A DNA stretch of 60,317 nucleotides from a virus. Positions 1 to 60,317 of the stretch are shown here, piece after piece. Below the pieces are notes generated by a model. It saw only the letters and a list, made by a program, of their open reading frames with translations. It was not told the DNA's origin and searched no databases. How positions within the stretch are numbered: position 1 is the first letter of the stretch; every line of letters begins with the position of its first letter. The stretch spans positions 1 through 60,317 of IMG/VR virus record IMGVR_UViG_3300044841_000118; one strand, given 5' to 3'. The position numbers were made by a program, and so were the translations under genes.

Positions 1-627
1 CAGGTGGAGTTGAGTACGCCTGAAATCGCCAACATGACGGCGGCGCACATCCTGCGAAAAGATCGTAATCACCTCAGCCACGAGGACAACAAGCAGGCCG
101 CGCGGTTGTTCAGAGACGCAGCCTACTACGTGGGCAACGATCCGATGATCACGGAAGCGCAGCAAGCTCTCGACCTCATCGAGAAAGCAATTGCGCGGTT
201 GGGAGCGACCATCGTTATCCTCGACAACCTGCACGCGCTCTGCCGAGGGGACAACGAGTTGCGCGACCAAGCATCCGCCAGCCGCCGTATCAAGACTATC
301 GCACAGAGAACAGGCACGAAGTGGGTGGTCGTCTGCCAGCCCCGGAAGGCCGACTCCAAGAACAAGGGCAAGACCCTCCACATCTCCGATATCAAAGGGG
401 CGGGAGCGATCATCGAGGACGCGGACGCACTCTTCACGATCCACCGTAACTATGTCCAGAATCCAGATCCCAATAACCCGCCCATGGACACCTACGAGCC
501 CGAGACAGAAATCCACTGTCTGAAGGCACGTACCAAGGCTGACGGCCCCACGTTCTCGAAGCTGTTCTTCCACGGGGCGCTCGCCACATACGCCGACATC
601 ACTCACATGGAACCTCCTCCGCAATGA
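1..627 (+). CDS. Replicative DNA helicase, DnaB/RecA-like ATPase C-terminal part (5' truncated by window edge)
   Basis: The reading frame is open from base 1, so the gene begins outside the window. What remains is the C-terminal half of a RecA-fold ATPase. A Walker B strand (TIVILDNLHAL) is followed by a DnaB-like glutamine motif (VVVCQPRKA) and the block DIKGAGAIIEDADALF, which matches the DnaB 'SGAIEQDAD' motif. The Walker A motif is missing because of the truncation. It probably unwinds DNA at the phage fork. Its stop codon overlaps the next start (ATGA), so it heads the coupled plus-strand replication operon. It could instead be another RecA-like phage ATPase. Confidence 0.75.
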   Translation, partial: QVELSTPEIANMTAAHILRKDRNHLSHEDNKQAARLFRDAAYYVGNDPMITEAQQALDLIEKAIARLGATIVILDNLHALCRGDNELRDQASASRRIKTIAQRTGTKWVVVCQPRKADSKNKGKTLHISDIKGAGAIIEDADALFTIHRNYVQNPDPNNPPMDTYEPETEIHCLKARTKADGPTFSKLFFHGALATYADITHMEPPPQ

Positions 628-824
628 ACCTACACAAGAGACTGCGCACGAAGTCCCTCTTCGACAGATACGCAAGGACGCCTCGCGGTGCCTCTGAAGA
701 AATGATGTACCGGTTCTCGATCACGTTCGAGTTACTTACGGGTGCTTCATATAAGGAAGCCAGACGTAAAGTTCTATGCAAAATACGGCGTAAATTATTT
801 GGATTTTCCGCATCAAAGCAGTAG
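624..824 (+). CDS. Small basic protein of unknown function (66 aa)
   Basis: The start overlaps the helicase stop by four bases (ATGA), which argues for translational coupling and a real gene. The protein is rich in Arg and Lys (RRKVLCKIRRKLFG near the C-terminus) and has no recognised domain. The charge suggests nucleic acid contact, but that is inference only. Confidence 0.55.
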   Translation: MNLHKRLRTKSLFDRYARTPRGASEEMMYRFSITFELLTGASYKEARRKVLCKIRRKLFGFSASKQ

Positions 825-862
825 ACCCTTCCAAATCTGAAGAACCCGCAGGGAGCACACCC

Positions 863-1060
863 ATGCCCGTACAGGCGAAGAACTTCTTCTTGTTCCGGAC
901 TTTCAACGAGGACGGATCCGTCAAGAACCCTGGGATCAAGTTCCGCCAGTCCTTCGACGCGCCAACCGATGTGGTGCTGATCAATCCAGCTGTTCTCCAG
1001 CAACTCCTGGCGACGACAGCTGTGAACGGACTCATCGACGTATACATCGCTTCCGAGTAA
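863..1060 (+). CDS. Hypothetical protein (65 aa)
   Basis: A short ORF in the same operon direction, preceded by GGGAG about nine bases before the ATG. It is neutral and has no signal peptide, membrane segment or recognised motif. It sits directly upstream of the 44-residue WxxPA peptide gene. Confidence 0.5.
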   Translation: MPVQAKNFFLFRTFNEDGSVKNPGIKFRQSFDAPTDVVLINPAVLQQLLATTAVNGLIDVYIASE

Positions 1061-1070
1061 CACCCCTTCC

Positions 1071-1205
1071 ATGACACCAGAAACACAACAGCCGCCCCAG
1101 CGCGTGTGGACGAAGCCTGCGCTCACGATCCTCGCCCTTACCCGCGCCGAGCATGGCGCACACGGCGTCGGTGTGGACCACAGCCGTGCCCACCGCAGCG
1201 CCTGA
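1071..1205 (+). CDS. 44-aa peptide with WxxPA...RAEHG block (paralog of the peptide at 54419-54556)
   Basis: The ATG is at 1071, ten bases after the previous stop, and the peptide ends ten bases before the clamp start. It shares a block with the 45-aa product at 54.4 kb: Trp, then two residues, Pro-Ala, a hydrophobic residue, then ILA and RAEHG, followed by a Gly/His-rich tail ending in a basic HRS/HKS. The shared block and near-equal length show they are paralogs kept in two separate operons. The aromatic-x-x-Pro-x-(Leu/Ile) arrangement resembles leader peptides of lasso-type RiPP precursors, but no processing enzyme is visible. Function unknown. Confidence 0.6.
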   Translation: MTPETQQPPQRVWTKPALTILALTRAEHGAHGVGVDHSRAHRSA

Positions 1206-1215
1206 AAGGAACCGC

Positions 1216-2289
1216 TTGAACATCCCTGCCGCCACTCTCAAGTCCCTGCTGAAGAAACTCTCGTCCGTGCGCTCCGAACTGGTGCTGCTCGATACCGCCG
1301 CTGGCACGCTCTTCGCTGCGGACAATGACATCCGCCTCTGGGTAGAGTCGCCTGCACTGAAGGACGAGTCGGGCGCGGTACTCACGGTGAATGGCCGCCG
1401 GCTCTCCTCCGCCGTCAGCCGGCTCTCGGGCGTCCTCAGCGTGACCCACGGCAAGAAAGGTCTGACCGTCGCCTCCGCTAAGACGCGCTTCGACCTCGAA
1501 GTCACTCCCGGTAAGCTGGATCCCCGTACGGCTGAGAAGGGCGCGACCTACACGCTACCGCTGGCCGAAACCAAAGCGCTGCTCAAGGCTGGCGCCATCA
1601 TCACCCAGAAGGGTCACGCCTCCTACTCCGACATCGTCGAATTACGCGGCGACACGGTGCTGCGGGTTCGCGCGACCAACGAGCGGCGCCTCGCGGTGAT
1701 CTGGGGCGGCCCCTACGAAGGCGAGGCATTCCAGCACCTGATTCCCGTTTCGGTGATCGGCGCGCTGCAGGAGATCCCCGGCGAGTCAGCCGTGCTCACC
1801 GTCAGCGACGCCTTGGTCACGTTCTCGACTACCGACGACCAGGAGACCCGCGTCATCGTCTCCGCCCGCCGGTCGGCCAAGCAGTTCCCGGACTTCGACG
1901 GCATTCTCCCCAAGACCTTTGCCCATGAGGTCAAGGTGGATGCGGCCGCGATGCGCGAGGCACTGGCCCGTGTCGCCCCCTTCATCCCCGCCACCGACCT
2001 CAAGACCGTGCTGGTGACCTTCCCCGGCTCCGAGGTTCAGGTCTCAGCCAGCAACGGCGGTGTGGCAGTAGACGCCGTCCCGCAGATTGACCCGGCCAGC
2101 ACCGAGGACGACCCGTTCGCCGAGACCCCGGCCGCGCCGTACAGACTTCACATGAACCACACCTACCTGAGCGACTTCTTCCAGGCCGCGGAGGGCACGG
2201 TCACCATCGGGCTCAACACCCACCCCAAGCCTGTCTGGATGGACGCCGGGAAGACCAGCGCGCTGTTCACCCTCCAGGTTCCCGCCTAA
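1216..2289 (+). CDS. DNA polymerase III beta-like sliding clamp
   Basis: The most likely start is TTG at 1216, six bases after AAAGGA. An ATG at 1153 in the same frame lies inside the upstream peptide gene. The product is 357 residues, close to the 366 of bacterial DnaN, and shows the three-repeat clamp layout: an N-terminal IPAATLKSLLKKL helix, a central ATNERRLAVI segment (DnaN 'TDGHRLA' equivalent) and a C-terminal strand ending in ALFTLQVPA. It should form a ring that tethers a polymerase to DNA. It lies in the replication operon, so it probably serves a phage polymerase or competes with the host clamp. Confidence 0.8.
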   Translation: MNIPAATLKSLLKKLSSVRSELVLLDTAAGTLFAADNDIRLWVESPALKDESGAVLTVNGRRLSSAVSRLSGVLSVTHGKKGLTVASAKTRFDLEVTPGKLDPRTAEKGATYTLPLAETKALLKAGAIITQKGHASYSDIVELRGDTVLRVRATNERRLAVIWGGPYEGEAFQHLIPVSVIGALQEIPGESAVLTVSDALVTFSTTDDQETRVIVSARRSAKQFPDFDGILPKTFAHEVKVDAAAMREALARVAPFIPATDLKTVLVTFPGSEVQVSASNGGVAVDAVPQIDPASTEDDPFAETPAAPYRLHMNHTYLSDFFQAAEGTVTIGLNTHPKPVWMDAGKTSALFTLQVPA

Positions 2290-2337
2290 CACACCGGCGA
2301 CTTTTGCCGCGATATCGCTTTTCAGAAGGTAATCCCC

Positions 2338-3225
2338 ATGAAGTGGAAGTCTCTCCTCCTCGCAGTGGCACTTGCAGTCAGCGCGTCCGCACAGACGGTC
2401 ACCGCGCCAGTTGTCGTCGGAAACACGATTCAGTTCTCCATGACGGACCCCTTGGGCACGTACGCCTACACGATCCCGGTCGTCCTCAGCGTAACCGTCG
2501 GCACCGCCTCCGTGGCCTTTACTCCTGTGCCACCGCCGCCGCCTCCTCCACCTCCGCCCGGTATCACCATTCCCGGAAACGCAATCCAGATCGGCATCGA
2601 GAATCGGACCAACTGGATCGCGGTACACGACGCAGGCACGCCCGGTGCTGTCCAGACCATCGTCAACACCTACAACGCGACGACGGGTGTACGCACGCAC
2701 TCCATGACCTACACCGGCAATGGCGGAACCCGCTGGTCGGTAAGCCTGGGCAGTGCAGCGTACGACACCGTGGCCACCCATTTCGTCTACGACGTGTTCG
2801 TCACATCGCCGAACTGGCTGCAGGTGAAGAACCTGGAACTGGACGCGAATCAGGTGCTGGCGAACGGCGACACGGTCATCTACGGTATGCAGTGCTCCAT
2901 GTGGTCGAACACCTGGGAGTACACCTCCACGGTCGGCGGCACGCACTGGATTCCGAGCAACGTACCGTGTAACTCCACCAAGTTCGCGCCCAACTCGCGC
3001 CACCACTTCCGCCTTGCCTATCACCGCAACAGTGCAGGCATCGTGACCTACGAGGGAGTGGAAGTGGACAGCGTGTACTCGGCGCTGACCGGAGCCGTCG
3101 TCAACGCAGCCAAAGCGCTCGGATGGCCGAAGGGTGACCTACTCTTCAACGTCCAGACCGAAGGTGCTACCGCAGCAGGTACGACCACCATCCTCACGGA
3201 TGGGCTGACGATCTACCGCTGGTAA
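2338..3225 (+). CDS. Secreted lectin/concanavalin-like protein with signal peptide and polyproline linker
   Basis: 295 residues. It starts with a clear Sec signal peptide (MKWKS, hydrophobic stretch, cleavage near SASA/QT), has an N-terminal domain to about residue 60, a run of about nine prolines, then a C-terminal beta-rich domain. The C-terminal part shares a pattern with the tail protein at 29945-31258: an aromatic-rich strand with G-x-QC, a Trp-rich stretch, VPCN and an ending like DGLTIYRW. Such domains bind sugars in other proteins. It is odd to find an exported protein between the clamp and replication genes; it may modify the host surface. Confidence 0.6.
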   Translation: MKWKSLLLAVALAVSASAQTVTAPVVVGNTIQFSMTDPLGTYAYTIPVVLSVTVGTASVAFTPVPPPPPPPPPPGITIPGNAIQIGIENRTNWIAVHDAGTPGAVQTIVNTYNATTGVRTHSMTYTGNGGTRWSVSLGSAAYDTVATHFVYDVFVTSPNWLQVKNLELDANQVLANGDTVIYGMQCSMWSNTWEYTSTVGGTHWIPSNVPCNSTKFAPNSRHHFRLAYHRNSAGIVTYEGVEVDSVYSALTGAVVNAAKALGWPKGDLLFNVQTEGATAAGTTTILTDGLTIYRW

Positions 3226-3250
3226 CCGAGAGGCCCACAGGAGAAACGGC

Positions 3251-3583
3251 ATGAATTACGTAGAAGCACACCAAAATCCGGCACCCTGGACGCATAGCCA
3301 AGAGGGCCTCGGCGATTACATCCACAACGCCAAAGGCGAGTGCGTCATGAGCGAGGAGAAGTACAGCACGGACATCAACCTGACCGACGAGGAATGGAAG
3401 ATCGTCGCGGCTGCTCCTACTCTCGTCAAGGTGGTTCGGGACTTTCTCTCCGTGATGGCGCGGTTCGGCAACTGGGATGAGGGATGCTTCTACTACAACA
3501 GCGTGACCGCTAGTGAATTGCAGAAGCCGATTGCTGATGCTGAAGCGGCTTTGACGGCAGCCGGGGCAAGCCTTGCTAGTTGA
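3251..3583 (+). CDS. Hypothetical phage protein with 'AAPTLVKVV' motif
   Basis: 110 residues, preceded by AGGAGAAA. The centre carries EEWKIVAAAPTLVKVVRDFL, a helix pattern also present in the product of 57207-57488 (LIAAAPAMLKAL) and common in small phage proteins of unknown role. The end overlaps the next ORF by eleven bases. Confidence 0.55.
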   Translation: MNYVEAHQNPAPWTHSQEGLGDYIHNAKGECVMSEEKYSTDINLTDEEWKIVAAAPTLVKVVRDFLSVMARFGNWDEGCFYYNSVTASELQKPIADAEAALTAAGASLAS

Positions 3584-4250
3584 GGTTCTTCCCCCGGAGT
3601 CGCTTGCGATCATCGACCCGGCGGAGGTAGCGCGGCAGACGGTCGTCCAGTTACTGGACGACATCCGCGATCACGAGTACGAGCTGGCCGCCAACTACGC
3701 GCGGCTCGGCGCGGTGCTCTTCGACATCCGCCGCAACCAGTACTGGGACAAATGGGGCTACCTCAGTTTCGGCTCCTACATCCGGGAACTGGCGGACCGG
3801 GTACAGAAAGAGCGGTCACAACTCTACGCGTACATCGGCGTGGCGGAAAAACTTCTGCCGGAGGTAGACGAGCACACGCTGGTCGCGATCGGTATCACCA
3901 AGGCCGGCGAGCTCAAGCGCTTCGTCTCCCAGTCCGGCCGCCGCATTCCTGAGAAGCTGCTGCAGGTAGCGCTCGACGACAAGCGAACCGCCAAGGAACT
4001 GCGCGCCGCGGTGCTCGAAGAGTTGCACCAAGCACCAGACCCGGCGGGCAAGTATTACGAGATCGGCGGGTTCTTTTGCACACCTGATGAGAAGGCAGAG
4101 ATCGATCTGTCGATCCGGATAGCGAAGGGTTTGGATCCAGCTATTCCAAACAACATTCCAGAACATATGCAAATGAAAGAGGTCATGTTGAGGTGGGCGC
4201 GCGAGTTTATCGCCACTTGGCAGGAGGCATTTGAACGTGGAGGAGCTTGA
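3573..4250 (+). CDS. Putative DNA-binding/regulatory protein (DUF3102-like helical protein)
   Basis: Starts at TTG 3573 and overlaps the previous gene. The first 110 residues are helical and have the layout of phage 'Lys/Trp-rich single-turn' regulators: LGAVLFDIRRNQYW, then SFGSYIRELADRVQKERS, then a segment ending KLLPEV. This recalls DUF3102/ParB-like helical domains and is similar in style to the AT-hook protein at 59330-60043. No enzyme motif is visible. One copy of the 15-bp palindrome lies at 3645-3659 inside its 5' end. Confidence 0.5.
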   Translation: MLVEVLPPESLAIIDPAEVARQTVVQLLDDIRDHEYELAANYARLGAVLFDIRRNQYWDKWGYLSFGSYIRELADRVQKERSQLYAYIGVAEKLLPEVDEHTLVAIGITKAGELKRFVSQSGRRIPEKLLQVALDDKRTAKELRAAVLEELHQAPDPAGKYYEIGGFFCTPDEKAEIDLSIRIAKGLDPAIPNNIPEHMQMKEVMLRWAREFIATWQEAFERGGA

Positions 4251-4803
4251 GCTTACCTGCTATAGGTGCCGCGTCACGAAAGTAGAATCTTTGTTCCACC
4301 GGTGCAAAAAGAACAAGACAGGCCGGCACACGATATGTATCGAATGCTCCAAAATGGAGAAGGCGGCCTACTATCGTTCGGAAAAGGCTGTGCGGTTGAG
4401 AAAAGAACGACAGCCCGAGATTGTAGCTTGGCGGGCACAGTACAACAACAACCCGATAAACAAGGAGAAAAGACGCGACGCACATTACAAACATAAATAT
4501 GGAGTCACTCTAGAAGAGTTCCGTTCCATATTAGAGCGTCAACACCATCGTTGTGTCGTGTGCGGAGAGAGTCCATCCAAGTCTACGCAAAAGAAATTCT
4601 GGAATCTAGATCACGATCACGACACAGACAAAGTTCGGGGTGTGCTGTGCACACCCTGTAATCTCACGCTCGGAGTGGCCAAAGAAAGCATACCTCGCCT
4701 CCAGCGCTGCCTAGCCTACCTCCGATTCCACAAAGGAATGATCAAGGTTCCGGGTCCTTTCATGTACAGCAAGCCTCCCCAAGTTGCGCGTAAGAGTTGG
4801 TGA
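4237..4803 (+). CDS. Recombination endonuclease VII-like nuclease
   Basis: GTG 4237 is preferred because AGGAGG ends nine bases upstream; TTG 4231 is an in-frame alternative. The N-terminus has a CxxC pair (CYRC) and a second one (CIEC). The C-terminal half has the endonuclease VII pattern: YGVTLEEF, CVVCGES, LDHDHDT, RGVLCTPCNLTLG. In T4, gp49 of this family resolves branched DNA before packaging. The GC content looks lower than in the neighbours (AT-rich codons at 4260-4500), which suggests recent transfer or a homing origin. Confidence 0.75.
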   Translation: MEELELTCYRCRVTKVESLFHRCKKNKTGRHTICIECSKMEKAAYYRSEKAVRLRKERQPEIVAWRAQYNNNPINKEKRRDAHYKHKYGVTLEEFRSILERQHHRCVVCGESPSKSTQKKFWNLDHDHDTDKVRGVLCTPCNLTLGVAKESIPRLQRCLAYLRFHKGMIKVPGPFMYSKPPQVARKSW

Positions 4804-4809
4804 AAACGC

Positions 4810-5103
4810 ATGGCACGGATACACGTCCCGCATAGCCCGCTCGGGAAGTTCTGCTTCTTCTTCGCAACACAGTGCCTGTCCTACTTTCTGTTCGTGGCCA
4901 ACGCCCGGGCGTACACCCAAGGGCTCTATCTCTGGACCGGAGCGACGGACGGGCTTTTCGCCATGCAGAGCTTCATCATGCTCCAGCTGATAGCGAAGGA
5001 CGCACAGGCCAGCGGCTTCTGGGCCGGGGCCGGTTACACACTGGGCGGTGTGTTCGGCTCGCTGCTCTCTATTTTCGTCACACAACACCTCTACGGACAC
5101 TAA
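4810..5103 (+). CDS. Small membrane protein (97 aa)
   Basis: Two hydrophobic segments are visible, about residues 12-30 (FCFFFATQCLSYFLFVANA) and 68-90 (FWAGAGYTLGGVFGSLLSIF), joined by a polar loop. A holin-like role is possible from topology, but the gene lies among replication genes and not beside a lysin. A role at the membrane is all that can be supported. Confidence 0.5.
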   Translation: MARIHVPHSPLGKFCFFFATQCLSYFLFVANARAYTQGLYLWTGATDGLFAMQSFIMLQLIAKDAQASGFWAGAGYTLGGVFGSLLSIFVTQHLYGH

Positions 5104-5114
5104 GGAGACTCACC

Positions 5115-5378
5115 ATGTCAATGAATCCTCAATACAGCTATGAAGGCAACAGCATCAACGCAGGCGTCGGCCAGAGTAACGGCGACCTGAACAGAACAGC
5201 GATTGGTGGGCTTTCGGGCTATGCCTTCACCGTCAACCAGGGCGGCGAATACGGGAAGCACGAGATCATAGACGCTGACCGGTTCGAACTGGAAGGTGAG
5301 TTCGTGATCTTCTACAAGAAGAACAATCAGGTCGCGCTCCGCCGCCTCCACGAAATCGGCAGCATCTCCGCCCGGTGA
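5115..5378 (+). CDS. Hypothetical protein (87 aa)
   Basis: ATG 5115 is preceded by AAGGAG. The N-terminus is rich in Asn, Gly and Ser. The C-terminal half (FELEGEFVIFYKKNNQVALRR) looks like a small beta fold. The stop overlaps the next GTG by four bases. Confidence 0.55.
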   Translation: MSMNPQYSYEGNSINAGVGQSNGDLNRTAIGGLSGYAFTVNQGGEYGKHEIIDADRFELEGEFVIFYKKNNQVALRRLHEIGSISAR

Positions 5379-5767
5379 GCAAGACCGTCCACTGTGAGAT
5401 CGACGCCGCTGGCGATGTGATTCGCATCTTCAAGTTCGCCAAAGATGCGAGAGCACTGCCAGCGGAGGCGGTCCGCGAGTACCCCAAGGCATACGCCGTT
5501 GAGCAGATCCGCCGCTTCGTCTTCGAGCGATCTAAAGACATGGACGGCGTCTCCTGCTGCGAGTTCTGTGGTGCCTCCCTCACATGGGAAAGCGGGCATA
5601 TGCACGAGCGGCACGCCAAGGGCAAACAGATCGACGGCGTCTTCGGCGAGGTCTCGCGGGCCAACAGCTGCTTTATCTGCTCGGGCTGCCATACCGAACG
5701 TCCGGATTCTGCACACGGGGACCGCCGCTGGCAGAGCGCGAAAGTAAATCATGCACAGTTCGCGTAA
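5375..5767 (+). CDS. HNH-type zinc nuclease-like protein
   Basis: The GTG start overlaps the previous stop (GTGA). Residues 60-120 contain CCEFCG, GHMHERH, CFICSGCH and a second zinc-ligand set, the spacing of an HNH/treble-clef nuclease. No HNH Asn is obvious, so activity is uncertain. It may be the third nuclease of the cluster, or a zinc-ribbon DNA-binding protein. Confidence 0.5.
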   Translation: MSKTVHCEIDAAGDVIRIFKFAKDARALPAEAVREYPKAYAVEQIRRFVFERSKDMDGVSCCEFCGASLTWESGHMHERHAKGKQIDGVFGEVSRANSCFICSGCHTERPDSAHGDRRWQSAKVNHAQFA

Positions 5768-5828
5768 GTTTCGCCCGTAAATTGCATCATATTTATCACA
5801 ACCCTTCACGCACCACCCTGAAAACCCC

Positions 5829-6236
5829 ATGCCAGTTTCTGTCTCAGTCAGTTACGAGCTCGACTCCGCGCGCGTCCACTTCCCGGATAACGGGCCGGTC
5901 ACAGTCCCTGCGGACTCCATCACCGCGTCAATCACACACGTCAGCTTCCAGTGTGACAATCCACTCTGCAAGAAGAACTTCGGCGGCGTTCCCCGGTCAT
6001 TCTCCTGGCAGGAAGAGAAGGTACAGGCGGACGCAGACGCGCTCCCCGACGATGCCTTCCGCATCCTCAACGTCCAGTTGTTCGACGGCCGCAAGTTCGC
6101 ATTCTGCTGCCGCCAGTGCGTCGGCACCGCGCTCGACATGCTCGGACCGCTCAAGAGCCCACGGGAGCAGATGAGCAACGTCATTGCCATGCCGACCAAG
6201 GATGACAACGACGCGGTCACGGTGGCGCACGTATGA
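5829..6236 (+). CDS. Hypothetical zinc-binding protein (135 aa)
   Basis: It has two cysteine pairs, CDNPLCKK near residue 42 and CCRQC near residue 95, spaced like a split zinc ribbon. The N-terminus (SVSVSYELDSARVHF) is beta-like. The stop overlaps the next start (ATGA). No family is recognised. Confidence 0.5.
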   Translation: MPVSVSVSYELDSARVHFPDNGPVTVPADSITASITHVSFQCDNPLCKKNFGGVPRSFSWQEEKVQADADALPDDAFRILNVQLFDGRKFAFCCRQCVGTALDMLGPLKSPREQMSNVIAMPTKDDNDAVTVAHV

Positions 6237-6583
6237 CCGGCGACGAGTACATCAAGGCGCAGATCGCCCGGGCGGCGTGGCTCCGGGCGAAGGAGAACGG
6301 CCCGCTTGCTATGTTGGCAGTCGCCATGGTCGTTCGCAATCTGGAGCGGACGGGTAAGTCGTGGCTTGCGGCATGCGATGAGGTGACCGTGGAATGTTTC
6401 GGCGGCAACCCAGATGTCCGAAACCCAGACTTCCAGAAGTTGCTGTACGGCGTGGAATCGATCTTCGACGGAACCGCGCCCGACAAACTGACCAACGGCG
6501 CAACCCTAATCGGTTATCTCGGGGAGGCGTACCCCGGATACCAGCAGTGCGCTGTCGTCAGCGGCTTGGTGCTGCTGAAGTGA
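6233..6583 (+). CDS. Hypothetical protein (116 aa)
   Basis: It starts within the previous stop (ATGA) and ends in a GTGA overlap with the next gene, so coupling on both sides supports it. The helical segment LAMLAVAMVVRNLERTGKSWLAAC faintly recalls SleB-type cell-wall hydrolases, but the catalytic residues cannot be placed. Function unknown. Confidence 0.5.
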   Translation: MTGDEYIKAQIARAAWLRAKENGPLAMLAVAMVVRNLERTGKSWLAACDEVTVECFGGNPDVRNPDFQKLLYGVESIFDGTAPDKLTNGATLIGYLGEAYPGYQQCAVVSGLVLLK

Positions 6584-6711
6584 CGCTGCTCCTTTGCTGG
6601 CGCTGCGGGTACGACACGCGGCTCACCCAGACCACCTGTCCAGAATGTGGACACCCTCTCAAGCCTGTCGCAGGCAGCGATTCCCGGAGACCAAATGCCG
6701 AGAAAATCTAA
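6580..6711 (+). CDS. Small zinc-ribbon protein (43 aa)
   Basis: GTG 6580 overlaps the previous stop. The product is a single four-cysteine ribbon: CWRCG, about 14 residues, then CPECG, with a short tail. Such mini-ribbons are common in phage replication operons and may contact DNA or RNA polymerase. The CPECG codons happen to match the 15-bp palindrome (6638-6652). Confidence 0.5.
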   Translation: MTLLLCWRCGYDTRLTQTTCPECGHPLKPVAGSDSRRPNAEKI

Positions 6712-7165
6712 GCCCCGCACCCCGGCGCAGCAAGAGCGCGACACCGACCTCCGGCTCCGGCGCACCTACGGCATCACGCTCGCCGAGTACAACGAGCGAC
6801 TGGCCCAGCAGGGCGGCGGGTGCGCCATCTGCGGGAAACCCGCCGCGACCAAGCGCCTGCACACCGACCACTGCCACAAGTTCTCGAAGCTGTTCAAGAT
6901 CGCCCGGTTCAAACTGAAGCACGGTGGGTACCACGCGTCGGCGGAACACAAGACCGACCCCACATCTCGGCTCTTCTACTTCTTCACGGTAAAAGACACG
7001 CGGCAGGAAGCAGTCGCCGAGGTGAAGAAGGAACTGAAGAAACGCAGTGTGAGGGGTATCCTCTGTGCCCACTGCAACCGGGGCTTGCGCTATTACTTCG
7101 ACCGGCCAGAGTTGTTCGTCCGAGCAGCCCAGTACCTCCGCGACTTCGCGGACCGCACCGCATGA
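6695..7165 (+). CDS. Recombination endonuclease VII-like nuclease (second copy)
   Basis: ATG 6695 overlaps the previous gene by 17 bases. The order YGITLAEY, CAICGKP, LHTDHCHK, then RGILCAHCNRGL matches the endonuclease VII fold of the product at 4237-4803. Between the DHCH and RGILC blocks there is an extra loop of about 45 residues (KTDPTSRLFYFFTVKD...), longer than usual. The two copies differ enough that duplication must be old, or the second was acquired separately. Confidence 0.7.
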   Translation: MPRKSKPRTPAQQERDTDLRLRRTYGITLAEYNERLAQQGGGCAICGKPAATKRLHTDHCHKFSKLFKIARFKLKHGGYHASAEHKTDPTSRLFYFFTVKDTRQEAVAEVKKELKKRSVRGILCAHCNRGLRYYFDRPELFVRAAQYLRDFADRTA

Positions 7166-7204
7166 TCTACGTCACTCCCTAATCTGCCATTCCCGAGGAA
7201 CCCC

Positions 7205-7471
7205 ATGCCCTCCAAGACACCCCTGAAGCTCAACGGCAAGCCGCTCGAGCCTTCGAACAAGCAGCGCATCCAGCAGGTGATCGCTTCGATCCCGCACGGC
7301 CATCTGCTCTCGACGGCTGAGATTGCCAAACAGGCCGGCGTGCACACCAACGACATGGCCATGAATCACCCGGATTTCCAGGCGCACAAAAGGAAGCACG
7401 TAAATCGCTTGGTTTGGGGTGGCAAAAAAACCATCGACCAGTACGACCAGCAGATGAGCGAGGGTAAATAG
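7205..7471 (+). CDS. Putative winged-helix-like DNA-binding protein (88 aa)
   Basis: The segment QRIQQVIASIPHGHLLSTAE, then IAKQAGVHTNDMA, fits a helix-turn-helix: helix, turn at AGVH, recognition helix. The stop TAG shares a base with the GTG start of the metallophosphoesterase. It could regulate the operon. No family name is claimed. Confidence 0.4.
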   Translation: MPSKTPLKLNGKPLEPSNKQRIQQVIASIPHGHLLSTAEIAKQAGVHTNDMAMNHPDFQAHKRKHVNRLVWGGKKTIDQYDQQMSEGK

Positions 7472-8652
7472 TGCCTACCACCATTGCAGAACTGAAGCAG
7501 CGCCAGGACGAGAAGGACGCCGCCGGAGCCAAGCTCGGCGAGCAGCACGAAGTCACCGGCAACACATGGGAAGTGTCCATCCCTCGGACGCGCATCTGCA
7601 CTCTGGAGCAGTTGGTCGAACACTGCAAGATCGATCTAAACACCTGGACCGTTAAGAGGTTCGTCGCCAATAAGTGGGAGGTTGGTGCCAAGAACCCGGA
7701 CTCCGGCAAGATCGAGGTCGAGCCGCTCTTCCAGATCAAGGCGTTTCTAGAGCGCCGGGTCGAGGTCGCTGACGCTGTCCAGGAACTGGACGAGTTGAAG
7801 CGGAAGGCTAAGCTCAGCGCAAAACCCTGGGTGTCGATAGATCGGAAGATTTCTCTGCCCTCCGGCAACATGCTTGAGGTCAATCTGCCCGATTTACACG
7901 CGGGCAAACTTGCATGGCAGCAGGAAACTGGCGGCCCGAACTATGACACCAAGATAGCGATCAAAGGGTACTGGGATGCCTTCAACACTCTGCTATCTCG
8001 CGTGAAGCATTTCGAGTTTGAGCAGGTGCTATTCGTGGTCGGCAACGACCTGTTGAACTCCGATGACACAGAAGGGCGCACCAACGCCGGCACACAAGTC
8101 TCCACGGATGTCCGCTACCAGAAGACCTTCGGTACTGTTCGGGACACGATGATTGAGTCGATAGAACGCCTTCGGCGCATCGCTCCGGTCAAGGTGGTAA
8201 TGGTTCCGGGAAATCACGACAAGCTGTCGGTCTGGCATCTTGGCGACTCCCTGGAGTGCTACTTCCACAAGTACGAAGACGTGGAAATCGACAACCGACC
8301 GCGTCAGCGCAAATACCATCAGTTCGGCCTCGTCGGTCTCATGTTCTACCACGGTAACAAGGGGAAGAAGGCAGACTACCCCCTAACCATGGCAACCGAG
8401 ATGCGGAAGATGTTCGGCGCCACCAAGTTCAACGAGTGCCATACCGGACACCTTCACAAATCATGGGCCGACGAATTTCACGGGGTCATCGTCCGTATCC
8501 TGAGCGCGCTCTGCCCCGCCGACGCTTGGCATTCGGAGAACAACTTTATCGGTAACCAGCGTACGGCCGAAGCCTTTGTCTGGAACAAGGACGAAGGGCT
8601 CATCACTATCGCGAGATACACGGCAACCGAAGAAGACGAGGAAGTCGCATGA
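7471..8652 (+). CDS. Calcineurin-like metallophosphoesterase
   Basis: GTG 7471 follows GAGGG. The 393-residue protein has the metallophosphoesterase signatures: PDLHAGKL (DxH), VVGNDLLNSDD (GNxxN-like, in place of GDxxD), VPGNHD (GNHD/E), and near the C-terminus HTGHLHKSW (GHxH). The first 130 residues are helical and charged. Phage members of this group are thought to act as nucleases or phosphodiesterases in DNA metabolism. The stop overlaps the next start (ATGA). One 15-bp palindrome copy lies at 7777-7791. Confidence 0.7.
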   Translation: MPTTIAELKQRQDEKDAAGAKLGEQHEVTGNTWEVSIPRTRICTLEQLVEHCKIDLNTWTVKRFVANKWEVGAKNPDSGKIEVEPLFQIKAFLERRVEVADAVQELDELKRKAKLSAKPWVSIDRKISLPSGNMLEVNLPDLHAGKLAWQQETGGPNYDTKIAIKGYWDAFNTLLSRVKHFEFEQVLFVVGNDLLNSDDTEGRTNAGTQVSTDVRYQKTFGTVRDTMIESIERLRRIAPVKVVMVPGNHDKLSVWHLGDSLECYFHKYEDVEIDNRPRQRKYHQFGLVGLMFYHGNKGKKADYPLTMATEMRKMFGATKFNECHTGHLHKSWADEFHGVIVRILSALCPADAWHSENNFIGNQRTAEAFVWNKDEGLITIARYTATEEDEEVA

Positions 8653-9140
8653 GCGATTACCAACTGCACGGACCAGAAGTCCCCATACTCCGGAAGAGAC
8701 CGGGACTGACGACATGGACACCGGTCCGCAAGCCCATCCAACTCCGCTTCCGCAACGGCTACTGGGAGTTCGAGGTGGATGGGAAGCAGCACAGCGGGTA
8801 CAGCTGCCTGACGTGCGCTCTCGGCACCGCCAGCAAGATTCAGATGGCTGTTCGCAAGCGGGAGATCGACCGCGCGCTGCTGGAGATGGAAGCGAAAATC
8901 TGGCGACACGAGTTCGACACCCCCACCGACCCTGTCCAGAAAACGGACGATAACCCATTCGCGTTTCAGGAAGTACTGAACCAAGCCAGCCCCAATGAGT
9001 TTCCTTGGCCCGGCACGATCATCCCCGTGGATGCTGACGACCCGCGACTGCCTCGTCGCAACTGGTTCCATCGCCAACTCGAGGACATCGGTCTGACAGT
9101 CCGCATGATGTGGGAGTTCGTAAAACGGGAGGTTTTGTGA
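8649..9140 (+). CDS. Hypothetical protein (163 aa)
   Basis: Coupled at both ends (ATGA at the start, GTGA with the kinase-like gene). It contains WEFEVDGKQHSGYSCLTCAL and a long charged helix. No known domain is recognised. A copy of the palindrome lies at 8934-8948 within the gene. Confidence 0.55.
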   Translation: MSDYQLHGPEVPILRKRPGLTTWTPVRKPIQLRFRNGYWEFEVDGKQHSGYSCLTCALGTASKIQMAVRKREIDRALLEMEAKIWRHEFDTPTDPVQKTDDNPFAFQEVLNQASPNEFPWPGTIIPVDADDPRLPRRNWFHRQLEDIGLTVRMMWEFVKREVL

Positions 9141-9691
9141 TTTTACTCGGCGTGATCGGAAGAGCTCAACAGGGGAAAAGTACCCTCGCTAATGCGATCG
9201 TCACCCACGCCGCCACCCGCGGTTACGGTGCCCGCGTCTACGAGGTCTCGCACCTCATCCTCCGCTACTGCCAGAAGGCCGGGCTGATCGAATCGTGGAA
9301 GACCCGTGCGGACTGCACCGAGCAGGACGTCCAGACCCTGATCGACGTGGGACACGAGAAGCGCATCGAGGACCAGAACTACTGGCTCGACTCCATCGCC
9401 GAGATGATCCGGCTGGACGCGGCTGACGTAGCTATCATCCCGAATGTCCGTGCAGATAACGAATGTGCCTTCGTACGCGAAAAGGGTGGCTCCATCCTCC
9501 GAGTGGTGAGCACGAACCCGGATGGCACGCCGTACATCCCGCGCGACCGTGACCCCAACAACCGCTTCGAGACCATCTCGATGACGCTCACCCCGGACTA
9601 CGAGATCAAGACGCCACGCGGCGCCGAAGCCCTCGCCAAGTCCTACGCACACTCCCTCTTCGACTACCTCGCTGCCAAGGCTGGCGAGTGA
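9137..9691 (+). CDS. P-loop kinase-like protein, possibly deoxynucleoside monophosphate kinase
   Basis: GTG 9137 overlaps the previous stop. A Walker A motif lies near residue 10 (GRAQQGKST), followed by helices and a basic segment RVVSTNPDGTPYIPRDRDP that resembles the lid/nucleobase region of phage dNMP kinases (T4 gp1 type). If so it would phosphorylate dNMPs for phage DNA synthesis. It could instead be another P-loop NTPase; the walker B acid is probably in VAIIPNVR, which lacks the usual Asp. Confidence 0.5.
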   Translation: MILLGVIGRAQQGKSTLANAIVTHAATRGYGARVYEVSHLILRYCQKAGLIESWKTRADCTEQDVQTLIDVGHEKRIEDQNYWLDSIAEMIRLDAADVAIIPNVRADNECAFVREKGGSILRVVSTNPDGTPYIPRDRDPNNRFETISMTLTPDYEIKTPRGAEALAKSYAHSLFDYLAAKAGE

Positions 9692-9969
9692 GAAAGCCGC
9701 GGATCGTGGTAACTGCCGGCTTCTACGCCAAAGCCAAAGAGACGTGGGCAACGATGGAGGCGCGACAATCTATGTCTGAAACCCTGCCCGCCAACTCCAC
9801 AGTCGAGCGAATGAGTGAAGTGCTGAACGACCTCCGGGCCAAAGTCCAGAAGAAGTACCTACTCGACGAGCCGTATATCGCTAAGTTCCAGAACCTGACC
9901 TTCGTGGCACCGGTTCTCCGCGACACGATCATTTGCGACGTGAGCATAACTACAGAGGTGAAAGCATGA
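9688..9969 (+). CDS. Hypothetical protein (93 aa)
   Basis: GTG 9688 overlaps the previous stop (GTGA); an internal ATG at 9772 is an alternative. It is helical in the middle and has a short beta C-terminus (TIICDVSITTEVKA). No family recognised. Confidence 0.5.
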   Translation: MRKPRIVVTAGFYAKAKETWATMEARQSMSETLPANSTVERMSEVLNDLRAKVQKKYLLDEPYIAKFQNLTFVAPVLRDTIICDVSITTEVKA

Positions 9970-10130
9970 GACATCCAATGTTATTTGTCGCGGATATCGC
10001 GCTGTGTGGTCTTTTCGGTTTACTGCTCTCGACACTATTGCCTGTGCACGGTGGGCATGTTCTAGGTGCGTTGGCGCTCATCGTAATTTTTCATGCGGAT
10101 CGCTTCTTGTTCATCTTCGGTAAACGATAA
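9966..10130 (+). CDS. Small membrane protein (54 aa)
   Basis: ATG 9966 overlaps the previous stop (ATGA), and its own stop overlaps the next start (TAATG). Two hydrophobic segments, about residues 5-24 and 32-48, are separated by a short loop and followed by basic residues (FGKR). A small two-pass membrane protein of unknown role. Confidence 0.5.
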   Translation: MRHPMLFVADIALCGLFGLLLSTLLPVHGGHVLGALALIVIFHADRFLFIFGKR

Positions 10131-10720
10131 TGCCTGGCATCCTGAGCCGCTTCCACGACACCCAGCCCTTCGTCTTCTCCGCCGATGGGCGCAAGCTCGG
10201 CCCTGGCCACAACGCGCCGACCGTCAGCGAAATCGCGCGCGGCCTCGGCAAGCTCTGCCGGTTCGCCGGCAACAGCCGCGTCTTCTGGCCAGTGCTACTG
10301 CACTCCATGGTGGTGGCCGATCTGGTAGACGAGGAGATCGCGTTGTACGCCCTGCTGCACGATGCGGCCGAGGTGGTCTTCAACGACACGCCGACGCCGT
10401 TCAAGCCGTCGTTCTTCGAGGCGCGGGAGAAAGCAGTACTGCGCAAGCTCTACGCCGACATGGGTGTGCCTGAGCCGACCGAGGATATCTTGGCGCGCGT
10501 GAAGGTCGCCGACCGTGCGGCGCTGGTCGCGGAGGCGCATGTCATCGGGCCGCTGGGACTGGGCGAGTACTTCGGGGAGAGCGACTCGACGACAGAAGCC
10601 GTCATTCTCGCCTATCTCAAGGACTACTCACCCAACGACTACCTGACCGAAGGCCGCGCCGTGATCGACTTCCAGACCCGCGTCCGCTACGCCGCTGATC
10701 GAGTGCGGAGGGCCAGCTGA
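10130..10720 (+). CDS. HD-domain phosphohydrolase (YfbR-like 5'-nucleotidase family)
   Basis: The 196-residue product has the HD hallmark: His in VLLHSMVVAD, then LLHDAAEV (HD), and an Asp in VKVADRAAL. In YfbR, these bind a metal and remove the 5' phosphate from dNMPs. The neighbouring kinase-like gene fits a role in phage nucleotide metabolism. The start is coupled to the upstream gene, and the stop shares the next ATG. Confidence 0.65.
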   Translation: MPGILSRFHDTQPFVFSADGRKLGPGHNAPTVSEIARGLGKLCRFAGNSRVFWPVLLHSMVVADLVDEEIALYALLHDAAEVVFNDTPTPFKPSFFEAREKAVLRKLYADMGVPEPTEDILARVKVADRAALVAEAHVIGPLGLGEYFGESDSTTEAVILAYLKDYSPNDYLTEGRAVIDFQTRVRYAADRVRRAS

Positions 10721-10920
10721 TGCCGGTGCGCCCCATGCGCCAAGTCGACATCCGCGACGCCCTCGGAGACGTCACCCAGACCCACGTCCTCCCCAGCACC
10801 ATCGGACCGGACATGGTTCTCGACTACTACGGGCACGCTCTGCATCACTCCTGCCCATGCACCCCGCGCGTCGAGTACGTCAACATGACGCCGGTTCTGA
10901 TCCACCGGAGGGACGTATGA
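10720..10920 (+). CDS. Hypothetical protein (66 aa)
   Basis: Starts at ATG 10720, overlapping the HD gene stop (TGATG), and overlaps the next gene by four bases. It has HHSCPC, a possible zinc-binding cluster of His and Cys. Nothing else is recognised. Confidence 0.45.
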   Translation: MPVRPMRQVDIRDALGDVTQTHVLPSTIGPDMVLDYYGHALHHSCPCTPRVEYVNMTPVLIHRRDV

Positions 10921-11552
10921 GAATAGTCACCCTGTCAGATACGCATGGACTCCACCACAAAGTCCATATTCCAGACGGCGACGTGCTGGTCCACGCTGGT
11001 GATTTCATGAACTTCGGAACCAGAGTTCAAGAAGCTACAGACTTCCTATCCTGGTTCGCGGGGCATCCGCATTCCGAAAAGATTTTGGTCGCCGGGAATC
11101 ACGACATCCTGTTCGAGCAGGACCCGTCGTGGGCTAATTCCCTGATCCCACCGGGCGTCCAGTACCTGAAGAACTCCGGTACAACGATCCACGGTATTCG
11201 GTTCTGGGGCTCTCCGTTCACTCCGCGCTTCATGGAATGGGCGTTCATGGCTGACCCCGGCGAACCTATCGCCCACATCTGGTCTCAGATTCCAGGAAAG
11301 ACGGATGTTCTGATTACACACGGGCCTCCGCTCGGGATTCTGGACGAGATGGACGAGCCCAAGCAACGAGTCGGCTGTGAAGAACTGCGCAAGGCTGTGG
11401 ATCGGATAAAGCCGCGCTACCACATCTTCGGTCACATCCATGCAGGCTACGGAGTCGAGATGCCGGAAGAGTCCGAAACCCTGTTCGTCAACGCTGCCGT
11501 GTGCAACGAGCAGTACCGCCCGATCAACCAGCCCATTGTCATCGACGTTTAG
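10917..11552 (+). CDS. Calcineurin-like metallophosphoesterase (second, short form)
   Basis: ATG 10917 overlaps the previous stop. The 211-residue enzyme shows a complete set of motifs: LSDTHGLHH (DxH), HAGDFMN (GDxxN), VAGNHDI (GNHD), ITHGPP and FGHIHAG (GHxH). This compact form is typical of class III 'YfcE/MPPED-like' phosphodiesterases. The substrate is unknown. It differs clearly from the 393-residue protein upstream, so the two are not recent duplicates. Confidence 0.75.
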   Translation: MRIVTLSDTHGLHHKVHIPDGDVLVHAGDFMNFGTRVQEATDFLSWFAGHPHSEKILVAGNHDILFEQDPSWANSLIPPGVQYLKNSGTTIHGIRFWGSPFTPRFMEWAFMADPGEPIAHIWSQIPGKTDVLITHGPPLGILDEMDEPKQRVGCEELRKAVDRIKPRYHIFGHIHAGYGVEMPEESETLFVNAAVCNEQYRPINQPIVIDV

Positions 11553-11623
11553 TAACGTGGCCCTGCGTATTTCCGCGAAATAAATCTCGCCGAATTGCAT
11601 CCATAGTGACAGAGGAACAACAG

Positions 11624-11815
11624 ATGACGTTGAAGGAGAAAGCGAAGGCGCTCTTGTACTCGCGTCGGCCGCTCGGTCTCAACCTCCAGTTATGCAACCA
11701 CCCTGACCGCTTCGTGGTCTACGCCGGGATTGCAGGGTTCGGAACAATAACGGCGGTCTGCACACGCTGCCTACTGCAGGCGGTGTCTCGTCGCTGGTGG
11801 AGGTTCGGACGCTGA
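11624..11815 (+). CDS. Small basic protein (63 aa)
   Basis: ATG 11624 lies nine bases after AGAGGA; GTG 11606 is an in-frame alternative. It has two cysteines and a basic ending (SRRWWRFGR). The stop shares bases with the next ATG (TGATG). Unknown function. Confidence 0.45.
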   Translation: MTLKEKAKALLYSRRPLGLNLQLCNHPDRFVVYAGIAGFGTITAVCTRCLLQAVSRRWWRFGR

Positions 11816-12009
11816 TGGACCTGATCGCAGAACTCGATTCGCGGAAGAGCTACCTGAAGGTGTCAGAGTTCGCCCGGATGCTCTCGGTCAGCGCGCGCCA
11901 GGTCTACAAACTGGTCGAGCAGCACCGCCTGCCCGCACTCAAGATCGGCACCACCGTGCGCCTCTGCCCCCGCGCCGCTGCCGCATGGCTCCGCGAAAGG
12001 ACTGCCTGA
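11815..12009 (+). CDS. Excisionase/MerR-type helix-turn-helix protein
   Basis: The 64-residue product is a single HTH_17 domain: LKVSEFARMLSVSARQVYKL (HTH), then LPALKIGTTVRLCPRAAAAWL (wing and last helix). This is the classic small 'excisionase family' form. It lies 600 bases upstream of the integrase, and direct repeats in between could be its target. It may direct excision or act as a repressor. Confidence 0.75.
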   Translation: MDLIAELDSRKSYLKVSEFARMLSVSARQVYKLVEQHRLPALKIGTTVRLCPRAAAAWLRERTA

Positions 12010-12278
12010 TGTCTGAAACGAAGAAACGCTACGTGGTCGTCACTCTCTCCATCCCTGTTGTCCTTTCCTATCCCGACGATTCGTACTGGAACAAGGAGGG
12101 GATCGAGTTCCACCTTAATGAAGGATCCAACTGCGTCGACAACCAGATCCGCGACTTCATCCAGCAGTTCGAACACAGGAATGACAAGGACTGCTACTGC
12201 TTCGACCCCGAGACCAAGGCCACCTATGTCCGGGAGGCTACAGACGAAGACATCTTGAGAACAGGGATTCGCAAGTGA
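12009..12278 (+). CDS. Hypothetical protein (89 aa)
   Basis: The start overlaps the HTH gene stop (TGATG). The segments YVVVTLSIPVVLSYP and DCYCFDPETKATYV look like a small beta fold. It is the last gene before the terminator at 12300. No family recognised. Confidence 0.5.
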   Translation: MSETKKRYVVVTLSIPVVLSYPDDSYWNKEGIEFHLNEGSNCVDNQIRDFIQQFEHRNDKDCYCFDPETKATYVREATDEDILRTGIRK

Positions 12279-12299
12279 CCAACGACACAAAGCCACAAG

Positions 12300-12323
12300 G
12301 CCCGCCCGCTCCGGCGGGCTTTT
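12300..12323 (+). terminator. Rho-independent terminator ending the left plus-strand operon
   Basis: A seven-base GC stem, GCCCGCC and GGCGGGC, closes a six-base loop and is followed by TTTT. It lies 21 bases after the last stop of the replication operon, so it separates that operon from the integration module. Confidence 0.8.
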
Positions 12324-12338
12324 CCATTTCCCGGACAA

Positions 12339-12372
12339 CGCCTTAGTCATGCGCCGGTCGCCTTAGTCATGC
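12339..12372 (+). repeat. Two 14-bp direct repeats, 20 bp apart, in the integration region
   Basis: CGCCTTAGTCATGC occurs at 12339-12352 and 12359-12372, exactly 20 bases apart, about two helical turns. A third partial copy (TAGTCATGCA) lies at 12584-12593, just before the integrase start. The placement on both sides of attP fits arm sites for integrase or excisionase, or an operator for integrase. Confidence 0.6.
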
Positions 12373-12492
12373 AAAACGGGTCCAGACACGCATCTAGGTT
12401 CGCTGTATTCGCATTTGGAAGATTCCTCGATGTGCCCAGAACCCGCATGAACACTGGGAAATCCAGTTAAATCAAGGGGATTTTACAAAGGC

Positions 12493-12512
12493 TGGCGGAG
12501 AGGGAGGGATTC
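12493..12512 (+). other. Candidate attP core, matching the 3' end of a tRNA-Ser gene
   Basis: TGGCGGAGAGGGAGGGATTC reads, on the reverse strand, as the last 20 bases of a typical tRNA-Ser: T-arm, acceptor strand, discriminator G and CCA. Identity to a tRNA stops after GATTC, as expected for a short shared core. It lies about 100 bases before the integrase gene. The phage probably inserts into the 3' end of a host tRNA-Ser gene and rebuilds it. The surrounding gap (12324-12608) has no ORF. Confidence 0.7.
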
Positions 12513-12550
12513 TGATCACAACCACTGCAAGTACTTCATTCTATAGATAC

Positions 12551-12583
12551 TTGACAGGAACACACAGCCCGTAGTACTACAAT
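12551..12583 (+). promoter_or_regulatory. Putative integrase promoter
   Basis: A consensus TTGACA at 12551-12556 is followed by TACTAC (18-base spacing) or TACAAT (21-base spacing). Neither -10 is ideal. It lies 25-30 bases before the integrase ATG, overlapping the third TAGTCATGCA copy, so a factor binding there could repress it. Confidence 0.4.
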
Positions 12584-12608
12584 AGTCATGCAGTTCTGAA
12601 GGAGACGC

Positions 12609-13805
12609 ATGGCTAACCGAACCTGCACCCTGATGCTCTACTGCCGCACCGAGAACGGGTGGCGCCGCTTCCCTGCCGCCTTTGGCAAGAACGGGCGCAT
12701 CCGGCCCAACTACGCCGAGGTCGCAGGCGAGCAGGTCCACTTCGATACCGCGCGGTACGAGATCCGCTTCTACGCTGGCCGCAAGGTCCAGTTCAAAGCC
12801 GTCCAGGGAAGCGCAAAGGACGCGCTGGCAGCCCGCCGCCGGCAGGAGGCTCTGCTAGTCGCCCGGGACTCGGCCAAGGCCTCTGGGGCCACCCTGGTCG
12901 AGAATGAGCCCACCCGGAAGAAGCTGACGCAGGAGAAGCAGCGCTGGCTTGAGGGGCTGGAGGCCCGCGGAAAAGCCGAGTTCATCAAGACCGCGCGGGT
13001 GGCGATCGACGACTTTCTGGCCGCCACGGAACTGATCTACGCCGACCAGATCACCGCAGACGCCATGCTGGTCTTCTACCGGGTTCTGCGGAAGCGCGGC
13101 AACTCGGCGCGCACCCTCTACAACAAGGTGATCAACCTCTCCGCCTGGTTCAAGGACATGGGGCTGGAGGTCAAGTCCATCGTCAAGCACAAACCGGTCT
13201 ACACAGAGCGGGAGGTCGACGTCTACAGCCCCGAAGAGATCGGCGACCTGTTCCGCGCCTGCCGCAACGACTACCAGCGCGCGCTGTTCGACGTGCTGCT
13301 CAAGGCCGGGCTGCGCGAGCAGGAGGCGGTCAATCTGGAGTGGACGAACGTCGACTTCCGGGCCAAGGTGCTCCGCGTCCGCGAGAACGTACAAACCGGG
13401 TCATCCATCAAGGACCGGGCCGAGAGATCCGTCCCTATGCCTGACAGTCTGATCGAGTCATTGCGCGCCTGGCGGGAGAAAAGGCCCAAGGCACACCTCG
13501 TCCTCGGCACCGCGACCGACCGGCCCAACAACAAGATGCTGCGGACGCTGAAGCGGGTGGTCAGCGCGGCTAAGCTCAACTGCGGTCGCTGCGATGGGTG
13601 CACCACCCGGGACGAGTGCCGCCGCTGGCGCCTGCACAAGTTCCGGGCCACCTACACCACCCGCCTGCTGCAGAACGGGGTCGATGCCCGAACGGTCATG
13701 GCCTACACGGGGCACGCGGATTTAGCGACCGTGCTGCGCTATCTGGCGCCGGCGGAGGACGCCCCGATGCAGTCCAGGATCAGCAGCATCGAATGGGTGC
13801 GGTAG
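12609..13805 (+). CDS. int: Tyrosine-type site-specific integrase
   Basis: ATG 12609 follows GAAGGAGA. The 398-residue protein has an N-terminal SAM-like arm (about 100-200) and a C-terminal catalytic domain. Visible catalytic residues are Arg in AGLREQEAVNLEW, His-x-x-Arg in RLHKFRATYTTRLL, GHA and Tyr in VLRYLAP. Just before the HxxR box lies a four-cysteine insertion (CGRCDGC...DEC) that could bind zinc. It recombines attP with the tRNA-Ser attB. Downstream genes are on the opposite strand and converge on it. Confidence 0.9.
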   Translation: MANRTCTLMLYCRTENGWRRFPAAFGKNGRIRPNYAEVAGEQVHFDTARYEIRFYAGRKVQFKAVQGSAKDALAARRRQEALLVARDSAKASGATLVENEPTRKKLTQEKQRWLEGLEARGKAEFIKTARVAIDDFLAATELIYADQITADAMLVFYRVLRKRGNSARTLYNKVINLSAWFKDMGLEVKSIVKHKPVYTEREVDVYSPEEIGDLFRACRNDYQRALFDVLLKAGLREQEAVNLEWTNVDFRAKVLRVRENVQTGSSIKDRAERSVPMPDSLIESLRAWREKRPKAHLVLGTATDRPNNKMLRTLKRVVSAAKLNCGRCDGCTTRDECRRWRLHKFRATYTTRLLQNGVDARTVMAYTGHADLATVLRYLAPAEDAPMQSRISSIEWVR

Positions 13806-13819
13806 TCCGGGAAATGGAA

Positions 13820-13843
13820 AAGCCACCCGGTGAGAGGTGGCTT
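13820..13843 (-). terminator. Terminator-like hairpin at the end of the structural operon (minus-strand U tract)
   Basis: AAGCCACC pairs with GGTGGCTT across an eight-base loop. Read on the minus strand it is followed by TTTTCC, so it can end transcription of the minus-strand structural operon. Its sequence resembles the terminator at 57937-57962 (shared CCACCCGGTGA core). Confidence 0.55.
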
Positions 13844-13900
13844 GGGTTACGATGGTAAGTTGATGCCTTACGACCCGCAGGGCATCATACGGGGTGGGGT

Positions 13901-14083
13901 ATGGTTGTGGCCTTCTTCGAGATCCTCGGGATCCTGACGCTACTCAGCTTCTCCATACAGGCGACGGCCTTCCTGTTCGACTTCCTGACGAAGCCTGTCC
14001 CTCGCCGCTACCCTGCTCCTGTGCGCCCCCGTACTGCACATCCAAGGGCTCGCATGGTGTCTTTCAAAACACACCCCGACTAG
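13901..14083 (+). CDS. Small membrane protein (60 aa), tentative
   Basis: ATG 13901 opens a frame with a strong hydrophobic stretch (residues 2-28: VVAFFEILGILTLLSFSIQA) followed by a proline- and arginine-rich tail. The stop overlaps the stop of the minus-strand gene at 14080. It may be a real single-pass protein or a chance ORF in the convergent gap. Confidence 0.4.
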   Translation: MVVAFFEILGILTLLSFSIQATAFLFDFLTKPVPRRYPAPVRPRTAHPRARMVSFKTHPD

Positions 14084-15948
14084 TTTCCGCCCATAATCTT
14101 CTTCGCCTTGGCTGCCTTCACCTTTGGCGCAGGAGCCTTGAGCGCGGGACGCTGGATGTGCGCCTCACCCTCGGGGGTCACATGCACCGGGCTGGTCTTC
14201 GGAGGTTCTGGTTTCGGATAAATCGGGCGCCGTGTTCGATCGACTGCTGTCTCCGCGTTCAGCTTCGGGTACGTTGATCCTGGTACCCCGACATTGCTAT
14301 TCGATGCGTTTCCGGGGAGACCCTTCGCTGCTGGTGCGGCTTGCGGCAGCGCCCCCTGCGAACGGCCAGCCTGCAACGCCTGGGGCGGGGCTGTCGGGCC
14401 AGCAGGTGCCGGGTTGGGCGTCGTCTCGGCAGTGACCGTCTCGGGTGTTCCCTTGCTCGGCAACCGCGGCCTGTCCGGAGTCTGGACGCCGCTATCGAAT
14501 GTGCCGGGCACGGACTCGGGTATCTTCTTGGTGAAGCGGCGGATGTCCGCCTGCGTCTGCGTCATCGGAGACTCGCGGAGCAGCGTCTGTGCGATCTTCT
14601 TCTTGTCTCCGTGCCCGAGGACAGCCCCGGTGACGTCACCGACAGACTCCGCCACGTGTCCGATGAACTGCTTGCCTGTCATCGGGCGGTTGAACTGAAC
14701 CTCTTTCGATGCCAGCGGAACGCGCGCGTTCTCCAGCGCTTCACGAGTGGTGAGTAGATCAGATTCCGTCTGCTTGAGCTTTTTGAAGTCCTGTCCGGTG
14801 GCGTTGCTTAGACCGTCGTAGTATGTGTTACGGACAGCTGACGAAGCGGCACTCAGAGCCTGATCCAGATTCGCCGACCGCTGTACAGCCACGCCGCTCA
14901 TCTTGAAGGACGGAGATGTCTGGTTGTTCAGGTACATCCGAAGTCCGTTCAACTCCCCGAGCGTATCTACGCTGGCGACGCGCTTCTTCAGCGATTCCAG
15001 TTCGTTGACGTCATCTGGGGCATATTTTTCCATGCCCTCCTTCTTCAGATCGTCAATGGCTTGCAGAACGGGTTTCATATCGACGGGCTGGTTCTTCACA
15101 TTCCGCAGCGCGTCCAGGTGTGCCTCGTCGATGTGCTGCTGCGCATTGTGGACAGCTTCGTGGAAGGCGTCGTAGGTTTCCTCTGGAGTGGCTTTCGGAT
15201 CGAGGATGCGTTCCCGTAGTGCCCGGTTCGACTGGATCTCCTGCTGAACGATTGGGGAAACGCTGCTGGCGACCTCCTTCGCGTCGAAGTTCTTCCCCAT
15301 GCCAGCCTTGCCTTGGTCGATGACCGCAGTGAAACCGCGATGGGCTGCGCTGTTCTCAGGATTGGCTCGGTTCTCAAGAGCCCCCTGCGTCTTGTTGACG
15401 CCGCGTTCCGTAAGGTGCGGGACCAAAGAGGTCAGAAGGTCGCCTAACGTTTCGCCTGCACCCCGGTTGGGGCTTTCTTCCATGTCCTTCTGGTCTTCAG
15501 CAAGCGCTGGATTGACTGCCGCATCCGCCATGTGTGATAGACCGAGGTAGTAGTTGGACGCGCGCTGGCTGTTGGTGACAGCGGGGTCGTTCCGAAGATG
15601 ATACGCAGTGCTGATTTCGTCGGCACCCTGCCGTATCAACTGTCCACGATTGTGCAGGTCGCTCTTTATACTATCGACAGGGTTATCAGTGGGAATGGTG
15701 AGCCCCGACAAACGGTGCATCATCCCACGCGCGGCGTCCCCCATGTTTGAAAGGAAACCCCCATCCGTGGGTGCACTACCGCCCGTACTCGGTGCATCCC
15801 ATTCCACACCGTCCGCGCCGCTGGGTGTAGCAGGAGCAGAGGCGGACGGCTCAGAGGTTCCGGTATACACGGTCGCTGGCGCAGTAGCGCCAGCCGTTGC
15901 TGGTGCGTCCCACTCGACTCCGGGAGTTGTGTTCTTCTCGTCGGCCAT
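14080..15948 (-). CDS. Putative ejection/internal virion protein (622 aa)
   Basis: The last gene of the structural operon. It has a Thr/Ala/Pro-rich N-terminus with the repeat GVEWDAP (two copies), a helical centre of about 400 residues and a low-complexity Pro-rich C-terminus. It ends KKIMGGN, like the proteins at 18934-19686 and 18277-18903. Size, position after the tail genes and helical make-up fit podovirus proteins that enter the cell with the DNA. No enzyme domain is recognised. Confidence 0.5.
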   Translation of the reverse strand: MADEKNTTPGVEWDAPATAGATAPATVYTGTSEPSASAPATPSGADGVEWDAPSTGGSAPTDGGFLSNMGDAARGMMHRLSGLTIPTDNPVDSIKSDLHNRGQLIRQGADEISTAYHLRNDPAVTNSQRASNYYLGLSHMADAAVNPALAEDQKDMEESPNRGAGETLGDLLTSLVPHLTERGVNKTQGALENRANPENSAAHRGFTAVIDQGKAGMGKNFDAKEVASSVSPIVQQEIQSNRALRERILDPKATPEETYDAFHEAVHNAQQHIDEAHLDALRNVKNQPVDMKPVLQAIDDLKKEGMEKYAPDDVNELESLKKRVASVDTLGELNGLRMYLNNQTSPSFKMSGVAVQRSANLDQALSAASSAVRNTYYDGLSNATGQDFKKLKQTESDLLTTREALENARVPLASKEVQFNRPMTGKQFIGHVAESVGDVTGAVLGHGDKKKIAQTLLRESPMTQTQADIRRFTKKIPESVPGTFDSGVQTPDRPRLPSKGTPETVTAETTPNPAPAGPTAPPQALQAGRSQGALPQAAPAAKGLPGNASNSNVGVPGSTYPKLNAETAVDRTRRPIYPKPEPPKTSPVHVTPEGEAHIQRPALKAPAPKVKAAKAKKIMGGN

Positions 15949-15951
15949 GAG

Positions 15952-17865
15952 TTAGTTCGCCCTCTTCCAGTTCTTGTTCTTCGCCAGCAAATCATCGACT
16001 TTGTCCATGGTGGTTGTCCCGCCGCGGCCCTTGTCGTCCACAATCCGGACAGGGATAGAGGCTCCGAAGTGCGCGCGCACGAACCGGTTGTGGTCCGCGT
16101 ACACACGCATGCGATCACCCAGCGCAATGCGCGCCGCGCGCACGGCTTCGTCGATCTGCGCAGTGTTGAAGTTCTTCGGGAAGTTCTCCTGCGCGAGCTT
16201 AATCTTGGCGTCTGATGTGGCGCCGCCCTGAGCGAAGATCGAGCCGTATTGCTCCGCGATATCGTTCATCAACTGATGAAGCGTCACACCTTCGGGGCTG
16301 CCGGACTGGATACGGCCCCAAGCCTGTACATCGTTCAATGCCGGCAGTGATGTAATCCCGGCCTTATGCGCCTCCTGCTGCAACTCGGACAGCAGTCCGC
16401 TCTTGCCGTCGCTGCCGGTCAGCGTAACGTTGGCCTTCACCTTAGTCTGGACGGGGACGCTGTTGAACTCCTTCGCCTCCTGGCGCTGGCCCTCAAAGTC
16501 GTACTTGCCGCCGGAGAGTTTCAGGATGCGGTCCTGCACGTCCTGACGGAACTTGGACGCTTCCTTACCCATGCCTTTGCCGACGGTGTCGATGGTATCG
16601 TTTCCGGCAATGATGTTTTTGGCGGCGCGACCAACGCGGTCATCCGCGTTGTTGGGATCAGACACGTCCGATGCAGCATCTGCCGCCTGACTGGTCTGCG
16701 TGGCTCGGCCTGCCCGGGCAGTCTGGTGTGATTTCGCGTCGGAAGCATGAGCAGCGCCAAGCCGCTGGGCCGCCTGCGCCTGTTTATCCGCGAGGTCCGC
16801 CGCATCCATGGCGACCTTCTGCTGCTTCTGCCGATCCGTCTCCTGCTGGAGTTGATACTGCGTGTGCTTGTTCTTCAGCGCGATGTACTGGCTCGCATCC
16901 AGTTGCTTGCCCGGCTGTAGGATGTCGGCCGCGTTCTGCCCCATGGTGTCAAGGAAGCCGTCCTTCTTCCACGCGTTCAGCGTGACGTCTGACAATGGCA
17001 CCTTGCCCTTGGGATCGAACGCCGAGTAAACGTACTGGTAGTGGTGCTCGCCAGTCTGCGCGTCGACGCTCTCCTTCATACCGACCGGCTCCCAGTCCAA
17101 CGCACTTGCGCCAGGATTGCTCTGGATGGTCTTCTGCATCTCTTCTTCGGGAACTTGGTCGAAGGTCGGTTTCAGTCCCGCGTCGAGGTACGGGGCCACA
17201 TTCGTCTTGCCGGCCTGCGCGTGCTTCTGGTGGGTGTCGTAATCCTGTGCCTGCGTTTCCTGATTTAGCTTCAGGGTCCCGATGTTTGAATGAGCGATCT
17301 GTGCCTTCAACAGTTGCCCGTTGACGTCGGTCTCCTGCTGGTCCCGCTGGTTCTTGTCAGCGGTCATTTGATTTTTGAACTGGTTCTGCGCCTGCTCCCG
17401 CCGGCCTTCATCCTGTTGACCCTTCATCTGTTCGACAGCGCCTGCGCCTGCGACGGCACCGGCCAGCGGACTTCCACCTGCCGCGCGCGCGGCCTGCCCA
17501 CCAACGGCTCCACCAACCAACGCACCTGCTAGGATGCGCCGGAAGAGTTCGCCGGGCTTCATGTTGCTCACCGTCGTGACGGTCTGTCCAGTTTTCGGAT
17601 CGATGCTGTAGTTAGCTTCCTTGCCGAGCGCGCCGAGCAACTGCTGCCCGATGCCCGCAAGATGGCTGGTCTTCGCGGCTTGAACCTTCGCTGTTACATC
17701 CGGCTCCGTCGGATTCAGAGCCGCGACTTGCGCGTTCGGCTGCGGCGCGGGGGTTGTCTGCTGTACAGGAACTGGACTCGGCTGCGCCTCTGCCGGTGCG
17801 GTTGGTTCGCCGGCGGGCTGCGCGTCTCCCTGGGGTACTTGCTCGTCGTTCTCTTCCGGACCCAT
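15952..17865 (-). CDS. Putative ejection/internal virion protein with Gly/Ala-rich hydrophobic segment (637 aa)
   Basis: The N-terminus is rich in Pro, Gln and Ala. A Gly/Ala hydrophobic segment (RILAGALVGGAVGGQAARAA) lies near residue 115 and may insert into a membrane during DNA entry. The rest is Gln/Lys-rich and helical (QQETDVNGQLLKAQ). It lies three bases upstream of the 14080-15948 gene. The role as an ejection protein is inferred from composition and position. Confidence 0.5.
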   Translation of the reverse strand: MGPEENDEQVPQGDAQPAGEPTAPAEAQPSPVPVQQTTPAPQPNAQVAALNPTEPDVTAKVQAAKTSHLAGIGQQLLGALGKEANYSIDPKTGQTVTTVSNMKPGELFRRILAGALVGGAVGGQAARAAGGSPLAGAVAGAGAVEQMKGQQDEGRREQAQNQFKNQMTADKNQRDQQETDVNGQLLKAQIAHSNIGTLKLNQETQAQDYDTHQKHAQAGKTNVAPYLDAGLKPTFDQVPEEEMQKTIQSNPGASALDWEPVGMKESVDAQTGEHHYQYVYSAFDPKGKVPLSDVTLNAWKKDGFLDTMGQNAADILQPGKQLDASQYIALKNKHTQYQLQQETDRQKQQKVAMDAADLADKQAQAAQRLGAAHASDAKSHQTARAGRATQTSQAADAASDVSDPNNADDRVGRAAKNIIAGNDTIDTVGKGMGKEASKFRQDVQDRILKLSGGKYDFEGQRQEAKEFNSVPVQTKVKANVTLTGSDGKSGLLSELQQEAHKAGITSLPALNDVQAWGRIQSGSPEGVTLHQLMNDIAEQYGSIFAQGGATSDAKIKLAQENFPKNFNTAQIDEAVRAARIALGDRMRVYADHNRFVRAHFGASIPVRIVDDKGRGGTTTMDKVDDLLAKNKNWKRAN

Positions 17866-18272
17866 TAGCGGGGCTCCTTGTCACTCTGAAAATTGGCGGT
17901 GAATATTGTTAGATGAGTTTCGCGGGAAATACTTGCATCTTTCAGCGCGCGGCGGAGGAATTTCACCACCTGCTCCACGCCTCCCAGTTCGCGTATGCCA
18001 TAGGCGGCCAGCAGATTGCGTAGCGAGTCGTCAGCCTTGATCCGGGACCGGGACTTGCCCGATAGCTTGAGTTCCATGTCGACGACGGACGCCTTGTAGC
18101 CATTGACGAACGAAGGGAAGACACGTCTCCCTTCCTCATCCAGTTCGTGCTTACCAGGGCGCGCAAAGGAGCGGAGGAGGAGCGGACTCCGAAGTCGGTA
18201 GGCCGTAGACTCCGGCTCGTGCGCCCGGTTCAGGTGTGCAATTGCGTCAACGAGTGCTTCTGCTTTGTTCAT
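17865..18272 (-). CDS. Hypothetical protein (135 aa)
   Basis: The stop shares bases with the next start. It has a basic helical centre (KLSGKSRSRIKADDSLRNLL). It sits in the ejection-protein block. No family recognised. Confidence 0.5.
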   Translation of the reverse strand: MNKAEALVDAIAHLNRAHEPESTAYRLRSPLLLRSFARPGKHELDEEGRRVFPSFVNGYKASVVDMELKLSGKSRSRIKADDSLRNLLAAYGIRELGGVEQVVKFLRRALKDASISRETHLTIFTANFQSDKEPR

Positions 18273-18276
18273 GAGG

Positions 18277-18903
18277 TTAGCTGCCCATCACCTTCTTGGC
18301 GATTTTTGTGGCGCGTGGCGTATCGTCGTCATCGTCGCCGTCTACATCCGGTTCGTTGTCGGCGCAGCAGGACTTGTCTTCTACCGGATGCCCTTTCATA
18401 GAGCACCAGCGCGGACGCCCTTCGGAGTCGGGCTGATTCAGTATCCCTTCGCCGTACTCACAGCGCTCACACCCAAAGCCGCGCGGGTTCGGTGTGGTGC
18501 CGAAGTCCATGCGTGTGTCGTTGAATCGACCGCCGGGACAGTACTTCCCTTCCGGGTCGCCGAAATTCGTGACCTCCCAGAATCCGCAACTGGACTGGTG
18601 CGGCTTGGCGATCACTTCGGTGATACGGATGAGGCAGGCGTCGCCGGGGGCGAGCTTGTTGCAGGCCGCCGAAGACCCGTCCTTCAATCCGCCACAGAGG
18701 TAGGCACCCATGGGGTCGTACGTGTTGGAGAGGCCGCACCGCGAGTCTGCGTACTGCGCCAGCCGGACGCTGTCCATGCGGCGCTTCGCGTACATCACCT
18801 CGTCTTCCACGGTGATGCTGGTCGGCATGATGAACAGGCCGTCGTCGCCGACCGGTGCGTAAAGGATGGGTCTCCCCTGCTGCTTGTCTGTTTGTTTGCT
18901 CAT
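18277..18903 (-). CDS. Cysteine-rich protein with KKVMGS tail (208 aa)
   Basis: Eleven cysteines are spread over residues 55-175, including CERC and a CC pair near the end. The acidic tail DGDDDDDTPRATKIAKK ends in KKVMGS. The cysteines could hold zinc or an iron-sulfur cluster, which would be unusual for an ejection-module gene. It starts at ATG 18903. No family is recognised. Confidence 0.5.
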   Translation of the reverse strand: MSKQTDKQQGRPILYAPVGDDGLFIMPTSITVEDEVMYAKRRMDSVRLAQYADSRCGLSNTYDPMGAYLCGGLKDGSSAACNKLAPGDACLIRITEVIAKPHQSSCGFWEVTNFGDPEGKYCPGGRFNDTRMDFGTTPNPRGFGCERCEYGEGILNQPDSEGRPRWCSMKGHPVEDKSCCADNEPDVDGDDDDDTPRATKIAKKVMGS

Positions 18904-18933
18904 ATCTTAGAAGCTCGGCATGGTTATGGGGCG

Positions 18934-19686
18934 TTACCCGCCCATGATTTTCTTGCCGATCGCGCCACCACCGGCTCCACCGAGGAACGCGTCCGCCGCG
19001 CCTCCGAGCAGGCCAGCCCCGATGTTCCATGGATTCGCCGCATCCGCCATCTGCGTGTTCTGTTGCGCGGAGTTATAAGCTGTGGTGCCTGCTCCAGTAG
19101 CCGACCCGGCTGCTGCGTTCGGGTTCTCGATACTGGATAGGGTGTTGAGACTGGACACCGCGTTGTTGTAGTTCGCGTTGCCCTGCTGGTACCCGGCGTT
19201 GGTGATGCCCAACTGCTGCTGCGACTGCTGCCCGGCCGCTGCGTTGGCATTCTGCGCTGCGATCTGAGAGGTCACACCCTGCGGGATCACCGCGTTGCCT
19301 CCGCCAGCCGCCGCGATGTTCTCGCCGGACGCTTGCTTGGCTGCTGCATAGTTCGCCGCAGTTCCGCTGTCTGCCTGTGTCCGCAGGGCCGCATCCTGTT
19401 GCGCACCGAAGCCGTACTGGCCGGGGCCGCCCTGCAAGGTCGACGTCAGCGAGTTCGTCAGATTGCCCAGCGTGGATGCCTGATTCTTGAATGTGGATCC
19501 GTAGTCGTTCTGCAGCGTGTTGTAGAAGCTCTGCTGTGAGTTGGCCAGGCTGGTCTGCTGCGAGCTCGGGCCTTTGCACAGCGCAATCGGCGAGCCTGCG
19601 GGCAGATCGTATCCTTCTTCGAAGACGCACACGTAGCGGCCTTCTTCATCATTCCAGCGGTACTCTGCCCTTGTGGTTATGCGCAC
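18934..19686 (-). CDS. Putative virion/ejection protein, Gln/Asn/Ala-rich, with KKIMGG tail
   Basis: Starts at GTG 19686. The sequence is rich in Gln, Asn, Ala and Gly with repeated QQSQQQ-type tracts, and the C-terminus has a Gly/Ala hydrophobic part followed by GKKIMGG. This low-complexity pattern is typical of podovirus internal proteins and tail-tip proteins. The overlap with the upstream gene is ten bases. Confidence 0.5.
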   Translation of the reverse strand: MRITTRAEYRWNDEEGRYVCVFEEGYDLPAGSPIALCKGPSSQQTSLANSQQSFYNTLQNDYGSTFKNQASTLGNLTNSLTSTLQGGPGQYGFGAQQDAALRTQADSGTAANYAAAKQASGENIAAAGGGNAVIPQGVTSQIAAQNANAAAGQQSQQQLGITNAGYQQGNANYNNAVSSLNTLSSIENPNAAAGSATGAGTTAYNSAQQNTQMADAANPWNIGAGLLGGAADAFLGGAGGGAIGKKIMGG

Positions 19687-20147
19687 GTCTTCTTCTCCAG
19701 GTCAGACAGCCGCAGCCGGTAGACGGTATGCGGCAAACGTTCAAAAATCTGGTTGGCGGCCAGGGTCTCGGTGCCCTTGTCGCTGCTCAGGAAATAAATC
19801 TCGCCGGTTCCCTTCAGGTACCCCAGCGAAACTGCGAACTGCAGCAGTTCTTTCATCGCGCGGCTCACGTCTGGTTTGCTGATCCCCGGGCGAAAGGCCA
19901 TGCCTTCGAGGAACATCGGCGTCTCTGCTACGGGCCGGGGTTTGCTCTCAGCGTCGATCAGCAGCGGCTGCTGCAGCGGCAGGAAGGCCAGCGGGCCGTC
20001 CTCGTCGAACGCACACATGGTGATGGTGTTTTCATACGTCGCCACCATGGGATCGAAATCGCTCTGCTCGCGGTTCGCCATCGCCCACTCGAAGAACACC
20101 GGGGCTTCCTGTTCGCGCGCAATCCGGCAGTAGATGTGCGATCGCAC
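19677..20147 (-). CDS. Hypothetical protein, possible GNAT-like fold (156 aa)
   Basis: GTG start at 20147, in an overlap with the upstream stop. The pattern of alternating strands and helices (ITMCAFDEDGPLAFLPL, then ISKPDVSRAMKELLQFAVSLGY and a final strand HTVYRLRLSDLEKK) is compatible with an acetyltransferase fold, but no acetyl-CoA loop is clear. Kept as hypothetical. Confidence 0.45.
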   Translation of the reverse strand: MRSHIYCRIAREQEAPVFFEWAMANREQSDFDPMVATYENTITMCAFDEDGPLAFLPLQQPLLIDAESKPRPVAETPMFLEGMAFRPGISKPDVSRAMKELLQFAVSLGYLKGTGEIYFLSSDKGTETLAANQIFERLPHTVYRLRLSDLEKKTCA

Positions 20148-20551
20148 TAGCGATTCTCCTCAGACGAAACGATGGTCGGCGGACCGGGAATCTGCGGCAT
20201 CGGCATATACCCGCCGGGGAATGAGCGGGCAAACATGATAGGCAGCAGCGATTGCAGCCAGTGGCTGAGCGCACCGATGCTGGTTTGAATGGCGTCGATC
20301 TTGCCCCGCATCTCTTCGCGCGGAACGAACCTCTCACTCAGAGTGTCGAACTTGCCGGCGTGGTCATCCAGACGCTCCCCGTGGTCTACCAAGGTCTTGT
20401 TCGTTGTCTCTTCCCAAGCCGCGCGCGTCGCCTCGTTGGCCGCGTGTAGTTCCTTCTGCTGCAACAGCTGCTTGCGGTTGTTGTAGAGCAGGATGGCGAT
20501 GGTAACGAGTGGCGGGAGGACGTCGTGGAGATAGGGGGGAAGAGAGGTCAC
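20147..20551 (-). CDS. Small protein with N-terminal membrane segment and coiled coil (spanin-like topology)
   Basis: Starts at GTG 20551. Residues 11-23 (VLPPLVTIAILLY) form one hydrophobic segment, followed by a charged helix rich in Gln, Lys and Glu (residues 25-80) and a Pro-rich tail. A single membrane anchor plus coiled coil is the layout of an i-spanin. The location beside tail genes and not the holin makes this uncertain. Confidence 0.4.
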   Translation of the reverse strand: MTSLPPYLHDVLPPLVTIAILLYNNRKQLLQQKELHAANEATRAAWEETTNKTLVDHGERLDDHAGKFDTLSERFVPREEMRGKIDAIQTSIGALSHWLQSLLPIMFARSFPGGYMPMPQIPGPPTIVSSEENR

Positions 20552-20606
20552 GTGGGCCGGTGTGCTTTCGAGAGGATGGGTCTACGAAGGGCGGTGCGGG
20601 GTGCTA

Positions 20607-21104
20607 CTAAACCAAGGTGAGCGTCAGAACGCCGCTGACCACCTGCAACCGGTACGTGTTCCCATTGGTCGTATCAGGGATCACAATGCCGCCGGACGCG
20701 CTGGTGTCGAACTCTGGCGCGTGGACAGTGCCGGTAAAGGTGGCACCGGCAAGTGCTGCTCCGCCGATAGCGGCGAGGGTGCCGGATGGTAGGTCAGCGG
20801 TGGTGAGCGCGCGGAAGGTCGGCGCTGCTGCGGTGCCGCTCGCCGGGCCAGCCCAGAAGGTGTTGGCTGTCTGCGTCGCGAGTGTGGCGGTGATGGTTCC
20901 GTTCGCGGTCAGCGGGGATCCGGTGATGGTGAAGATACCGGGGAAAGTCAGGCCGACGCTCTGCAACGCGACGGCGAATGTCGCATCTTCGCGCAGAAAC
21001 TTTGTCGTGCCAGGCGTCGATCCCGGGTCAGGGACGAAGCCTGGCGCATGGTTCGGGCCGGAGGCACCCATCTGCGTGTTCTGTGTGAGAATCTTCGCCG
21101 ACAT
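20607..21104 (-). CDS. Putative tail fibre protein with 'ALTTADLPSGT' motif
   Basis: Starts at ATG 21104, overlapping the upstream stop (TAATG). The stretch FWAGPASGTAAAPTFRALTT followed by ADLPSG is a hallmark of many phage collar and tail fibre proteins. The C-terminus is beta-rich. It likely forms part of the adsorption apparatus. Confidence 0.6.
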   Translation of the reverse strand: MSAKILTQNTQMGASGPNHAPGFVPDPGSTPGTTKFLREDATFAVALQSVGLTFPGIFTITGSPLTANGTITATLATQTANTFWAGPASGTAAAPTFRALTTADLPSGTLAAIGGAALAGATFTGTVHAPEFDTSASGGIVIPDTTNGNTYRLQVVSGVLTLTLV

Positions 21105-21892
21105 TAGAACACCACCAGAAGCGTGTGACCGGTAGTTGGGGCGGTCGTGAAATCGATCACCCATTCCCCGGCGATGATGTTCAACGTCGCAGCGGCGGAG
21201 ACCTGATAAAAGCCGTTGTCGAAGACATCTACGCTGGTTGTCTCGGGCGCTCCGCCGACGATGCGGAACCGGGTCGTAGTTCCGTTCGGCACCGGGGCGA
21301 GTGCGTACTGCGCGCGGTCATCGACAATGTCGGGGGTGAAGATAGCGAATGGCGTTGCGCTGGCGGCGGGTGCTGTGGTGAAGACCACTGTCCAGTTTCC
21401 GGACACCCGGTTCAGCGTGTAGTCGGTACCGGGAATCAGCAGATGCCCGTCCGCGCTGTAGACGTCCACGTACGCGCCGTTAGGTAGCCCCGTCGGGAAC
21501 GTGAATGAGGTGATTGTGCCGTCTGCGATAGGCGTGAGTCCGTACTGCTGCCGCGCGTCCACCGGTGTTGCGTACACAGCCGCCATCGTCACGCTGGCTG
21601 CGGGGGGTGTAACGAACGCCACCTGACTGCCGCTCAGGGTATACGCGCTGGTCGGTTGCAGCAGCCCGCCCACGAAGATGTCGGTGTAGCCGCCGGGGAC
21701 CGGCCCCTGGATGGTGAAGGATCCATTCGACCCATCCGGCACGGGCGTCGTGGGGTACTGCTGCCGCGTCGTCTGCGCGCTCACGGTGACGCTCTTGTTC
21801 AGCGTCGCTGTCCCGCCGCCGAACAGACCTGCCCCGGCCACGACGGTGACGCCGACAGTGCTCGAGACGGGTTGCGGGTAGAGTTGGGGCAT
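21104..21892 (-). CDS. Tail fibre-type protein with three beta repeats
   Basis: The 262-residue product has at least three units of roughly 60 residues with the pattern Tyr-x-L/T-x-PVPDG...F...(Y/D)...YTL...ViFTTAP. Repeats of this kind form extended beta rods. Start and stop both overlap neighbours (one base or TAATG), so the fibre genes are co-translated. Confidence 0.6.
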   Translation of the reverse strand: MPQLYPQPVSSTVGVTVVAGAGLFGGGTATLNKSVTVSAQTTRQQYPTTPVPDGSNGSFTIQGPVPGGYTDIFVGGLLQPTSAYTLSGSQVAFVTPPAASVTMAAVYATPVDARQQYGLTPIADGTITSFTFPTGLPNGAYVDVYSADGHLLIPGTDYTLNRVSGNWTVVFTTAPAASATPFAIFTPDIVDDRAQYALAPVPNGTTTRFRIVGGAPETTSVDVFDNGFYQVSAAATLNIIAGEWVIDFTTAPTTGHTLLVVF

Positions 21893-22593
21893 TAGGCTTG
21901 AATCACAGCGAACGAGAAGGACACGTTGAGGATCGTGCTGCTGCCTACCGGGTTGGTCACGGTGACATAGATCGTGCTGACGCGGGTGTTGTCGTCGTTG
22001 AACCCGATCACGATCGGTGAGCAGGTCCAGTCCATCTCATTGGGCGCCAGCAGCAGAAAGTCAGCGATGATGCCGGACTCTGAGCCGGGTACCACCGGGC
22101 TGGTCTGGCTGCGGCCCAGATCAGCAACCTGCGCGGCCTTGGTCGAGTACATCCGGATGCGCGCCGGCGCGTTGACAGTGACGTGAAGCAGAGCAAACAC
22201 CGTCGCCATCGAAACCGACACCTGGATGGACTGTCCCTGGTTCAGGACCGGTGTGGTCACCGAAGCATTCTGAATCGTCTGCGCCGCTACGCTGCTGCCC
22301 GTCGTGCCTGCGGAGGAAGAGCCACCAGTGCCGATAACCGTCGTGGTCGACCCCGACGAAGCTCCGCCGTTGTTGGTCGGCTGCGACGGCGTCATGGTGC
22401 GCGTCTGGGGAATCCCCGGCATGTCGAACTGGCGCAGCGAATCAGGGGTGACCGAGACCGGGGGCAGAGGACAGCGGAGGAAGTTCGGCGCGGCCTGCGC
22501 AGCCTTGACATCACCACCACTCGGCGTGGGCCGGGTGGTCGGCTCGTATCTCTCCCGGTTGATCGGTGCTGTCGCTTCTGCTAGGGTCGCCAT
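21892..22593 (-). CDS. Structural protein, Ser/Gly/Thr-rich N-terminus (233 aa)
   Basis: ATG 22593, overlapping the tail tube stop, is preferred over an upstream in-frame start. The first 100 residues contain a Ser/Gly/Thr-rich linker (GASSGSTTTVIGTGGSSSAG), the rest is beta-rich (ATVFALLHVTVNAPARIR). It is probably a virion surface or tail component. No family recognised. Confidence 0.5.
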   Translation of the reverse strand: MATLAEATAPINRERYEPTTRPTPSGGDVKAAQAAPNFLRCPLPPVSVTPDSLRQFDMPGIPQTRTMTPSQPTNNGGASSGSTTTVIGTGGSSSAGTTGSSVAAQTIQNASVTTPVLNQGQSIQVSVSMATVFALLHVTVNAPARIRMYSTKAAQVADLGRSQTSPVVPGSESGIIADFLLLAPNEMDWTCSPIVIGFNDDNTRVSTIYVTVTNPVGSSTILNVSFSFAVIQA

Positions 22594-25500
22594 TATTTCT
22601 CGGAAGAATAGCCGCCGTACAATGTGAGACTTAGAAGCTCGTTGGCAGCGTCTTCTGCGGGCCATGCGAACTTGATCTGCATGTGACGGCAGATTGCGGG
22701 CAACTGTGTCTGCGAGAAGTACCGGCGGTCCATGTAGAGGGAGGCGCTGGCCGGCAGTTGCGTCGGGTCGGGAACGTTGTTCGGCAGCGCCTCGAAGGTT
22801 CCGGATATCTCGTCGAGCAGCACGCTAATCGACGCGCGCGACCCGAGAGCACTGGCGTCCGTCGTCAGGAAGGAGAGTTCGGCAATCTGGCCGGGCAGTG
22901 CGAGCACTAGCGAACCGATGATGCCGAATGCTGTGAAGGCCGTACCGTTGTCAGTGTTGGCGGACAGGTTGCGCTGCAGGAGTTGGCCGGATCCGGTGGG
23001 TCCGACCAGTAGTTTGTGCACGCCCGGGGTGATCTCGATGGACTGGACCGCCTTGACGCCGCCAGTTATGGTCGCGAACGGACTCCACATCATGCCGGTC
23101 TCGGGCGCGGGCGTGGGGCACAGCCGGTACCATCCGGTCGAACCGTTCGCCACGTACAAGGCCTTGTCCTGTGAGCCGTCCACATGCCAGCTGACGTACA
23201 CCTGCGTCGGGTCCCACAACTGAAGCTGGTCGCCGATCGGGAAGCCCACTTCGGAGACTCCGGAGCTCGGGTCGAGCGCGATCAACTGCCGGTCGGCCGT
23301 GAAGAGGTAGATCAGCGTGCCGTTGACATCCAGCGCGTTGTAGGAGAGCAGCCCGATGCCGGTGAGGTACGGCGTGAACAGCAGCGGACTGTTCGCGGTT
23401 GCGTTGCCGACGCCCAGGTAGATGTCTGAGACGGTGAAGACCAGCAGGCCGATAGATGTCGGCACCATGCGCTTCACCGCGCTGGGAAAGGTCGCGAAGT
23501 TGATCGGCTGAAATCCGTTCGTGCCGTTGCCGATGGGCGTGTCCGGGCCGGTCGACCAGTACACCGTGTTGCCCAGCGAGACGAAGATCCGGCCAAGGTG
23601 GTAGGTCAGGTTGACCACTCCCACCAGTGGTGGCGTGTTCTGTAGCGCCGTTGGTGCCTGCAGCAGGATGTTCAGTCCGCGGTCGGTGGTCGTGTCTGTA
23701 TACCCATTGGCGAGATAGTCCTGAATCGCAAGCGTGTACGGGGTGTTTCCCGGGCCGGGGATCAGGAAGAAAGTCGCGCCGCCGTCCTGTGTCCGGAAAA
23801 TGGCCACGTAATCAACCTGCGGGTCATAATTCGCCGGGATGCCGCCGCTCACCGCTACGCCCGTGGAGGCGCGGAAGTTGCCAGTCGCCGCAGTGATCGG
23901 GCTGACATTCGACACCGTGTCGTCCAGCGTGTTGACCAGCGAAATGCAATACTCCCACCCGCCGTTGACTGTGGTCAGCGTGCCAGTGGGTGGCGAGCTC
24001 GCCTGCCCCTGGTTGATCCAGAGCAGGTTCGGATTGTCGGCGGTCGTCCCGGAAAATGTGGTGGAGAATGACGGCTGCGTCGTCCCGGACTTACCCGCTT
24101 CATACGGGTTCTGGGTGTTGTTGTTCGGGTCGATGATGTCCGCGGTCGTGATGTATGAGGTCAGCGCGATCCATGCGTAATCCGCGACCGGGCCGATGTT
24201 CGTCCAGGTGAGCGCGCCCTGCGACTCGGACACCGTCGGATAGCTCGGGGCGAAGCTCGTGTTCCAAGCCGGCCAGATGGGTTGGGTTGCACCGCTCTCT
24301 GCGGGGTCCGGGATGATGTTTTGCCCGTTGACAGTGACCTGCAGAGTCTGGCCGGAGTGGTACCAGTAGTCCCAATCGATCTCGATGGGATACGTGCCGG
24401 CGGAGGGGAAATTCACCACCACCGAGTCGGTATTCGTGCCCGCCATGTTCGTGCATCCGAACACCGGGAAATTGCTCACCGCCGTCGTGGTCTGGCCGAT
24501 GGGGTTGGTGGTGAGGCCGCTCACCATCTCGGCGCCGCCGCCGATGCCCCAGATCAGGCCGTCCTGATGGATGAGGCTGAAGGTGTACTGCCCCGGCGCA
24601 GGGACTTCGATGTTGGCGATCAGCGCGAGCGCGTAGTTCTCTGAGTTGCTGGGGAACGGGACCGTGTACCCGGTGGTCTCGCCCGCGCCGTTCAGCGTCG
24701 CCCACTGCACTGGCTTGCGGTTCGGGTTCGCTGGCGGATTGAACAGGAAGCTGTTGCCGGAAGCGGTCGCCACTGCGCTGCCCGTGGTTGTCGGGAAGGT
24801 GAGGATGCAAGCGCCCACCGGCCCGCTGTGCGGCGCGTTGTAGAGGTAGGCGTTGATCGCCCCGGTGGTCTTGATGCCGGAGAAGCCTTCAAGCTTGAAC
24901 AGGCAGGGTGTGCCGACGGCTGTACCGATGATGAACTGGCCTTGCGGGTACGTGGTATGTGGATGCCATACCAGCGAGGCCGCCGTCTGGATCATCGTCC
25001 AAATGGCCGTGCCGTCTGTCGTGGTCGTACCGACGGAAGTAGCCCATGCCGGGGCGCTGTTGCTGCTCGTGCCCGCAGTTGTCACCTTCTGCAGGTTGCC
25101 GTTGCTGTCGATGACGACTGGGTCGTTCGCGTAGAACGTGTTTGGCTGCCAGGAGTTGCTCTGACCCCCGTGAACGATGGTCGGCTTGACACTCGGCGCG
25201 GCGATGCCCCAGTTCTGGAGCGGGTTGCCGCGATTCACCCAGATGATCGTGCCGTCGTAGGTCTTGCCGAGCAGCGTCGTGTTCCAGGTCGGCTGCGTGG
25301 TGCCGGTGATCGCAGTGCCGCCGGAGAGCACGGCGGCTTTGCCAGTATCGGCGACGCTGGTGTCTGCATGGGTGAAGTTGTTCGTGAACGACGCGGTGAA
25401 GGTCGTGCCGCTCACTGCGGTGATGGTGACGGTCTGGCCGTTCAGCCAGGTCGCTGTGCTCAGGCCAGAGAACCGGATGCTCAGGTCAACGGCGAGGATC

Positions 25501-26147
25501 GCGCTGATGTCAGCGGTGCAGGTGATCGTCAGGACGTTGCTGGCCACCGCGACGTGCGCCACCGTGGCGAAGACGCCGAACAACTGCTGCATGTTTCCGT
25601 TCGGGTCGATCAGGAAAGTCTGGGTGCTGGCGATGTCCAGCGTGGTGTTGGCGGTCCATGCGAGCAGCGAGTTCTGCAGCTTCTTTTGGTCAATGCCGTT
25701 GCCGAAGAACAGGCAGTTGGCGACGCTCTGCATGTAGCTTTGGCCAGCGCCAGCGCTCTTTGTCCACAAAATGGACTTGGTGCTCGCCCCTGTCGCGTTG
25801 TAGAGACCGTCGGCCTGGTCGGCCAGTACTTTGATCTGCTCGGTACGCGCGTTGAACAGCCGCAGTTCGTAGAAGAAGTCGACCGCGTTGAAGGTCTGGG
25901 AGTTGTAGACCGTGTGCCCGGGTCGACGGATGGCAGTCAGTCGGTTGGAGAGTTCGATGTTGCTGCCATCGATGAACGCATCACCGCGTGGCCCGTAGAA
26001 CTTCTCCTCCATACGCGTGCTCGCGGCATCGCGCAGGGGGCTGCGCTGCGTCCACAGGCCGGTACAGAAGCGACCGGTCCAGAGAGGGGCGTAGTGGGAA
26101 CTACGCAGCGCCTGCGCGCCTGCTAGTTGAAGGGCATTTCCAGACAT
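22593..26147 (-). CDS. Tail tubular protein B-like (gp12-like) tail protein with sugar-binding-type repeats
   Basis: A 1184-residue protein. The first 90 residues and the C-terminal part match the T7 gp12/TTPB layout (nozzle of a short tail). The middle carries about four modules with the pattern W-x-P/A...Y..(D/N)GN..Q...SG(T/A)TQP.W......(T/A)DG...W, which look like beta modules that bind carbohydrate or extend the tail. The same module occurs in the adaptor at 26523-27584. It is the largest gene in the window. Its 5' end faces a 375-base gap. Confidence 0.6.
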   Translation of the reverse strand: MSGNALQLAGAQALRSSHYAPLWTGRFCTGLWTQRSPLRDAASTRMEEKFYGPRGDAFIDGSNIELSNRLTAIRRPGHTVYNSQTFNAVDFFYELRLFNARTEQIKVLADQADGLYNATGASTKSILWTKSAGAGQSYMQSVANCLFFGNGIDQKKLQNSLLAWTANTTLDIASTQTFLIDPNGNMQQLFGVFATVAHVAVASNVLTITCTADISAILAVDLSIRFSGLSTATWLNGQTVTITAVSGTTFTASFTNNFTHADTSVADTGKAAVLSGGTAITGTTQPTWNTTLLGKTYDGTIIWVNRGNPLQNWGIAAPSVKPTIVHGGQSNSWQPNTFYANDPVVIDSNGNLQKVTTAGTSSNSAPAWATSVGTTTTDGTAIWTMIQTAASLVWHPHTTYPQGQFIIGTAVGTPCLFKLEGFSGIKTTGAINAYLYNAPHSGPVGACILTFPTTTGSAVATASGNSFLFNPPANPNRKPVQWATLNGAGETTGYTVPFPSNSENYALALIANIEVPAPGQYTFSLIHQDGLIWGIGGGAEMVSGLTTNPIGQTTTAVSNFPVFGCTNMAGTNTDSVVVNFPSAGTYPIEIDWDYWYHSGQTLQVTVNGQNIIPDPAESGATQPIWPAWNTSFAPSYPTVSESQGALTWTNIGPVADYAWIALTSYITTADIIDPNNNTQNPYEAGKSGTTQPSFSTTFSGTTADNPNLLWINQGQASSPPTGTLTTVNGGWEYCISLVNTLDDTVSNVSPITAATGNFRASTGVAVSGGIPANYDPQVDYVAIFRTQDGGATFFLIPGPGNTPYTLAIQDYLANGYTDTTTDRGLNILLQAPTALQNTPPLVGVVNLTYHLGRIFVSLGNTVYWSTGPDTPIGNGTNGFQPINFATFPSAVKRMVPTSIGLLVFTVSDIYLGVGNATANSPLLFTPYLTGIGLLSYNALDVNGTLIYLFTADRQLIALDPSSGVSEVGFPIGDQLQLWDPTQVYVSWHVDGSQDKALYVANGSTGWYRLCPTPAPETGMMWSPFATITGGVKAVQSIEITPGVHKLLVGPTGSGQLLQRNLSANTDNGTAFTAFGIIGSLVLALPGQIAELSFLTTDASALGSRASISVLLDEISGTFEALPNNVPDPTQLPASASLYMDRRYFSQTQLPAICRHMQIKFAWPAEDAANELLSLTLYGGYSSEK

Positions 26148-26159
26148 TCGGGGAGGGGT

Positions 26160-26328
26160 GCCGCGCTCTCACGGCTGTCACACCACTTAGCGACCCACGC
26201 AATGCGTGTTTTGGGCGGTCGCTTTATCTAGCAGCAGGTGTCGCTGGATGGGACTCCACCGGGTAGGTTGTTGCGGGTCCGGCTGCGAGGCTCCCAAATC
26301 GCCGCGCTCTGGCGGCCGTCACACCACT
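26160..26328. repeat. 28-bp imperfect direct repeat (two copies)
   Basis: GCCGCGCTCT-NN-CGGC-N-GTCACACCACT occurs at 26160-26187 and 26301-26328, 25 of 28 bases identical, 141 bases apart. Both sit in the non-coding gap and nowhere else seen in the window. They may be binding sites or a duplicated RNA element. Confidence 0.7.
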
Positions 26329-26437
26329 ACGTACTTATCAGGAACGCCCCAAGGTGTCGGGGTCACCGCTGCATCAGTCCCACTCTCAGGCAAACCCGAC
26401 GTGACAGAGGGCGCGAATAGGGGAGCAGCAGCACACT

Positions 26438-26452
26438 GTCCAGAAAATGGAA
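26438..26452. promoter_or_regulatory. 15-bp palindrome site (one mismatch)
   Basis: GTCCAGAAAATGGAA, one base off the consensus GTCCRG-N3-MYGGAC, in the gap between the two tail genes. See the finding on the dispersed palindrome. Confidence 0.6.
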
Positions 26453-26522
26453 AGGGCAGGCGAGGAAACGCCTACCCTATTAGATGCATTCTACGAGGAA
26501 ATCGCTCGGCTTTTTCTAGAAG

Positions 26523-27584
26523 CTAACCGCCGAATGGCCAGCCGGGTCCGATCGCCGCGCCCCCGTAGTAGCTGCCCGACTCCATCAGCCCACTGGAGGG
26601 GTACATGACGAAGTTCTCCTGCTCGCGGTCGGCTGCGCGCAGTGCGGTCATCAGGGTCGTTTCCCAGCCTGCCATGGTAGCGGCAGCTTTGGCGCTCCCG
26701 GCGTGCTCCATCAGATACGCCTTCAGGCCCTGCCGGAACAGGTACGCCATGTTGTTGGGCAGCGGGTAGATCGTGCTCTGCAGGTTCACGAACACGGGCG
26801 GGTTCCGCTGGTAGACCGGGTAGATCAGCCAGCAGAGTCCGCAGATGGCCGGCACCGGGTCCATGCGGACAGCCGCGCCGTCCGGGTCGGCCACTGTCCA
26901 TATAACGGACCCGTCCTGCACCGTGGTGCCAGGAGCCGAAAGTGTCGGCAGTGAGGGCTGGGTGCTTCCGCTCACCCCGTAAGGGCTGTTCGTCAGCGAG
27001 ATGGTGTCGCCGGTGAACCCCGGCGATACGCGATTCAATCCGAGCACCGTGCTGTCTATGTAGAGCAGATTCCCGTTGGCGTCCATGAACTGCTGCACCG
27101 GGGTGATGGGTGTCTGGGCGACGCCGTACCCGCAGGAGTAGACCGTGTTCGGCTGCCAGGTTCCCAGGATCGCGAGCTTGTTGGGGATCACGTTGAAGTC
27201 AAACGGCGACCCCTGCAGCGACTGCGGGTTCAGGTCGCGCACCGCTTCCGTGGTGAACTCCGGCTTCATCGCCAGGTTGCCGTTATTTGTGTTGTTGTTG
27301 ATGTCGACGCGGGTCACGCTCTCGAGCCAGCCCACGTCGGAGACCTGCGTCAGGTAGTCCTGTTGCAGCGCGACGGTGAGGAACGAAGGGATGAGCGCGC
27401 GGTTCCACTTCCAGTCCATCCCCTGCGCGAAGATCCGCTGCATCACGTCATTCGCCAGCGTCAGCGCGGGTTCTGTCGAGTAGCCGGTCGTCCCCAGGAT
27501 CGGGACGAGTTCGGGATACGTGCGAAGGAAGTTGACGATGCCTTGCAGCGTCAGACTGTTGTTGGTCGTTGTGAGTATGGGCAT
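26523..27584 (-). CDS. Tail adaptor/tubular protein A-like, second copy with inserted repeat module
   Basis: A paralog of the adaptor at 34221-34943. Both carry the block W(K/R)WNR followed by a strand ending in a TQ/QQDY turn and a GW(L/I)E turn (here VSDVGWLESVTRVDI). This one is longer (353 aa) because of an inserted module (WQPNTVYSCG, then GVSGSTQPSLP, then TVQDGSVIWTV) of the same type as in the tail protein downstream. The T7 gp11-like fold would sit between portal and tail tube. Confidence 0.6.
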   Translation of the reverse strand: MPILTTTNNSLTLQGIVNFLRTYPELVPILGTTGYSTEPALTLANDVMQRIFAQGMDWKWNRALIPSFLTVALQQDYLTQVSDVGWLESVTRVDINNNTNNGNLAMKPEFTTEAVRDLNPQSLQGSPFDFNVIPNKLAILGTWQPNTVYSCGYGVAQTPITPVQQFMDANGNLLYIDSTVLGLNRVSPGFTGDTISLTNSPYGVSGSTQPSLPTLSAPGTTVQDGSVIWTVADPDGAAVRMDPVPAICGLCWLIYPVYQRNPPVFVNLQSTIYPLPNNMAYLFRQGLKAYLMEHAGSAKAAATMAGWETTLMTALRAADREQENFVMYPSSGLMESGSYYGGAAIGPGWPFGG

Positions 27585-27588
27585 GGGT

Positions 27589-29511
27589 TTAGTAGCTGCA
27601 TCCCCACTTAGTCAGCGTGGGGTCGTACCGGCAATCCATCGGCTTATTGACAACAGCAGTTGAGGCGTTGGCGAAGTTGCCGCCCGTAACGATGGTCCAT
27701 GCAAAGTCAGGCCAGAGGGTGATTTTGCATAACTTGTTAAGGCTGTCGATGGTCGTCACCGCGCAGCCCGTGGGAACCGTCATGGTCTGAATTGAGCCGC
27801 CAGTTGTTGCCGTGACGTGGACCACAGCAGCCGTGGGAGCAATCGTGGAGTTAGCAACTGCTGCTATGTTTAGCGTGGCGCCGACGACATCGTAGGGCGT
27901 ACCTGCTGATGTCCATCCAGAGGTGGTGCCGCCCACTGCATTGCCCGTGTTGTTAACGTCGACAGTAACGCCGTGACCGCCGCCCTGTATGAATGCGTCG
28001 CCCTTTGATGTCTCGTAGCCGAACCTAGCCCTGCTGCCGGAGACGGAAAAGAAGTTAGTTGTCGCTCCACCAGCGCCAATGGTGAAAGCGCCAATCGTGC
28101 TGTTATCAAACGAGACGGACAAGTTGCCGCCCAGCACCAGGGCAGCGTTGTCGAAGTCCTTTGAGAGCCCTGTCCCATCGCAGACCTGATTCCCCAGCAT
28201 GGACACGCCGCCCGGCAGTCCGCCGACGAAGACATTTCCCGTGGCAGTGACGAACTCGTTGTAACCGCCTGCGGTCTGGTTTGCCCCACACCATAGGTTC
28301 GACATCTTGATCTTGCTAGCGAGGGAGCCGAAGAAGAAGTCCGAACTTCCGGGGTAGCTGTTATTCCATGTCCGAGACAGCCCGCTGACCGAGGAGTTGG
28401 TGCCCTCGAAGTCAATGCAATACTTGAATGTCGAGTCACACTCGAAGCCGATGAAGGCGCTATGTCCGCCGTCGTACACCCCTACGATGGAGCCGATGGG
28501 ATGAAGACCGTAGTAGCGGTTATCCCCCGACCCTCCGGTGATGTAAGTCCCTGCTACCGTAAAGTTGCCGTTTGTGCGGACTGCATAAAAGTCCGAGTCC
28601 GTCACGTTCTGAATCAGCAGGCCATAGTTCAGGCTTGCTGTAGGAAAGACCTGGACATACACCTGCCCGCAAGCCACACCTGTCTGAGACCAGGTAATTC
28701 CAGTCAGTGTTCCGCCCGATAGAACAGCGGTGCCTACTGGAAGGGTGGTGCAGGACTGAAGCGGGTCCAACACCAGCACGGACGTACCGGCTGGCAGGTT
28801 CGACCCAGCAGACGTGATTGTCGTACCAGAGATCGCACCGGTCGTCATTGTGACTGCTACCAGCGGGTCCACGACGCCGGAAACCGAAGGGCTGGTCTGA
28901 ATCAGGATGTCGTTGACCTGTAACTCATACGAGTAGCCACTACCCGTTGAGCCGAGCTGCAATACGTGGTCTGAGCCATTCGCATTCTTTAGCAGCAAGT
29001 GTTCGATCTTGGATCGACGGACGCCGAACACTTCCAGAGCTGCCGGAGCGTTGCCGTTGGCGTCGATGGTCATGTTCGCTATGTCGGGCTGCTGGTTCGG
29101 ATTAGCTCCGAAGGGCTGACCGACCGAGGCGACTGCGACAGAGCAGGACTGTTGAACGGTCGTGTTGATTGCTCCCACCCCATTCAGCGAGAGCGTTGCT
29201 CCCGAAGCCAGAGCAGGCAGCGTGAAGGCGTTGCAGTGGCGATAGGTTCCCGTGCCAAACTGGAGCAATGCATTCTTGTTATTCGCGGTCACCCATGCAG
29301 AGGCAGCCGTAAAAGCAGCGTCTGGTGATGCGTATCCGTCCGCATAGAAGATGGTCCCGATCTGCGGCGCACTGATCGGGCCACTAAATGCCTGCGGACT
29401 CGTGGTGGATGTAGACGCGCCACCGTTGGACGGCTGAAAGACAGGACTCTGCGCGCCGCACGAAGCCGCAGCGAGCAACAGCCCGAAAACGATGAGCAGC
29501 TTACTGCGCAT
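27589..29511 (-). CDS. Tail spike-like protein with signal peptide (640 aa)
   Basis: Starts at ATG 29511, overlapping the upstream stop. The first 21 residues are a Sec signal peptide (MRSKLLIVFGLLLAAASCGA then QSP). The following 500 residues have the even spacing of Gly/Asn and small hydrophobics typical of parallel beta-helix tail spikes (for example KMSNLWCGANQTAGGYNEF). The C-terminus resembles the end of the 31251-34217 protein. It probably degrades or binds a host polysaccharide. Confidence 0.55.
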   Translation of the reverse strand: MRSKLLIVFGLLLAAASCGAQSPVFQPSNGGASTSTTSPQAFSGPISAPQIGTIFYADGYASPDAAFTAASAWVTANNKNALLQFGTGTYRHCNAFTLPALASGATLSLNGVGAINTTVQQSCSVAVASVGQPFGANPNQQPDIANMTIDANGNAPAALEVFGVRRSKIEHLLLKNANGSDHVLQLGSTGSGYSYELQVNDILIQTSPSVSGVVDPLVAVTMTTGAISGTTITSAGSNLPAGTSVLVLDPLQSCTTLPVGTAVLSGGTLTGITWSQTGVACGQVYVQVFPTASLNYGLLIQNVTDSDFYAVRTNGNFTVAGTYITGGSGDNRYYGLHPIGSIVGVYDGGHSAFIGFECDSTFKYCIDFEGTNSSVSGLSRTWNNSYPGSSDFFFGSLASKIKMSNLWCGANQTAGGYNEFVTATGNVFVGGLPGGVSMLGNQVCDGTGLSKDFDNAALVLGGNLSVSFDNSTIGAFTIGAGGATTNFFSVSGSRARFGYETSKGDAFIQGGGHGVTVDVNNTGNAVGGTTSGWTSAGTPYDVVGATLNIAAVANSTIAPTAAVVHVTATTGGSIQTMTVPTGCAVTTIDSLNKLCKITLWPDFAWTIVTGGNFANASTAVVNKPMDCRYDPTLTKWGCSY

Positions 29512-29932
29512 TGCGGCCTCGCGTGTAGAAGAAGTGGATCTGTGTGGTCCCGTCCGCGCCGGTCAGCGTGCCGATGTTCACACGAATATAGGGGACTGGC
29601 TTCGAGTTGAACGAGTAGGTCTTCACTGTGGCGGAGGCGCATGTAACGTCGCCGCTTGGGGTGTCCACGCCGGTATCCCATGCCACGGTGTCAGGAGAAC
29701 TCTGTACCTCGAACGTGCAGACGCTCGGCACCGTGCCGGTGACGTATACCTGGACCGAGTACGATCCCGGCGCGCCACCGTTTCCGGCATTGAGCGTCAC
29801 AGGGATGCCGACCACGCCGGTCGCCACGGCCAATGGCCATGAGTAGGTTCCGGGGGTCGCGTAGGTCACCTGCTGCCCCCACGTCCGGAAAACGGACAGA
29901 AGGAGGATGAGGGGGAGGAGAATGCGCTTCAT
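29501..29932 (-). CDS. Small tail-cassette protein with signal peptide (143 aa)
   Basis: ATG 29932 starts a signal peptide (MKRILLPLILLLSVFRTWG, then QQ). The mature part is beta-rich (YSVQVYVTGTVPSVCTFEVQ). A palindrome copy (29883-29897) lies inside the signal-peptide codons. The four tail-cassette genes overlap or nearly abut, so they are expressed together. Confidence 0.55.
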   Translation of the reverse strand: MKRILLPLILLLSVFRTWGQQVTYATPGTYSWPLAVATGVVGIPVTLNAGNGGAPGSYSVQVYVTGTVPSVCTFEVQSSPDTVAWDTGVDTPSGDVTCASATVKTYSFNSKPVPYIRVNIGTLTGADGTTQIHFFYTRGRNAQ

Positions 29933-29944
29933 ATGAGGGGGTCT

Positions 29945-31258
29945 CTACTTGCTGGCGGTATAGTTGTCGGCGGTGTAAAGCATCGTGACGGTCTTGGAAG
30001 CACCGGTTATGTCTGTCTGCTTCTGGCTTCCTGTGGCTGAAGACCAGCCGGTATGCAGGAAGGCGGCGCGCATCGTCTGGTTCAGGACATAGGTGGTTGC
30101 CGATCCACCGGAGGCCTGAACAGTCAGCGAGTCGTAGTAGTTGCACGGCCCCGGAGTAGTTCCCGTCCCGCTTGCATTCGCTAACGTGCAAGCGGTGTCA
30201 CCGACAAGTCGGTGCCCCTTGAACGTGATGTGGTACCACGTCCCTGCGGTCAGGTTGCAGGGGACATTGGTACCGCTCTGCTTGGCGGTGATCCATGAGT
30301 CGTTCTGGTTGTCGATCTGCCAGATGTGCGAACTAAGATTGCATTGCAGGCCGAACATGAAGTCCAGGCCGTCGGTGCTGTCGAACATGTACATGTCCGA
30401 CTCGAGGTTTGCCGCGAAACTCACGGCGTTCGTGCTCGGCTGCATCCAGAAGTCATTCGAAAAGAAGGTGCAGCTATCGCAGTTCGGGAAATGCTTCACC
30501 CACAGAGCGTTGGTCTGCGTAGCCGACGATGTCGTAGAGAGCGTAGTCTGCATCCCCAGCGTGTCTGCGGTCGGTGGGCTGCTGACTGTCTGATAAGTAA
30601 TGGCTGTCGAGGCCGGAGCGTTGTTACCGCCCGGATTGCACGCGGTCAGGACACAGACTGCCTTGTCGTACTGCGCAGTGTCTGTGCTGTTGGTGATAGT
30701 GACCACGGGTGTCGCGCCTGTCCCGCTGGTCCCCCCGGACCCACTTCCCGTAGGGGTTACGGTCAGATCGGCGTTGGACATCGAATAGCCGATGGTCCAG
30801 TTAGGCGCTGCTGGGTTGGTCGTGCATCCCGCTGCGGCCTGCATGATGCCCCACATATAGGAGTGATTCGCTTGGAGAGCGAATGGCGTGGCGGGGTCTT
30901 GGGTGTAAGCTCTCTGCCCGTTCACGAAGGTGATGCGAAACTGCGAATCTACTTCCGCGCTCGTCGTGGTCGTGTCGTACAGCGTCACGATTGCAGGGGT
31001 GGTGCAGCCAACCGGGGCTGTCGACAGAACCACGTCCACTGTCTGAACATTTACCGCTACGGGGAGGTCGAGGACGGACCCGATCCCGGCAGTATTTGTT
31101 CCGGTGAACGTCGTCGTGTTGTCCGAGGTCCACGGGATAAACGCGACAGCCTGAGATGTGTGGACGGCCGATGGGTCAGGCAGTCCGGCATAGGACTGCG
31201 CCGCCGCGTGGAAGGAAAGCACGAGCCCGGCGCATACAGCGACCAGCGTCTTATTCAT
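29945..31258 (-). CDS. Tail protein with signal peptide and lectin-like C-terminal domain (437 aa)
   Basis: The start at ATG 31258 gives a signal peptide (MNKTLVAVCAGLVLSFHAAA, then QS). Residues 250-437 form a beta-rich domain with FGLQCN, W..IDNQN, VPCN and a long strand ending in MRAAF, sharing a pattern with the secreted protein at 2338-3225. It may bind a cell-surface sugar. Confidence 0.55.
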   Translation of the reverse strand: MNKTLVAVCAGLVLSFHAAAQSYAGLPDPSAVHTSQAVAFIPWTSDNTTTFTGTNTAGIGSVLDLPVAVNVQTVDVVLSTAPVGCTTPAIVTLYDTTTTSAEVDSQFRITFVNGQRAYTQDPATPFALQANHSYMWGIMQAAAGCTTNPAAPNWTIGYSMSNADLTVTPTGSGSGGTSGTGATPVVTITNSTDTAQYDKAVCVLTACNPGGNNAPASTAITYQTVSSPPTADTLGMQTTLSTTSSATQTNALWVKHFPNCDSCTFFSNDFWMQPSTNAVSFAANLESDMYMFDSTDGLDFMFGLQCNLSSHIWQIDNQNDSWITAKQSGTNVPCNLTAGTWYHITFKGHRLVGDTACTLANASGTGTTPGPCNYYDSLTVQASGGSATTYVLNQTMRAAFLHTGWSSATGSQKQTDITGASKTVTMLYTADNYTASK

Positions 31259-34217
31259 TGATGACTCCGGGGGAATCTGCTAGCCAGGCTGTCTGCGGTA
31301 CTGAATAGCTGAAGTGCTGCGAGGCACACTTGCTGGCCGTTGGCGCCGACCATGTCAGGAATCCGTGCACATTCGCGGGAGAAGCGACCGTCCTTCCGCC
31401 CGTGGCGTCCTGGCAGAAGGTCAGGGTCTTTGGCTGCCCATCGATGCCTGCTGCCAGTGTGAAGCTGGTGATGTTTCCCGTCAGGACGATGTAACTCTGC
31501 AGCGTCGCCGTAGAGAATGTCGGCGTGGCGGAGAAGGTCACCGTCTCCGACGATCCGGTCAGGGAGAAGTGGGTCCAGTGGTTCGTGGCATCAGCAACGT
31601 AGACGCCAGCACCGGCAAACCCGGACCCGGAAGAGATGTAGACCTCGCCCTGCTGTGTTGGTTCCGTTGCCGAGGTCGGGGCCGCCCTACCGATGATTAA
31701 CCCGCCCGTGGTAGTGATCCCCAGAAAGCCCGACGGGATGATGTTTGTGTTAATCGGTGCTGTATTGGTGTCGAAGATTTGCAGCGTCTGCGCTACAGCC
31801 GGATGCCCGTTGGTCGCTACGTCTCCCTGCGAGATAAGTCCCGGCGTGAAGCTTGGGTCAGTCGTCGCTTGGCGATATAGCTCATAGTGTGTCGTGCCGG
31901 ACGGTAGGGCTACGAGGATCTTGACGTTGTTCAATGGTCCGGTAGTCGCTGGAGGTGTGACCGACTCGGTGGCTATCTGACTGAAGGAGAAGCTGCCGCC
32001 TACCCATGCCTTGTATGCGTACGAATATGTGAAGGTGCCCGGCGATCCTGCGGTTGTAATGTTGGGAACGCCGATGACTGCGGACGGCCTGAACTGTGCG
32101 GTGCCGATGACATCCAGCATCGACAGCGACTGCACCGATGGCGTTGCCTGATTCGCAAAGTTGACCTGCCAGAAGTCCTGATCGACCGCTTGGCAGTTGG
32201 CCTGCGCGAAAATGGTTACTGGCGAACCTGTGTTGAAGACGAAGAACTCTAGCGAGTTAGACGGGCCGACGATATTGTGCCCCGTGCAGCTGTAGAAGTT
32301 TCCGCCGCTCTCCGGGGCCACGAGGATGTCATTTGCGCTCGCCAGCGAGATATAGAGATGCTGCCCGATGCGCTCGTTTGTGAGGCTCGTGATGTTCGTC
32401 GAGGATCCGTTCTGCATCAGGACATGGACGTACCTGCCCACGTCTGGGCTAGATCCGGTGAGCGGCGATCCACCGTTAAACTCTGCGCGATCCATCTCCG
32501 GAGTGGTCATGTTGACGCCCGGATAGGCGCCTAATGCGACTGCTCCAGAACGGTCGATCTGGTCGCCGTTGGCAGCAGGTACGTTCACCCACGAGCCTTG
32601 CCCAGCCGCGACGTATCCGGTGCGGAAGGAGGTTCCCAGCGGCGGATTGTCGAAGACATCTCCAGCCGTCCAGAAACCCCCGCTGGCGCTTGCATCTTCG
32701 ACGTCGTCGCAGTACCCGCGGGCAGTCACCCCGGCCTGAAACTTGCAGCCCTGAGATGCTTGGAAATGCGTGATCACCGAACTCGATGAGCCAGCAAAAA
32801 TGGCAGGGCCTGCGTGACCTTCCGACCTGACATTCGTTAGCAGCACGTGGGCAGCGGTAGAAGGTATGCAGATACCGTATTCGTCAATCTGGACGAAGGC
32901 CTTATCGACCAACTGTCCGCCGCCGCCGACAACTAAGCCGCAGAGGTGTCCGAACTCAGTGCCGGGGGTGTTGAATGTCCCGTAAGTCTCGACACTGTGG
33001 ATGCGTCCGTCTCCGCTGTTGTTCTCAACGCCGCCGTGCATTCCGTCTGTCGATGGGTTGTAGGTGATCCCGCTGCCGCGGTCGAATCGTAACCATGCCT
33101 GCGTGTCAAATGCCCAGAGGTCGTAGAAGTCGGAGTCCTGCCCGTTCGCGTCAATGCCTGTTCCGCCGGTGTAAGCAGCGCGGAGGTTCCTGCCGGTGCC
33201 ATGCGCTAAGCCGATGAAGATGCCCGTCTGATGTGGTCCAGCATTGCCCGTATAGGGGGACCCGGGGCTCTGTGCGCCACCGGTGTTCACCGTTCCCTGT
33301 ACCTGGATGTTCTCGACATTTCCACCGTCGAAGGAATTGGTAGCGGTCGTTCCATCAGCGCAGGTCGAGGTTTGCGGATCATCCACCCGGAAGATCCCGG
33401 AGTCAGTAAACGGGGAGGTGAAGATCGTGCCGCCTTCGTTGTTGCTCCCTCCCACGCCAATCGTTCCGCCGGCCGTCCCGATGACGTTCATGCCCGGTCC
33501 GAATGTCAGCGTCGGCGCTGCCGTTACGCCCACTTGGAATTTCCCCGGGGGGATAAAGATTGTGGCTGCACGGTGATTCCGCGATACGAAGCAGTTCATT
33601 TCGTTCGCGACTTCCTGCAGCGCCAGCGCGGGGTTGCTGGCCAGCGTAACCACGGTGTTGTTGCCGTCGATCTTCTCGACGCGCGGACGGCGGGCATCGA
33701 AGAGGCCGCGGTTCAAGTCCTCGACCCACGCCTGTGTCGTGTTGCCGGAGCCGTCGGTCGACCATCCCACTTCAGGGGCGGACACGATGGTGCCGCTGCC
33801 GTTCGATGCCACACCTTGGTTCGGGGTGACGGTGACAGTGCCGCCGCCTGCGCCGCCGAGCGTGACTACCTGCGTCTGGCAGGACGTGCCGGTTGCGCAC
33901 ATCTGCTCGACATAGTTGCCGGCGGTCACCCAGTAGGAGTAGTTGCCGTTCTTGTCTGCCTGAATTGGGTTCGTCGAATACGGCACCGTCATCGCCGGAT
34001 CCTTGTAAAGGGTCACGGTGCTGGTGCAGGCAGTCGGGTTGGACGAGTTGTAGGAGCAGACCTTGACCTGCGCGTAGGCCAGAATCCGGGCGACGCTTGA
34101 GGCGTTGCCGAGCGCCGTTGCCTGCCGCTGTGCTCCCTGCGCCTCGGCGGAGACGCAGAAAGACCCGGCCGCAAAAAGCAGCAGAGTCGAAAGGATCAAA
34201 CGTTGCATCCGGTTCAT
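31251..34217 (-). CDS. Large tail spike-like protein with signal peptide and beta-helix (988 aa)
   Basis: ATG 34217. The signal peptide (MNRMQRLILSTLLLFAAGSF to about residue 27, cleavage near AEA/QG) is followed by a domain with CSYNSSNPTACTS, then a pectate-lyase-like region starting DLNRGLFDARRPRVEKIDGN and IFIPPGKFQV, and long Gly-rich beta-helix rungs. The C-terminus (residues 860-988) looks like a tail-fibre knob. It is probably a receptor-binding depolymerase. A signal peptide on such a protein is unusual. Confidence 0.6.
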   Translation of the reverse strand: MNRMQRLILSTLLLFAAGSFCVSAEAQGAQRQATALGNASSVARILAYAQVKVCSYNSSNPTACTSTVTLYKDPAMTVPYSTNPIQADKNGNYSYWVTAGNYVEQMCATGTSCQTQVVTLGGAGGGTVTVTPNQGVASNGSGTIVSAPEVGWSTDGSGNTTQAWVEDLNRGLFDARRPRVEKIDGNNTVVTLASNPALALQEVANEMNCFVSRNHRAATIFIPPGKFQVGVTAAPTLTFGPGMNVIGTAGGTIGVGGSNNEGGTIFTSPFTDSGIFRVDDPQTSTCADGTTATNSFDGGNVENIQVQGTVNTGGAQSPGSPYTGNAGPHQTGIFIGLAHGTGRNLRAAYTGGTGIDANGQDSDFYDLWAFDTQAWLRFDRGSGITYNPSTDGMHGGVENNSGDGRIHSVETYGTFNTPGTEFGHLCGLVVGGGGQLVDKAFVQIDEYGICIPSTAAHVLLTNVRSEGHAGPAIFAGSSSSVITHFQASQGCKFQAGVTARGYCDDVEDASASGGFWTAGDVFDNPPLGTSFRTGYVAAGQGSWVNVPAANGDQIDRSGAVALGAYPGVNMTTPEMDRAEFNGGSPLTGSSPDVGRYVHVLMQNGSSTNITSLTNERIGQHLYISLASANDILVAPESGGNFYSCTGHNIVGPSNSLEFFVFNTGSPVTIFAQANCQAVDQDFWQVNFANQATPSVQSLSMLDVIGTAQFRPSAVIGVPNITTAGSPGTFTYSYAYKAWVGGSFSFSQIATESVTPPATTGPLNNVKILVALPSGTTHYELYRQATTDPSFTPGLISQGDVATNGHPAVAQTLQIFDTNTAPINTNIIPSGFLGITTTGGLIIGRAAPTSATEPTQQGEVYISSGSGFAGAGVYVADATNHWTHFSLTGSSETVTFSATPTFSTATLQSYIVLTGNITSFTLAAGIDGQPKTLTFCQDATGGRTVASPANVHGFLTWSAPTASKCASQHFSYSVPQTAWLADSPGVINE

Positions 34218-34220
34218 CGT

Positions 34221-34943
34221 TTAGAAGGCTCCGCGCCCTTGGCGGGCGGACTGGGCATTGCCCAGGGTTTCCTGCGACTGACGCTGGGTATCCAGCCGGT
34301 CGGAGAGGAAGATGTTGGCTTGCGTCTCGTTCAGGCCACCGTTCGCCGCGATGCTCTGCCGCAGGAACAACTGCATGGCTACGCCGAACCGCTCGTCGCC
34401 GAGATACTCGTACGCTTTGGCGAGCATGCCCTGCGAGCACAGATAGTGGAGGTAGTCGGGGATCGGTGCCCACGTCTGTGACGGTGCTGTGAAGATCGGC
34501 GCCGCGTTCTGCGACGTCACTGTGACGGTGTAGACGCCATCCGGCACTGGGTGTAGGCGGAAGGTGATGTTCCCTGCCCCGTCATCCAGTTGCGCTGAGA
34601 TGTGGACGAGCTCGCCTTGCTGTTTCTCGTCGGCGAGGATCATCTTCACTTCAAGTTCGCGCGCGGGGTTCACGCTCTGGGTCAGATCAGTGAAGGTTGC
34701 TTTCTCGATCCATCCGAAGGTCGCTGCGGACACCGAGTAATCCTGTGTGCCTGCCGCCGTTTGGAAGGTCGTCACGCTCCGGTTCCAGCGCCACGCGAAC
34801 GGTGCCGCGAGCAGAAACTGACGAACCCAGTCCGCGTTGAGCAGAGCCGGGTCGTTGTTGCTGCCGAAGGTCAGCGGCGCGTTGCGCACGAACTGCTGCG
34901 TCAAATTGATCGTGCGCTGGAGAGTGATCGTGGAGGATGGCAT
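34221..34943 (-). CDS. Tail adaptor/tubular protein A-like (gp11-like)
   Basis: The 240-residue product has the TTPA arrangement: a helical N-terminus (TQQFVRNAPLTFG), FAWRWNRSVTTFQTAAGTQDY and GWIEKATFTDLTQS, then a beta segment, and a long C-terminal helix (SQGMLAKAYEYLGDERFGVAM). In T7, gp11 links portal and tail tube. The palindrome site at 34970-34984 lies 27 bases upstream of the start. It is the first gene of the four signal-peptide tail proteins' flank. Confidence 0.6.
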   Translation of the reverse strand: MPSSTITLQRTINLTQQFVRNAPLTFGSNNDPALLNADWVRQFLLAAPFAWRWNRSVTTFQTAAGTQDYSVSAATFGWIEKATFTDLTQSVNPARELEVKMILADEKQQGELVHISAQLDDGAGNITFRLHPVPDGVYTVTVTSQNAAPIFTAPSQTWAPIPDYLHYLCSQGMLAKAYEYLGDERFGVAMQLFLRQSIAANGGLNETQANIFLSDRLDTQRQSQETLGNAQSARQGRGAF

Positions 34944-34969
34944 TCGAAAGGGTCACGGACGCGGGGAGC

Positions 34970-34984
34970 GTCCGGAAAATGGAC
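34970..34984. promoter_or_regulatory. 15-bp palindrome site
   Basis: GTCCGGAAAATGGAC lies in the 47-base gap between the genes ending at 34991 and starting at 34943, 27 bases upstream of the adaptor start on the minus strand. An exact match to GTCCRG-N3-MYGGAC. Confidence 0.7.
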
Positions 34985-34990
34985 GGGCCT

Positions 34991-35476
34991 TTAGCCCATT
35001 ACGGCGGAGAAGCGCTGACCGGCCTGCGACATCTGGTTGCCGCTCTTGCGTCCCATCTGCTTCCTGTAGTCTTCGTCACCGGGCATGAAGACGCGGGTGC
35101 AGTTGGTGCAGATTCCGACCACCTGGTTGTTGTCCAACCGGTGCTTGATAATGCTGGTCATGTCGCCTGTGCGCTGGGACATTTCATTGCACCCCTGGAG
35201 GTGGGGACATGCGTCCTGCGCCGCTTTGATGTTCGCCTGCTTGCGCGCCTCGGCCTGGCGGTTGTGCTCACGCATCTGCTCCGCGAGGACCTTGTCGCCC
35301 GGGTTCTCATAGGGCTTCTTAATCTCGGCGAGCGCGGCGATCAACTGCGCCTGATTCCCTGCCTGGCTCTGCGTGATCGCGGTGGTGAGCAATGCCACCA
35401 TGTCTGCGACACTCAGGTTGGCCGGTGCGACGTCGGGGGTTACTGTCTCGTTGGTGTTCTCGGGCTGCTTTGCCAT
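34991..35476 (-). CDS. Hypothetical protein with a CxxC zinc-ribbon-like motif (161 aa)
   Basis: ATG 35476 after a GGAGA motif is preferred over the longer ORF. The protein is Ala/Gln-rich and helical, with a C-terminal part holding CPHLQGC and GICTNC, a plausible zinc site, and ending QRFSAVMG. Position between adaptor and head genes suggests a structural role. No family recognised. Confidence 0.5.
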   Translation of the reverse strand: MAKQPENTNETVTPDVAPANLSVADMVALLTTAITQSQAGNQAQLIAALAEIKKPYENPGDKVLAEQMREHNRQAEARKQANIKAAQDACPHLQGCNEMSQRTGDMTSIIKHRLDNNQVVGICTNCTRVFMPGDEDYRKQMGRKSGNQMSQAGQRFSAVMG

Positions 35477-35513
35477 ACATTCTCCTCGGCCAATCCGGGC
35501 CAGACGGTTGTCT

Positions 35514-36224
35514 TTACTTGCGGGCTTTCTCAGCTGTGGTACTGGTTTTGCGATTGCGCCAGCGGTACAAATCTCGGCGGTAGGTGAATCCGCCTTCACC
35601 GGTCGGTGGCCCAAACACGCGGTGCGCCTCGTCCTCGGTGATAATGGCTCTGCGAATCAGGTTCAGCAGCACTTGCCGCCAGCCGCGCAGGATTTCCTTC
35701 TTCGGAACGTCGCGCTGCGCATCGAACTCGTGCAGGCTGTACTCCGGCATCGTCCCCTTCGGGCAATAGAAGAGGTACTCGAACTGCATGCCCTCAAGAT
35801 GGGGCTGCGGTACGCCATACATCCGGTAGATCGCCAGGTCGCTCTCGAAGGCACCCTGCTCGAAATAAATCTTGTCGCCGGTGATCTGCTTCAGCGTCTC
35901 GAAGAACTCGACGTGGTGCATCGACTTCCCGACGCGCGCGGCGTACTTCTTGTACTCGTCCTGATCCTCCCAGCGTTGCGCGCGCACCGCTTCGGAGTTG
36001 TTGTTCATCTCGCGGAGCCGATCGACATGCTCGCGGGTGGAGAGGCGCGGGGAGCGCTCGCAGGAGACACACTGGAAGGCGCGTCCGTCTTTGTGTGAGG
36101 TATCCCGGCGGAAGTGGTTGTACGTCAGAGCACGGAGGCAGGAAACGCACTCTTTGCCCAGCAGTTCATCTGATTCATGGAGGTCGCGCTGAATCGTGTT
36201 TTCAACGGACGATAGATCGTGCAC
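35514..36224 (-). CDS. Hypothetical protein with two CxxC pairs (236 aa)
   Basis: Starts at GTG 36224. The N-terminal 60 residues contain CVSCLR and CVSCER, a likely zinc knuckle; the rest is helical and charged with a very basic C-terminus (RRDLYRWRNRKTSTTAEKARK). It lies in the head-tail block and may bind nucleic acid or the portal. Function unknown. Confidence 0.5.
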   Translation of the reverse strand: MHDLSSVENTIQRDLHESDELLGKECVSCLRALTYNHFRRDTSHKDGRAFQCVSCERSPRLSTREHVDRLREMNNNSEAVRAQRWEDQDEYKKYAARVGKSMHHVEFFETLKQITGDKIYFEQGAFESDLAIYRMYGVPQPHLEGMQFEYLFYCPKGTMPEYSLHEFDAQRDVPKKEILRGWRQVLLNLIRRAIITEDEAHRVFGPPTGEGGFTYRRDLYRWRNRKTSTTAEKARK

Positions 36225-36263
36225 GCACGTCTCCTTTATGGGAAAGCGAGATGTCTGGGTGGA

Positions 36264-36623
36264 TTACTGCTGGACGGCGACCGCATCAGCGGCTGCAACT
36301 GCTTCGGCTTGGACGGCCGCGGCATCATCTGTTTTGGCTGCAGCGTCTGCGGCGGCAGCGACACGCACAGCAGCCAGGGCGTCGAGTTGCGCCTGATGTG
36401 CCTCTTCAACGGCAACCGTGGCCGCTTCGCTGCGCGCGTATTCAATGCTTGCGATCAGCGGTGCAATCTCGGGGCGCTTCGCCTGATACACACCCTTGTC
36501 CAGCAGAACCTCTGCGGCAAACGTGCGGGTATCTGTGGGGGCCGAGGGGTTGCGGGCAAGATCGAAGAGGTGGTTGTCGCTCAGGCCTGCGGTGGCAATG
36601 TCGAATTCAGCGCGTGTTGGCAT
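36264..36623 (-). CDS. Hypothetical Ala-rich helical protein (119 aa)
   Basis: Its second half is almost entirely Ala, Asp and Val (AAADAAAKTDDAAAVQAEAV), a simple helical composition common in internal virion proteins. It follows the lysozyme-like gene by nine bases. No domain recognised. Confidence 0.45.
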   Translation of the reverse strand: MPTRAEFDIATAGLSDNHLFDLARNPSAPTDTRTFAAEVLLDKGVYQAKRPEIAPLIASIEYARSEAATVAVEEAHQAQLDALAAVRVAAAADAAAKTDDAAAVQAEAVAAADAVAVQQ

Positions 36624-36632
36624 TAAGGGTCC

Positions 36633-37193
36633 CTAGTTGGCAGCGTCGTAGTATTTGCGGAGCAGCGCGACGTACGCATCTACTCCCGGGTTGCTGGCGC
36701 CGATGTGGCCGCCGTTCCAAAGCTGTCCCCACTGCTCGACCGTCTGTGGCCGGGTGCGCAGGTTCAGTCGAACCAGAAAGTCAGCGGTCGCGCGGGCACA
36801 CTCTTCGGCCTCGCGCAACTGTGTGGGAGCCATGCCGACCGGGCAGTTGATCAGTAGGATTTGCCACGGCCCGTAGGAGCAATGAGCGCTGTGGCCGTAC
36901 ATGGCGGTGAGCCGGACGACTGCGGGGTTGGCGCTGTACAGGCCGGTGCAGTATGCCTTCTCGTGCCGCGGGTGGCAGTTCTTGCCGCCGGAAGACTCCA
37001 TCATGCTGATGGCCTTCACGAGTTTGCGCGGATCCAGGTTGGCCGGGTTGAACGCCTGGAAGAACCGCTCGATCAGGTCTTCCAACTGCGCAGGGGTCAA
37101 CACCGGCCAAGGGCCATCGATGAAGTTCAGGAGAGCCGACTGTACGTCCATGAGAGAAAGAGCCGCGAGACCGGTCGCGCCGGGGTGTTGCAT
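36633..37193 (-). CDS. Lytic transglycosylase/lysozyme-like virion protein (186 aa)
   Basis: The motif SMMESSGGKN, with Glu as the likely catalytic acid, followed later by HCSYGPWQIL, is the signature of soluble lytic transglycosylase (SLT) and goose lysozyme-like enzymes. Several cysteines may form disulfides. It probably opens peptidoglycan during entry, or takes part in lysis. The start at 37193 has no clear Shine-Dalgarno site; an internal ATG at 37151 is an alternative. Confidence 0.6.
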   Translation of the reverse strand: MQHPGATGLAALSLMDVQSALLNFIDGPWPVLTPAQLEDLIERFFQAFNPANLDPRKLVKAISMMESSGGKNCHPRHEKAYCTGLYSANPAVVRLTAMYGHSAHCSYGPWQILLINCPVGMAPTQLREAEECARATADFLVRLNLRTRPQTVEQWGQLWNGGHIGASNPGVDAYVALLRKYYDAAN

Positions 37194-37452
37194 CGGCTTG
37201 CCCCGCGTAGTCTCATATCGCCTACCGAACGGACCGAATCAGGTCAGCGCAGTGATTGAGTGGACTCTTCGCGAGCCGGGTGCAATCGACTCCTCACTTC
37301 CGGGCAAGGTCGCGGGGAGTCAAAGCGGGCGGGTGGGGTCTCGAGGCGAGCGGCCCGCGTGAAAGCAGGCCGGATGACGGAATGCCCGTCGAAAGAGGAA
37401 CCCGAATCCCTGGAGATCCGGGGCCGCGCAGCATTACTGCACGGGATGAATC

Positions 37453-37530
37453 TGGCTGGCAGAGTAGGACTCGAACCTACATAGGCCGCATTAACAGTGC
37501 GGTTCTCTGCCCAGATTGAGATATCTGCCA
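37453..37530 (-). tRNA. tRNA-Asn (anticodon GTT), CCA encoded
   Basis: The minus strand folds into a full cloverleaf of 78 nt: acceptor TGGCAGA pairs with TCTGCCA, D arm TCTC/GAGA, anticodon stem CCGCA/TGCGG with loop CTGTTAA (GTT), T stem GTAGG/CCTAC with loop TTCGAGT, then discriminator G and an encoded CCA. It lies between the capsid block and the lysozyme-like gene. It may offset a codon shortage for Asn in the phage genes. Confidence 0.9.
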
Positions 37531-38046
37531 GTGTTTGGAGCCCATTCCGAACCCGGGGGTTCGAATCAGCTTACCCACTCCGCACGGGCCAGACGTGTGG
37601 GGCTACGCTGCGGGTGCCTATCCCGAAACACTGAACTTCTCGCTCGGGGTTGCAACCACACTCAAACTTATCCCCCGATGCGGTGCCGTCAGGGCCGATT
37701 TGCAGCGGTCTCTGCGGCAGGGGGTCCGGTACATGACCCATATCCGCCCTGCAAGGCGAAACTGCGAGTCAGAGGGAATCCGGAGGCACACTATGGGACC
37801 GTCTCTCCGGCTGCCATGGGATTGTCCTCCCCATCAAGGTCTTCGCGGCCGGCTTGCTCCCAGCTGTCTAGCCGGGTCCATTACGCGAAGCGCCGGGCTT
37901 TTGATCCTGCCGGCGACGGTGAAGCCGAGATGTCCCTCTCGACGGGAGATCCTCGATAACTAGTCGAGGCAGTTAAGCTGACCCCTGAAGTAGGTGCCGC
38001 TACATACTTAGATGCGATTCTGCATGAAAATCATCACCCTATTTTC

Positions 38047-38061
38047 GTCCAGAAACTGGAC
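38047..38061. promoter_or_regulatory. 15-bp palindrome site (perfect)
   Basis: GTCCAGAAACTGGAC has perfect dyad symmetry outside the three central bases. It abuts the GC hairpin at 38063-38082 and follows the end of the decoration-like gene on the minus strand. Confidence 0.75.
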
Positions 38062-38062
38062 A

Positions 38063-38082
38063 AGCCGCCAGGGTAGGCGGCT
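38063..38082 (-). terminator. GC hairpin after the decoration-like gene (terminator-like, no U tract)
   Basis: AGCCGCC and GGCGGCT pair around a six-base loop. On the minus strand it lies 26 bases after the stop at 38108 but is followed by TGTCCAG, not a T run, so it is at best an attenuator. The palindrome at 38047 comes immediately after it. Confidence 0.4.
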
Positions 38083-38107
38083 CATTCAGGGTGAGGGTTT
38101 TTGTGGA

Positions 38108-38617
38108 CTAGACCTGGTCGATCGTGAACTCGGTCACGGTCACGCTGTTGGTCGCCAGAGCCGCGCCGAACGTCGCCGAAGCAACGAACTGCAGGCCCGA
38201 CGGATCAACGACACCGGTCTGTGCCGTGGTGGCACCGAACGCCGTCAGAGTGCCATTGGTCTGACCCCAGAACATGCCGTGCACCGTCTGGGAAACAGCA
38301 TCCCAGCTCAGCTGCGCCGTCACGTCGAAGTTACCGCCGGCTACCGGAATGGCTGCGCCGGAGACGGTGAAGGCCGCAACCACGCTGTCACTGGCGAGCG
38401 TCGCGGAGTTGCCGCGATACAGCTTGATCAGCAGGGTGGCAGCAGTTCCGCCGGTGGCCTTGCCGCGGATGTTCACCGCGATCGAGGACACGCGGTTCTG
38501 CGGGGCGAGACCAACGACCAGAGGTGCTCCGACTGCATTCAGAATCGCAGTCTCCGTGGTCGAATTCAGCGCGAACGCTGGATTGTTGTAGATACCAGCA
38601 ATCGTGTTGTTATTCAT
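38108..38617 (-). CDS. Putative capsid decoration/head protein (169 aa)
   Basis: ATG 38617 follows AAAGAGG. The protein is beta-rich and neutral (AVNIRGKATGGTAATLLIKL), the make-up of head decoration or head-fibre proteins, and lies directly downstream of the capsid gene in the operon. Role inferred from position and composition. Confidence 0.5.
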   Translation of the reverse strand: MNNNTIAGIYNNPAFALNSTTETAILNAVGAPLVVGLAPQNRVSSIAVNIRGKATGGTAATLLIKLYRGNSATLASDSVVAAFTVSGAAIPVAGGNFDVTAQLSWDAVSQTVHGMFWGQTNGTLTAFGATTAQTGVVDPSGLQFVASATFGAALATNSVTVTEFTIDQV

Positions 38618-38706
38618 GGATGGAGCCTCTTTCTTTCATAAAGGGGGTGTAGCGCGCACCAAGGGAGGACCCGGATGCGCGCCGTGGGGTTGTGTGGGTT
38701 GCGAAA

Positions 38707-39690
38707 CTAGCTACCGGTCTGGGCCTGGATGCGGCGGTAGGTCATCGTCGCGCCGGGGCGCAGCGTGTTGGTGTACTTCACGTTGTACGACACCCAGCCG
38801 CCAATCTGACGGGCGGGATCGGAAACGCTACCGCTCTGCGGAGCCTCCTGCACCATCAGCTTGTAGTTCTTGTCGCCGGCCGCGTTCTTGCCCAGGAAGA
38901 TCGAGAAGATCGCGTCGTCGCCGAAGACGTAGGTGTTGTACTTCAGGACGGCGTCCACGGTGCCGCTCGGCGCGGTCGTGGTCTGCTTGAACTTCACGCC
39001 AGCAAACTCGATGACGTCGTTCTCGCCCAGGGGTCCGAGCAGCTTTGCACGGTCGCTGTCGCTGCCGCGCTTCAAGATGTCGGTCAGACCGTTCAGGCTC
39101 GTGTCGTTCAACACGTCCCGCACAGCAAACGGGTGGATGATGCCGCCGTAGCCGCCGTCGCTCAACATCGGACGGGCATTGACGTTGGCCAGGGACTGGA
39201 CAGCGCTGCGGATGCCGTTCGCGGTGAGGAAGGTGCCGTTCGCGATGTCGATGTTCACCGAGGAGTCCACGGAGACACCGGCGTCAGCGGTCAGCTGCAC
39301 CAGCTTGTTCAGGGTCAGTGCCAGGCGGTAGGCCAGTTCCTCAGAGAGGCTCTGCATCAGGCCGCCGTCGTCAATCGCAACGTCCATCGCCAGATCAGAC
39401 GAGTTGATGAAGTCAGCGTACTGACCGATCGTCGCGTTGATCGAGGTGGAGGTTTCGGTCACGCCGCTGCCGACAGTACCTTCGGCCGCCTGCGTGGTGT
39501 TGGAGCCCAGGAGGGCGTAGGTGAAGAACTGAACCTGGTTGCCGGACTTGACGGGAAGCGGCTTCTGCTTCGTCATCGACATGAAAGGCGTATTCGCCTT
39601 CAGGTTGGGAATCGACTTCCGCTCGTAGTGGATAGCAACCAGGTTAGGCAGGCTGCCGGAAGTCAGGATGGATGCTGGGGAATAACTCAT
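38707..39690 (-). CDS. Major capsid protein, N4-gp56 family
   Basis: The 327-residue protein follows the family layout: an N-terminal arm, KPLPVKSGNQVQFFTYALL, a region rich in EGTVGSGVTETST (E-loop), helical LSEELAYRLALTLNKLVQLT, and a beta-rich P domain ending in SYNVKYTNTL. It forms the icosahedral head in N4-like podoviruses. It is next to a scaffold gene, as in other tailed phages. Confidence 0.7.
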   Translation of the reverse strand: MSYSPASILTSGSLPNLVAIHYERKSIPNLKANTPFMSMTKQKPLPVKSGNQVQFFTYALLGSNTTQAAEGTVGSGVTETSTSINATIGQYADFINSSDLAMDVAIDDGGLMQSLSEELAYRLALTLNKLVQLTADAGVSVDSSVNIDIANGTFLTANGIRSAVQSLANVNARPMLSDGGYGGIIHPFAVRDVLNDTSLNGLTDILKRGSDSDRAKLLGPLGENDVIEFAGVKFKQTTTAPSGTVDAVLKYNTYVFGDDAIFSIFLGKNAAGDKNYKLMVQEAPQSGSVSDPARQIGGWVSYNVKYTNTLRPGATMTYRRIQAQTGS

Positions 39691-39726
39691 GGGGAGGCTT
39701 GGTGAAACGAAAGGGATGTGGGGTTC

Positions 39727-40947
39727 TTAGCGCTTGGCAAACTGGCTCTGCCGAATACCAACTATTAGTTGGTCAACTTCGGCATCACTCAATTGGTCAA
39801 GCGACACGGCGGAGGGCGGCTCGTTGGAACTCGGGGCGGGAACGTTGGACGTCTCGCTCGGTCGAATGCCGAAGCCCACTCTCGGCTGACGCACGGCGCG
39901 AGAAGGCGCGGCGGCAGGTGAAACGGGTGCTGCAGGGGTCGGGGTGGGTGCAACTGCTACGGGTGCGGCAGGTGCGGCTGCGGGAGTCGTTGCTACTGCG
40001 GCCGGTCGGACCGGCTCTGCTGGTTTGGGAGCAACAGGCTTCACTTCGAGCAATCCGCTCTCGCGCAAGTCCTCGTATGCTTCATCAAGGTTGCTGACAG
40101 TCCACTCGCCGCTCCGGACCAGTTCTGTAAGGATCTCGTCCTGGTTCTGGGTGGTGAGTATCTTGCCGAGTTTGTGCTTCGCCACATAAGCGACCATCGT
40201 GCTGAAGTTCGCATCGCTTCTGTGGTAGTCCGGATGGCTGGCCACGAATGCCGTAGCAGTCTCCGTAAGTAGTCCTTCTTCACGTGCCTGAACACCGGCG
40301 TCCGCTTGCTGGACAAGGGTCTCGAGGCTACGGCCCGCTCGCTGTTGAATCCATTTCGTCAATGCGGCGTCTGGATTCTGGTCGAACTCGTGCTTGAGGG
40401 CAACAATCTGGTCAGCAGTCAGCGCCTTGGGCGCTACGATCGGCGCGACTGGCACAACCGTCTGCTGCTTGGGGGGAACACCGAGCTTCAATTGCCGGTT
40501 CTGTTCCCGAATCTTTTTGGTGGCGTTCAGTTTGGCGATCGCCAGCTGGTGCCACATCTCGTTCTTCGTGGCGCCGTAGAAGACTTCCTTCGTCGCACCT
40601 GGCGTGCCGAGGTCCAGCGTCGCCTTCCAACCGCGCGAGGTTTTCTCGATCGTGATAGAAGACCCGTCCGGGTTCTCCGTCAACTCGGGGCCTGCTGGCT
40701 CCGGATCTACCTGCACCGCGACGGGTTCCACAACCGGGGCTACGGGCTGAGCGGATGCAGCCACGGCGGCTGCTTCCTCTGCTTCGGCAGCCTCTGCTGC
40801 CTGCTGCTCCGCGAGTTGCTCGGCGGCCAGGGCCTCGATATCGCTCTGGAGGGTGGCGCGCTGGTCGTCGTGCTGAACCCGGGTGAACTCATCATCGAGC
40901 CACGGGTCGGAATGTGGGGCTGCAGGAACTACGGTCGGTGTGGACAT
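39727..40947 (-). CDS. Putative scaffold protein (406 aa)
   Basis: It lies between portal and capsid, starts at ATG 40947 and is acidic and helical with long Ala/Pro/Val-rich linkers, typical of scaffold proteins. The central part (PDAALTKWIQQRAGRSLETL and LTETATAFVASHPDYHRSDA) is helical. The C-terminus (QLSDAEVDQLIVGIRQSQF) could contact the capsid. No recognisable sequence motif. Confidence 0.55.
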   Translation of the reverse strand: MSTPTVVPAAPHSDPWLDDEFTRVQHDDQRATLQSDIEALAAEQLAEQQAAEAAEAEEAAAVAASAQPVAPVVEPVAVQVDPEPAGPELTENPDGSSITIEKTSRGWKATLDLGTPGATKEVFYGATKNEMWHQLAIAKLNATKKIREQNRQLKLGVPPKQQTVVPVAPIVAPKALTADQIVALKHEFDQNPDAALTKWIQQRAGRSLETLVQQADAGVQAREEGLLTETATAFVASHPDYHRSDANFSTMVAYVAKHKLGKILTTQNQDEILTELVRSGEWTVSNLDEAYEDLRESGLLEVKPVAPKPAEPVRPAAVATTPAAAPAAPVAVAPTPTPAAPVSPAAAPSRAVRQPRVGFGIRPSETSNVPAPSSNEPPSAVSLDQLSDAEVDQLIVGIRQSQFAKR

Positions 40948-40992
40948 GGGCCTCTCGTTAATCCAACGAAACGGTTCGGTGCTACGTGGGTG

Positions 40993-41361
40993 TTACAGAG
41001 CCTCGGGCGGAAGGCCGGAGGTGTTGGCGTGTGCTCGGCGAAGAACTTCCGGGACGGTGTGTCCCGCGTTGATCGCGTTCTGCACATCGCTGTCGAAGAA
41101 GTGCCGGATGTCGTCGGCCATCTTGGCCGCGGCGTGCGCTTGGGGAACAGCGGGGTCGCCGGGCAGGAGCTTGAAGAGTTCCTTGGTCGCGCTGTCCGCG
41201 TAGGCCTTGATCATGTTGCGGACGATCTCCCAGCCGGGTTGCTGGGTAAGGTGCTCCAGTTCCCTGCCGTTGTGCCACTGATCAATTTCGTACTGCTCTT
41301 CCGGGGTCAGTTCCGCGGCCAGTTTGCTGCCGAGGCGGAACATCATCTGATCGGGGGTCAA
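40993..41361 (-). CDS. Hypothetical head-region protein (122 aa)
   Basis: Starts at TTG 41361, overlapping the zinc-ribbon gene stop (TTGA). Helical throughout (RNMIKAYADSATKELFKLL). It sits between portal and scaffold. No family recognised. Confidence 0.5.
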   Translation of the reverse strand: MTPDQMMFRLGSKLAAELTPEEQYEIDQWHNGRELEHLTQQPGWEIVRNMIKAYADSATKELFKLLPGDPAVPQAHAAAKMADDIRHFFDSDVQNAINAGHTVPEVLRRAHANTSGLPPEAL

Positions 41362-41468
41362 GCGTCCTCACCTTCGTGGCCGCAGGCATCGCAGACGTAT
41401 TGTTCGGGGAACTCGCCGCGCCGGAGAAAACTCGATCCGCAGCGTTCACAAACCTTTGGCTTGCTCAT
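41358..41468 (-). CDS. Small zinc-ribbon protein (36 aa)
   Basis: Minus strand, starts at ATG 41468, two bases after the portal stop. It is a single ribbon: CERCG, about 15 residues, then CDACG, with an acidic tail. Too short for most gene finders, but tight packing with both neighbours supports it. Confidence 0.5.
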   Translation of the reverse strand: MSKPKVCERCGSSFLRRGEFPEQYVCDACGHEGEDA

Positions 41469-41470
41469 GG

Positions 41471-43546
41471 CTACAGCGCGCTTCCGGCTCCTGAGCCGCC
41501 CGGTTCACCGGTCAGGGTGATGGGGCCGGCAGATGCTTCAATGGCGTGTCGAAGAACCTCGCGCGCGGCGCGCGCCATATTCTCCTGATCGGCCAGTTCT
41601 TCCTTGCGGTCGAACGAGTGATCCTGCAACTGCTGCATCGCCTGAGCTTTGGCTGCTGCGGCGGCCGCCGGCGAATCCGCCTGCGAGCGTTGCAGTTCTT
41701 CGGGGGTCATATCCACGATGACGTCGTAGTAGTTGCGCCATTCGCTGGTCTCGAAGAACATGCGCAGGACTTCCTGCATATTCACCTTCTTGCCGGCAAC
41801 CATGAGTTGCTGCGTGACCGAAGGCTGGGAGAGGAACTGTGTGATGATCGGCAGCGACTGCGCCATCGCGCGCCGTGCCTGCATCTTCGCTCCGGCAGAG
41901 ATCGAGAAGCGCACTTGCGCGTTCAGAAGATCGATCACCGTGCCGCCTGAAGCCAGATACTCGTGCTCGAGCTCGTCGTTCAGGATGTCGCGAATGCTGG
42001 AGACTGGCAGGAGAGCCTTGTCCATCTCCATTGCACGGAAGACGAAAGGCAGAAATACCTGGGTCGAAAACTTCTCGACGAAATCACCTGTCCGGTTACT
42101 GGACCCGGCTGACAGCAGACTTGCGCCGGCGGCGGTGCGGGCCAGGTTGGAGTGCCCGGAGGCTCCGGCTACACCGGATGTGCCTGCGTCGCCCGCGCCG
42201 GAGACAAGGTCAACTCGTCCCTGCGACATGGAGATGTGGGCTCCGGCTTCGGGAACAGCCGGGGTACGGGGCAGCGGCGCGAAACCGTTGGGCTCGTCAA
42301 CTTCGATGATCTTGCCCGGCGCGATGCGGATGGACTGCGTCGGAACGTTTTTGCCGCGGACGCGGACGAAGACGCCGTTCAGGTTCAGCGCGGCCTGGTC
42401 GAGCCAGACGTTGGTGATGCCCTGCTGCAGCCGCTGCTCGGATCCGATCAGCTTGCCGAGGCCCATGCCGTGGAAGGCTTCGGGCACATCCCACCAGTTG
42501 ACGCTCAGGTAGGGGATTACGCCGTAGGGGTTCTCGGTATTGCAGATGACCAACTTCTTCTGCAGGACGACGATGTATTTGTCGTTGTCCCAGCGCTCGA
42601 GCACTTCGAGCGGCTCGTTGAAGGGGTCAATCGTGGTGGTCTCGTACGCCGGCTTGGCCTGCTGTACGGCGGTGCCCATCGCAGTTTCGACGGACCCGGT
42701 GTCCTGCTCCGGCTCCTCCCGCGGCGGGAAGAAAAGCATGATCAGCTTTTCCTTCGGCGGAATCGTGAAGCCGGGACGATCGCGGAGTTTGTCCAGATCG
42801 TCGAATGTCATGTACATCCGCTCGACGACGTACTTCGCCTTGCGGATGTCGGGCTTGTCCAGCCCGGGGTCAACCATCACGCGGCCAAGGTTGACGATGT
42901 GCTCGAAGAACGGGCGATCGATCTGTTCCTCGACCGGCTCTATTTCAATGTCGTCACTCTCGATGGTGATCGGAGAGGCGTTCGGGTTACCGGTCGGGTC
43001 CGGAATCTGGATAGGCTGATTCGGCCGGACGTACAGTTTGCGCTTGCGGGTGTAAGACTCCCAACCCCACTTCCAGATGCCGGTGCCGTAAAGCGCGGCC
43101 TGGTGAATGCCGAGCCGGCACTCTTCGCGGAAGTTGATGTCTTCCAACTGGAACGCGAGCAGGGCGGACCATGCGCGGGCAGCCTGCGCGGTTGTCTTCG
43201 GCCGCTGCTGCACCATAAACGGAGGGGACTCGTAGAAGAGCCCGTTCATGATCTGGGGCACCAGTCCGTTGACGGCGGTGGCCAGGGTGTAGAAGGGGAC
43301 GTTGGCGCGCTCAACTTGCGTGCCTTCCCAGTTACGTGTCCCGTAGGGGGACTGGTACAGGGTGGAGGCGACGGTCCAACCGTTCACCCACTGCTTTGAC
43401 TTCTCATATGACTCAGCGCGCGCCGCGTCCTGCACCACCATGCGAAGCGCAGGGTCGTCGTCCCACACTCCCGTGCGGAGGAACTTCTTCGCTTCGTCTG
43501 GAGTGAGAGGGGCTTGCGGGTTGGGGCTTTTGGTCTCGAGCAGCAC
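41471..43546 (-). CDS. Portal protein (T7-like head-to-tail connector, 691 aa)
   Basis: The large size and position between holin-like/terminase genes and scaffold fit a T7-like portal. Visible features: a helical N-terminal wing, GIHQAALYGTGIWKWGWESY, PGLDKPDIRKAKYVVERMYM, the block EAFHGMGLGKLIGSEQRLQQ that forms the stem helix region, and a long Ala/Gln-rich C-terminal helix (barrel). It forms the dodecameric ring through which DNA enters. The start appears to be GTG at 43546. Confidence 0.75.
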   Translation of the reverse strand: MLLETKSPNPQAPLTPDEAKKFLRTGVWDDDPALRMVVQDAARAESYEKSKQWVNGWTVASTLYQSPYGTRNWEGTQVERANVPFYTLATAVNGLVPQIMNGLFYESPPFMVQQRPKTTAQAARAWSALLAFQLEDINFREECRLGIHQAALYGTGIWKWGWESYTRKRKLYVRPNQPIQIPDPTGNPNASPITIESDDIEIEPVEEQIDRPFFEHIVNLGRVMVDPGLDKPDIRKAKYVVERMYMTFDDLDKLRDRPGFTIPPKEKLIMLFFPPREEPEQDTGSVETAMGTAVQQAKPAYETTTIDPFNEPLEVLERWDNDKYIVVLQKKLVICNTENPYGVIPYLSVNWWDVPEAFHGMGLGKLIGSEQRLQQGITNVWLDQAALNLNGVFVRVRGKNVPTQSIRIAPGKIIEVDEPNGFAPLPRTPAVPEAGAHISMSQGRVDLVSGAGDAGTSGVAGASGHSNLARTAAGASLLSAGSSNRTGDFVEKFSTQVFLPFVFRAMEMDKALLPVSSIRDILNDELEHEYLASGGTVIDLLNAQVRFSISAGAKMQARRAMAQSLPIITQFLSQPSVTQQLMVAGKKVNMQEVLRMFFETSEWRNYYDVIVDMTPEELQRSQADSPAAAAAAKAQAMQQLQDHSFDRKEELADQENMARAAREVLRHAIEASAGPITLTGEPGGSGAGSAL

Positions 43547-43613
43547 GAAGGGAGGGGGTAGAACGTTCGGGTAGCCGGCTCATGCGGGTATGCGCGCGCC
43601 GGCTACGCTCGGA

Positions 43614-44018
43614 TTAAGCTGCGACGGGAACCACTTGGACCTTCAGGATGGCAACAACCGCATTGACGATGTTCGAGATCGCGGCGTTGTCGACCTTCAC
43701 GCCCTCAGCACTCAGCAGCGAGGTCACGGTCGGGGAGACCAGTGAGATAACATCGGCCAGCTTCTGTGCGTTGGATTCGTTGGACTTCCCGACATTCGAG
43801 GCGGTGTACTTCTGCTCGACCTCGACAACCGCGGTCTGGATCAGATCGACGGCATTGACTACACCGGAGATCGCCGCAGACTGGGCTGGGAAGATCAGCG
43901 AGGCCAGCGTGACCGCTGCCGGCAGGTACTGCTTCGTAATCGCGAGACCTTTGGCGAAATCCTTGCCGACGATCTCAAGTGCGTTGACGATCTTGTGCTC
44001 TACGGACGAGAGGCTCAT
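43614..44018 (-). CDS. Hypothetical protein (134 aa)
   Basis: ATG 44018 is preferred over the longer ORF. It contains an amphipathic/hydrophobic stretch (LPAAVTLASLIFPAQSAAIS) and a C-terminal helix with many Val and Ala. It lies between holin-like and portal genes and may assist lysis or be a virion protein. Function unknown. Confidence 0.45.
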   Translation of the reverse strand: MSLSSVEHKIVNALEIVGKDFAKGLAITKQYLPAAVTLASLIFPAQSAAISGVVNAVDLIQTAVVEVEQKYTASNVGKSNESNAQKLADVISLVSPTVTSLLSAEGVKVDNAAISNIVNAVVAILKVQVVPVAA

Positions 44019-44049
44019 GATGAGTCTTTCTGCGCTGGGGGCGCGGGTG

Positions 44050-44316
44050 TTAGCTGTCTTTCTGGAGGGCACCCAGAAGTCCCTTGGTGATCGCAGTGAT
44101 AAGAGCGACCACAGTACCCGTGCCGACATGACCAAGTGTTATCTCCTGCGAGGCCATGGCCCCCGTCACGACCAGGGTGATTGTGAGTAGGGCGCTCGCT
44201 GTCGTCTTCCAGTTCTTGACGACGCGGTCGAAAACAAACTGCACGGGCTTTTCCAAGGAAGGTGAACCGGGTGGCACAGGTCCGAAGAAATCAGCCTGTT
44301 GGGTGGGAGGCTCCAA
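44050..44316 (-). CDS. Holin-like protein (88 aa)
   Basis: The product has a polar N-terminus and two hydrophobic segments (TTASALLTITLVVTGAMA and TVVALITAITKGLLGAL), ending in KDS. This class II holin topology, its small size and position just before the portal fit a pore protein releasing a lysin. The start is a TTG at 44316 with no clear Shine-Dalgarno site. A GC hairpin lies just upstream. Confidence 0.5.
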   Translation of the reverse strand: MEPPTQQADFFGPVPPGSPSLEKPVQFVFDRVVKNWKTTASALLTITLVVTGAMASQEITLGHVGTGTVVALITAITKGLLGALQKDS

Positions 44317-44379
44317 GCGGACAAGGGTCCGCTCAAAGAGCCGTATAACAGATTAGATGCAAATTACCTTGGTTTCGTT

Positions 44380-44395
44380 CACAAAATATTTTGTG
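44380..44395. repeat. 16-bp AT-rich perfect palindrome after the terminase stop
   Basis: CACAAAATATTTTGTG is a perfect inverted repeat, one base beyond the terminase stop on the minus strand. The arms are AT-rich and there is no U tract, so a protein-binding site is more likely than a terminator. Confidence 0.6.
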
Positions 44396-44396
44396 T

Positions 44397-46382
44397 TTAT
44401 CCCCACATGCCGCCACCGAGGATGCTCGGCATACCAGGGCTCGGGGTCTCCGCATAGCACTCCGGCTCCGGCTCGAGGATTTCCTGAATCATCTGCATCG
44501 GGTTGCCCATACCAAGGCGCCCAAATGCATCCGCCGGCATCTCGCTCTCGGTCAGGTACGGTCCGTAGAGCAGGTTGTACTCCGGATCGATCACCACCTG
44601 CTGATCGCGCGGCGTGTCGGAAGCGGCAAGTAGCATCTGCGGAGCGTACCGCGGCTGCTGCGAGATTACGTCCGGGATGTCGTTGTGGCCAGAGTTGGAC
44701 AGGCAACGCTCGAACTCGTCGTAGAGGGTCTCGAGATGTGGCAGGTAGTTCGCCAGTTTCAGGCGGTCGTGGACGAACCAGGAGTGTAGCGCCGCCATCC
44801 GGATCTTCTTCGCACCCTTCTGGTTGTCCGGTGTGAACCAGTCGATACGCGCGCAGATCGAAATCACGTACGGGTCGTTCGTCGCCCGGGCGTGCATCAT
44901 GATCGCGGTGTGGATGAGCTCGGACCCGGCGGCTTTCTCGATGCCGATGATTGACGGCTTCCACTTCCGGGCGAACTCAACCACGGCCTTCGCCAGGTCA
45001 TCCGGCTTGTACCTCTGGCGCAACAGATCATGCACACACATGGTGCCGTCCGGTTTCCAGACGACGGAGGCCGCCGTGCTGAAATCCCGATTCTTCTTTT
45101 CTGAGAACGCGAAGTCCCACACCTGGGTGATCACGCCGCGCTCCGGCATATCGGTCGGCGGGATGGTGTTCTTCAGCAGCAGCGGGCGATCGAAGGTGAC
45201 CTCCGACGCTGGCCGCGGATTCTGGTTCATCTGCCCTTCGAAGAGGGCTTCGTCCATGGACAGGATCTCCATCAGGTAGGAGAAGTCCATGTACTTCGGC
45301 ATCAGGAACACGCATCCATCCGGACCGGCTTCCTGATACGTCACCGCTCGACCTTCCTGCTCGAGCTTCGCCACAACTTCTGGCTTTATCTGGACGGCCT
45401 TCGCAATGAGGATGAGACTCTTCGCTGCCCGGTTCGTCGTCAGAACCCAGCCAGGGCCACGCTCCTCCTCCACCACACCGACGCTGTTGATCTCGATCTC
45501 GCGGCCATGATGGTCGGCGTCGTGGTAGCGCGTGCCGATGTCGTCGAAGTACCCTTTTGGGACAAGCGTGCGCTTACGAAGGATGATCGCCTTCGAGACC
45601 TTCTTGCACTGCTCTTCGTTCTCGGAGTTGCGGTCAGAGACTCCGTCGTCCGTCTTGATGAGCTCGAAGTGCCAGCCGGCCGCGGTCGAGGTGACCGACG
45701 ATGCGAAGACGGTAGGCTCTTTGCGCTTGATCTGCTTGGCTGCCCACACGGGGCAGGTGAACTCGAACTGGTTGCCGAGGTTCTTCTCCTCTACACAGAA
45801 CTCGGGGAAGAAGAGGTTCATCATTGTGGGCGCGTCCGTCTTGATGACGAAGTGCCCCTTCAACTCGTCGAGCAGACCCATGGCGAGGTCGTCGGCGGCG
45901 GTCAGGAACCAGATGCGGATGGCCGGGAAGTTAAGGATCCACTGGACCGCGTCGATCACGTCACACGTGGACTTGAGCCCGCCGCGGGGCCAGAGTAGGA
46001 CGCGCGTCTTGAACTCGCTCTGCTCGAGCATTGGCTTGCTGTCGTCTTTCTGGACAAACAGCTTGCGGCACATCACCCCGTGACTCTCTTCGGTAATGCG
46101 GTTGTCGCTGATCGGCTTCCACCCTTCGTGGTGAGCCATCGTCTCCCAGCAGAAGAACCCCGCGAGGAAGATCAGGTCCTGCTTCGAGCGGCGCCGCACT
46201 TCTTTCCCCAAAGGGGAACTGGGGATCTTGTCGACCCCCAGCTTGGCGAAATTGATCAGGTCGGGCCGGAACGAGTCGAGGAACCCGTAGAGCACATCGT
46301 TTGGAATCGCTTGCGCGGACCCGTACGACTCGATCATCTCCTGGAACGGGTTGCTTTCCGTTGTCGTGTTACTGGACACCAT
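44397..46382 (-). CDS. Terminase large subunit (ATPase-nuclease), 661 aa
   Basis: ATG 46382 follows AAGGA and overlaps the upstream stop by 14 bases; a longer in-frame start at 46496 would overlap by over 120. The N-terminal ATPase half has a P-loop-like LLWPRGGLKST (an R/GGLKS variant), an acidic ELIKTDDGVSD and TRYHDADHH (C-motif region). The C-terminal RNase H-like nuclease has VWDFAFSEKKNRDF, IIGIEKAAGS. This motor packages DNA. The Walker A departs from GxxGxGK(S/T) in a way seen in many terminases. Confidence 0.8.
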   Translation of the reverse strand: MVSSNTTTESNPFQEMIESYGSAQAIPNDVLYGFLDSFRPDLINFAKLGVDKIPSSPLGKEVRRRSKQDLIFLAGFFCWETMAHHEGWKPISDNRITEESHGVMCRKLFVQKDDSKPMLEQSEFKTRVLLWPRGGLKSTCDVIDAVQWILNFPAIRIWFLTAADDLAMGLLDELKGHFVIKTDAPTMMNLFFPEFCVEEKNLGNQFEFTCPVWAAKQIKRKEPTVFASSVTSTAAGWHFELIKTDDGVSDRNSENEEQCKKVSKAIILRKRTLVPKGYFDDIGTRYHDADHHGREIEINSVGVVEEERGPGWVLTTNRAAKSLILIAKAVQIKPEVVAKLEQEGRAVTYQEAGPDGCVFLMPKYMDFSYLMEILSMDEALFEGQMNQNPRPASEVTFDRPLLLKNTIPPTDMPERGVITQVWDFAFSEKKNRDFSTAASVVWKPDGTMCVHDLLRQRYKPDDLAKAVVEFARKWKPSIIGIEKAAGSELIHTAIMMHARATNDPYVISICARIDWFTPDNQKGAKKIRMAALHSWFVHDRLKLANYLPHLETLYDEFERCLSNSGHNDIPDVISQQPRYAPQMLLAASDTPRDQQVVIDPEYNLLYGPYLTESEMPADAFGRLGMGNPMQMIQEILEPEPECYAETPSPGMPSILGGGMWG

Positions 46383-46656
46383 CGAGGCCGCGTTCCTTGC
46401 AGTTGTATGGGCCGGAGCATCCGGGTAGCGTGCACTTGACTTCGTTCTGATCGACGGCGCAGTCGGACGGCTCAGGCTGAGGCGACGCAGAGACAACGCT
46501 CTTCGCCCACGCTGCCGCGAACTCGTTGACCGCGACCTTGCGCGCGGTGTTCAGCGCGTCGACCACATCGTTCGCGCGCACCAGCGTCGACTTGCCGTCC
46601 TTGAAGACGATGTTGTAGAGCTTGGACCCGTCTGGTGTAGCTGGTGAATACCCCAT
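46369..46656 (-). CDS. Hypothetical protein (95 aa), possible terminase partner
   Basis: Ends inside the terminase 5' end. The first half is an alpha/beta region (YNIVFKDGKSTLVRANDVVD), the C-terminal half has four cysteines (CAVDQ, CTLPGC, NCKE). The position before the large terminase suggests a small-terminase role, but no HTH is visible. Unknown. Confidence 0.45.
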   Translation of the reverse strand: MGYSPATPDGSKLYNIVFKDGKSTLVRANDVVDALNTARKVAVNEFAAAWAKSVVSASPQPEPSDCAVDQNEVKCTLPGCSGPYNCKERGLDGVQ

Positions 46657-46962
46657 TTACACCCCCTGGGCGGCTGCGACCGGCGGTGCGGCCGGCTGTT
46701 CCTGTTCTGCCTCGGGCTGGTCGCCCATGTGATCCGCGACATGCTGCTGCAATTGATCGACGTCGCCGACCTGATGCTCTTCCATATCAGAGCCTGACAT
46801 CGGGTCCTTCGGGTCTGGCTTCATGTGGTGCTCAACGATGAACCCACCATTCGCCGCGCGCCGGATGTTCATACGGTGCACCGACTTCTTGCCAGACTTC
46901 GACTTTCCCTTTTTCTTTTCGCCGCCCATAACCCGCTGGGCACGGCTACCTTTGCTGCTCAT
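46657..46962 (-). CDS. Hypothetical protein, basic N-terminus and Pro/Glu/Gln-rich C-terminus (101 aa)
   Basis: It shows GGEKKKGKSKSGKKSVHR near the start, then histidine- and methionine-rich turns (EHHMKPDPKDPM) and a low-complexity acidic tail. No domain recognised. Start and stop are packed against neighbours. Confidence 0.45.
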   Translation of the reverse strand: MSSKGSRAQRVMGGEKKKGKSKSGKKSVHRMNIRRAANGGFIVEHHMKPDPKDPMSGSDMEEHQVGDVDQLQQHVADHMGDQPEAEQEQPAAPPVAAAQGV

Positions 46963-46964
46963 GC

Positions 46965-47510
46965 TTAACCTCTTTTCGGAATCAACTTGATGGAGAGCGA
47001 CGTGTCCCGCGGGGTGATGCGGTTGACGTGCTGCGGAACGTAGAGGATCGGCGCGCCAGCGGCTTCGAACGCGGCCGTGACCAACTCGCTGCAGTACCAG
47101 CTGTTCGGGGTTCGCCAGTCGCGGTGGGCAAGGACGCCAAAGATCGCGGTGGTATCGTATGGCTTCCCTATCTGCTTCGCGACGAACCGCACCAGTTCCC
47201 GCTTCTGATCGGGGGTGACTTCAACCAGGAAGCGGTCGTCGAGTGAATACGGGGTGTACGAATCAGACCGGACTTGCACACCGTCGGAGTGACGCGCGCC
47301 AATCGTCAGGTTGTTATATAGGTTTCCTTGGAGTCGATGCAGAGATTCCCGCAGACCTTGGGAAGAGGATGCGATTTCTTTAAGACCGGCATCCCACTCG
47401 GGATCCAGAACAAACTCGATGTGCGAGTACTGGCTCCAGGTAATATCCCGAATCCCTGCGCTGATGAAATCGTGGCTCTCGGTGACGAGACGTACTTCTA
47501 CAAAGCTCAT
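46965..47510 (-). CDS. Permuted papain-like (NlpC/P60-type) cysteine hydrolase
   Basis: WSQYSHIEFVLD carries a candidate His and WYCSELVTAAFEAAGAPILY a Cys in the typical 'CSELV' setting of YiiX/NlpC-type permuted hydrolases. The gap between them (about 110 residues) fits the permuted family, which cuts peptides or amides in the cell wall or lipids. The gene starts within the stop of the 618-aa gene (TAATG), so it may be the phage endolysin or a virion peptidase. Confidence 0.55.
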   Translation of the reverse strand: MSFVEVRLVTESHDFISAGIRDITWSQYSHIEFVLDPEWDAGLKEIASSSQGLRESLHRLQGNLYNNLTIGARHSDGVQVRSDSYTPYSLDDRFLVEVTPDQKRELVRFVAKQIGKPYDTTAIFGVLAHRDWRTPNSWYCSELVTAAFEAAGAPILYVPQHVNRITPRDTSLSIKLIPKRG

Positions 47511-49366
47511 TAGGATCCTGTCTGCTGGTATGCCTCTGGGGGAGGCGTGGGCGCACGCGGCGTCGTGACAATCCCGGCGCTGGTGTCGGAGGGGGCCGTC
47601 GGCTGAACCGTGCTCTGCGGCAGCTTGTCCAGGTCTTCGAGGTATGGCTTGTACGCGGCATCCATGTCGGAAGCTGCCTGGCCGGTGACGTGCGGCCGCT
47701 GTGAAACGTAGTACTGAATGGCTGCGGCCTGTTTCTCCCAGGGGAGAGACAGGATGGTTCCGCCCTTCTTGCGCAGGTCGATCAACCCTTGGGCGCCGCC
47801 GTAGTTGTACGGGTCCTTCTCGTCGTCGGCCGGAATTTTCGCGGCGATCTCCGGCGGAAGGTTGTGCTGGATGATGTGCATACCCTCATGCGCGACCAGC
47901 TGCTGGACGGTGTAATCGTCGAGTGGCGTGTTGTGGTCAAACAGGATGGTGTGCGGCTCGCCCTTCACCACACCGGCGTAGTCAGGGCGGCCAGTGATGA
48001 AGGAGTCTTCGAGCGCGCCGTGCCCGAACTGCACCTTGTCGCTGCTCAGGTGACGCTGCAACTGCGGCGGCATGGCCGTCACCGCGCGCGCCGTGACCTC
48101 CTGAAGACGATCGTGCGCGCTGCTACCGTCGGTAGGAGCCTTTGTGTCTGCCACCTTTTTTCCTTTGGGCGGGGTCATCCCGTGCGCCTTGTAGTCGTTC
48201 TCGTCCCAATCCGACTCAGGAGTAACGGTCTGCTTGCCCTTCGGCGCGGACTGTCCAGAAGGGCCTGCGGGCGTTCCGCTTTGGTCTACCTTCCTGTTGT
48301 GCAGCACCTGCGAATAAGCGTCGGCATTGTCCGGATTGTCGAACTTGCCAAGGTGCTCACCCGTCTTGAGGTAGTGTTGCCATGCTGCTTGGAACATGGC
48401 CTTCTCGGCAGGACTTCCTTCCGGCGGCTTCTTACCGTTTGGAGTAAGGAACTTACCTCCCACAACAGTGGGGACAAGTACTTCGTGACCGTCGTCGTCT
48501 CCGAAAGATGTGGAGTATTCAGAACTGATAGTCCCGTCCGCGTTGTGGACAATCGGGCGGTGCCAGATCGGAAGGTTGCCCTTCTCGACAAGACCCTTAG
48601 GATTGGCCGCAGCCATGAAGGGGTCTTGAGCACCCTGCATAGCATTCGGTTTCGTCTTGGATTTATTAGGATTCAACGGGACAGGGTCTCCACCCAACAG
48701 CGGGTCCGGCTTCAGCATTCCCAAGCCCGGGGTATCGGCGGGAGGCAGTCCGGGAGCTTCCGGATGGGTATTGATTTCGTCGCCCTCGGGCTGGGGCGCA
48801 AGCTGCTTGATGAAGGGGTGGTAGGCGTTCTGCAGGTCCGCGTAGTCCGCCAGGTCGTACTTGTTGACCTTCCCTTCCTTGGCGTATTGTTCGATTTGGC
48901 GAGATGCCTGGATGTAGTCCTTCACCATCTGGGCTTGCTGCTCTACGTTGAAGTTCGCCATGGTCTTGCCTTCGGCGCGCGCCTTTAGTAGGCCGGGGAC
49001 ACCGCCGTAGTCGTACATAGCCGTTGCGTTCGGATCGTGAGGCTCCGGCAAATCCTGACCGGGCTCAACGCCGTCGGTTCTTGCGAACTGCGAGACGTGC
49101 GTGGACTCGTGACCGCGAATGGGTGGTGTAAAGCCCTTACGGTTTCGTACCTTGATCGTTGTGGGGTCATCACCATCTACCTCGCCTGCCACCCACTTCA
49201 GTTTTCCGGGCAGACGTCCTGCCATGACTTCTTTGACCTTCGACCAGTCAACCGTTTGGCGAGCAAAGGCAGGGACGCCGTTGAGCGCACCGACTCCAGC
49301 GGCTGTGCCGGAGGTATCAAAATTGGGCTTCTTGGTTGCCACTAATTCCTTGAGGGGTTTGCCCAC
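47510..49366 (-). CDS. Virion-associated protein with two copies of an HExxH metallopeptidase-like domain (618 aa)
   Basis: Two regions share the same order: an HExxH motif (HESTH near residue 90 and HEGMH near residue 500), then YxYGG(V/A)xGL(L/I), then a long helix with Q(A/M)xxYY or similar. They look like an internal duplication of a zinc-peptidase-like domain. Between them lies a 100-residue module (IWHRPIVHNADGTIS, VLVPTVVGGKFLTPNG, YLKTGEHLGKFD) found in many podovirus virion proteins. It probably acts at the cell envelope. Start is GTG 49366. Confidence 0.55.
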   Translation of the reverse strand: MGKPLKELVATKKPNFDTSGTAAGVGALNGVPAFARQTVDWSKVKEVMAGRLPGKLKWVAGEVDGDDPTTIKVRNRKGFTPPIRGHESTHVSQFARTDGVEPGQDLPEPHDPNATAMYDYGGVPGLLKARAEGKTMANFNVEQQAQMVKDYIQASRQIEQYAKEGKVNKYDLADYADLQNAYHPFIKQLAPQPEGDEINTHPEAPGLPPADTPGLGMLKPDPLLGGDPVPLNPNKSKTKPNAMQGAQDPFMAAANPKGLVEKGNLPIWHRPIVHNADGTISSEYSTSFGDDDGHEVLVPTVVGGKFLTPNGKKPPEGSPAEKAMFQAAWQHYLKTGEHLGKFDNPDNADAYSQVLHNRKVDQSGTPAGPSGQSAPKGKQTVTPESDWDENDYKAHGMTPPKGKKVADTKAPTDGSSAHDRLQEVTARAVTAMPPQLQRHLSSDKVQFGHGALEDSFITGRPDYAGVVKGEPHTILFDHNTPLDDYTVQQLVAHEGMHIIQHNLPPEIAAKIPADDEKDPYNYGGAQGLIDLRKKGGTILSLPWEKQAAAIQYYVSQRPHVTGQAASDMDAAYKPYLEDLDKLPQSTVQPTAPSDTSAGIVTTPRAPTPPPEAYQQTGS

Positions 49367-49640
49367 CGGCTGTCACGGGGCTTGCAAGGATTTGCACCTG
49401 TCGGCGCGGGGTGCGCCTATTCGAGCGCCAGGGAGGCGCATCTCGAGACCAGCTTCGCCTCAGAAGAGACGGAGCCTAAAGCTCAAACCACGCATGGTGG
49501 GTGAGACATTCTGCGGGCAGGGCTTGATACCTGCTCAGGCTTGACCCGATATGGAAGTAGCCACCCTTGCGGGACGTCGGGCTCGTCTCATTCCTGCCTA
49601 GAGCGCAGGCGTGTCCATCCACGCCGCCGCAGAATCTTTG
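49367..49640. other. Non-coding stretch of 274 bases
   Basis: No plausible ORF. A stretch near 49390-49410 resembles the T arm of a tRNA, but the acceptor and anticodon arms do not form. It may hold a promoter for the minus-strand genes downstream. Confidence 0.3.
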
Positions 49641-49955
49641 TTACCGCATCACGTTGTAGGTGTCGCGGTATGGCGCGAGGTCCATCCAGACCTCCAGCGC
49701 ATCGTTCTCGACCCGTTCGCGTGTGATCGCGGGGTCGCCGTTCTGGAACTCTTCGAGATCCGCGAGAGCGTTGTGGTAGGCAACCTCGGCCTCGGTGAAC
49801 GACACATCGCCTTCGTGGTCGACGCGGATCTTGTGGATCAGCACGCGGTCGATGCGTAGGTCATCCGCGATGTGGCGGGCGAACACGACGTCGGACTTCG
49901 AGGAGGCGAGAGCCGGAAGAGCCGAGAGGAGCAGGACCGCGAGCAGCTTCTTCAT
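49641..49955 (-). CDS. Small secreted protein with signal peptide (104 aa)
   Basis: ATG 49955 follows a GGAGGC motif and encodes MKKLLAVLLLSALPALA, a clean Sec signal peptide with cleavage before SSKS. The mature part is charged and helical (DDLRIDRVLIHKI...AYHNALADLEEF). The function is unknown. It is the sixth signal-peptide protein in the window. Confidence 0.6.
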   Translation of the reverse strand: MKKLLAVLLLSALPALASSKSDVVFARHIADDLRIDRVLIHKIRVDHEGDVSFTEAEVAYHNALADLEEFQNGDPAITRERVENDALEVWMDLAPYRDTYNVMR

Positions 49956-50124
49956 ACGGCCTCCGTGAACTATGGAGCAATCAGGCGGGGGAGCATCCCG
50001 CATCTAGTGGCCGCCGACATGTCGAGTGCCGCTCATCTTGCATTAAACGACCGATCGCATGTTGCGGTGTGTGCAGCCCTCCCACCGCGAGAGGCTCGTA
50101 ACGTGAGGTCTCCGCTGCTGCCTT

Positions 50125-50283
50125 TTAGAACCAATCCCACGTACCCCAGTGCCGGTGGCTCCTGGGTATCTGGGGCTCTTCCTTCTTGGTCTCGCGCTTT
50201 GCCCGGCGCCGATCGATGCGGTTCCAGATGCGCTTCAGTACCGATGGCGGTCCGCAGCCCTTCGATTTCCGAGTACGCGACAT
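50125..50283 (-). CDS. Small basic protein (52 aa)
   Basis: Minus ORF found in the 5' gap after the 50288 gene. It is very basic (RRRAKRETKKEE) with a Trp-rich end (HWGTWDWF). Its start is five bases from the previous stop, so co-translation is likely. Unknown function. Confidence 0.45.
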   Translation of the reverse strand: MSRTRKSKGCGPPSVLKRIWNRIDRRRAKRETKKEEPQIPRSHRHWGTWDWF

Positions 50284-50287
50284 CGGG

Positions 50288-50437
50288 CTACTTGCCCTTG
50301 ACCTTCTTGAGCGCCGGGTTCTTGCGCTTCGCGGCGGGGCTAGCGTTGCGGGAAGACGAGGCGAGGATCGCGCCAGCGGCCTTCTTGCTCACGCCTTCCT
50401 TCTTGGAAATCTTGTTCTCGACACTCTTGAACGACAT
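50288..50437 (-). CDS. Small basic phage protein with 'ASPAAKRKNPxLKKVKG' C-terminus
   Basis: The 49-residue product starts MSFKSVENKISKKEGVSKKA, continues into a small helix and ends ASPAAKRKNPALKKVKGK. Very similar short proteins are common in phage genomes and are near virion genes. Role unknown; a DNA-binding or head-related protein is likely from its charge. Confidence 0.6.
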   Translation of the reverse strand: MSFKSVENKISKKEGVSKKAAGAILASSSRNASPAAKRKNPALKKVKGK

Positions 50438-50593
50438 TTACCGACCTCCGACCTTCATGGCGATGTCAACCAGAGCACGGACGTTCACCCGCTTGCCCTG
50501 CTCTGCCAGTTGCTTATGGAACTCGGGGGAGTCCAGGCAGTCGGCTAGGGTCGGGAGGGCACTGCGGAGCAGCTGCTTGGTCTCCATATCCAT
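50438..50593 (-). CDS. Small hypothetical protein (51 aa)
   Basis: ATG 50593 follows the stop of the upstream ORF. It is a helical peptide (LLRSALPTLADCLDSPEF and ALVDIAMKVGGR). The stop (TAA) abuts the next start (TAAATG). No family recognised. Confidence 0.45.
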   Translation of the reverse strand: MDMETKQLLRSALPTLADCLDSPEFHKQLAEQGKRVNVRALVDIAMKVGGR

Positions 50594-50698
50594 CTAGTCC
50601 TTCTCCTTGTCGAACTCGTGGCCGTCGGCGTCTATGGTGCTGGGGTCGTTGACGCGCGCAACAGAACTGGATCCACCACCGCTGGTCTTGATTCGCAT
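50594..50698 (-). CDS. Very small hypothetical protein (34 aa)
   Basis: Ser/Gly-rich with an acidic tail (GHEFDKEKD). The stop TAG directly precedes the next ATG, which supports it. Too short to assign. Confidence 0.35.
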   Translation of the reverse strand: MRIKTSGGGSSSVARVNDPSTIDADGHEFDKEKD

Positions 50699-50750
50699 AC
50701 TTACTTAGATGCGTAATCCCTATGGTATTTACGCGCGGCATTTGGAGATT

Positions 50751-51167
50751 TTACAAACCGTAGAGGCTGCGCGGCTCGACTCCCCGGTCGGCGGCCACCA
50801 GCGCCATGGCGGTCATCTCCGTGGCAATCTCGTTCGCGTAGTGCGCCTTCCCCTTCAGCACCAGCAGGACCTCCCCGAACCGGAGATGCAGCAGTTCATG
50901 AACAACCGTCACCTCCAAATCGTGGCAGGCGTGTGGTCCGTCGTCCTCCGGTATCTGCGCCGGGTCCTTGATGATCACATGCGCACGTAGGTGTGTCACG
51001 TTCCCACGCGCCTCTGCAATGCTGTCGAAGTCATCCGGTGCAGGCTTCACCTCGATGAGGTAGTCCTCCAGCCTGAGCCGGGGTACCCACTTGGCGACGT
51101 AGAATTCGGCATCACGCAGGAACGCCGGTTTTGCTGCTTTCCGTTTTCCCATTTTGGGTTTCCTCAC
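50751..51167 (-). CDS. Putative zincin-type metalloprotease (138 aa)
   Basis: GTG 51167 overlaps the SprT-like stop (GTGA). The motif VTVVHELLHLRF (HExxH) with a later Glu in HYANEIATEMTAMAL is a zinc-peptidase-like active site. Length and neighbours suggest a short peptidase cutting a host protein, or a wall enzyme. The third zinc ligand is not certain. Confidence 0.55.
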   Translation of the reverse strand: MRKPKMGKRKAAKPAFLRDAEFYVAKWVPRLRLEDYLIEVKPAPDDFDSIAEARGNVTHLRAHVIIKDPAQIPEDDGPHACHDLEVTVVHELLHLRFGEVLLVLKGKAHYANEIATEMTAMALVAADRGVEPRSLYGL

Positions 51168-51535
51168 CAGACTCCGTTGAGCGCGCCGATAGCCGCGAGG
51201 CGCTTCATTTCACGTTGGAAAGCATGACCGTGGACGTTCTTGCAGTCGAACCCGTTGGTAGGGTTGTTCCGCAGCTTCCAGTGCACCATCTCGTGCAGCA
51301 GCAGAAGGTTCCAGATCCAGCGGTAGGGCTTGAACTTGCGCCACAACCGGATGACTCCTTCGGTGACCGGGCCGTCGTCAATCCGGTACCCTGTGCAGCA
51401 ACCAGCGCAGTCGAACGGTATCCCCGGAATCTTGGGGCTGGACATCCACTGGACCTTGCACGGCGGCAGGTGCCCGCGGAAGTAGCGGCGGTTGAAGATG
51501 TCGAACATTTCCTGCGGTGTCTTCTTGGCCGACAT
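51164..51535 (-). CDS. SprT-like zinc metalloprotease (123 aa)
   Basis: The motif LLLLHEMVHWKLRNN (HExxH) is followed by VHGHAFQREMKRL, the third-His context of SprT/SPRTN-family proteases. The N-terminal part has a CxGC cluster (CAGCCTGYRI). SPRTN in eukaryotes clears DNA-protein crosslinks; phage versions are uncharacterised. It may degrade DNA-bound host or phage proteins. Coupled to both neighbours. Confidence 0.65.
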   Translation of the reverse strand: MSAKKTPQEMFDIFNRRYFRGHLPPCKVQWMSSPKIPGIPFDCAGCCTGYRIDDGPVTEGVIRLWRKFKPYRWIWNLLLLHEMVHWKLRNNPTNGFDCKNVHGHAFQREMKRLAAIGALNGVW

Positions 51536-51538
51536 ACC

Positions 51539-51793
51539 CTATTTGTTCTTCTCCACGAACACATGGATCATCTGGTCGACTTCGAACTCCGCCATGCCCC
51601 ATGGTTTGTCTAGGGTCTGCAGCGTCAGGGTCCCGGCGGCCGCGTCGAACTCGTAGGAGACCTTTGAGTCGAGGGCTTCGGCTACACCCTTGTCGTCGTT
51701 GATATCCAGGCCGGTCTTGGCGAGGAGGGCGGCCTTGAGGCGCTGCCACCGGTCATGGGTGAACGGGGCGAAGGACTGGATCTCGTGCATCAT
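51539..51793 (-). CDS. Hypothetical protein (84 aa)
   Basis: Overlaps the deformylase stop (ATGA). It has a helical N-terminus and a beta C-terminus (AGTLTLQTLDKPWGMAEFEV). No family is recognised, and the gene is tightly co-translated with the deformylase. Confidence 0.5.
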   Translation of the reverse strand: MMHEIQSFAPFTHDRWQRLKAALLAKTGLDINDDKGVAEALDSKVSYEFDAAAGTLTLQTLDKPWGMAEFEVDQMIHVFVEKNK

Positions 51794-52335
51794 CGCCCAG
51801 CCACCTTGCGGGTGCGTTCTTCCCGCTTGTGGATCTTCCGGTACCGGGTGAGCAGCAGGTCGCGCTTCACCGGCCCGAGGTGGTCCCAGAACATTCGGCC
51901 ATGGAGATGGTCCAGTTCATGCTGAACAATGCAGGACACCACACCGTCCACCGTCTTCTCGAACCACTCGCCTTTTTCGTTCTGCGCGCGGACCGTGACT
52001 TCCCTGCGTCTCTCGACGATGCCTGCAATCCCGGGCGCGCTGAGGCAACCCTCCTGGCTCAGGACCGTATCGTCGGACCAGTCCATGATTAGGGGGTTGA
52101 CCAGAACCAGCGTCTCGGGGAACTCAACCTTCTCTTTACCCTCGTACCCTTTTTCAGGGATTCGCACGATGGCAACCCGGAGGGAGGCGCCGATCTGAGG
52201 CGCAGCAAGTCCGGCGCCGCGGGCCATCTCGAGGATGCGGATCATGCCAGCGACCAGCGTCTCGAGGACGGGGCCGAAGGCGGTGACCTCCGCGGCGGGG
52301 TGGGTGAGGATCGGGTCGGGGTAGCGGACGATCAT
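51790..52335 (-). CDS. def: Peptide deformylase
   Basis: ATG 52335 (overlap ATGA with the upstream 57-aa gene) gives a 181-residue enzyme with all three hallmark motifs: GAGLAAPQIG (motif 1), EGCLSAPG (motif 2, metal Cys) and QHELDHLHG (motif 3, HExxH). It removes the formyl group from the N-terminal Met of new proteins using an Fe/Zn ion. Phage-coded deformylases are known from marine phages, where they speed up maturation of host photosystem or virion proteins. The C-terminus is basic. Confidence 0.85.
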   Translation of the reverse strand: MIVRYPDPILTHPAAEVTAFGPVLETLVAGMIRILEMARGAGLAAPQIGASLRVAIVRIPEKGYEGKEKVEFPETLVLVNPLIMDWSDDTVLSQEGCLSAPGIAGIVERRREVTVRAQNEKGEWFEKTVDGVVSCIVQHELDHLHGRMFWDHLGPVKRDLLLTRYRKIHKREERTRKVAGR

Positions 52336-52505
52336 ACGGGCTCCTTCTTGAGTTCGGCGCGCACCATGCGGCGTCGCCGTCGGTTGTACTGGGCCTTGAT
52401 CTGCCGGACCACCCCAGCGGTGTGCCCGTACCACTTACGCATACGGGTCAGGGCGTCGTACTCGTCTCCGCCTTTGAGAGGTATTCGGTCGTTGCGTTCT
52501 GTCAT
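52332..52505 (-). CDS. Small basic protein upstream of peptide deformylase (57 aa)
   Basis: ATG 52505 to a stop overlapping the deformylase start (ATGA). The C-terminal half is very basic (QIKAQYNRRRRRMVRAELKK). It may bind RNA or DNA. No family recognised. Confidence 0.45.
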   Translation of the reverse strand: MTERNDRIPLKGGDEYDALTRMRKWYGHTAGVVRQIKAQYNRRRRRMVRAELKKEPV

Positions 52506-52811
52506 CACCGCTTCTCCGTGTGAAAGAATTTGCGCGCGCGTTGCCAGGCGTTGACGTCTCTTACAGAAGCGTCGAGGGGCTTCCCCACCCGGGGGTCCGA
52601 TCCAAATTAAGGTTCCCCCACACCCACCCGCCGGCCAGAGCAGCGGACGACATCACCACCCGGCGCCGGCAGACGCATCGATCCACATAAGCGCTGGCAG
52701 CTGAGGGAGTATTTCTGGAGCATCCAGGGGTCGATCAGAGTTATTTCTGGGGCGCGTTTGCGCAAACCCTTTGTAATCAGCGAAGCATACTTGGTAGAGT
52801 CATGCACTCTA
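52506..52811. other. Gap without a convincing gene; candidate minus-strand leader
   Basis: A frame from 52607 to 52891 exists but overlaps the nuclease gene by 80 bases and lacks a Shine-Dalgarno site, so it was not called. The right end holds the hairpin at 52790. It may carry transcription signals for the deformylase genes. Confidence 0.3.
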
Positions 52812-52816
52812 CTAAG
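52790..52816. terminator. Stable hairpin overlapping the HNH gene stop codon
   Basis: CTTGGTAGAGT pairs with ACTCTACTAAG (eleven base pairs, one G-T) around a five-base loop CATGC. The right arm contains the stop codon of the minus-strand nuclease gene. There is no U run on either side, so it is more likely an RNA processing or stability element than a true terminator. Confidence 0.45.
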
Positions 52817-53111
52817 TTCTGAGACTTGCGGAGCTCTCCAGCCTTTGGATCCTGCGCTCGAGAGTGTGCAGTCGAGTGTGATCCGGCCCAAAGATCAACA
52901 GCAGGTTGTCTGGCGCGTTGTTCTGGCGGTCGCCGTCGACGTGGTGAAGGACAAAGCCCTCTCGCATCTTCTCGTCGAGCCAGGTGGCACTTACGTACGG
53001 ATGCGCATCGAGCCAAACCGCGCGGTATTGCCGCGGTGTGAGGGGCATTCGGTCTGGATTCATATTGATTTTGAGCATAAGGATGTATGTTTCGGCGTTG
53101 ATCCGTAGCAC
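52812..53111 (-). CDS. HNH endonuclease-like protein (99 aa)
   Basis: The block LHHVDGDRQNNAPDNLLLIFG followed by DHTRLH has the His-Asn-His arrangement of HNH nucleases of the group I intron homing type. The N-terminal start is uncertain: GTG 53111 or ATG 53078/53063. It may be a free-standing homing-type nuclease; it lies at the 3' end of a long empty gap, as such genes often do. Confidence 0.6.
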   Translation of the reverse strand: MLRINAETYILMLKINMNPDRMPLTPRQYRAVWLDAHPYVSATWLDEKMREGFVLHHVDGDRQNNAPDNLLLIFGPDHTRLHTLERRIQRLESSASLRT

Positions 53112-53679
53112 TCTGTACGACTTTCGCGCGCTTTCAATACGAATCGCTTACTTTTCGTGAGAATGACGATGTGCCAGGCAAACTGTGTCTGTCCCAAACC
53201 ACGGGCAGGAGATGCTATGTTTACGCGCGCCGCACCCAACCAGCGCACACTGCAGCGCATAGATCCGTGCCTCTTACGCCTGTCATTTCCTCTTCACTTG
53301 TCTCTATGTGTAGAGGTACAGGCAGTTGCGAGTTTATGTGTTGAGGAGCGGGCCGGCGCGCGGTTGTGACAGGCACGGGATGGCCAGAACGACGTGCCCG
53401 ACCCTGTAGCCGTCGGCGCCATTGATCGCGAGAATGACGTGACCAACGACGTAGGGCGGTTTGCCTGGCTTTGGGTTGTCTTGGCTCATAGGGAAATACC
53501 GGGCCGGCAGTCTCAATCTGGGCGAACCTGCCACTTTCGTCCGCAGATCGCGTGTAAATTCCTCCGCGTTTTCTGCCTCTAAGTGATTAGACGCAAAAAG
53601 CATGGGGCAATTGACAAGTATATTTTCAGGCCGGCCGTGGTCTGCCTGAGATTGGGTGCAGTTCGTGCGGTTCCGGCGT

Positions 53680-53694
53680 GTCCAGTTTCTGGAC
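53680..53694. promoter_or_regulatory. 15-bp palindrome site (perfect)
   Basis: GTCCAGTTTCTGGAC, a perfect dyad apart from the central TTT, centred 66 bases upstream of the -35 box of promoter P1. Confidence 0.75.
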
Positions 53695-53752
53695 ACTGGC
53701 TTGTGTGGCGCGCGCGTAGCCAAACTTTCATCACATACACACACTTTACGTG

Positions 53753-53780
53753 TTGACACTAAGTTTGTTTGTGCTACTCT
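53753..53780 (+). promoter_or_regulatory. Early promoter P1 (sigma70-type)
   Basis: TTGACA at 53753-53758 and TACTCT at 53775-53780 with a 16-base spacer ending in TTTGTGC. The same spacer end and hexamers occur in P2 and P3. The start codon of the first early gene is 25 bases downstream. Confidence 0.75.
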
Positions 53781-53805
53781 AGACACATCAACAGAGGAGC
53801 CACCC

Positions 53806-54015
53806 ATGCAGACCTTCACCGGACAAAAAGAGACAGCGGCAACGGTAGCAAAAGCACAGCGCGCACTCATCGAGCAGCGTGCATACGTCATCAGCGTGTG
53901 GGGCAATCTCTGGATTGAGCAGTACGACCCAAAGCACTCGGCAGCCGTTGACGAACTGAAGAGACTGCGTCGGATCTTCGCCGTTAAGCAGGAGGCACTC
54001 AAGTGCGGACAGTAA
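53806..54015 (+). CDS. First early protein behind P1 (69 aa)
   Basis: ATG 53806 follows GAGGAG and lies right behind promoter P1. The protein is helical and basic (ATVAKAQRALIEQRAYVISV). The function is unknown. Its stop overlaps the next gene by about a dozen bases. Confidence 0.6.
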   Translation: MQTFTGQKETAATVAKAQRALIEQRAYVISVWGNLWIEQYDPKHSAAVDELKRLRRIFAVKQEALKCGQ

Positions 54016-54422
54016 CGGAAGTGACAGACGTACTCGGCACGTCAAAGCCTGTTGCCCGCTATTACGGGGACGGCAGTTTCGATTGCCCGCACTGCTCCTA
54101 TCCTGTGCGCGCGGATCAAGGCCTGAGTCTCGAAGCACATAACCCGTGGTGCATCGCAAACCCTGCTTACCCTGTGGATTCGGCGCTCCAGTTTGTCGCG
54201 GATCGTGAGCGTAAGGAGCAGGAAGAAGCAGAGCGCCGGCGCAGTCGCGATGCGTCTATCGCGCGCGCCGAGGAATACCGGCAGTCCCAGGAACGCACCA
54301 GAACTGCCAAGCTGTTGGACGCGAAAGCGCGCGGACTCTGCGTTACCTGCTTAGTCCGCAGTGATTTTCGCAAGGAAGTGAAGCATCGGAAGGCTTGCCC
54401 CCTGACTGAGGCAACAGCATGA
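54003..54422 (+). CDS. Zinc-binding protein with coiled coil (139 aa)
   Basis: GTG 54003 opens a frame with two zinc-type pairs: CPHCSYPV near residue 28 and CVTCLV near residue 113. The middle is a charged coiled coil rich in Arg/Glu (EEAERRRSRDASIARAEEY). It overlaps both neighbours, the next by ATGA. Role unknown. Confidence 0.5.
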   Translation: MRTVTEVTDVLGTSKPVARYYGDGSFDCPHCSYPVRADQGLSLEAHNPWCIANPAYPVDSALQFVADRERKEQEEAERRRSRDASIARAEEYRQSQERTRTAKLLDAKARGLCVTCLVRSDFRKEVKHRKACPLTEATA

Positions 54423-54556
54423 CCCCTCACATCCCCTTGCCTGCTACCCCAAAGAAGGAGTGGAAGCGGCCGGCGATCGAAATCTTGGCGGTATCGCGCG
54501 CCGAGCATGGACACGGGCATGGCTCCGACAGTGTCTGGCGTCACAAGAGCGGGTGA
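54419..54556 (+). CDS. 45-aa peptide with WxxPA...RAEHG block (paralog of 1071-1205)
   Basis: ATG 54419 overlaps the previous stop (ATGA). The peptide repeats the block of the 1071-1205 product: Trp, two residues, Pro-Ala, then Ile, ILA, two residues, RAEHG, followed by a His/Gly-rich part (HGHGSDS) and a basic end (RHKSG). Two paralogs in separate operons suggest a selected function. The palindrome 54558 starts two bases after its stop. See finding. Confidence 0.6.
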   Translation: MTPHIPLPATPKKEWKRPAIEILAVSRAEHGHGHGSDSVWRHKSG

Positions 54557-54557
54557 T

Positions 54558-54572
54558 GTCCGGAAAATGGAC
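54558..54572. promoter_or_regulatory. 15-bp palindrome site
   Basis: GTCCGGAAAATGGAC lies between the 45-aa peptide stop and promoter P2, 30 bases upstream of its -35 box. Confidence 0.7.
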
Positions 54573-54602
54573 AACTCACCCAAAGTATGTAGCAATATTG
54601 TA

Positions 54603-54630
54603 TTGACACGTTGTTAGATTGTGCTATTCT
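54603..54630 (+). promoter_or_regulatory. Early promoter P2 (sigma70-type)
   Basis: TTGACA at 54603-54608 and TATTCT at 54625-54630, 16-base spacer ending in TTGTGC. Nearly identical to P1 and P3. The palindrome 54558-54572 lies 30 bases upstream. Confidence 0.75.
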
Positions 54631-54655
54631 CAGTTCATCGCAGGAGGAAACGACA

Positions 54656-55060
54656 ATGCAGGCTGAATCGCTCATCGGAAAGACTCTGGTATGCGCTGAG
54701 ACGGGCAAGACGTTCGTAGGCGCGGCCGACGGAATCACCACCAACTACGCGCACAGCAGCGAAGGCGAGATCCTCTCGGATGAGGGCGTCAACATTCGCG
54801 AGCAGCGCGGGTTACTTGATCGCTCAAAACCTTTCTATGCCTATGTCTCGAGCGATGGGAAGCACATCACGGGTTGGAAGGGCAATGTGCTCGGCACCAT
54901 CATGAGCTCGCACTCCGTCCGCCTGACTCGCCAGTCCTACACCCACGGTTCGACGATTCAATCCTATGTGGTTCGCGACATTCACGGTGGGATGTGGCAT
55001 GGCCGCGGCAATCCCGGAATCTGCATCACCCTGCGCGCCTACAAAACCAAGGCAGCCTAA
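54656..55060 (+). CDS. Hypothetical early protein behind P2 (134 aa)
   Basis: ATG 54656 follows GGAGGAAA and lies 26 bases downstream of the P2 -10 box. It is beta-rich (YAYVSSDGKHITGWKGNVLG), with no signal peptide and no recognised domain. Confidence 0.6.
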   Translation: MQAESLIGKTLVCAETGKTFVGAADGITTNYAHSSEGEILSDEGVNIREQRGLLDRSKPFYAYVSSDGKHITGWKGNVLGTIMSSHSVRLTRQSYTHGSTIQSYVVRDIHGGMWHGRGNPGICITLRAYKTKAA

Positions 55061-55064
55061 GCCA

Positions 55065-55079
55065 GTCCAGATTCTGGAC
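55065..55079. promoter_or_regulatory. 15-bp palindrome site in a short intergenic leader
   Basis: GTCCAGATTCTGGAC, a perfect dyad apart from the three central bases, lies in the 32-base gap before the next ATG and only two bases before its GAGGAG. A bound protein or a folded RNA here would affect translation or transcription of that gene. Confidence 0.7.
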
Positions 55080-55092
55080 AGAGGAGAAGAAC

Positions 55093-55395
55093 ATGACAGC
55101 TTACTGGACATCTAGCAGCGGATTGATCGATCTGGAGATGACACTCGAGCGAGCAGCGAGCGTCTCCCACTCCGGCCGATGTGATGACGACGTCGACGCG
55201 CTATCCCTCGTCCCTGAGATCGCCAAACAACTGGAAGCAATCAAGGCGGATGACCTACGCCGGGAACTGAAAGAGTACGGCGCATGGGATGCCGAAGAGT
55301 TGGTAGACCACCAGCAGAATCTCCAGCGTGTCCTCTGGCTTGCGGGCTGTGACATCAAGGAGCGCGCCGGGGAAGAAGACGAGGATGCGGAATGA
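55093..55395 (+). CDS. Hypothetical protein (100 aa)
   Basis: ATG 55093 follows GAGGAGAAG. It is acidic and helical (EIAKQLEAIKADDLRRELKE), ending in EEDEDAE. The stop overlaps the next gene (ATGA). No family recognised. Confidence 0.55.
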   Translation: MTAYWTSSSGLIDLEMTLERAASVSHSGRCDDDVDALSLVPEIAKQLEAIKADDLRRELKEYGAWDAEELVDHQQNLQRVLWLAGCDIKERAGEEDEDAE

Positions 55396-55721
55396 GCCCC
55401 CGAGCCGGCGAACGCCCCATCCTCACCCCGATAGTGACCCGCGCGCTGCTGCATACCGTCACCAACATCGGCCAGCTGTCGCGGGATGAGATCAACCAAC
55501 TCGAGCGCGCCATCCGTCACGGCATCCTGGCCAAAGGTAAAGGCGGGCCGTATCCCGCGCTGAAAACCGTCTATGCCCGCTTCGGGTTTGACTTCGAGCA
55601 GGAGCGGCGCGAGTGGGTCGCTTACATGATGCGCCTGCATGAACTGGAAACGTCCGGCCGTCGCATTGAAGCGCTCGAACTGATGAAAGCCGGCCCAGAC
55701 TCAAAGGAGACCAATGCTTAA
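55392..55721 (+). CDS. Hypothetical protein (109 aa)
   Basis: Starts in the ATGA overlap. The helical N-terminus (NIGQLSRDEINQLERAIRHG) and aromatic-rich centre (YARFGFDFEQERREWVAYMM) are compatible with a DNA-binding or structural protein. No family recognised. Confidence 0.5.
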   Translation: MSPRAGERPILTPIVTRALLHTVTNIGQLSRDEINQLERAIRHGILAKGKGGPYPALKTVYARFGFDFEQERREWVAYMMRLHELETSGRRIEALELMKAGPDSKETNA

Positions 55722-55857
55722 CACCATCGCAAACACCATCAGCCGGTTTATCTGCCTGCACCGTGGCTCGCAGCTGCGGCGCGTTGAAGGTTCCGTGCTC
55801 TACATCGAGTGCATGGAATGTGGCGCCTGCAGCCCTGGAGTTGTGACCGGCGAGTAG
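55714..55857 (+). CDS. Small cysteine-rich protein (47 aa)
   Basis: ATG 55714 follows AAAGGAG and overlaps the previous gene by eight bases. It has a short basic N-terminus and a CMECGACS motif. The G of the TAG stop is the first base of the palindrome at 55857. Probably a zinc-binding peptide. Confidence 0.45.
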   Translation: MLNTIANTISRFICLHRGSQLRRVEGSVLYIECMECGACSPGVVTGE

Positions 55858-55871
55858 TCCAGTAAATGGAC
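55857..55871. promoter_or_regulatory. 15-bp palindrome site
   Basis: GTCCAGTAAATGGAC starts on the last base of the preceding stop codon, 45 bases upstream of the P3 -35 box. Confidence 0.7.
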
Positions 55872-55916
55872 GGTTCCCACTTCGGGAATAGCGGTAAACA
55901 TCACACAATTTGTGTA

Positions 55917-55944
55917 GTGACACGAAGTTTGTTTGTGCTATTCT
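55917..55944 (+). promoter_or_regulatory. Early promoter P3 (sigma70-type)
   Basis: GTGACA at 55917-55922 (one base off TTGACA) and TATTCT at 55939-55944, with a 16-base spacer ending in TTTGTGC, as in P1 and P2. Confidence 0.7.
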
Positions 55945-55970
55945 CTGTCTATCCCAAGGAGGACACAACA

Positions 55971-56546
55971 ATGCGAGACATTCAGACCTACGCCAAGGAC
56001 AGACTAGCCGAACTGATGCACGACAAGGTTGAGACGGTTGACGATCTCCGCTCCGAGGCTAATGACCTTGAGGAAGATTTTGACGGCGACAGCTTCGCTC
56101 CTTACTACAACCAGAAGCAAGAAGTGATCGATCAGTATGAGCGCGAGTTTGGCTCTGACGCCGAGGACATTTGCGGTGAGGCAACTTTCAAGGCGTCTGA
56201 TTACATGGCTGCCATGTCCGCTTACGCTGACGCGATCGGATGGACCGCATTCTCTAGCTACTTCGCAGAAGCAAAGGAAGAGTTTTCCGATGCACTGGAC
56301 GCGATCCAAGAGGCAATCGAGGCGCGCGGACTAGACGCCGATGACGTCAAGGTGAGCGTTTCCAGTTCCGACCCGTTCGGCTGGTCTGCCCACAACCGCG
56401 AGGACGCTACTGGCTCGTTGACGCTCTGCATCCACGAGTCTGGCCAGTTAGACGGAATCAACGGTATCAGTGCCGAAGTATGGTCTGGCTTGCATCTGTC
56501 CTTCACCTGGGATCCGAGCAAGCCAGCAGCAAACGAAGCGGAGTAA
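55971..56546 (+). CDS. Very acidic protein (191 aa), possible DNA-mimic or antirestriction type
   Basis: ATG 55971 follows AAGGAGGA and is transcribed from P3. Asp and Glu make up a large share of the first 130 residues (for example NDLEEDFDGDS, VETVDDLRSEA). Highly acidic, helical early proteins often mimic DNA and inhibit restriction or repair. No ArdA or Ocr sequence match is claimed. Function inferred from charge and early position only. Confidence 0.45.
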   Translation: MRDIQTYAKDRLAELMHDKVETVDDLRSEANDLEEDFDGDSFAPYYNQKQEVIDQYEREFGSDAEDICGEATFKASDYMAAMSAYADAIGWTAFSSYFAEAKEEFSDALDAIQEAIEARGLDADDVKVSVSSSDPFGWSAHNREDATGSLTLCIHESGQLDGINGISAEVWSGLHLSFTWDPSKPAANEAE

Positions 56547-56589
56547 CGCGTTCGTTCCCACTCTAACAATGCAAGACAGGAGGCACCAC

Positions 56590-56790
56590 ATGACGAACTA
56601 CAACTGTGATGGATCTGGACCGCACTCTGAAGGCGAAGTCAAGCTGATGCCAACAGGCGGAAGCGGCAACCTCATACTCTGCCACAACTGCTGGAATCAC
56701 GAGCTTGCCTATCGCAATAGCGAGATGGGCGAGTTTGCACAGTTCGACCTGCCCCTATGGTCACAGGGCAAGGTTTACGAGACAGTCTAA
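56590..56790 (+). CDS. Small phage protein with CHNCWNHE motif (66 aa)
   Basis: ATG 56590 follows AGGAGGC. The centre LILCHNCWNHELAYR and the aromatic C-terminus recur in small phage-encoded proteins. The Cys/His cluster may bind zinc. Function unknown. Confidence 0.55.
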   Translation: MTNYNCDGSGPHSEGEVKLMPTGGSGNLILCHNCWNHELAYRNSEMGEFAQFDLPLWSQGKVYETV

Positions 56791-56925
56791 AGCAATCAGT
56801 TTCCTCAAAACCTGAAACAATCATCCTGTGCAACACTCAGCCCCTGGAACGCCAATAGCGATGCATACCGAATCAGCTTAGAAGGCTGATGCGCTAAGAC
56901 CGTGCCCAAGGAAAGGCTAGCACCC

Positions 56926-57210
56926 ATGCACTGCCCCATCTGTTACGAACGAAGCAAGGGACAAGGAGCGCGGCCGCTCCGGCGCAGCATCGGCAGGGTG
57001 GCCGCCGAATCCCTGAACCGCGCATCTGAATCCGCTATGCGAAATCTGACCAGTCCAGTTTCTGGACACATAGGGGTGATGGACGCGCGTAGTGCGGCAC
57101 ACGCAGCAAGACATCTGGAGATAGAAGCGCCGGCGCGGTTTGCCTATCTCCTTCCAGACTCCCCCGAGGGGGTGGGCCAGTTATTTTTGAAACGAACGGA
57201 GGCTGTATGA
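56926..57210 (+). CDS. Hypothetical protein (94 aa)
   Basis: ATG 56926 after AAAGG is preferred over GTG 56902. The N-terminus has CPIC and basic residues (RPLRRSIGR). The stop overlaps the next start (ATGA). A palindrome copy (57053-57067) lies inside the ORF, so the gene or the site may be fortuitous. Role unknown. Confidence 0.45.
   Translation: MHCPICYERSKGQGARPLRRSIGRVAAESLNRASESAMRNLTSPVSGHIGVMDARSAAHAARHLEIEAPARFAYLLPDSPEGVGQLFLKRTEAV
57053..57067. promoter_or_regulatory. 15-bp palindrome site (perfect, inside a small ORF)
   Basis: GTCCAGTTTCTGGAC, identical to the site at 53680, lies in the 56926-57210 frame. Identity to an intergenic copy suggests it is a genuine site even within a short gene. 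Confidence 0.6.
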
Positions 57211-57488
57211 GCATTCATCCCGGACCGTGGCGCGTAAAGCACGGCTATCAGATCGTCGATGGTAATGGTGTCCGCATAGTGGACGCCGAGAGAACAGGAC
57301 TCAACGACGCAACCATACAGGATTGCCTCCGCCTGATCGCGGCCGCACCGGCAATGCTCAAAGCACTGCAGGCTGTTTATGCCGGTGTGGTCAAGTCACG
57401 CAATGAGGAACGTCTTGTCATCAACATCAGTCTTCAGGCATTCAAAGACGTGGAAGCGGCCATATCTAAGGCCACAGAGCCCGAATGA
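57207..57488 (+). CDS. Small phage protein with 'AAPAMLKAL' motif (93 aa)
   Basis: ATG 57207 overlaps the previous stop. The core CLRLIAAAPAMLKALQAVY matches a widespread family of phage proteins of unknown function and parallels the protein at 3251-3583. Couples to the next gene by ATGA. Confidence 0.65.
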   Translation: MSIHPGPWRVKHGYQIVDGNGVRIVDAERTGLNDATIQDCLRLIAAAPAMLKALQAVYAGVVKSRNEERLVINISLQAFKDVEAAISKATEPE

Positions 57489-57634
57489 GCGACCCGAGCA
57501 AGCCTGACGCCCCGGAGGGTGCTTTCCTTCCCTCCGACGCGCCAGCGCTGCCACTGATAGACCGTGTGGTAGGTTGGCTGGAGAAGATCGATGCGGCGAC
57601 TGAACCGTTGTTGCCAGATGAGGAGGAGGCTTGA
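57485..57634 (+). CDS. Small acidic protein (49 aa)
   Basis: ATG 57485 overlaps the previous stop, and its TGA overlaps the next TTG start. Short, with a hydrophobic segment LPLIDRVVGWLEKI and an acidic tail (PDEEEA). No family recognised. Confidence 0.45.
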   Translation: MSDPSKPDAPEGAFLPSDAPALPLIDRVVGWLEKIDAATEPLLPDEEEA

Positions 57635-57951
57635 ACCGACCGAAGACCCGCGAAGAGTGGGCCGCGCTGCTTGAGACCTTCCCGGAAGAGCTCGGCGACC
57701 TGCTGATCAGTGCTGGGCAGAAGATGCGCGGGCGACTCTACCCCGGCGGGCGGTCGCCTGTGCTGAAGCCCTGTCCGAAATGTGGAGAGTCGTACTCCGC
57801 GCGCGAACTCCGCACACATCAGCGACAGTGTGGCGCCCATCTAGTACCGTGCAAGTTCTGCGGGCGGAAGTGGGGAGCGGCTGGCATCTATCTGCACGAG
57901 GTCCGCTGCTCCGAGAATCCGAACCGCAAAGAGAAAAAGGCCACCCGGTGA
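57631..57951 (+). CDS. Zinc-finger-type protein (106 aa)
   Basis: TTG 57631 overlaps the upstream stop (TTGA). Two finger-like units follow: CPKCGESYSARELRTHQRQC and CKFCGRKWGAAGIYLHEVRC. Each has two Cys and a His, Cys arrangement (C2HC-type). A basic tail ends EKKATR. It likely binds DNA or RNA. The last codons form part of the terminator hairpin. Confidence 0.55.
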   Translation: MNRPKTREEWAALLETFPEELGDLLISAGQKMRGRLYPGGRSPVLKPCPKCGESYSARELRTHQRQCGAHLVPCKFCGRKWGAAGIYLHEVRCSENPNRKEKKATR

Positions 57952-57962
57952 AGGATGGCCTT
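57937..57962 (-). terminator. Terminator of the minus-strand small-gene operon, overlapping the end of the converging plus gene
   Basis: AAGGCCA and TGGCCTT pair around a twelve-base loop. On the minus strand the stem is followed by TTTCTCTTT, a good rho-independent terminator. The loop shares CACCCGGTGA with the hairpin at 13820-13843. Confidence 0.65.
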
Positions 57963-58005
57963 ACTGGGAGATTTCATCAAGAACCGCGCGGCGACTCTCC
58001 CTGGT

Positions 58006-58188
58006 TCACACCTTGTACAACTTTCGTCTCTCTGGGTACTGCTTGAGGTAAGCGGCGATCCGTTCCGGATGCTGCACTGACAGCCGTTTGGTCTTGTGAT
58101 CCCGGCAGACCAGGCCGGCCGGCTGGTGGCATCTCGGGCACTCGACGTGGGTCATTGCGTCCGTGTTGAGCATGCCGGTCACAACCAT
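58006..58188 (-). CDS. Small zinc-finger protein (60 aa)
   Basis: The motif CPRCHQPAGLVCRDHKTK with later His is a compact treble-clef-like zinc finger, common in phage and actinobacterial small proteins. The start may be the internal Met (MTHVECP) at 58155. Converges with the plus-strand operon. Confidence 0.5.
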   Translation of the reverse strand: MVVTGMLNTDAMTHVECPRCHQPAGLVCRDHKTKRLSVQHPERIAAYLKQYPERRKLYKV

Positions 58189-58200
58189 CGTACCGCTAGC

Positions 58201-58314
58201 TTACTCGTACCACACGGCCATCTCTTGGTGGATTCTGGCTCTCCACTCAGATTGATAGACCGAGTCGAACCGCATGCGTAACCGCCACGCCCACTCCTTC
58301 AGTTTCTCTAGCAT
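58201..58314 (-). CDS. Very small hypothetical protein (37 aa)
   Basis: Trp- and Arg-rich short peptide (LKEWAWRLRMRFDSV). It is packed between the zinc-finger and 65-aa genes. Coding support is weak. Confidence 0.35.
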   Translation of the reverse strand: MLEKLKEWAWRLRMRFDSVYQSEWRARIHQEMAVWYE

Positions 58315-58319
58315 TTTCC

Positions 58320-58517
58320 TCACCCCAGGATAGAAGCTGATTGCGCCTTGGCGCGGCGCTTGCGGCTCTCGTTCGAGCGGTCCCCTAGTTTCGTCTTCAG
58401 CATCTCAAGCAGCTGTTTGGCTGCGTCCAGGCGCTGGTCCGTGGTGTACTTGCCGGCCTTGTCCTCGGCGATCGAGATCAGAACGCGGCGCAACCGCTGT
58501 GGCGTTGAGGCGGCCAC
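58320..58517 (-). CDS. Small basic helical protein (65 aa)
   Basis: A charged helix with TTDQRLDAAKQLLEMLKTKL followed by a basic segment RSNESRKRRAKAQ, the pattern of small phage DNA-binding proteins. GTG 58517, overlapping the previous stop. No HTH is obvious. Confidence 0.45.
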   Translation of the reverse strand: MAASTPQRLRRVLISIAEDKAGKYTTDQRLDAAKQLLEMLKTKLGDRSNESRKRRAKAQSASILG

Positions 58518-58628
58518 TTACTGCGCATCCAGTTTCTGGACAGCCAGCTGATTCTTCGGCCCACCCCAAGATAGTTCCGAACCGGAATCATCACTTAGGG
58601 CGTCGAGATTGATCAACGAGGCGGTCAT
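58518..58628 (-). CDS. Very small acidic protein (36 aa)
   Basis: ATG 58628 overlaps the membrane-protein stop (ATGA). Contains a one-mismatch palindrome copy (58527-58541) within its 3' end. Short and acidic, no family. Confidence 0.35.
   Translation of the reverse strand: MTASLINLDALSDDSGSELSWGGPKNQLAVQKLDAQ
58527..58541. promoter_or_regulatory. 15-bp palindrome site (one mismatch)
   Basis: ATCCAGTTTCTGGAC, one base off the consensus. It lies within a 36-codon ORF, near the start of the next minus-strand gene (58517). Confidence 0.5.
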
Positions 58629-58849
58629 GTCGTCTTAGAACCCCAAACGATCTTTGGCAGCACGGAGATGCTACCCCAATACATTTCCACGTATTCCGCA
58701 GGGCGCAATTTACCTGTAACAGCGAAGTCGAGAACGCTTGCGGCCAGAAAGAGAGGCCAGACCATCACGGCGAAGAACAAACCAGGCAGAGCGGCCAGCG
58801 GTGTGAGCAGTACGCGGAGGGTCAACTGGAGTAGACGGCGGATGGTCAT
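58625..58849 (-). CDS. Small membrane protein (74 aa)
   Basis: The frame holds a long hydrophobic stretch, about residues 8-42 (LTLRVLLTPLAALPGLFFAV followed by MVWPLFLAAS), so one or two membrane passes are likely. It begins the four-gene minus-strand operon that ends at the terminator 57937. Function unknown. Confidence 0.5.
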   Translation of the reverse strand: MTIRRLLQLTLRVLLTPLAALPGLFFAVMVWPLFLAASVLDFAVTGKLRPAEYVEMYWGSISVLPKIVWGSKTT

Positions 58850-58882
58850 GGGAGGGGTGCTGGTAGTTAAGATGCGGATTGC

Positions 58883-59089
58883 TGAGAAAAATTAACATAC
58901 TTTTTCTCAATCGTTGTCCGCGTCTTGCGCGTCCTAAACCAAACCAAAACCTATACCAAACCTAAACCTAAACCCTACGGGCATCTTCCGGGATTATCCG
59001 GGAGACTCCGGGAGAACTGTAAGCTCCACAAAACACACGGCTTGCTGCAGGGGGTATCACAAAGGTAACTAAATTGTCTCTAAATTGTC
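58883..59089. promoter_or_regulatory. Repeat-rich regulatory or origin-like region
   Basis: Within about 200 bases lie: an inverted repeat TGAGAAAAA/TTTTTCTCA (58883-58909, nine-base spacer); a tract of CCTAAAC-like repeats (58933-58977); three exact TCCGGGA repeats at 58987, 58997 and 59007, each 10 bases apart; and two CTAAATTGTC repeats at 59069 and 59080, 11 bases apart. Phased repeats suggest cooperative protein binding, as at replication iterons or multi-site operators. No ORF fits here. Confidence 0.6.
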
Positions 59090-59115
59090 ATTTTCGCGTT
59101 TATGATGTGCTCTCA

Positions 59116-59295
59116 ATGACCAAAACGAAGGGCGGCAAGGTGCCGCAATGCCCTATCCATGGGCGGGATCTGGTGTGCCCGTCTTGTGCAGCAATCGAAC
59201 GGGGCCGGAAGGGCGGGGAGAAGACCTCCGCCGAAAAAGCGAAAACCGCGCGGGAGAACGCGGCCAAAGCTCGTAAGAAACGGCACCCGAAGTGA
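59116..59295 (+). CDS. Small basic zinc-ribbon protein (59 aa)
   Basis: ATG 59116 is preferred over the longer frame. A candidate -10 box (TATGAT) lies 10 bases upstream and there is no Shine-Dalgarno site, so the message may be leaderless. The protein has CPIHG and CPSC followed by a Lys/Ala-rich tail (KKRHPK). Located just after the iteron-like repeats, it may be a DNA-binding regulator. Confidence 0.5.
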   Translation: MTKTKGGKVPQCPIHGRDLVCPSCAAIERGRKGGEKTSAEKAKTARENAAKARKKRHPK

Positions 59296-59329
59296 AGCCG
59301 GGCGGGTCTGTCTCCAACCCGCCCAACCC

Positions 59330-60043
59330 CTACGCGGCTTCTTCTTCTTCTACTTTGCGTGGGCGGCCGCGCTTGGCCCGTACGCCTTCGGCGATCGCAA
59401 TCGGCTCGAAACTCTGCCGGTTAGATATCCCCATTGCGGTCATCAACATGCCCACGTGTGCGTCAAGAAACGCTTTCCGTGCTTTGTGGCTGCGGGGCAG
59501 ACGCTTGACGCGGCTGTCCACAAACCGGAAGCACTCGAGCTCGATACGGTCCAGGCTGTACGTTCTCTCTTGCAGGTAATGCTCTTTGCGGAACTGGACG
59601 ACCTTGTCCAGGTAGTCGTGAACTTTCTTCGGATCTTGCGTCTTGGGCGGTGGCAGCGCAGCAACCGCTTCCGTGAAACGACCAAGGGGGCGCTCCTCAT
59701 TCGTCCCCATCATGTCCAGGCCCCGAGACATCGCTGCCAGCAAGTAAATCTCCGGCAGGTTGGCCTTCGCGTTCTCGAACCCGTTCATTAAGTTGTAGGC
59801 AGTCTTGCGGTCAAAGCGGATCTCGTCCAGAAAACGGACGAACACCCCCTTGGGCTGCAGGATTTCGCGGATGCGGACCAGCCGCTCCCCGATTGCCATG
59901 CGTGCCCGCCCGAAGTTGACCATGTCACTGCCTAAACCTTTGGTCTCCTTCTCAAGCGTGGCGCGTTCCTTTGGATCGAGTTCCCCCAGGTGGTCGATCA
60001 CCGCTTCGAAGTTCGTCAATGTGATGTCTGTGTTCTTCATCAT
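59330..60043 (-). CDS. Putative transcription regulator with AT-hook, divergent from the right operon
   Basis: The 237-residue protein has a helical N-terminal two thirds (LGSDMVNFGRARMAIGERL, FLDEIRFDRKTAYNLMNGFE) of DUF3102-like style, similar in type to the product of 3573-4250, and ends KRGRPRKVEEEEAA, an AT-hook with an acidic tail. It is transcribed away from the plus-strand gene at 60280, as repressor genes often are. It could be the phage repressor, but no HTH is recognised. A palindrome copy (59825-59839) lies inside it. Confidence 0.55.
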   Translation of the reverse strand: MMKNTDITLTNFEAVIDHLGELDPKERATLEKETKGLGSDMVNFGRARMAIGERLVRIREILQPKGVFVRFLDEIRFDRKTAYNLMNGFENAKANLPEIYLLAAMSRGLDMMGTNEERPLGRFTEAVAALPPPKTQDPKKVHDYLDKVVQFRKEHYLQERTYSLDRIELECFRFVDSRVKRLPRSHKARKAFLDAHVGMLMTAMGISNRQSFEPIAIAEGVRAKRGRPRKVEEEEAA

Positions 60044-60206
60044 AAGATGTAGTCGTTACGCCATTCCCCTTTCCCTTTTTGGTAGCAAAGCGAAGATAGC
60101 ACATATGCTTTGTCTCCGCGCAATGACTTTTCTACCATCTTTGTGCCAAATAGGGATTACCCCTTTGGTTGTACACAGCATGGTAAATATTAGCTTGCAT
60201 TATTTC

Positions 60207-60235
60207 TTGACACGGCACTTTTTACGCCCTACCTT
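60207..60235 (+). promoter_or_regulatory. Strong plus-strand promoter at the right edge (P4)
   Basis: TTGACA at 60207-60212 and TACCTT at 60230-60235 with a 17-base spacer. It faces the gene starting at 60280, whose 5' end is the only part in the window. Probably the early promoter of an operon leading out of the window. Confidence 0.65.
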
Positions 60236-60279
60236 GTACTTACAAATTCAGTTCCAAAGGGCCGTAAATACAAACCCCC

Positions 60280-60317
60280 ATGACTGTTCCCCCCTATTTT
60301 TCGAAGCGCTTTGAAAA
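60280..60317 (+). CDS. Partial ORF running off the right edge
   Basis: ATG 60280 opens an uninterrupted frame (MTVPPYFSKRFE...) 45 bases after the P4 -10 box. Only 12 codons are visible, so no function can be given. If the genome is circular or circularly permuted, this operon may continue into the left edge of the window. Confidence 0.45.
   Translation, partial: MTVPPYFSKRFE

What the first reader, a model, noticed from the sequence alone, without database searches (positions are those of the whole stretch)
3645..59839. Dispersed 15-bp palindrome GTCCRG-N3-MYGGAC: a candidate genome-wide operator/stoperator system
Exact matches lie at 3645, 6638, 7777, 8934, 14473, 29883, 34970, 38047, 53680, 54558, 55065, 55857, 57053 and 59825, with one-mismatch copies at 26438 and 58527. 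A pattern with nine fixed bases and two purine/pyrimidine choices should occur about 0.06 times in 60 kb by chance under uniform composition. Seven copies (26438, 34970, 38047, 53680, 54558, 55065, 55857) lie in the small intergenic fraction, next to stop codons, RBSs or upstream of early promoters. The intergenic copies have A/T-rich centres. The closest known parallel is the stoperator network of mycobacteriophage L5, where one repressor binds many dispersed sites; those sites are asymmetric, so this would be a different design.
Basis: partly seen in the sequence, partly recalled or inferred. Interest (0 to 1): 0.88.

Follow-up and report, generated by a model that had tools for sequence, protein, structure and literature searches.

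The report
Phage genome-wide palindrome network, likely ParB-like
Viruses of soil Acidobacteria carry dozens of evenly scattered copies of one 15-letter palindrome, and comparative evidence points to a virus-made protein, resembling the bacterial chromosome-organising proteins ParB and Noc, as the protein that binds them.

Summary
The palindrome is real and far above chance: 24 GTCC-N7-GGAC sites against 1.5 expected. It is the top gapped palindrome of the window. The window is an uncultured virus record whose relatives point to acidobacterial hosts. The motif is not enriched in two acidobacterial genomes. It recurs across the phage group, with up to 76 copies in 97 kb. It exceeds synonymous-codon shuffles inside genes, is concentrated between genes, and is more evenly spaced than chance in several genomes. 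Two lineages carry outer-base variants (TTCC, NTCCG).

Its family is the only non-structural family found in all 15 motif-bearing large genomes. Its model resembles Noc, SopB and Spo0J DNA-binding domains. Arg81 is invariant in the 13 GTCC lineages and replaced (Lys, His) in exactly the two that lost the outer G. The corresponding Arg of Caulobacter ParB contacts the outer G of parS. One lineage (G025) has the protein without sites.

The role is unproven. The gene sits in the helicase-clamp replication operon, with no ParA and no CTPase domain. Stoperator/KorB-like silencing and Noc-like genome organisation both remain open.

The parts
3573..4250 (+). Candidate palindrome-binding protein: 225 aa, mostly helical, ParB/Noc-DBD-like HTH; recognition-helix Arg81
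   Evidence: Only non-structural family in 15/15 motif-bearing large genomes; Foldseek Noc/SopB/Spo0J; Arg81 covariation with outer base
3645..3659 (.). Palindrome GTCCAGTTACTGGAC, 72 bp inside the ParB-like gene
6638..6652 (.).
7777..7791 (.). Palindrome GTCCAGGAACTGGAC in exonuclease gene
8934..8948 (+). Site GTCCAGAAAACGGAC, coding
14473..14487 (.). Site GTCCGGAGTCTGGAC, coding
16036..16050 (.). Core site GTCCACAATCCGGAC, coding
21390..21404 (.).
25762..25776 (+). Core site GTCCACAAAATGGAC, coding
26438..26452 (+). One-mismatch site GTCCAGAAAATGGAA, intergenic
26896..26910 (.). Core site GTCCATATAACGGAC, coding; core kept at the same place in sister G028
29883..29897 (+). Site GTCCGGAAAACGGAC, coding
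34970..34984 (+). Site GTCCGGAAAATGGAC, intergenic; a site lies at the same gene junction in G028, G021 and G026
38047..38061 (.). Palindrome GTCCAGAAACTGGAC, intergenic
42090..42104 (.).
53680..53694 (.). Palindrome GTCCAGTTTCTGGAC, 58 bp upstream of a TTGACA box in the early divergent region
54558..54572 (+). Site GTCCGGAAAATGGAC, 30 bp upstream of TTGACA-N16-TATTCT at 54603-54630
55065..55079 (.). Palindrome GTCCAGATTCTGGAC, just behind the stop codon of 54656-55060 and before the next ribosome-binding site
55857..55871 (+). Site GTCCAGTAAATGGAC overlapping the stop codon of 55714-55857, 45 bp upstream of GTGACA-N16-TATTCT at 55917-55944
57053..57067 (.). Palindrome GTCCAGTTTCTGGAC
59825..59839 (+). 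Site GTCCAGAAAACGGAC inside 59330-60043
34..627 (+). DnaB-type helicase C-terminal part (cut by the window's left end), start of the replication operon
1153..2289 (+). Sliding-clamp-like gene (phrog_947), directly before the ParB-like gene in several relatives
12609..13805 (+). Tyrosine integrase
59330..60043 (-). Rival regulator: 237 aa, HTH-like segment and AT-hook-like RGRPRK tail, antiparallel to the early genes
   Evidence: Homologues only in G028, G023, G030/G004

Best explanation
The palindromes are binding sites of one phage-encoded dimeric DNA-binding protein, the 225-aa product of 3573-4250, whose helix-turn-helix domain is of the ParB/Noc type but which lacks the CTPase clamp domain. 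Each subunit reads one GTCCR half-site; the recognition-helix Arg81 reads the outer G; the A/T-rich centre is the spacer between the half-sites. The protein is made with the helicase and sliding clamp and occupies the phage genome at about 0.2-0.8 fixed points per kb. Shown: the sites are real, phage-specific, shared across the group, selected both inside and between genes, and more evenly spaced than chance in five of 13 genomes tested. Inferred from co-occurrence, fold and specificity covariation: this protein binds them. Most uncertain: the consequence of binding. I take transcriptional blocking or insulation across the genome, with or without compaction of replicating DNA, as most likely, in the manner of KorB operators or L5 stoperators (about 0.45), and purely architectural or segregation use as the main alternative (about 0.35).
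For: Motif: 24 vs 1.5 in the window; relatives 46 vs 0.31, 76 vs 3.0, 61 vs 2.2, 60 vs 2.2, 53 vs 2.1; not enriched in two acidobacterial genomes. Coding sites are far above synonymous shuffles in nearly every genome tested. Intergenic excess up to P 1.6e-12, and gaps more regular than random in G049, G036, G045, G026 and G042. Homologous gene pairs share an upstream site 16 times vs 1.6 in rotations. Protein: the only non-structural family in 15/15 motif-bearing large genomes, absent from motif-less Tunturi_3, G029 and G001; six further loci found through the protein all carry the motif, and an acidobacterial MAG contig with the protein has 7 vs 0.8. Specificity: Arg81 is invariant in 13 GTCC lineages, Lys in G045 whose motif is TTCC-N7-GGAA (31 vs 2.7), His in G041 whose motif is TCCG-N5-CGGA with a free outer base (22 vs 1.1); the tree puts the two replacements in separate lineages. 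In the other families tested 3 of 386 invariant columns show that pattern. Structure: the model resembles Noc (probability 0.92), SopB and Spo0J DNA-binding domains; in hhalign Arg81 falls on the Arg of the host ParB recognition helix; Caulobacter ParB R173 bonds parS guanine 1 (PMC7383237).
Against: G025 encodes the protein with Arg81 but has no motif. The ParB relation is not significant by sequence (hhalign P 0.07; no Pfam match) and Foldseek E-values are weak (0.46 for Noc). The specificity link rests on two lineages, one of them (G041) on a long branch, and was found after looking. No binding data exist. No ParA homologue was found. Several records with the motif lack the gene, probably because they are fragments. 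Many replication genes are inherited together, so co-occurrence alone is weak.
Confidence: 0.62

Rival explanations
1. Immunity stoperator network: the binder, 3573-4250 or another protein such as 59330-60043, is a lysogeny repressor that blocks transcription at operators and many dispersed stoperators, so motif variants define immunity groups.
For: Tyrosine integrase in 9 of 15 motif-bearing large genomes; no HTH_3 repressor in the 13 genomes scanned; motifs similar but not identical between phages, as in Cluster A; sites behind early genes and before early promoters; density 0.57 per kb in G042, G048 and G057 is about that of L5 (own knowledge).
Against: Sites are palindromic and mostly mixed in orientation, whereas L5-clade stoperators are oriented with transcription. 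The favoured gene is coupled to the clamp gene in the replication operon. 59330-60043 exists in only four lineages. Integrase also occurs in motif-less G025 and G029.
Confidence: 0.3
2. Purely architectural network: the sites fix a Noc-like protein evenly along the replicating phage genome to organise, segregate or tether it, without direct transcriptional effect.
For: Even spacing in several genomes and roughly equal non-coding density in early and late regions; rapid turnover of exact positions; gene in the helicase-clamp operon; fold nearest to Noc.
Against: No ParA homologue, no CTPase domain in the model, conserved junctions and stop-codon-adjacent placement in some genomes.
Confidence: 0.3
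3. The palindrome acts as an RNA hairpin (terminator, processing site or leader structure).
For: In G026 the flanks tend to extend the stem, with covariation at -1 and -3, and sites sit between stop codon and ribosome-binding site.
Against: No flank covariation in the seven other genomes tested; stem sequence is fixed; both loop orientations are used; the window has no match to an RNA family other than a tRNA.
Confidence: 0.05
4. The sites bind a host regulator (for example a LexA-like or ParB protein) exploited by the phage.
For: Site size and symmetry are typical of bacterial regulators (own knowledge).
Against: GTCC-N7-GGAC is not enriched in two acidobacterial genomes (94 vs 137 and 147 vs 432 in the reversed control), and specificity changes follow a phage residue.
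Confidence: 0.05
5. Codon usage or composition artefact (for example the in-frame phrase GTC CAG NNN CTG GAC).
For: Nine of 16 coding sites in the window are in frame 0.
Against: Excess over synonymous shuffles, all frames used in relatives, and intergenic excess.
Confidence: 0.01

Closest known systems
Noc and its binding sites (NBS) in Bacillus subtilis; ParB/parS
   Same: Palindromic sites scattered over the genome (PMC4331003); HTH domain resembling Noc/ParB; recognition-helix Arg reading the outer G as ParB R173 reads parS G1 (PMC7383237).
   Different: Phage-encoded, no CTPase domain, no ParA found, 0.2-0.8 sites per kb over the whole genome, a density far above that of parS or NBS on chromosomes (own knowledge), and a different half-site (GTCCR).
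L5/Cluster A mycobacteriophage stoperators
   Same: Dozens of dispersed short sites, most not promoter-associated, motif drifting between related phages (PMC6550527).
   Different: Palindrome rather than asymmetric 13-mer, no common orientation, a ParB/Noc-like candidate binder, placed in a replication operon; termination of transcription untested.
KorB operators of plasmid RK2
   Same: ParB-family protein silencing genes at long range (PMC11790492); dispersed operators (own knowledge).
   Different: KorB is a DNA-sliding clamp; the candidate here has no clamp domain, and sites are more numerous (own knowledge for RK2).

Membership tests
ParB/Noc family | ParB-type helix-turn-helix DNA-binding domain | tested here: inconclusive
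   Foldseek Noc 7nfu probability 0.92 but E 0.46; hhalign with host ParB P 0.07, recognition helix aligned; no Pfam match
ParB/Noc family | N-terminal ParB/Srx CTPase (clamp) domain | tested here: not met
   All-helical N-terminal part in the model; no Pfam ParB domain hit
ParB/Noc family | Recognition-helix Arg reads the outer G of a palindromic half-site | tested here: met
   Arg81 replaced only in the two lineages that lost the outer G; computational only
ParABS partition system | ParA ATPase partner | tested here: not met
   No PF13614 match in 16 records
Cluster A stoperator system | Many dispersed copies of one short motif over the phage genome | tested here: met
Cluster A stoperator system | Asymmetric sites in one orientation relative to transcription | tested here: not met
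   Palindromic core; orientation mixed in most genomes
Cluster A stoperator system | Bound by an immunity repressor homologous to L5 gp71 | not tested
   No direct comparison with L5 gp71 was made; the candidate matched only families of unknown function
Cluster A stoperator system | Bound repressor terminates transcription elongation | not testable with these tools
   needs experiment

The most novel reading that the evidence does not exclude
A group of acidobacterial phages uses a clamp-less ParB/Noc-like protein, made with the replisome, that binds 20-76 evenly spaced palindromes and imposes a genome-wide phage nucleoid or silencing state, with a residue-for-base recognition code that diverges between phages.
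Probability: 0.45. Interest if true: 0.85.

Novelty: new variant of a known kind. Interest (0 to 1): 0.74.

Why it matters
Genome-wide site networks in phages are best known from actinobacteriophage stoperators. Here is an apparently unrelated solution in uncultured viruses of Acidobacteriota, with a candidate protein, a natural series of specificity variants and a clear residue to test. It offers a tractable case of how a DNA-binding protein and up to 76 dispersed sites change together, and a probable gene-control or genome-organisation system for a large, almost uncultured phage group.

Tried and rejected
RNA hairpin: flank covariation only in G026. Codon artefact: rejected by synonymous shuffles. 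Host site: not enriched in two MAGs. HTH_3 repressor: none in 13 genomes. 59330-60043 as general binder: family in only four lineages, model without useful fold match. g5829 (Cys-rich, window 5829-6236) as binder: gene not found in G045, which keeps a motif. 863-1060: apparent homologues were chance matches to the capsid gene. Scans for 3573-4250 with the window protein alone found nothing, and the seven-row alignment A3 had no stretch conserved enough to search with; scans needed the closer alignments A4 and A6. No cultured phage in the collection encodes the protein at E 0.01. ParA: none. Alternative palindrome in G025: only a CCNGG signal at codon-periodic distance, taken as an artefact.
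Full report
1. The observation. GTCCRGNNNMYGGAC has 15 exact sites in the window; including one mismatch on both strands there are 61 matches against 3.5 in dinucleotide shuffles. The wider core GTCC-N7-GGAC has 24 sites against 1.5 expected and is the strongest of all gapped palindromes with 4- or 5-base arms. The reversed pattern gives none. Within predicted genes there are 16 against 3.4 after shuffling synonymous codons, so selection acts on the DNA, not on the protein phrase VQxLD.

2. What the window is. It is an uncultured virus record of 60,317 bases with an SU10-type portal, leftward late genes (about 14-52.5 kb) and rightward early genes running from 53.8 kb and again over 1-13.8 kb (gene calls come from a simple codon-score caller of my own). 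It encodes a tyrosine integrase. The only cultured relative by portal is Tunturiibacter phage Tunturi_3 at 34%, and relatives of the capsid gene lie in acidobacterial MAGs.

3. The motif across relatives. In whole relative records the same core is the top palindrome: G026 46 vs 0.31, G021 28 vs 0.19 (as GTCCG-N5-CGGAC), G018 19 vs 0.42, G015 19 vs 0.67, G028 13 vs 0.82. A second set found by the capsid gene gives G049 76 vs 3.0, G057 61 vs 2.2, G042 60 vs 2.2, G048 53 vs 2.1, G036 30 vs 2.2, G054 21 vs 1.3 and G040 11 vs 1.1. G030, G023 and G019 are weaker. Two lineages without GTCC carry shifted forms: TTCC-N7-GGAA in G045 (31 vs 2.7) and TCCG-N5-CGGA in G041 (22 vs 1.1). G025, G001, G029 and Tunturi_3 have none.

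4. Distribution. Sites are enriched between genes (G049 43 of 76 against 20% expected, P 1.6e-12; G026 P 7.7e-9; window P 0.046), yet about half lie inside genes, at several times the synonymous-shuffle count. Gaps are more regular than random in G049, G036, G045, G026 and G042 (P 0.026 or less; the eight other genomes tested give P 0.049 or more). Coding density is twice as high in early as in late regions; non-coding density is similar. Exact positions turn over, but some persist: 42090 and 26896 are kept in the sister G028, and a site lies just upstream of the same gene in G000, G028, G021 and G026; homologous pairs share upstream sites 16 times against 1.6 in rotations, though the pairs are not all independent. 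In the window, three sites lie about 30-58 bp upstream of TTGACA/TATTCT-like boxes and several lie at stop codons. I take intergenic enrichment as weak evidence on function, because coding constraint alone would produce it.

5. The binder. Ranking all protein clusters of 29 genomes by presence in motif-bearing large genomes puts the family of 3573-4250 first: 15 of 15, and of the four motif-less genomes only in G025. Its fold model (pLDDT 84) finds Noc, SopB, Spo0J and ParB DNA-binding domains among the best PDB matches (Noc probability 0.92, E 0.46). Profile comparison with ParB proteins of the MAGs is not significant (P 0.07) but aligns the two recognition helices Arg to Arg. In Caulobacter ParB this Arg, R173, bonds guanine 1 of parS, and Noc has Gln there and reads adenine (PMC7383237); that Arg81 corresponds to R173 is my reading of that alignment. 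Here Arg81 is invariant in the 13 lineages with GTCC sites, Lys in G045 (TTCC) and His in G041 (outer base free); among 12 invariant columns it is the only one that differs in both. In the other families tested, 3 of 386 invariant columns show this pattern. The two replacements are on separate branches, G041 on a long one. Six further loci found through the protein all have Arg and the GTCC motif, and an acidobacterial MAG contig with the protein has 7 sites against 0.8. A second, weaker trend: Ala86 goes with GTCCA-type and other residues with GTCCG-type half-sites, except G040.

6. Neighbourhood and role. The gene lies in a conserved order, primosomal-like protein, primase/helicase, sliding clamp, ParB-like, then two small conserved genes, and in several relatives overlaps the clamp gene by 4 bases. 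No ParA homologue was found, and the model has no CTPase domain. Integrase genes are common in the group but not tied to the motif. I therefore see a replication-operon protein that marks the whole phage genome. Whether the marks block transcription (KorB, L5 stoperators) or organise the DNA (Noc) cannot be decided from sequence. I lean slightly to transcriptional blocking or insulation because site density and the drift of specificity between phages resemble L5 stoperators and because sites separate early genes and promoters. The coupling to the clamp gene and the even spacing pull the other way.

7. Weak points. G025 has the protein without the sites. The ParB relation is suggestive, not established. 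The covariation rests on two events and was noticed after the fact. Most records are incomplete and absence of a gene in them means little. No binding has been measured.

Noticed in passing
L051:12854-13035 (G021) and L060:9264-9442 (G018): Group I introns (RF00028, 61 and 57 bits) lie in the capsid gene region of two relatives; the capsid gene is split in several others, with a conserved 287-aa ORF beside it. The window's capsid gene is uninterrupted.
   Followed up: partly
G045 and G036 records (L226-L230, L209-L212): A second palindrome, TCTCA-N3-TGAGA, is enriched (7 vs 0.05-style scan of G045 and 4 vs 0.03 in G036; G036 value), perhaps another operator.
   Followed up: no
G015 and G024 records: GCGC-N11-GCGC is enriched (12 vs 0.36 and 12 vs 0.28).
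   Followed up: no
G018 positions 5134 and 7710: Two motif matches look like variable arms of tRNA-like sequences, so they are probably not binding sites (read by eye).
   Followed up: partly
window 53753-53780, 54603-54630, 55917-55944: Three putative early promoters share TTGACAC...GTTTGTGCTAYTCT-like sequence; the sister G028 has a similar one behind site 8156.
   Followed up: partly
window 59330-60043: Antiparallel gene in the early region with HTH-like segment and RGRPRK tail, kept antiparallel in four lineages; possible repressor.
   Followed up: partly
L047:7581-8060 (G026) and homologues: Small gene next to the ParB-like gene has a weak sigma-factor match (E 6e-4); no homologue was detected in the window.
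   Followed up: no
window 2338-3225: 295-aa protein with signal-peptide-like start and poly-proline stretch inserted between clamp and ParB-like genes, without homologue in the relatives.
   Followed up: no
window 37453-37530: tRNA-Asn(gtt) within the late region.
   Followed up: no

Follow-up and report, generated by a model that had tools for sequence, protein, structure and literature searches.

Three described systems are closest to the locus considered here. Phage SPP1 has one origin, oriL, inside gene 38; its other origin, the intergenic oriR, is some 13 kb distant on the circular map, and gp38 binds both (PMC6316719). The origin of phage lambda lies inside the O gene and consists of four 19-bp inverted-repeat iterons, which bind O dimers, and a 40-bp A+T-rich region (PMC5043065). 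Origins of iteron plasmids have repeats in phase with the helical turn beside the opening region, and these iterons bind initiator monomers (PMC5043065). The cassette of phased palindromes and a G-rich tract described below is, judging from its sequence and from its relatives, very likely a detached iteron-type replication origin of a temperate phage, lying apart from the initiator gene.

The window, that is, the whole stretch of DNA that was analysed, is one complete viral record of 60,317 bp, linear and without end repeats. The phage is temperate and uncultured, and it is probably soil-dwelling. Its genes include those for an integrase (12609-13805), an exonuclease (7471-8652), a portal/head-tail protein (41471-43546), TerL (44397-46496) and several endonucleases VII. 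The DNA polymerase processivity factor, or clamp (1153..2289, plus strand), belongs to the same replication module as a DnaB-type replicative helicase, of which only the C-terminal part is present (1..627, plus strand). Since base 1 cuts the helicase gene, the genome is incomplete. The distance from the DNA polymerase to the initiator is 16-18 kb in relatives, and thus the record may lack a considerable part of the genome. Terminase relatives among sequenced bacteria were found only in two Acidobacteriota MAGs; the lineage is one of uncultured phages, probably of acidobacterial hosts. The region had no DNA matches among 50,697 deposited phage records.

The original prediction placed iteron-like repeats, interpreted as a candidate replication origin or multi-site operator, in a non-coding segment near the right end of the record. 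Every element it listed was found in its place, and no ORF of at least 50 aa covers 58911-59073. The core of the segment is an array of three iterons, palindromic heptamers TCCSGGA with a step of exactly 10 bp (58987-58993, 58997-59003 and 59007-59013, assigned to the minus strand). They read TCCGGGA on the plus strand and TCCCGGA on the minus strand, each being a palindrome about its central base (TCC-S-GGA), and the same element occurs in relatives. The array thus has short repeats at regular helical-turn spacing, and TCCGGGA is the sole 7-mer of the whole window with three copies at a fixed spacing of 7-40 bp. No three-copy fixed-step 7-mer arrays were observed in 20 random 60-kb sequences of the same composition or in 500 shuffles of the segment.

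The plus-strand C/A tract next to the array (58933-58974) is, on the minus strand, a G-rich GGTTTA/GGTTTG tract. This C-free GG-block tract GGGTTTAGGTTTAGGTTTGGTATAGGTTTTGGTTTGGTTTAGG (58933..58975, minus strand) is a candidate opening or helicase-loading region. It is connected to the iterons by a joint (58976..58986; AGATGCCCGTA on the minus strand), of which GGAAGATGC is kept in the related record G023, and continues into a flank GGTTTAGGACGCGCAAGACGC (58919..58932, minus strand), kept in G023 as GGTTTAGGACGTGCGAGAGAC. Read along the minus strand, the segment forms a cassette of two parts, the three TCCSGGA with their 10-bp step and, after a gap of about 12 bp, the GG-block C-free tract (GGTTTAGGTTTAGGTTTGG...). 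The iterons and the tract form one unit oriented along that strand. The tract has about twice as many GG blocks as shuffled tracts, and no single-strand secondary structure was predicted for its strand by a method that does not consider quadruplexes. TnnT, the motif of the DnaD recognition element (PMC10201434), was also considered in the tract and rejected, as its counts overall are not above the shuffled expectation.

AT-rich DNA with a weak duplex lies on both sides of the core, whereas the conserved neighbour of the iterons is the GG tract. On one side, 58870-58910 ranks at the 99.8th percentile for duplex weakness and contains an AT-rich inverted repeat TGAGAAAAATTAACATACTTTTTCTCA (58883-58894/58898-58909, no strand assigned) with 12-nt arms that are 92% complementary, possibly an auxiliary unwinding or protein site. 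On the other side, 40 bp from the iterons, 59055..59094 (no strand assigned) has the lowest duplex stability of any 40-mer in the record and contains two copies of CTAAATTGTC, starting at 59069 and 59080, 11 bp apart. This may be an unwinding element, the promoter region of the zinc-ribbon gene, or both. The CTAAATTGTC pair is less special than the TCCGGGA array and only mildly unusual: 10-mer pairs at spacings of 10-40 occur a few times per random 60 kb, although only 5 of the 500 segment shuffles gave one. No exact CTAAATTGTC pair was found in viral contigs. Comparison with G023 showed no sequence conservation in either AT-rich flank, the weakest duplex included. Of the originally predicted elements, therefore, the TCCGGGA array and the tract next to it are conserved, whereas G023 shares neither the CTAAATTGTC pair nor the inverted repeat in its exact form, and both are best assigned to AT-rich or promoter DNA outside the conserved core. 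The GC skew of the window tracks the coding strand, and its maximum at 58170 is near the segment by happenstance. A structured RNA was also considered and rejected; the Rfam search gave one sub-threshold match, outside the segment.

We scanned 2.9 million viral contigs for three TCCGGGA at 10 bp and obtained 25 stretches, the chance expectation, estimated from the likely size of the collection, being well under one. In seven of them (L014, L022, L025, L028, L033, L036, L038) the array lies inside an initiator-type ORF; PHROGs assigned six of these ORFs to replication initiation proteins, and that of L022 has a DnaT DNA-binding domain. Since 10 is not divisible by three, codon repetition does not explain the spacing of the repeats, which are conserved as DNA. 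Other initiator families (L022, L028, L033, L036, L038, L043), of the phrog_270/9474/16167 and DnaT types, have TCCGGGA arrays with this step too, accompanied by C/T-rich or G/A-rich tracts; several initiator families thus use the same iteron letters.

L014 resembles the window closely in sequence, having the C/A tract, GGGCATNT and TCCGGGATTATCCGGGA. The two-copy pattern TCCGGGATTATCCGGGA was tried as a search pattern and discarded, as its matches were mostly in unrelated coding DNA. L014-type initiators are encoded at 24 viral loci, about 1.5-7 kb upstream of DnaB in relatives, and DnaB is followed by the clamp and nucleases in the same order as at the left end of the window. Given this order, the window phage probably encodes an L014-type initiator in the missing stretch. 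At most of these loci the linker DNA carries short, mostly palindromic repeats with a step of 10-12 bp and, after them, a tract that lacks C or is GG-rich and has a GG block every 5-6 bases. The place of the cassette is the same in about a dozen related phages: the linker of the winged-helix initiator, predicted to be disordered, or the gap of a split initiator gene. The reading frame runs uninterrupted through the cassette in L014, L061, L062 and L065; it stops at the iterons in L063, L064, L068, L069, L070 and L083, where the C-terminal domain is in another or a re-started frame. The split genes consist of an N-terminal winged-helix ORF and a C-terminal ORF, with the break at the cassette. 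In L069 and L070 the cassette is non-coding, because the C-terminal domain is a separate ORF with its own ATG. In the predicted structure of the L061 initiator, a winged helix is followed by a disordered linker, which coincides exactly with the cassette, and then by a helical C-terminus. The best Foldseek matches of its N-terminus are winged-helix regulators (PerR, MecI, BlaI, HlyU), with high probability and weak E-values; by protein, this initiator had no matches among the 50,697 deposited phage records.

The letters of the iterons vary among these phages (TCCSGGA, TCTWAGA, TCCTAGGA), while the dyad symmetry and the step are kept. The window and L069 have an exact 20-mer TCCCGGAGTCTCCCGGATAA in common. 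In the 1.37 Mb examined, the tract motif is present only at such cassettes, and a combined test for iterons and tract gave no matches in 603 kb of random sequence. Five long relatives (G012-G016) have exactly one TCCSGGA pair per record, within the initiator gene. The cassette is therefore linked to a replication initiator gene in relatives, inside it or in its split; in the window the initiator gene is outside the record. In G002, G007 and G008, which belong to the same lineage and have the initiator, the search revealed no recognisable cassette, and in 396 Acidobacteriota genomes the cassette pattern had one match, lacking the tract.

A second scan, for iterons with the GG tract, yielded 13 stretches, of which five (L092, L096, L097, L099, L100) were set aside for want of a tract. 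One of the others, L094, is in record G023 (48,154 bp), which is syntenic with the window over most of its length at about 40-70% protein identity. It was recovered through the cassette pattern only; no relatives were found among viral contigs through the 59330 protein or the clamp. As in the window, the G023 cassette is not part of an initiator gene, and it occupies the corresponding intergenic slot, the gene order being the 59330 homologue (47%), the zinc-ribbon gene (65%), the cassette, and homologues of 58320 (43%), 57631 (52%) and 58006 (42%). The alignment retains the iterons, the joint GGAAGATGC, the tract and GGTTTAGGACGYGCRAGA, whereas the upstream side has drifted. All three iterons in G023 have a flipped central base, and one step is 11 or 12 rather than 10; changed centres with retained symmetry would be the pattern left by selection on a dyad-symmetric site. 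The original prediction would have failed had the repeats not been conserved; in fact, the site is kept in the same slot with the same architecture amid drifted surroundings. This detached form was found in two phages only, the window and G023.

Beyond the position corresponding to the end of the window, G023 has an ECF-type sigma factor followed by a phage DNA polymerase (phrog_17, E 1e-51), which places the cassette at the edge of a replication module. The sigma factor gene (L105, 2095-2715 of the G023 locus), situated between the putative origin region and the polymerase gene, suggests phage-specific transcription of the replication module. In the window, a conserved TTGACA-containing stretch (60201..60225, plus strand) is upstream of the 59330 gene and reads off the right end, toward where G023 has the sigma and polymerase genes. 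The strand of the cassette is opposite to that of DnaB, and thus the cassette is distinct from the in-gene copy that one would expect to precede the DnaB gene. No initiator was found in G023, itself a fragment.

The minus strand of the window, read through two stops, gives SRSLPDNPGRCP*GLGLGLV, resembling the coding linker of L014, SRIIPDNPGTCPEGLVLDW. This resemblance could mean that the site is a relic or a decoy, a non-functional copy of an initiator-gene origin that was left by recombination or was retained as a means of titrating a competing phage's initiator; plasmids bearing an origin are known to exclude lambdoid phages (PMC3349717), a precedent for the decoy. We consider this very unlikely. 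A relic would decay, whereas G023 keeps the symmetry, the step and the tract at the same place with changed central bases. Moreover, no initiator-domain remnants were found on either side of the window cassette, the weak match being of the linker-like stretch alone, and the site adjoins the phage's own replication genes.

Other repeats in the window have the appearance of regulatory sites. A dispersed 15-bp palindrome GTCCAGWWWCTGGAC has 43 sites with at most 3 mismatches, against 3.6 expected (for example at 3645, 7777, 21390, 38047, 53680, 55065, 57053, 58527 and 59825). The sites are intergenic in the early region and inside genes elsewhere, the palindrome is also enriched in G002, G007 and G023, and the whole looks like a stoperator-like multi-site repressor system. 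The segment itself was rejected as a part of it: GTCCAGWWWCTGGAC sites flank it at 58527 and 59516, and none is within. The early region also contains three promoter-like sites, at about 53750, 54600 and 55920, of the form TTGACA/GTGACA-N16-TAYTCT with TGTGC before the -10 box in all; similar stretches occur in G023.

That the segment is a multi-site transcription operator of the zinc-ribbon or the 58625 gene, rather than an origin, seems highly improbable. It does lie between divergent small genes, and the two CTAAATTGTC copies are just upstream of the zinc-ribbon gene. However, the likely operator of this phage is the different, genome-wide palindrome GTCCAGWWWCTGGAC, the other occurrences of the cassette are in initiator genes, CTAAATTGTC is not conserved, and no sigma-70-type promoter was scored in 57900-60317. 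As to the original alternative of origin or operator, comparison with the relatives thus strongly favours the origin.

Two neighbouring genes stay beside the cassette in both phages with the detached form. One encodes a 59-aa zinc-ribbon-like protein (CPIHGRDLVCPSC; 59116..59295, plus strand). The other encodes the 237-aa protein 59330 (59330..60043, minus strand), with a weak DUF3102-like match and an AT-hook-like C-terminal GRPRK motif. The small genes 57631-57951, 58006-58188 and 58320-58517, two of which have zinc-finger matches (zf-C2HC_2, Phage_zn_bind_8), also adjoin the putative origin and are all kept in G023. The zinc-ribbon gene, proposed to encode the protein that binds the repeats, is conserved with the cassette, but by analogy with the relatives a phage winged-helix initiator is the likelier binding protein. 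Alternatively, the origin is real and its initiator is 59330, with or without the zinc-ribbon protein, in a plasmid-like module that took over the iterons. Such a module would account for 59330 flanking the detached cassette and not being found in relatives with the in-gene one, yet it is unlikely: elsewhere the TCCSGGA specificity goes with winged-helix initiators, 59330 had no Rep family match, and its predicted structure was of low confidence and not interpretable. No plasmid Rep family was recognised near the cassette, and the single match of 59330 among the 396 Acidobacteriota genomes covered 60 residues within a long frame, at a marginal E-value.

Another possibility is a two-origin system as in SPP1, with one cassette in the unseen initiator gene and the detached one serving as a second origin or as a fork barrier triggering the switch to concatemer replication. 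Binding of both oriL and the intergenic oriR by gp38 (PMC6316719) provides a model for it, and the initiator gene of the window is indeed outside the record. Nevertheless we do not regard it as probable, since G012-G016, with the in-gene cassette, have a single site each.

The reading of the cassette as a detached origin rests on several observations taken together. The same combination of iterons and GG tract sits in the linker or split of the relatives' initiator genes, and in G023 it is kept detached in the same slot despite drift. The DNA polymerase gene of G023 lies just past the window end, and in relatives the L014-type initiator precedes the DnaB gene that the window cuts. The iterons are 40 bp away from the least stable 40-bp duplex in the record, the tract motif is confined to cassettes, and each of the five long relatives has one TCCSGGA pair. 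Against this reading, the initiator is outside the window record and was not found in the G023 fragment, G002 and G007/G008 have the initiator with no recognisable cassette, the conserved tract is not AT-rich, the GC skew is uninformative, and the detached form is known from two phages only.

From the observed cassette, its single copy per record, its placement in initiator genes, its detached slot shared by two phages and the neighbouring replication genes, we infer binding, opening, loading and initiation, as well as an initiator of the relatives' type in the missing part of the contig. The origin would comprise 58919-59013 and the AT-rich DNA on both sides. A phage-encoded winged-helix initiator would bind the three TCCSGGA palindromes, its dimers probably stacking along a single face of the DNA helix. 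The bound initiator may then strain the DNA so that the structure-free GG tract, the AT-rich flank, or both open. The C-terminal part of the initiator could hand over the phage DnaB-type helicase at the opened DNA, and the phage clamp and DNA polymerase would follow the helicase. A bolder version, quite unlikely in our opinion, is a movable origin cassette of phased palindromic heptamers and a telomere-like (GGTTTA)n strand, in which opening would depend on the G-rich strand (e.g. through G-quadruplexes or a strand-specific binder) and not on AT-richness, and which could separate from the initiator gene and rely instead on another DNA-binding protein (59330 together with the zinc-ribbon protein).

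If the cassette is an origin, it provides a sequence signature for replication origins of an uncultured, probably acidobacterial phage lineage. It also provides a natural series in which one origin is found within the initiator gene, between the two parts of a split initiator, or entirely apart from it, so that one could test what makes phages retain their origins within initiator genes and what follows when they do not. A further testable question is the GG-block tract, rather than an AT-rich box, as the conserved neighbour of the iterons.

The best reading, by analogy, is that the cassette works like the origins of lambda and SPP1. SPP1 resembles the window and its relatives in having direct repeats for a phage initiator, with one in-gene and one intergenic origin (PMC6316719), initiator binding being predicted here; both SPP1 and the window phage encode a DnaB-type helicase (PMC6316719). 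However, SPP1 has both sites, whereas the window shows the detached site only, with the initiator gene outside the record, and the SPP1 origins have an AT-rich unwinding element where the cassette has the GG-block tract as the conserved neighbour of the repeats. Lambda and the relatives both have a palindromic iteron array inside the initiator gene, in the relatives within its linker, next to an opening region (a candidate one in the relatives, where dimer binding is proposed), whereas in the window the three 7-bp palindromes, with their 10-bp step, and the C-free GG tract are not part of an initiator gene. Iteron plasmids, like the window, have helical-phase repeats adjoining the opening region, here a candidate one; the units in the window, however, are short palindromes with no recognised plasmid Rep family in their vicinity. 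Compared with lambda and SPP1, the distinguishing features of this putative origin are the short palindromes at a 10-bp step, a GG-block tract where those origins have an AT-rich box, and the position apart from the initiator gene.
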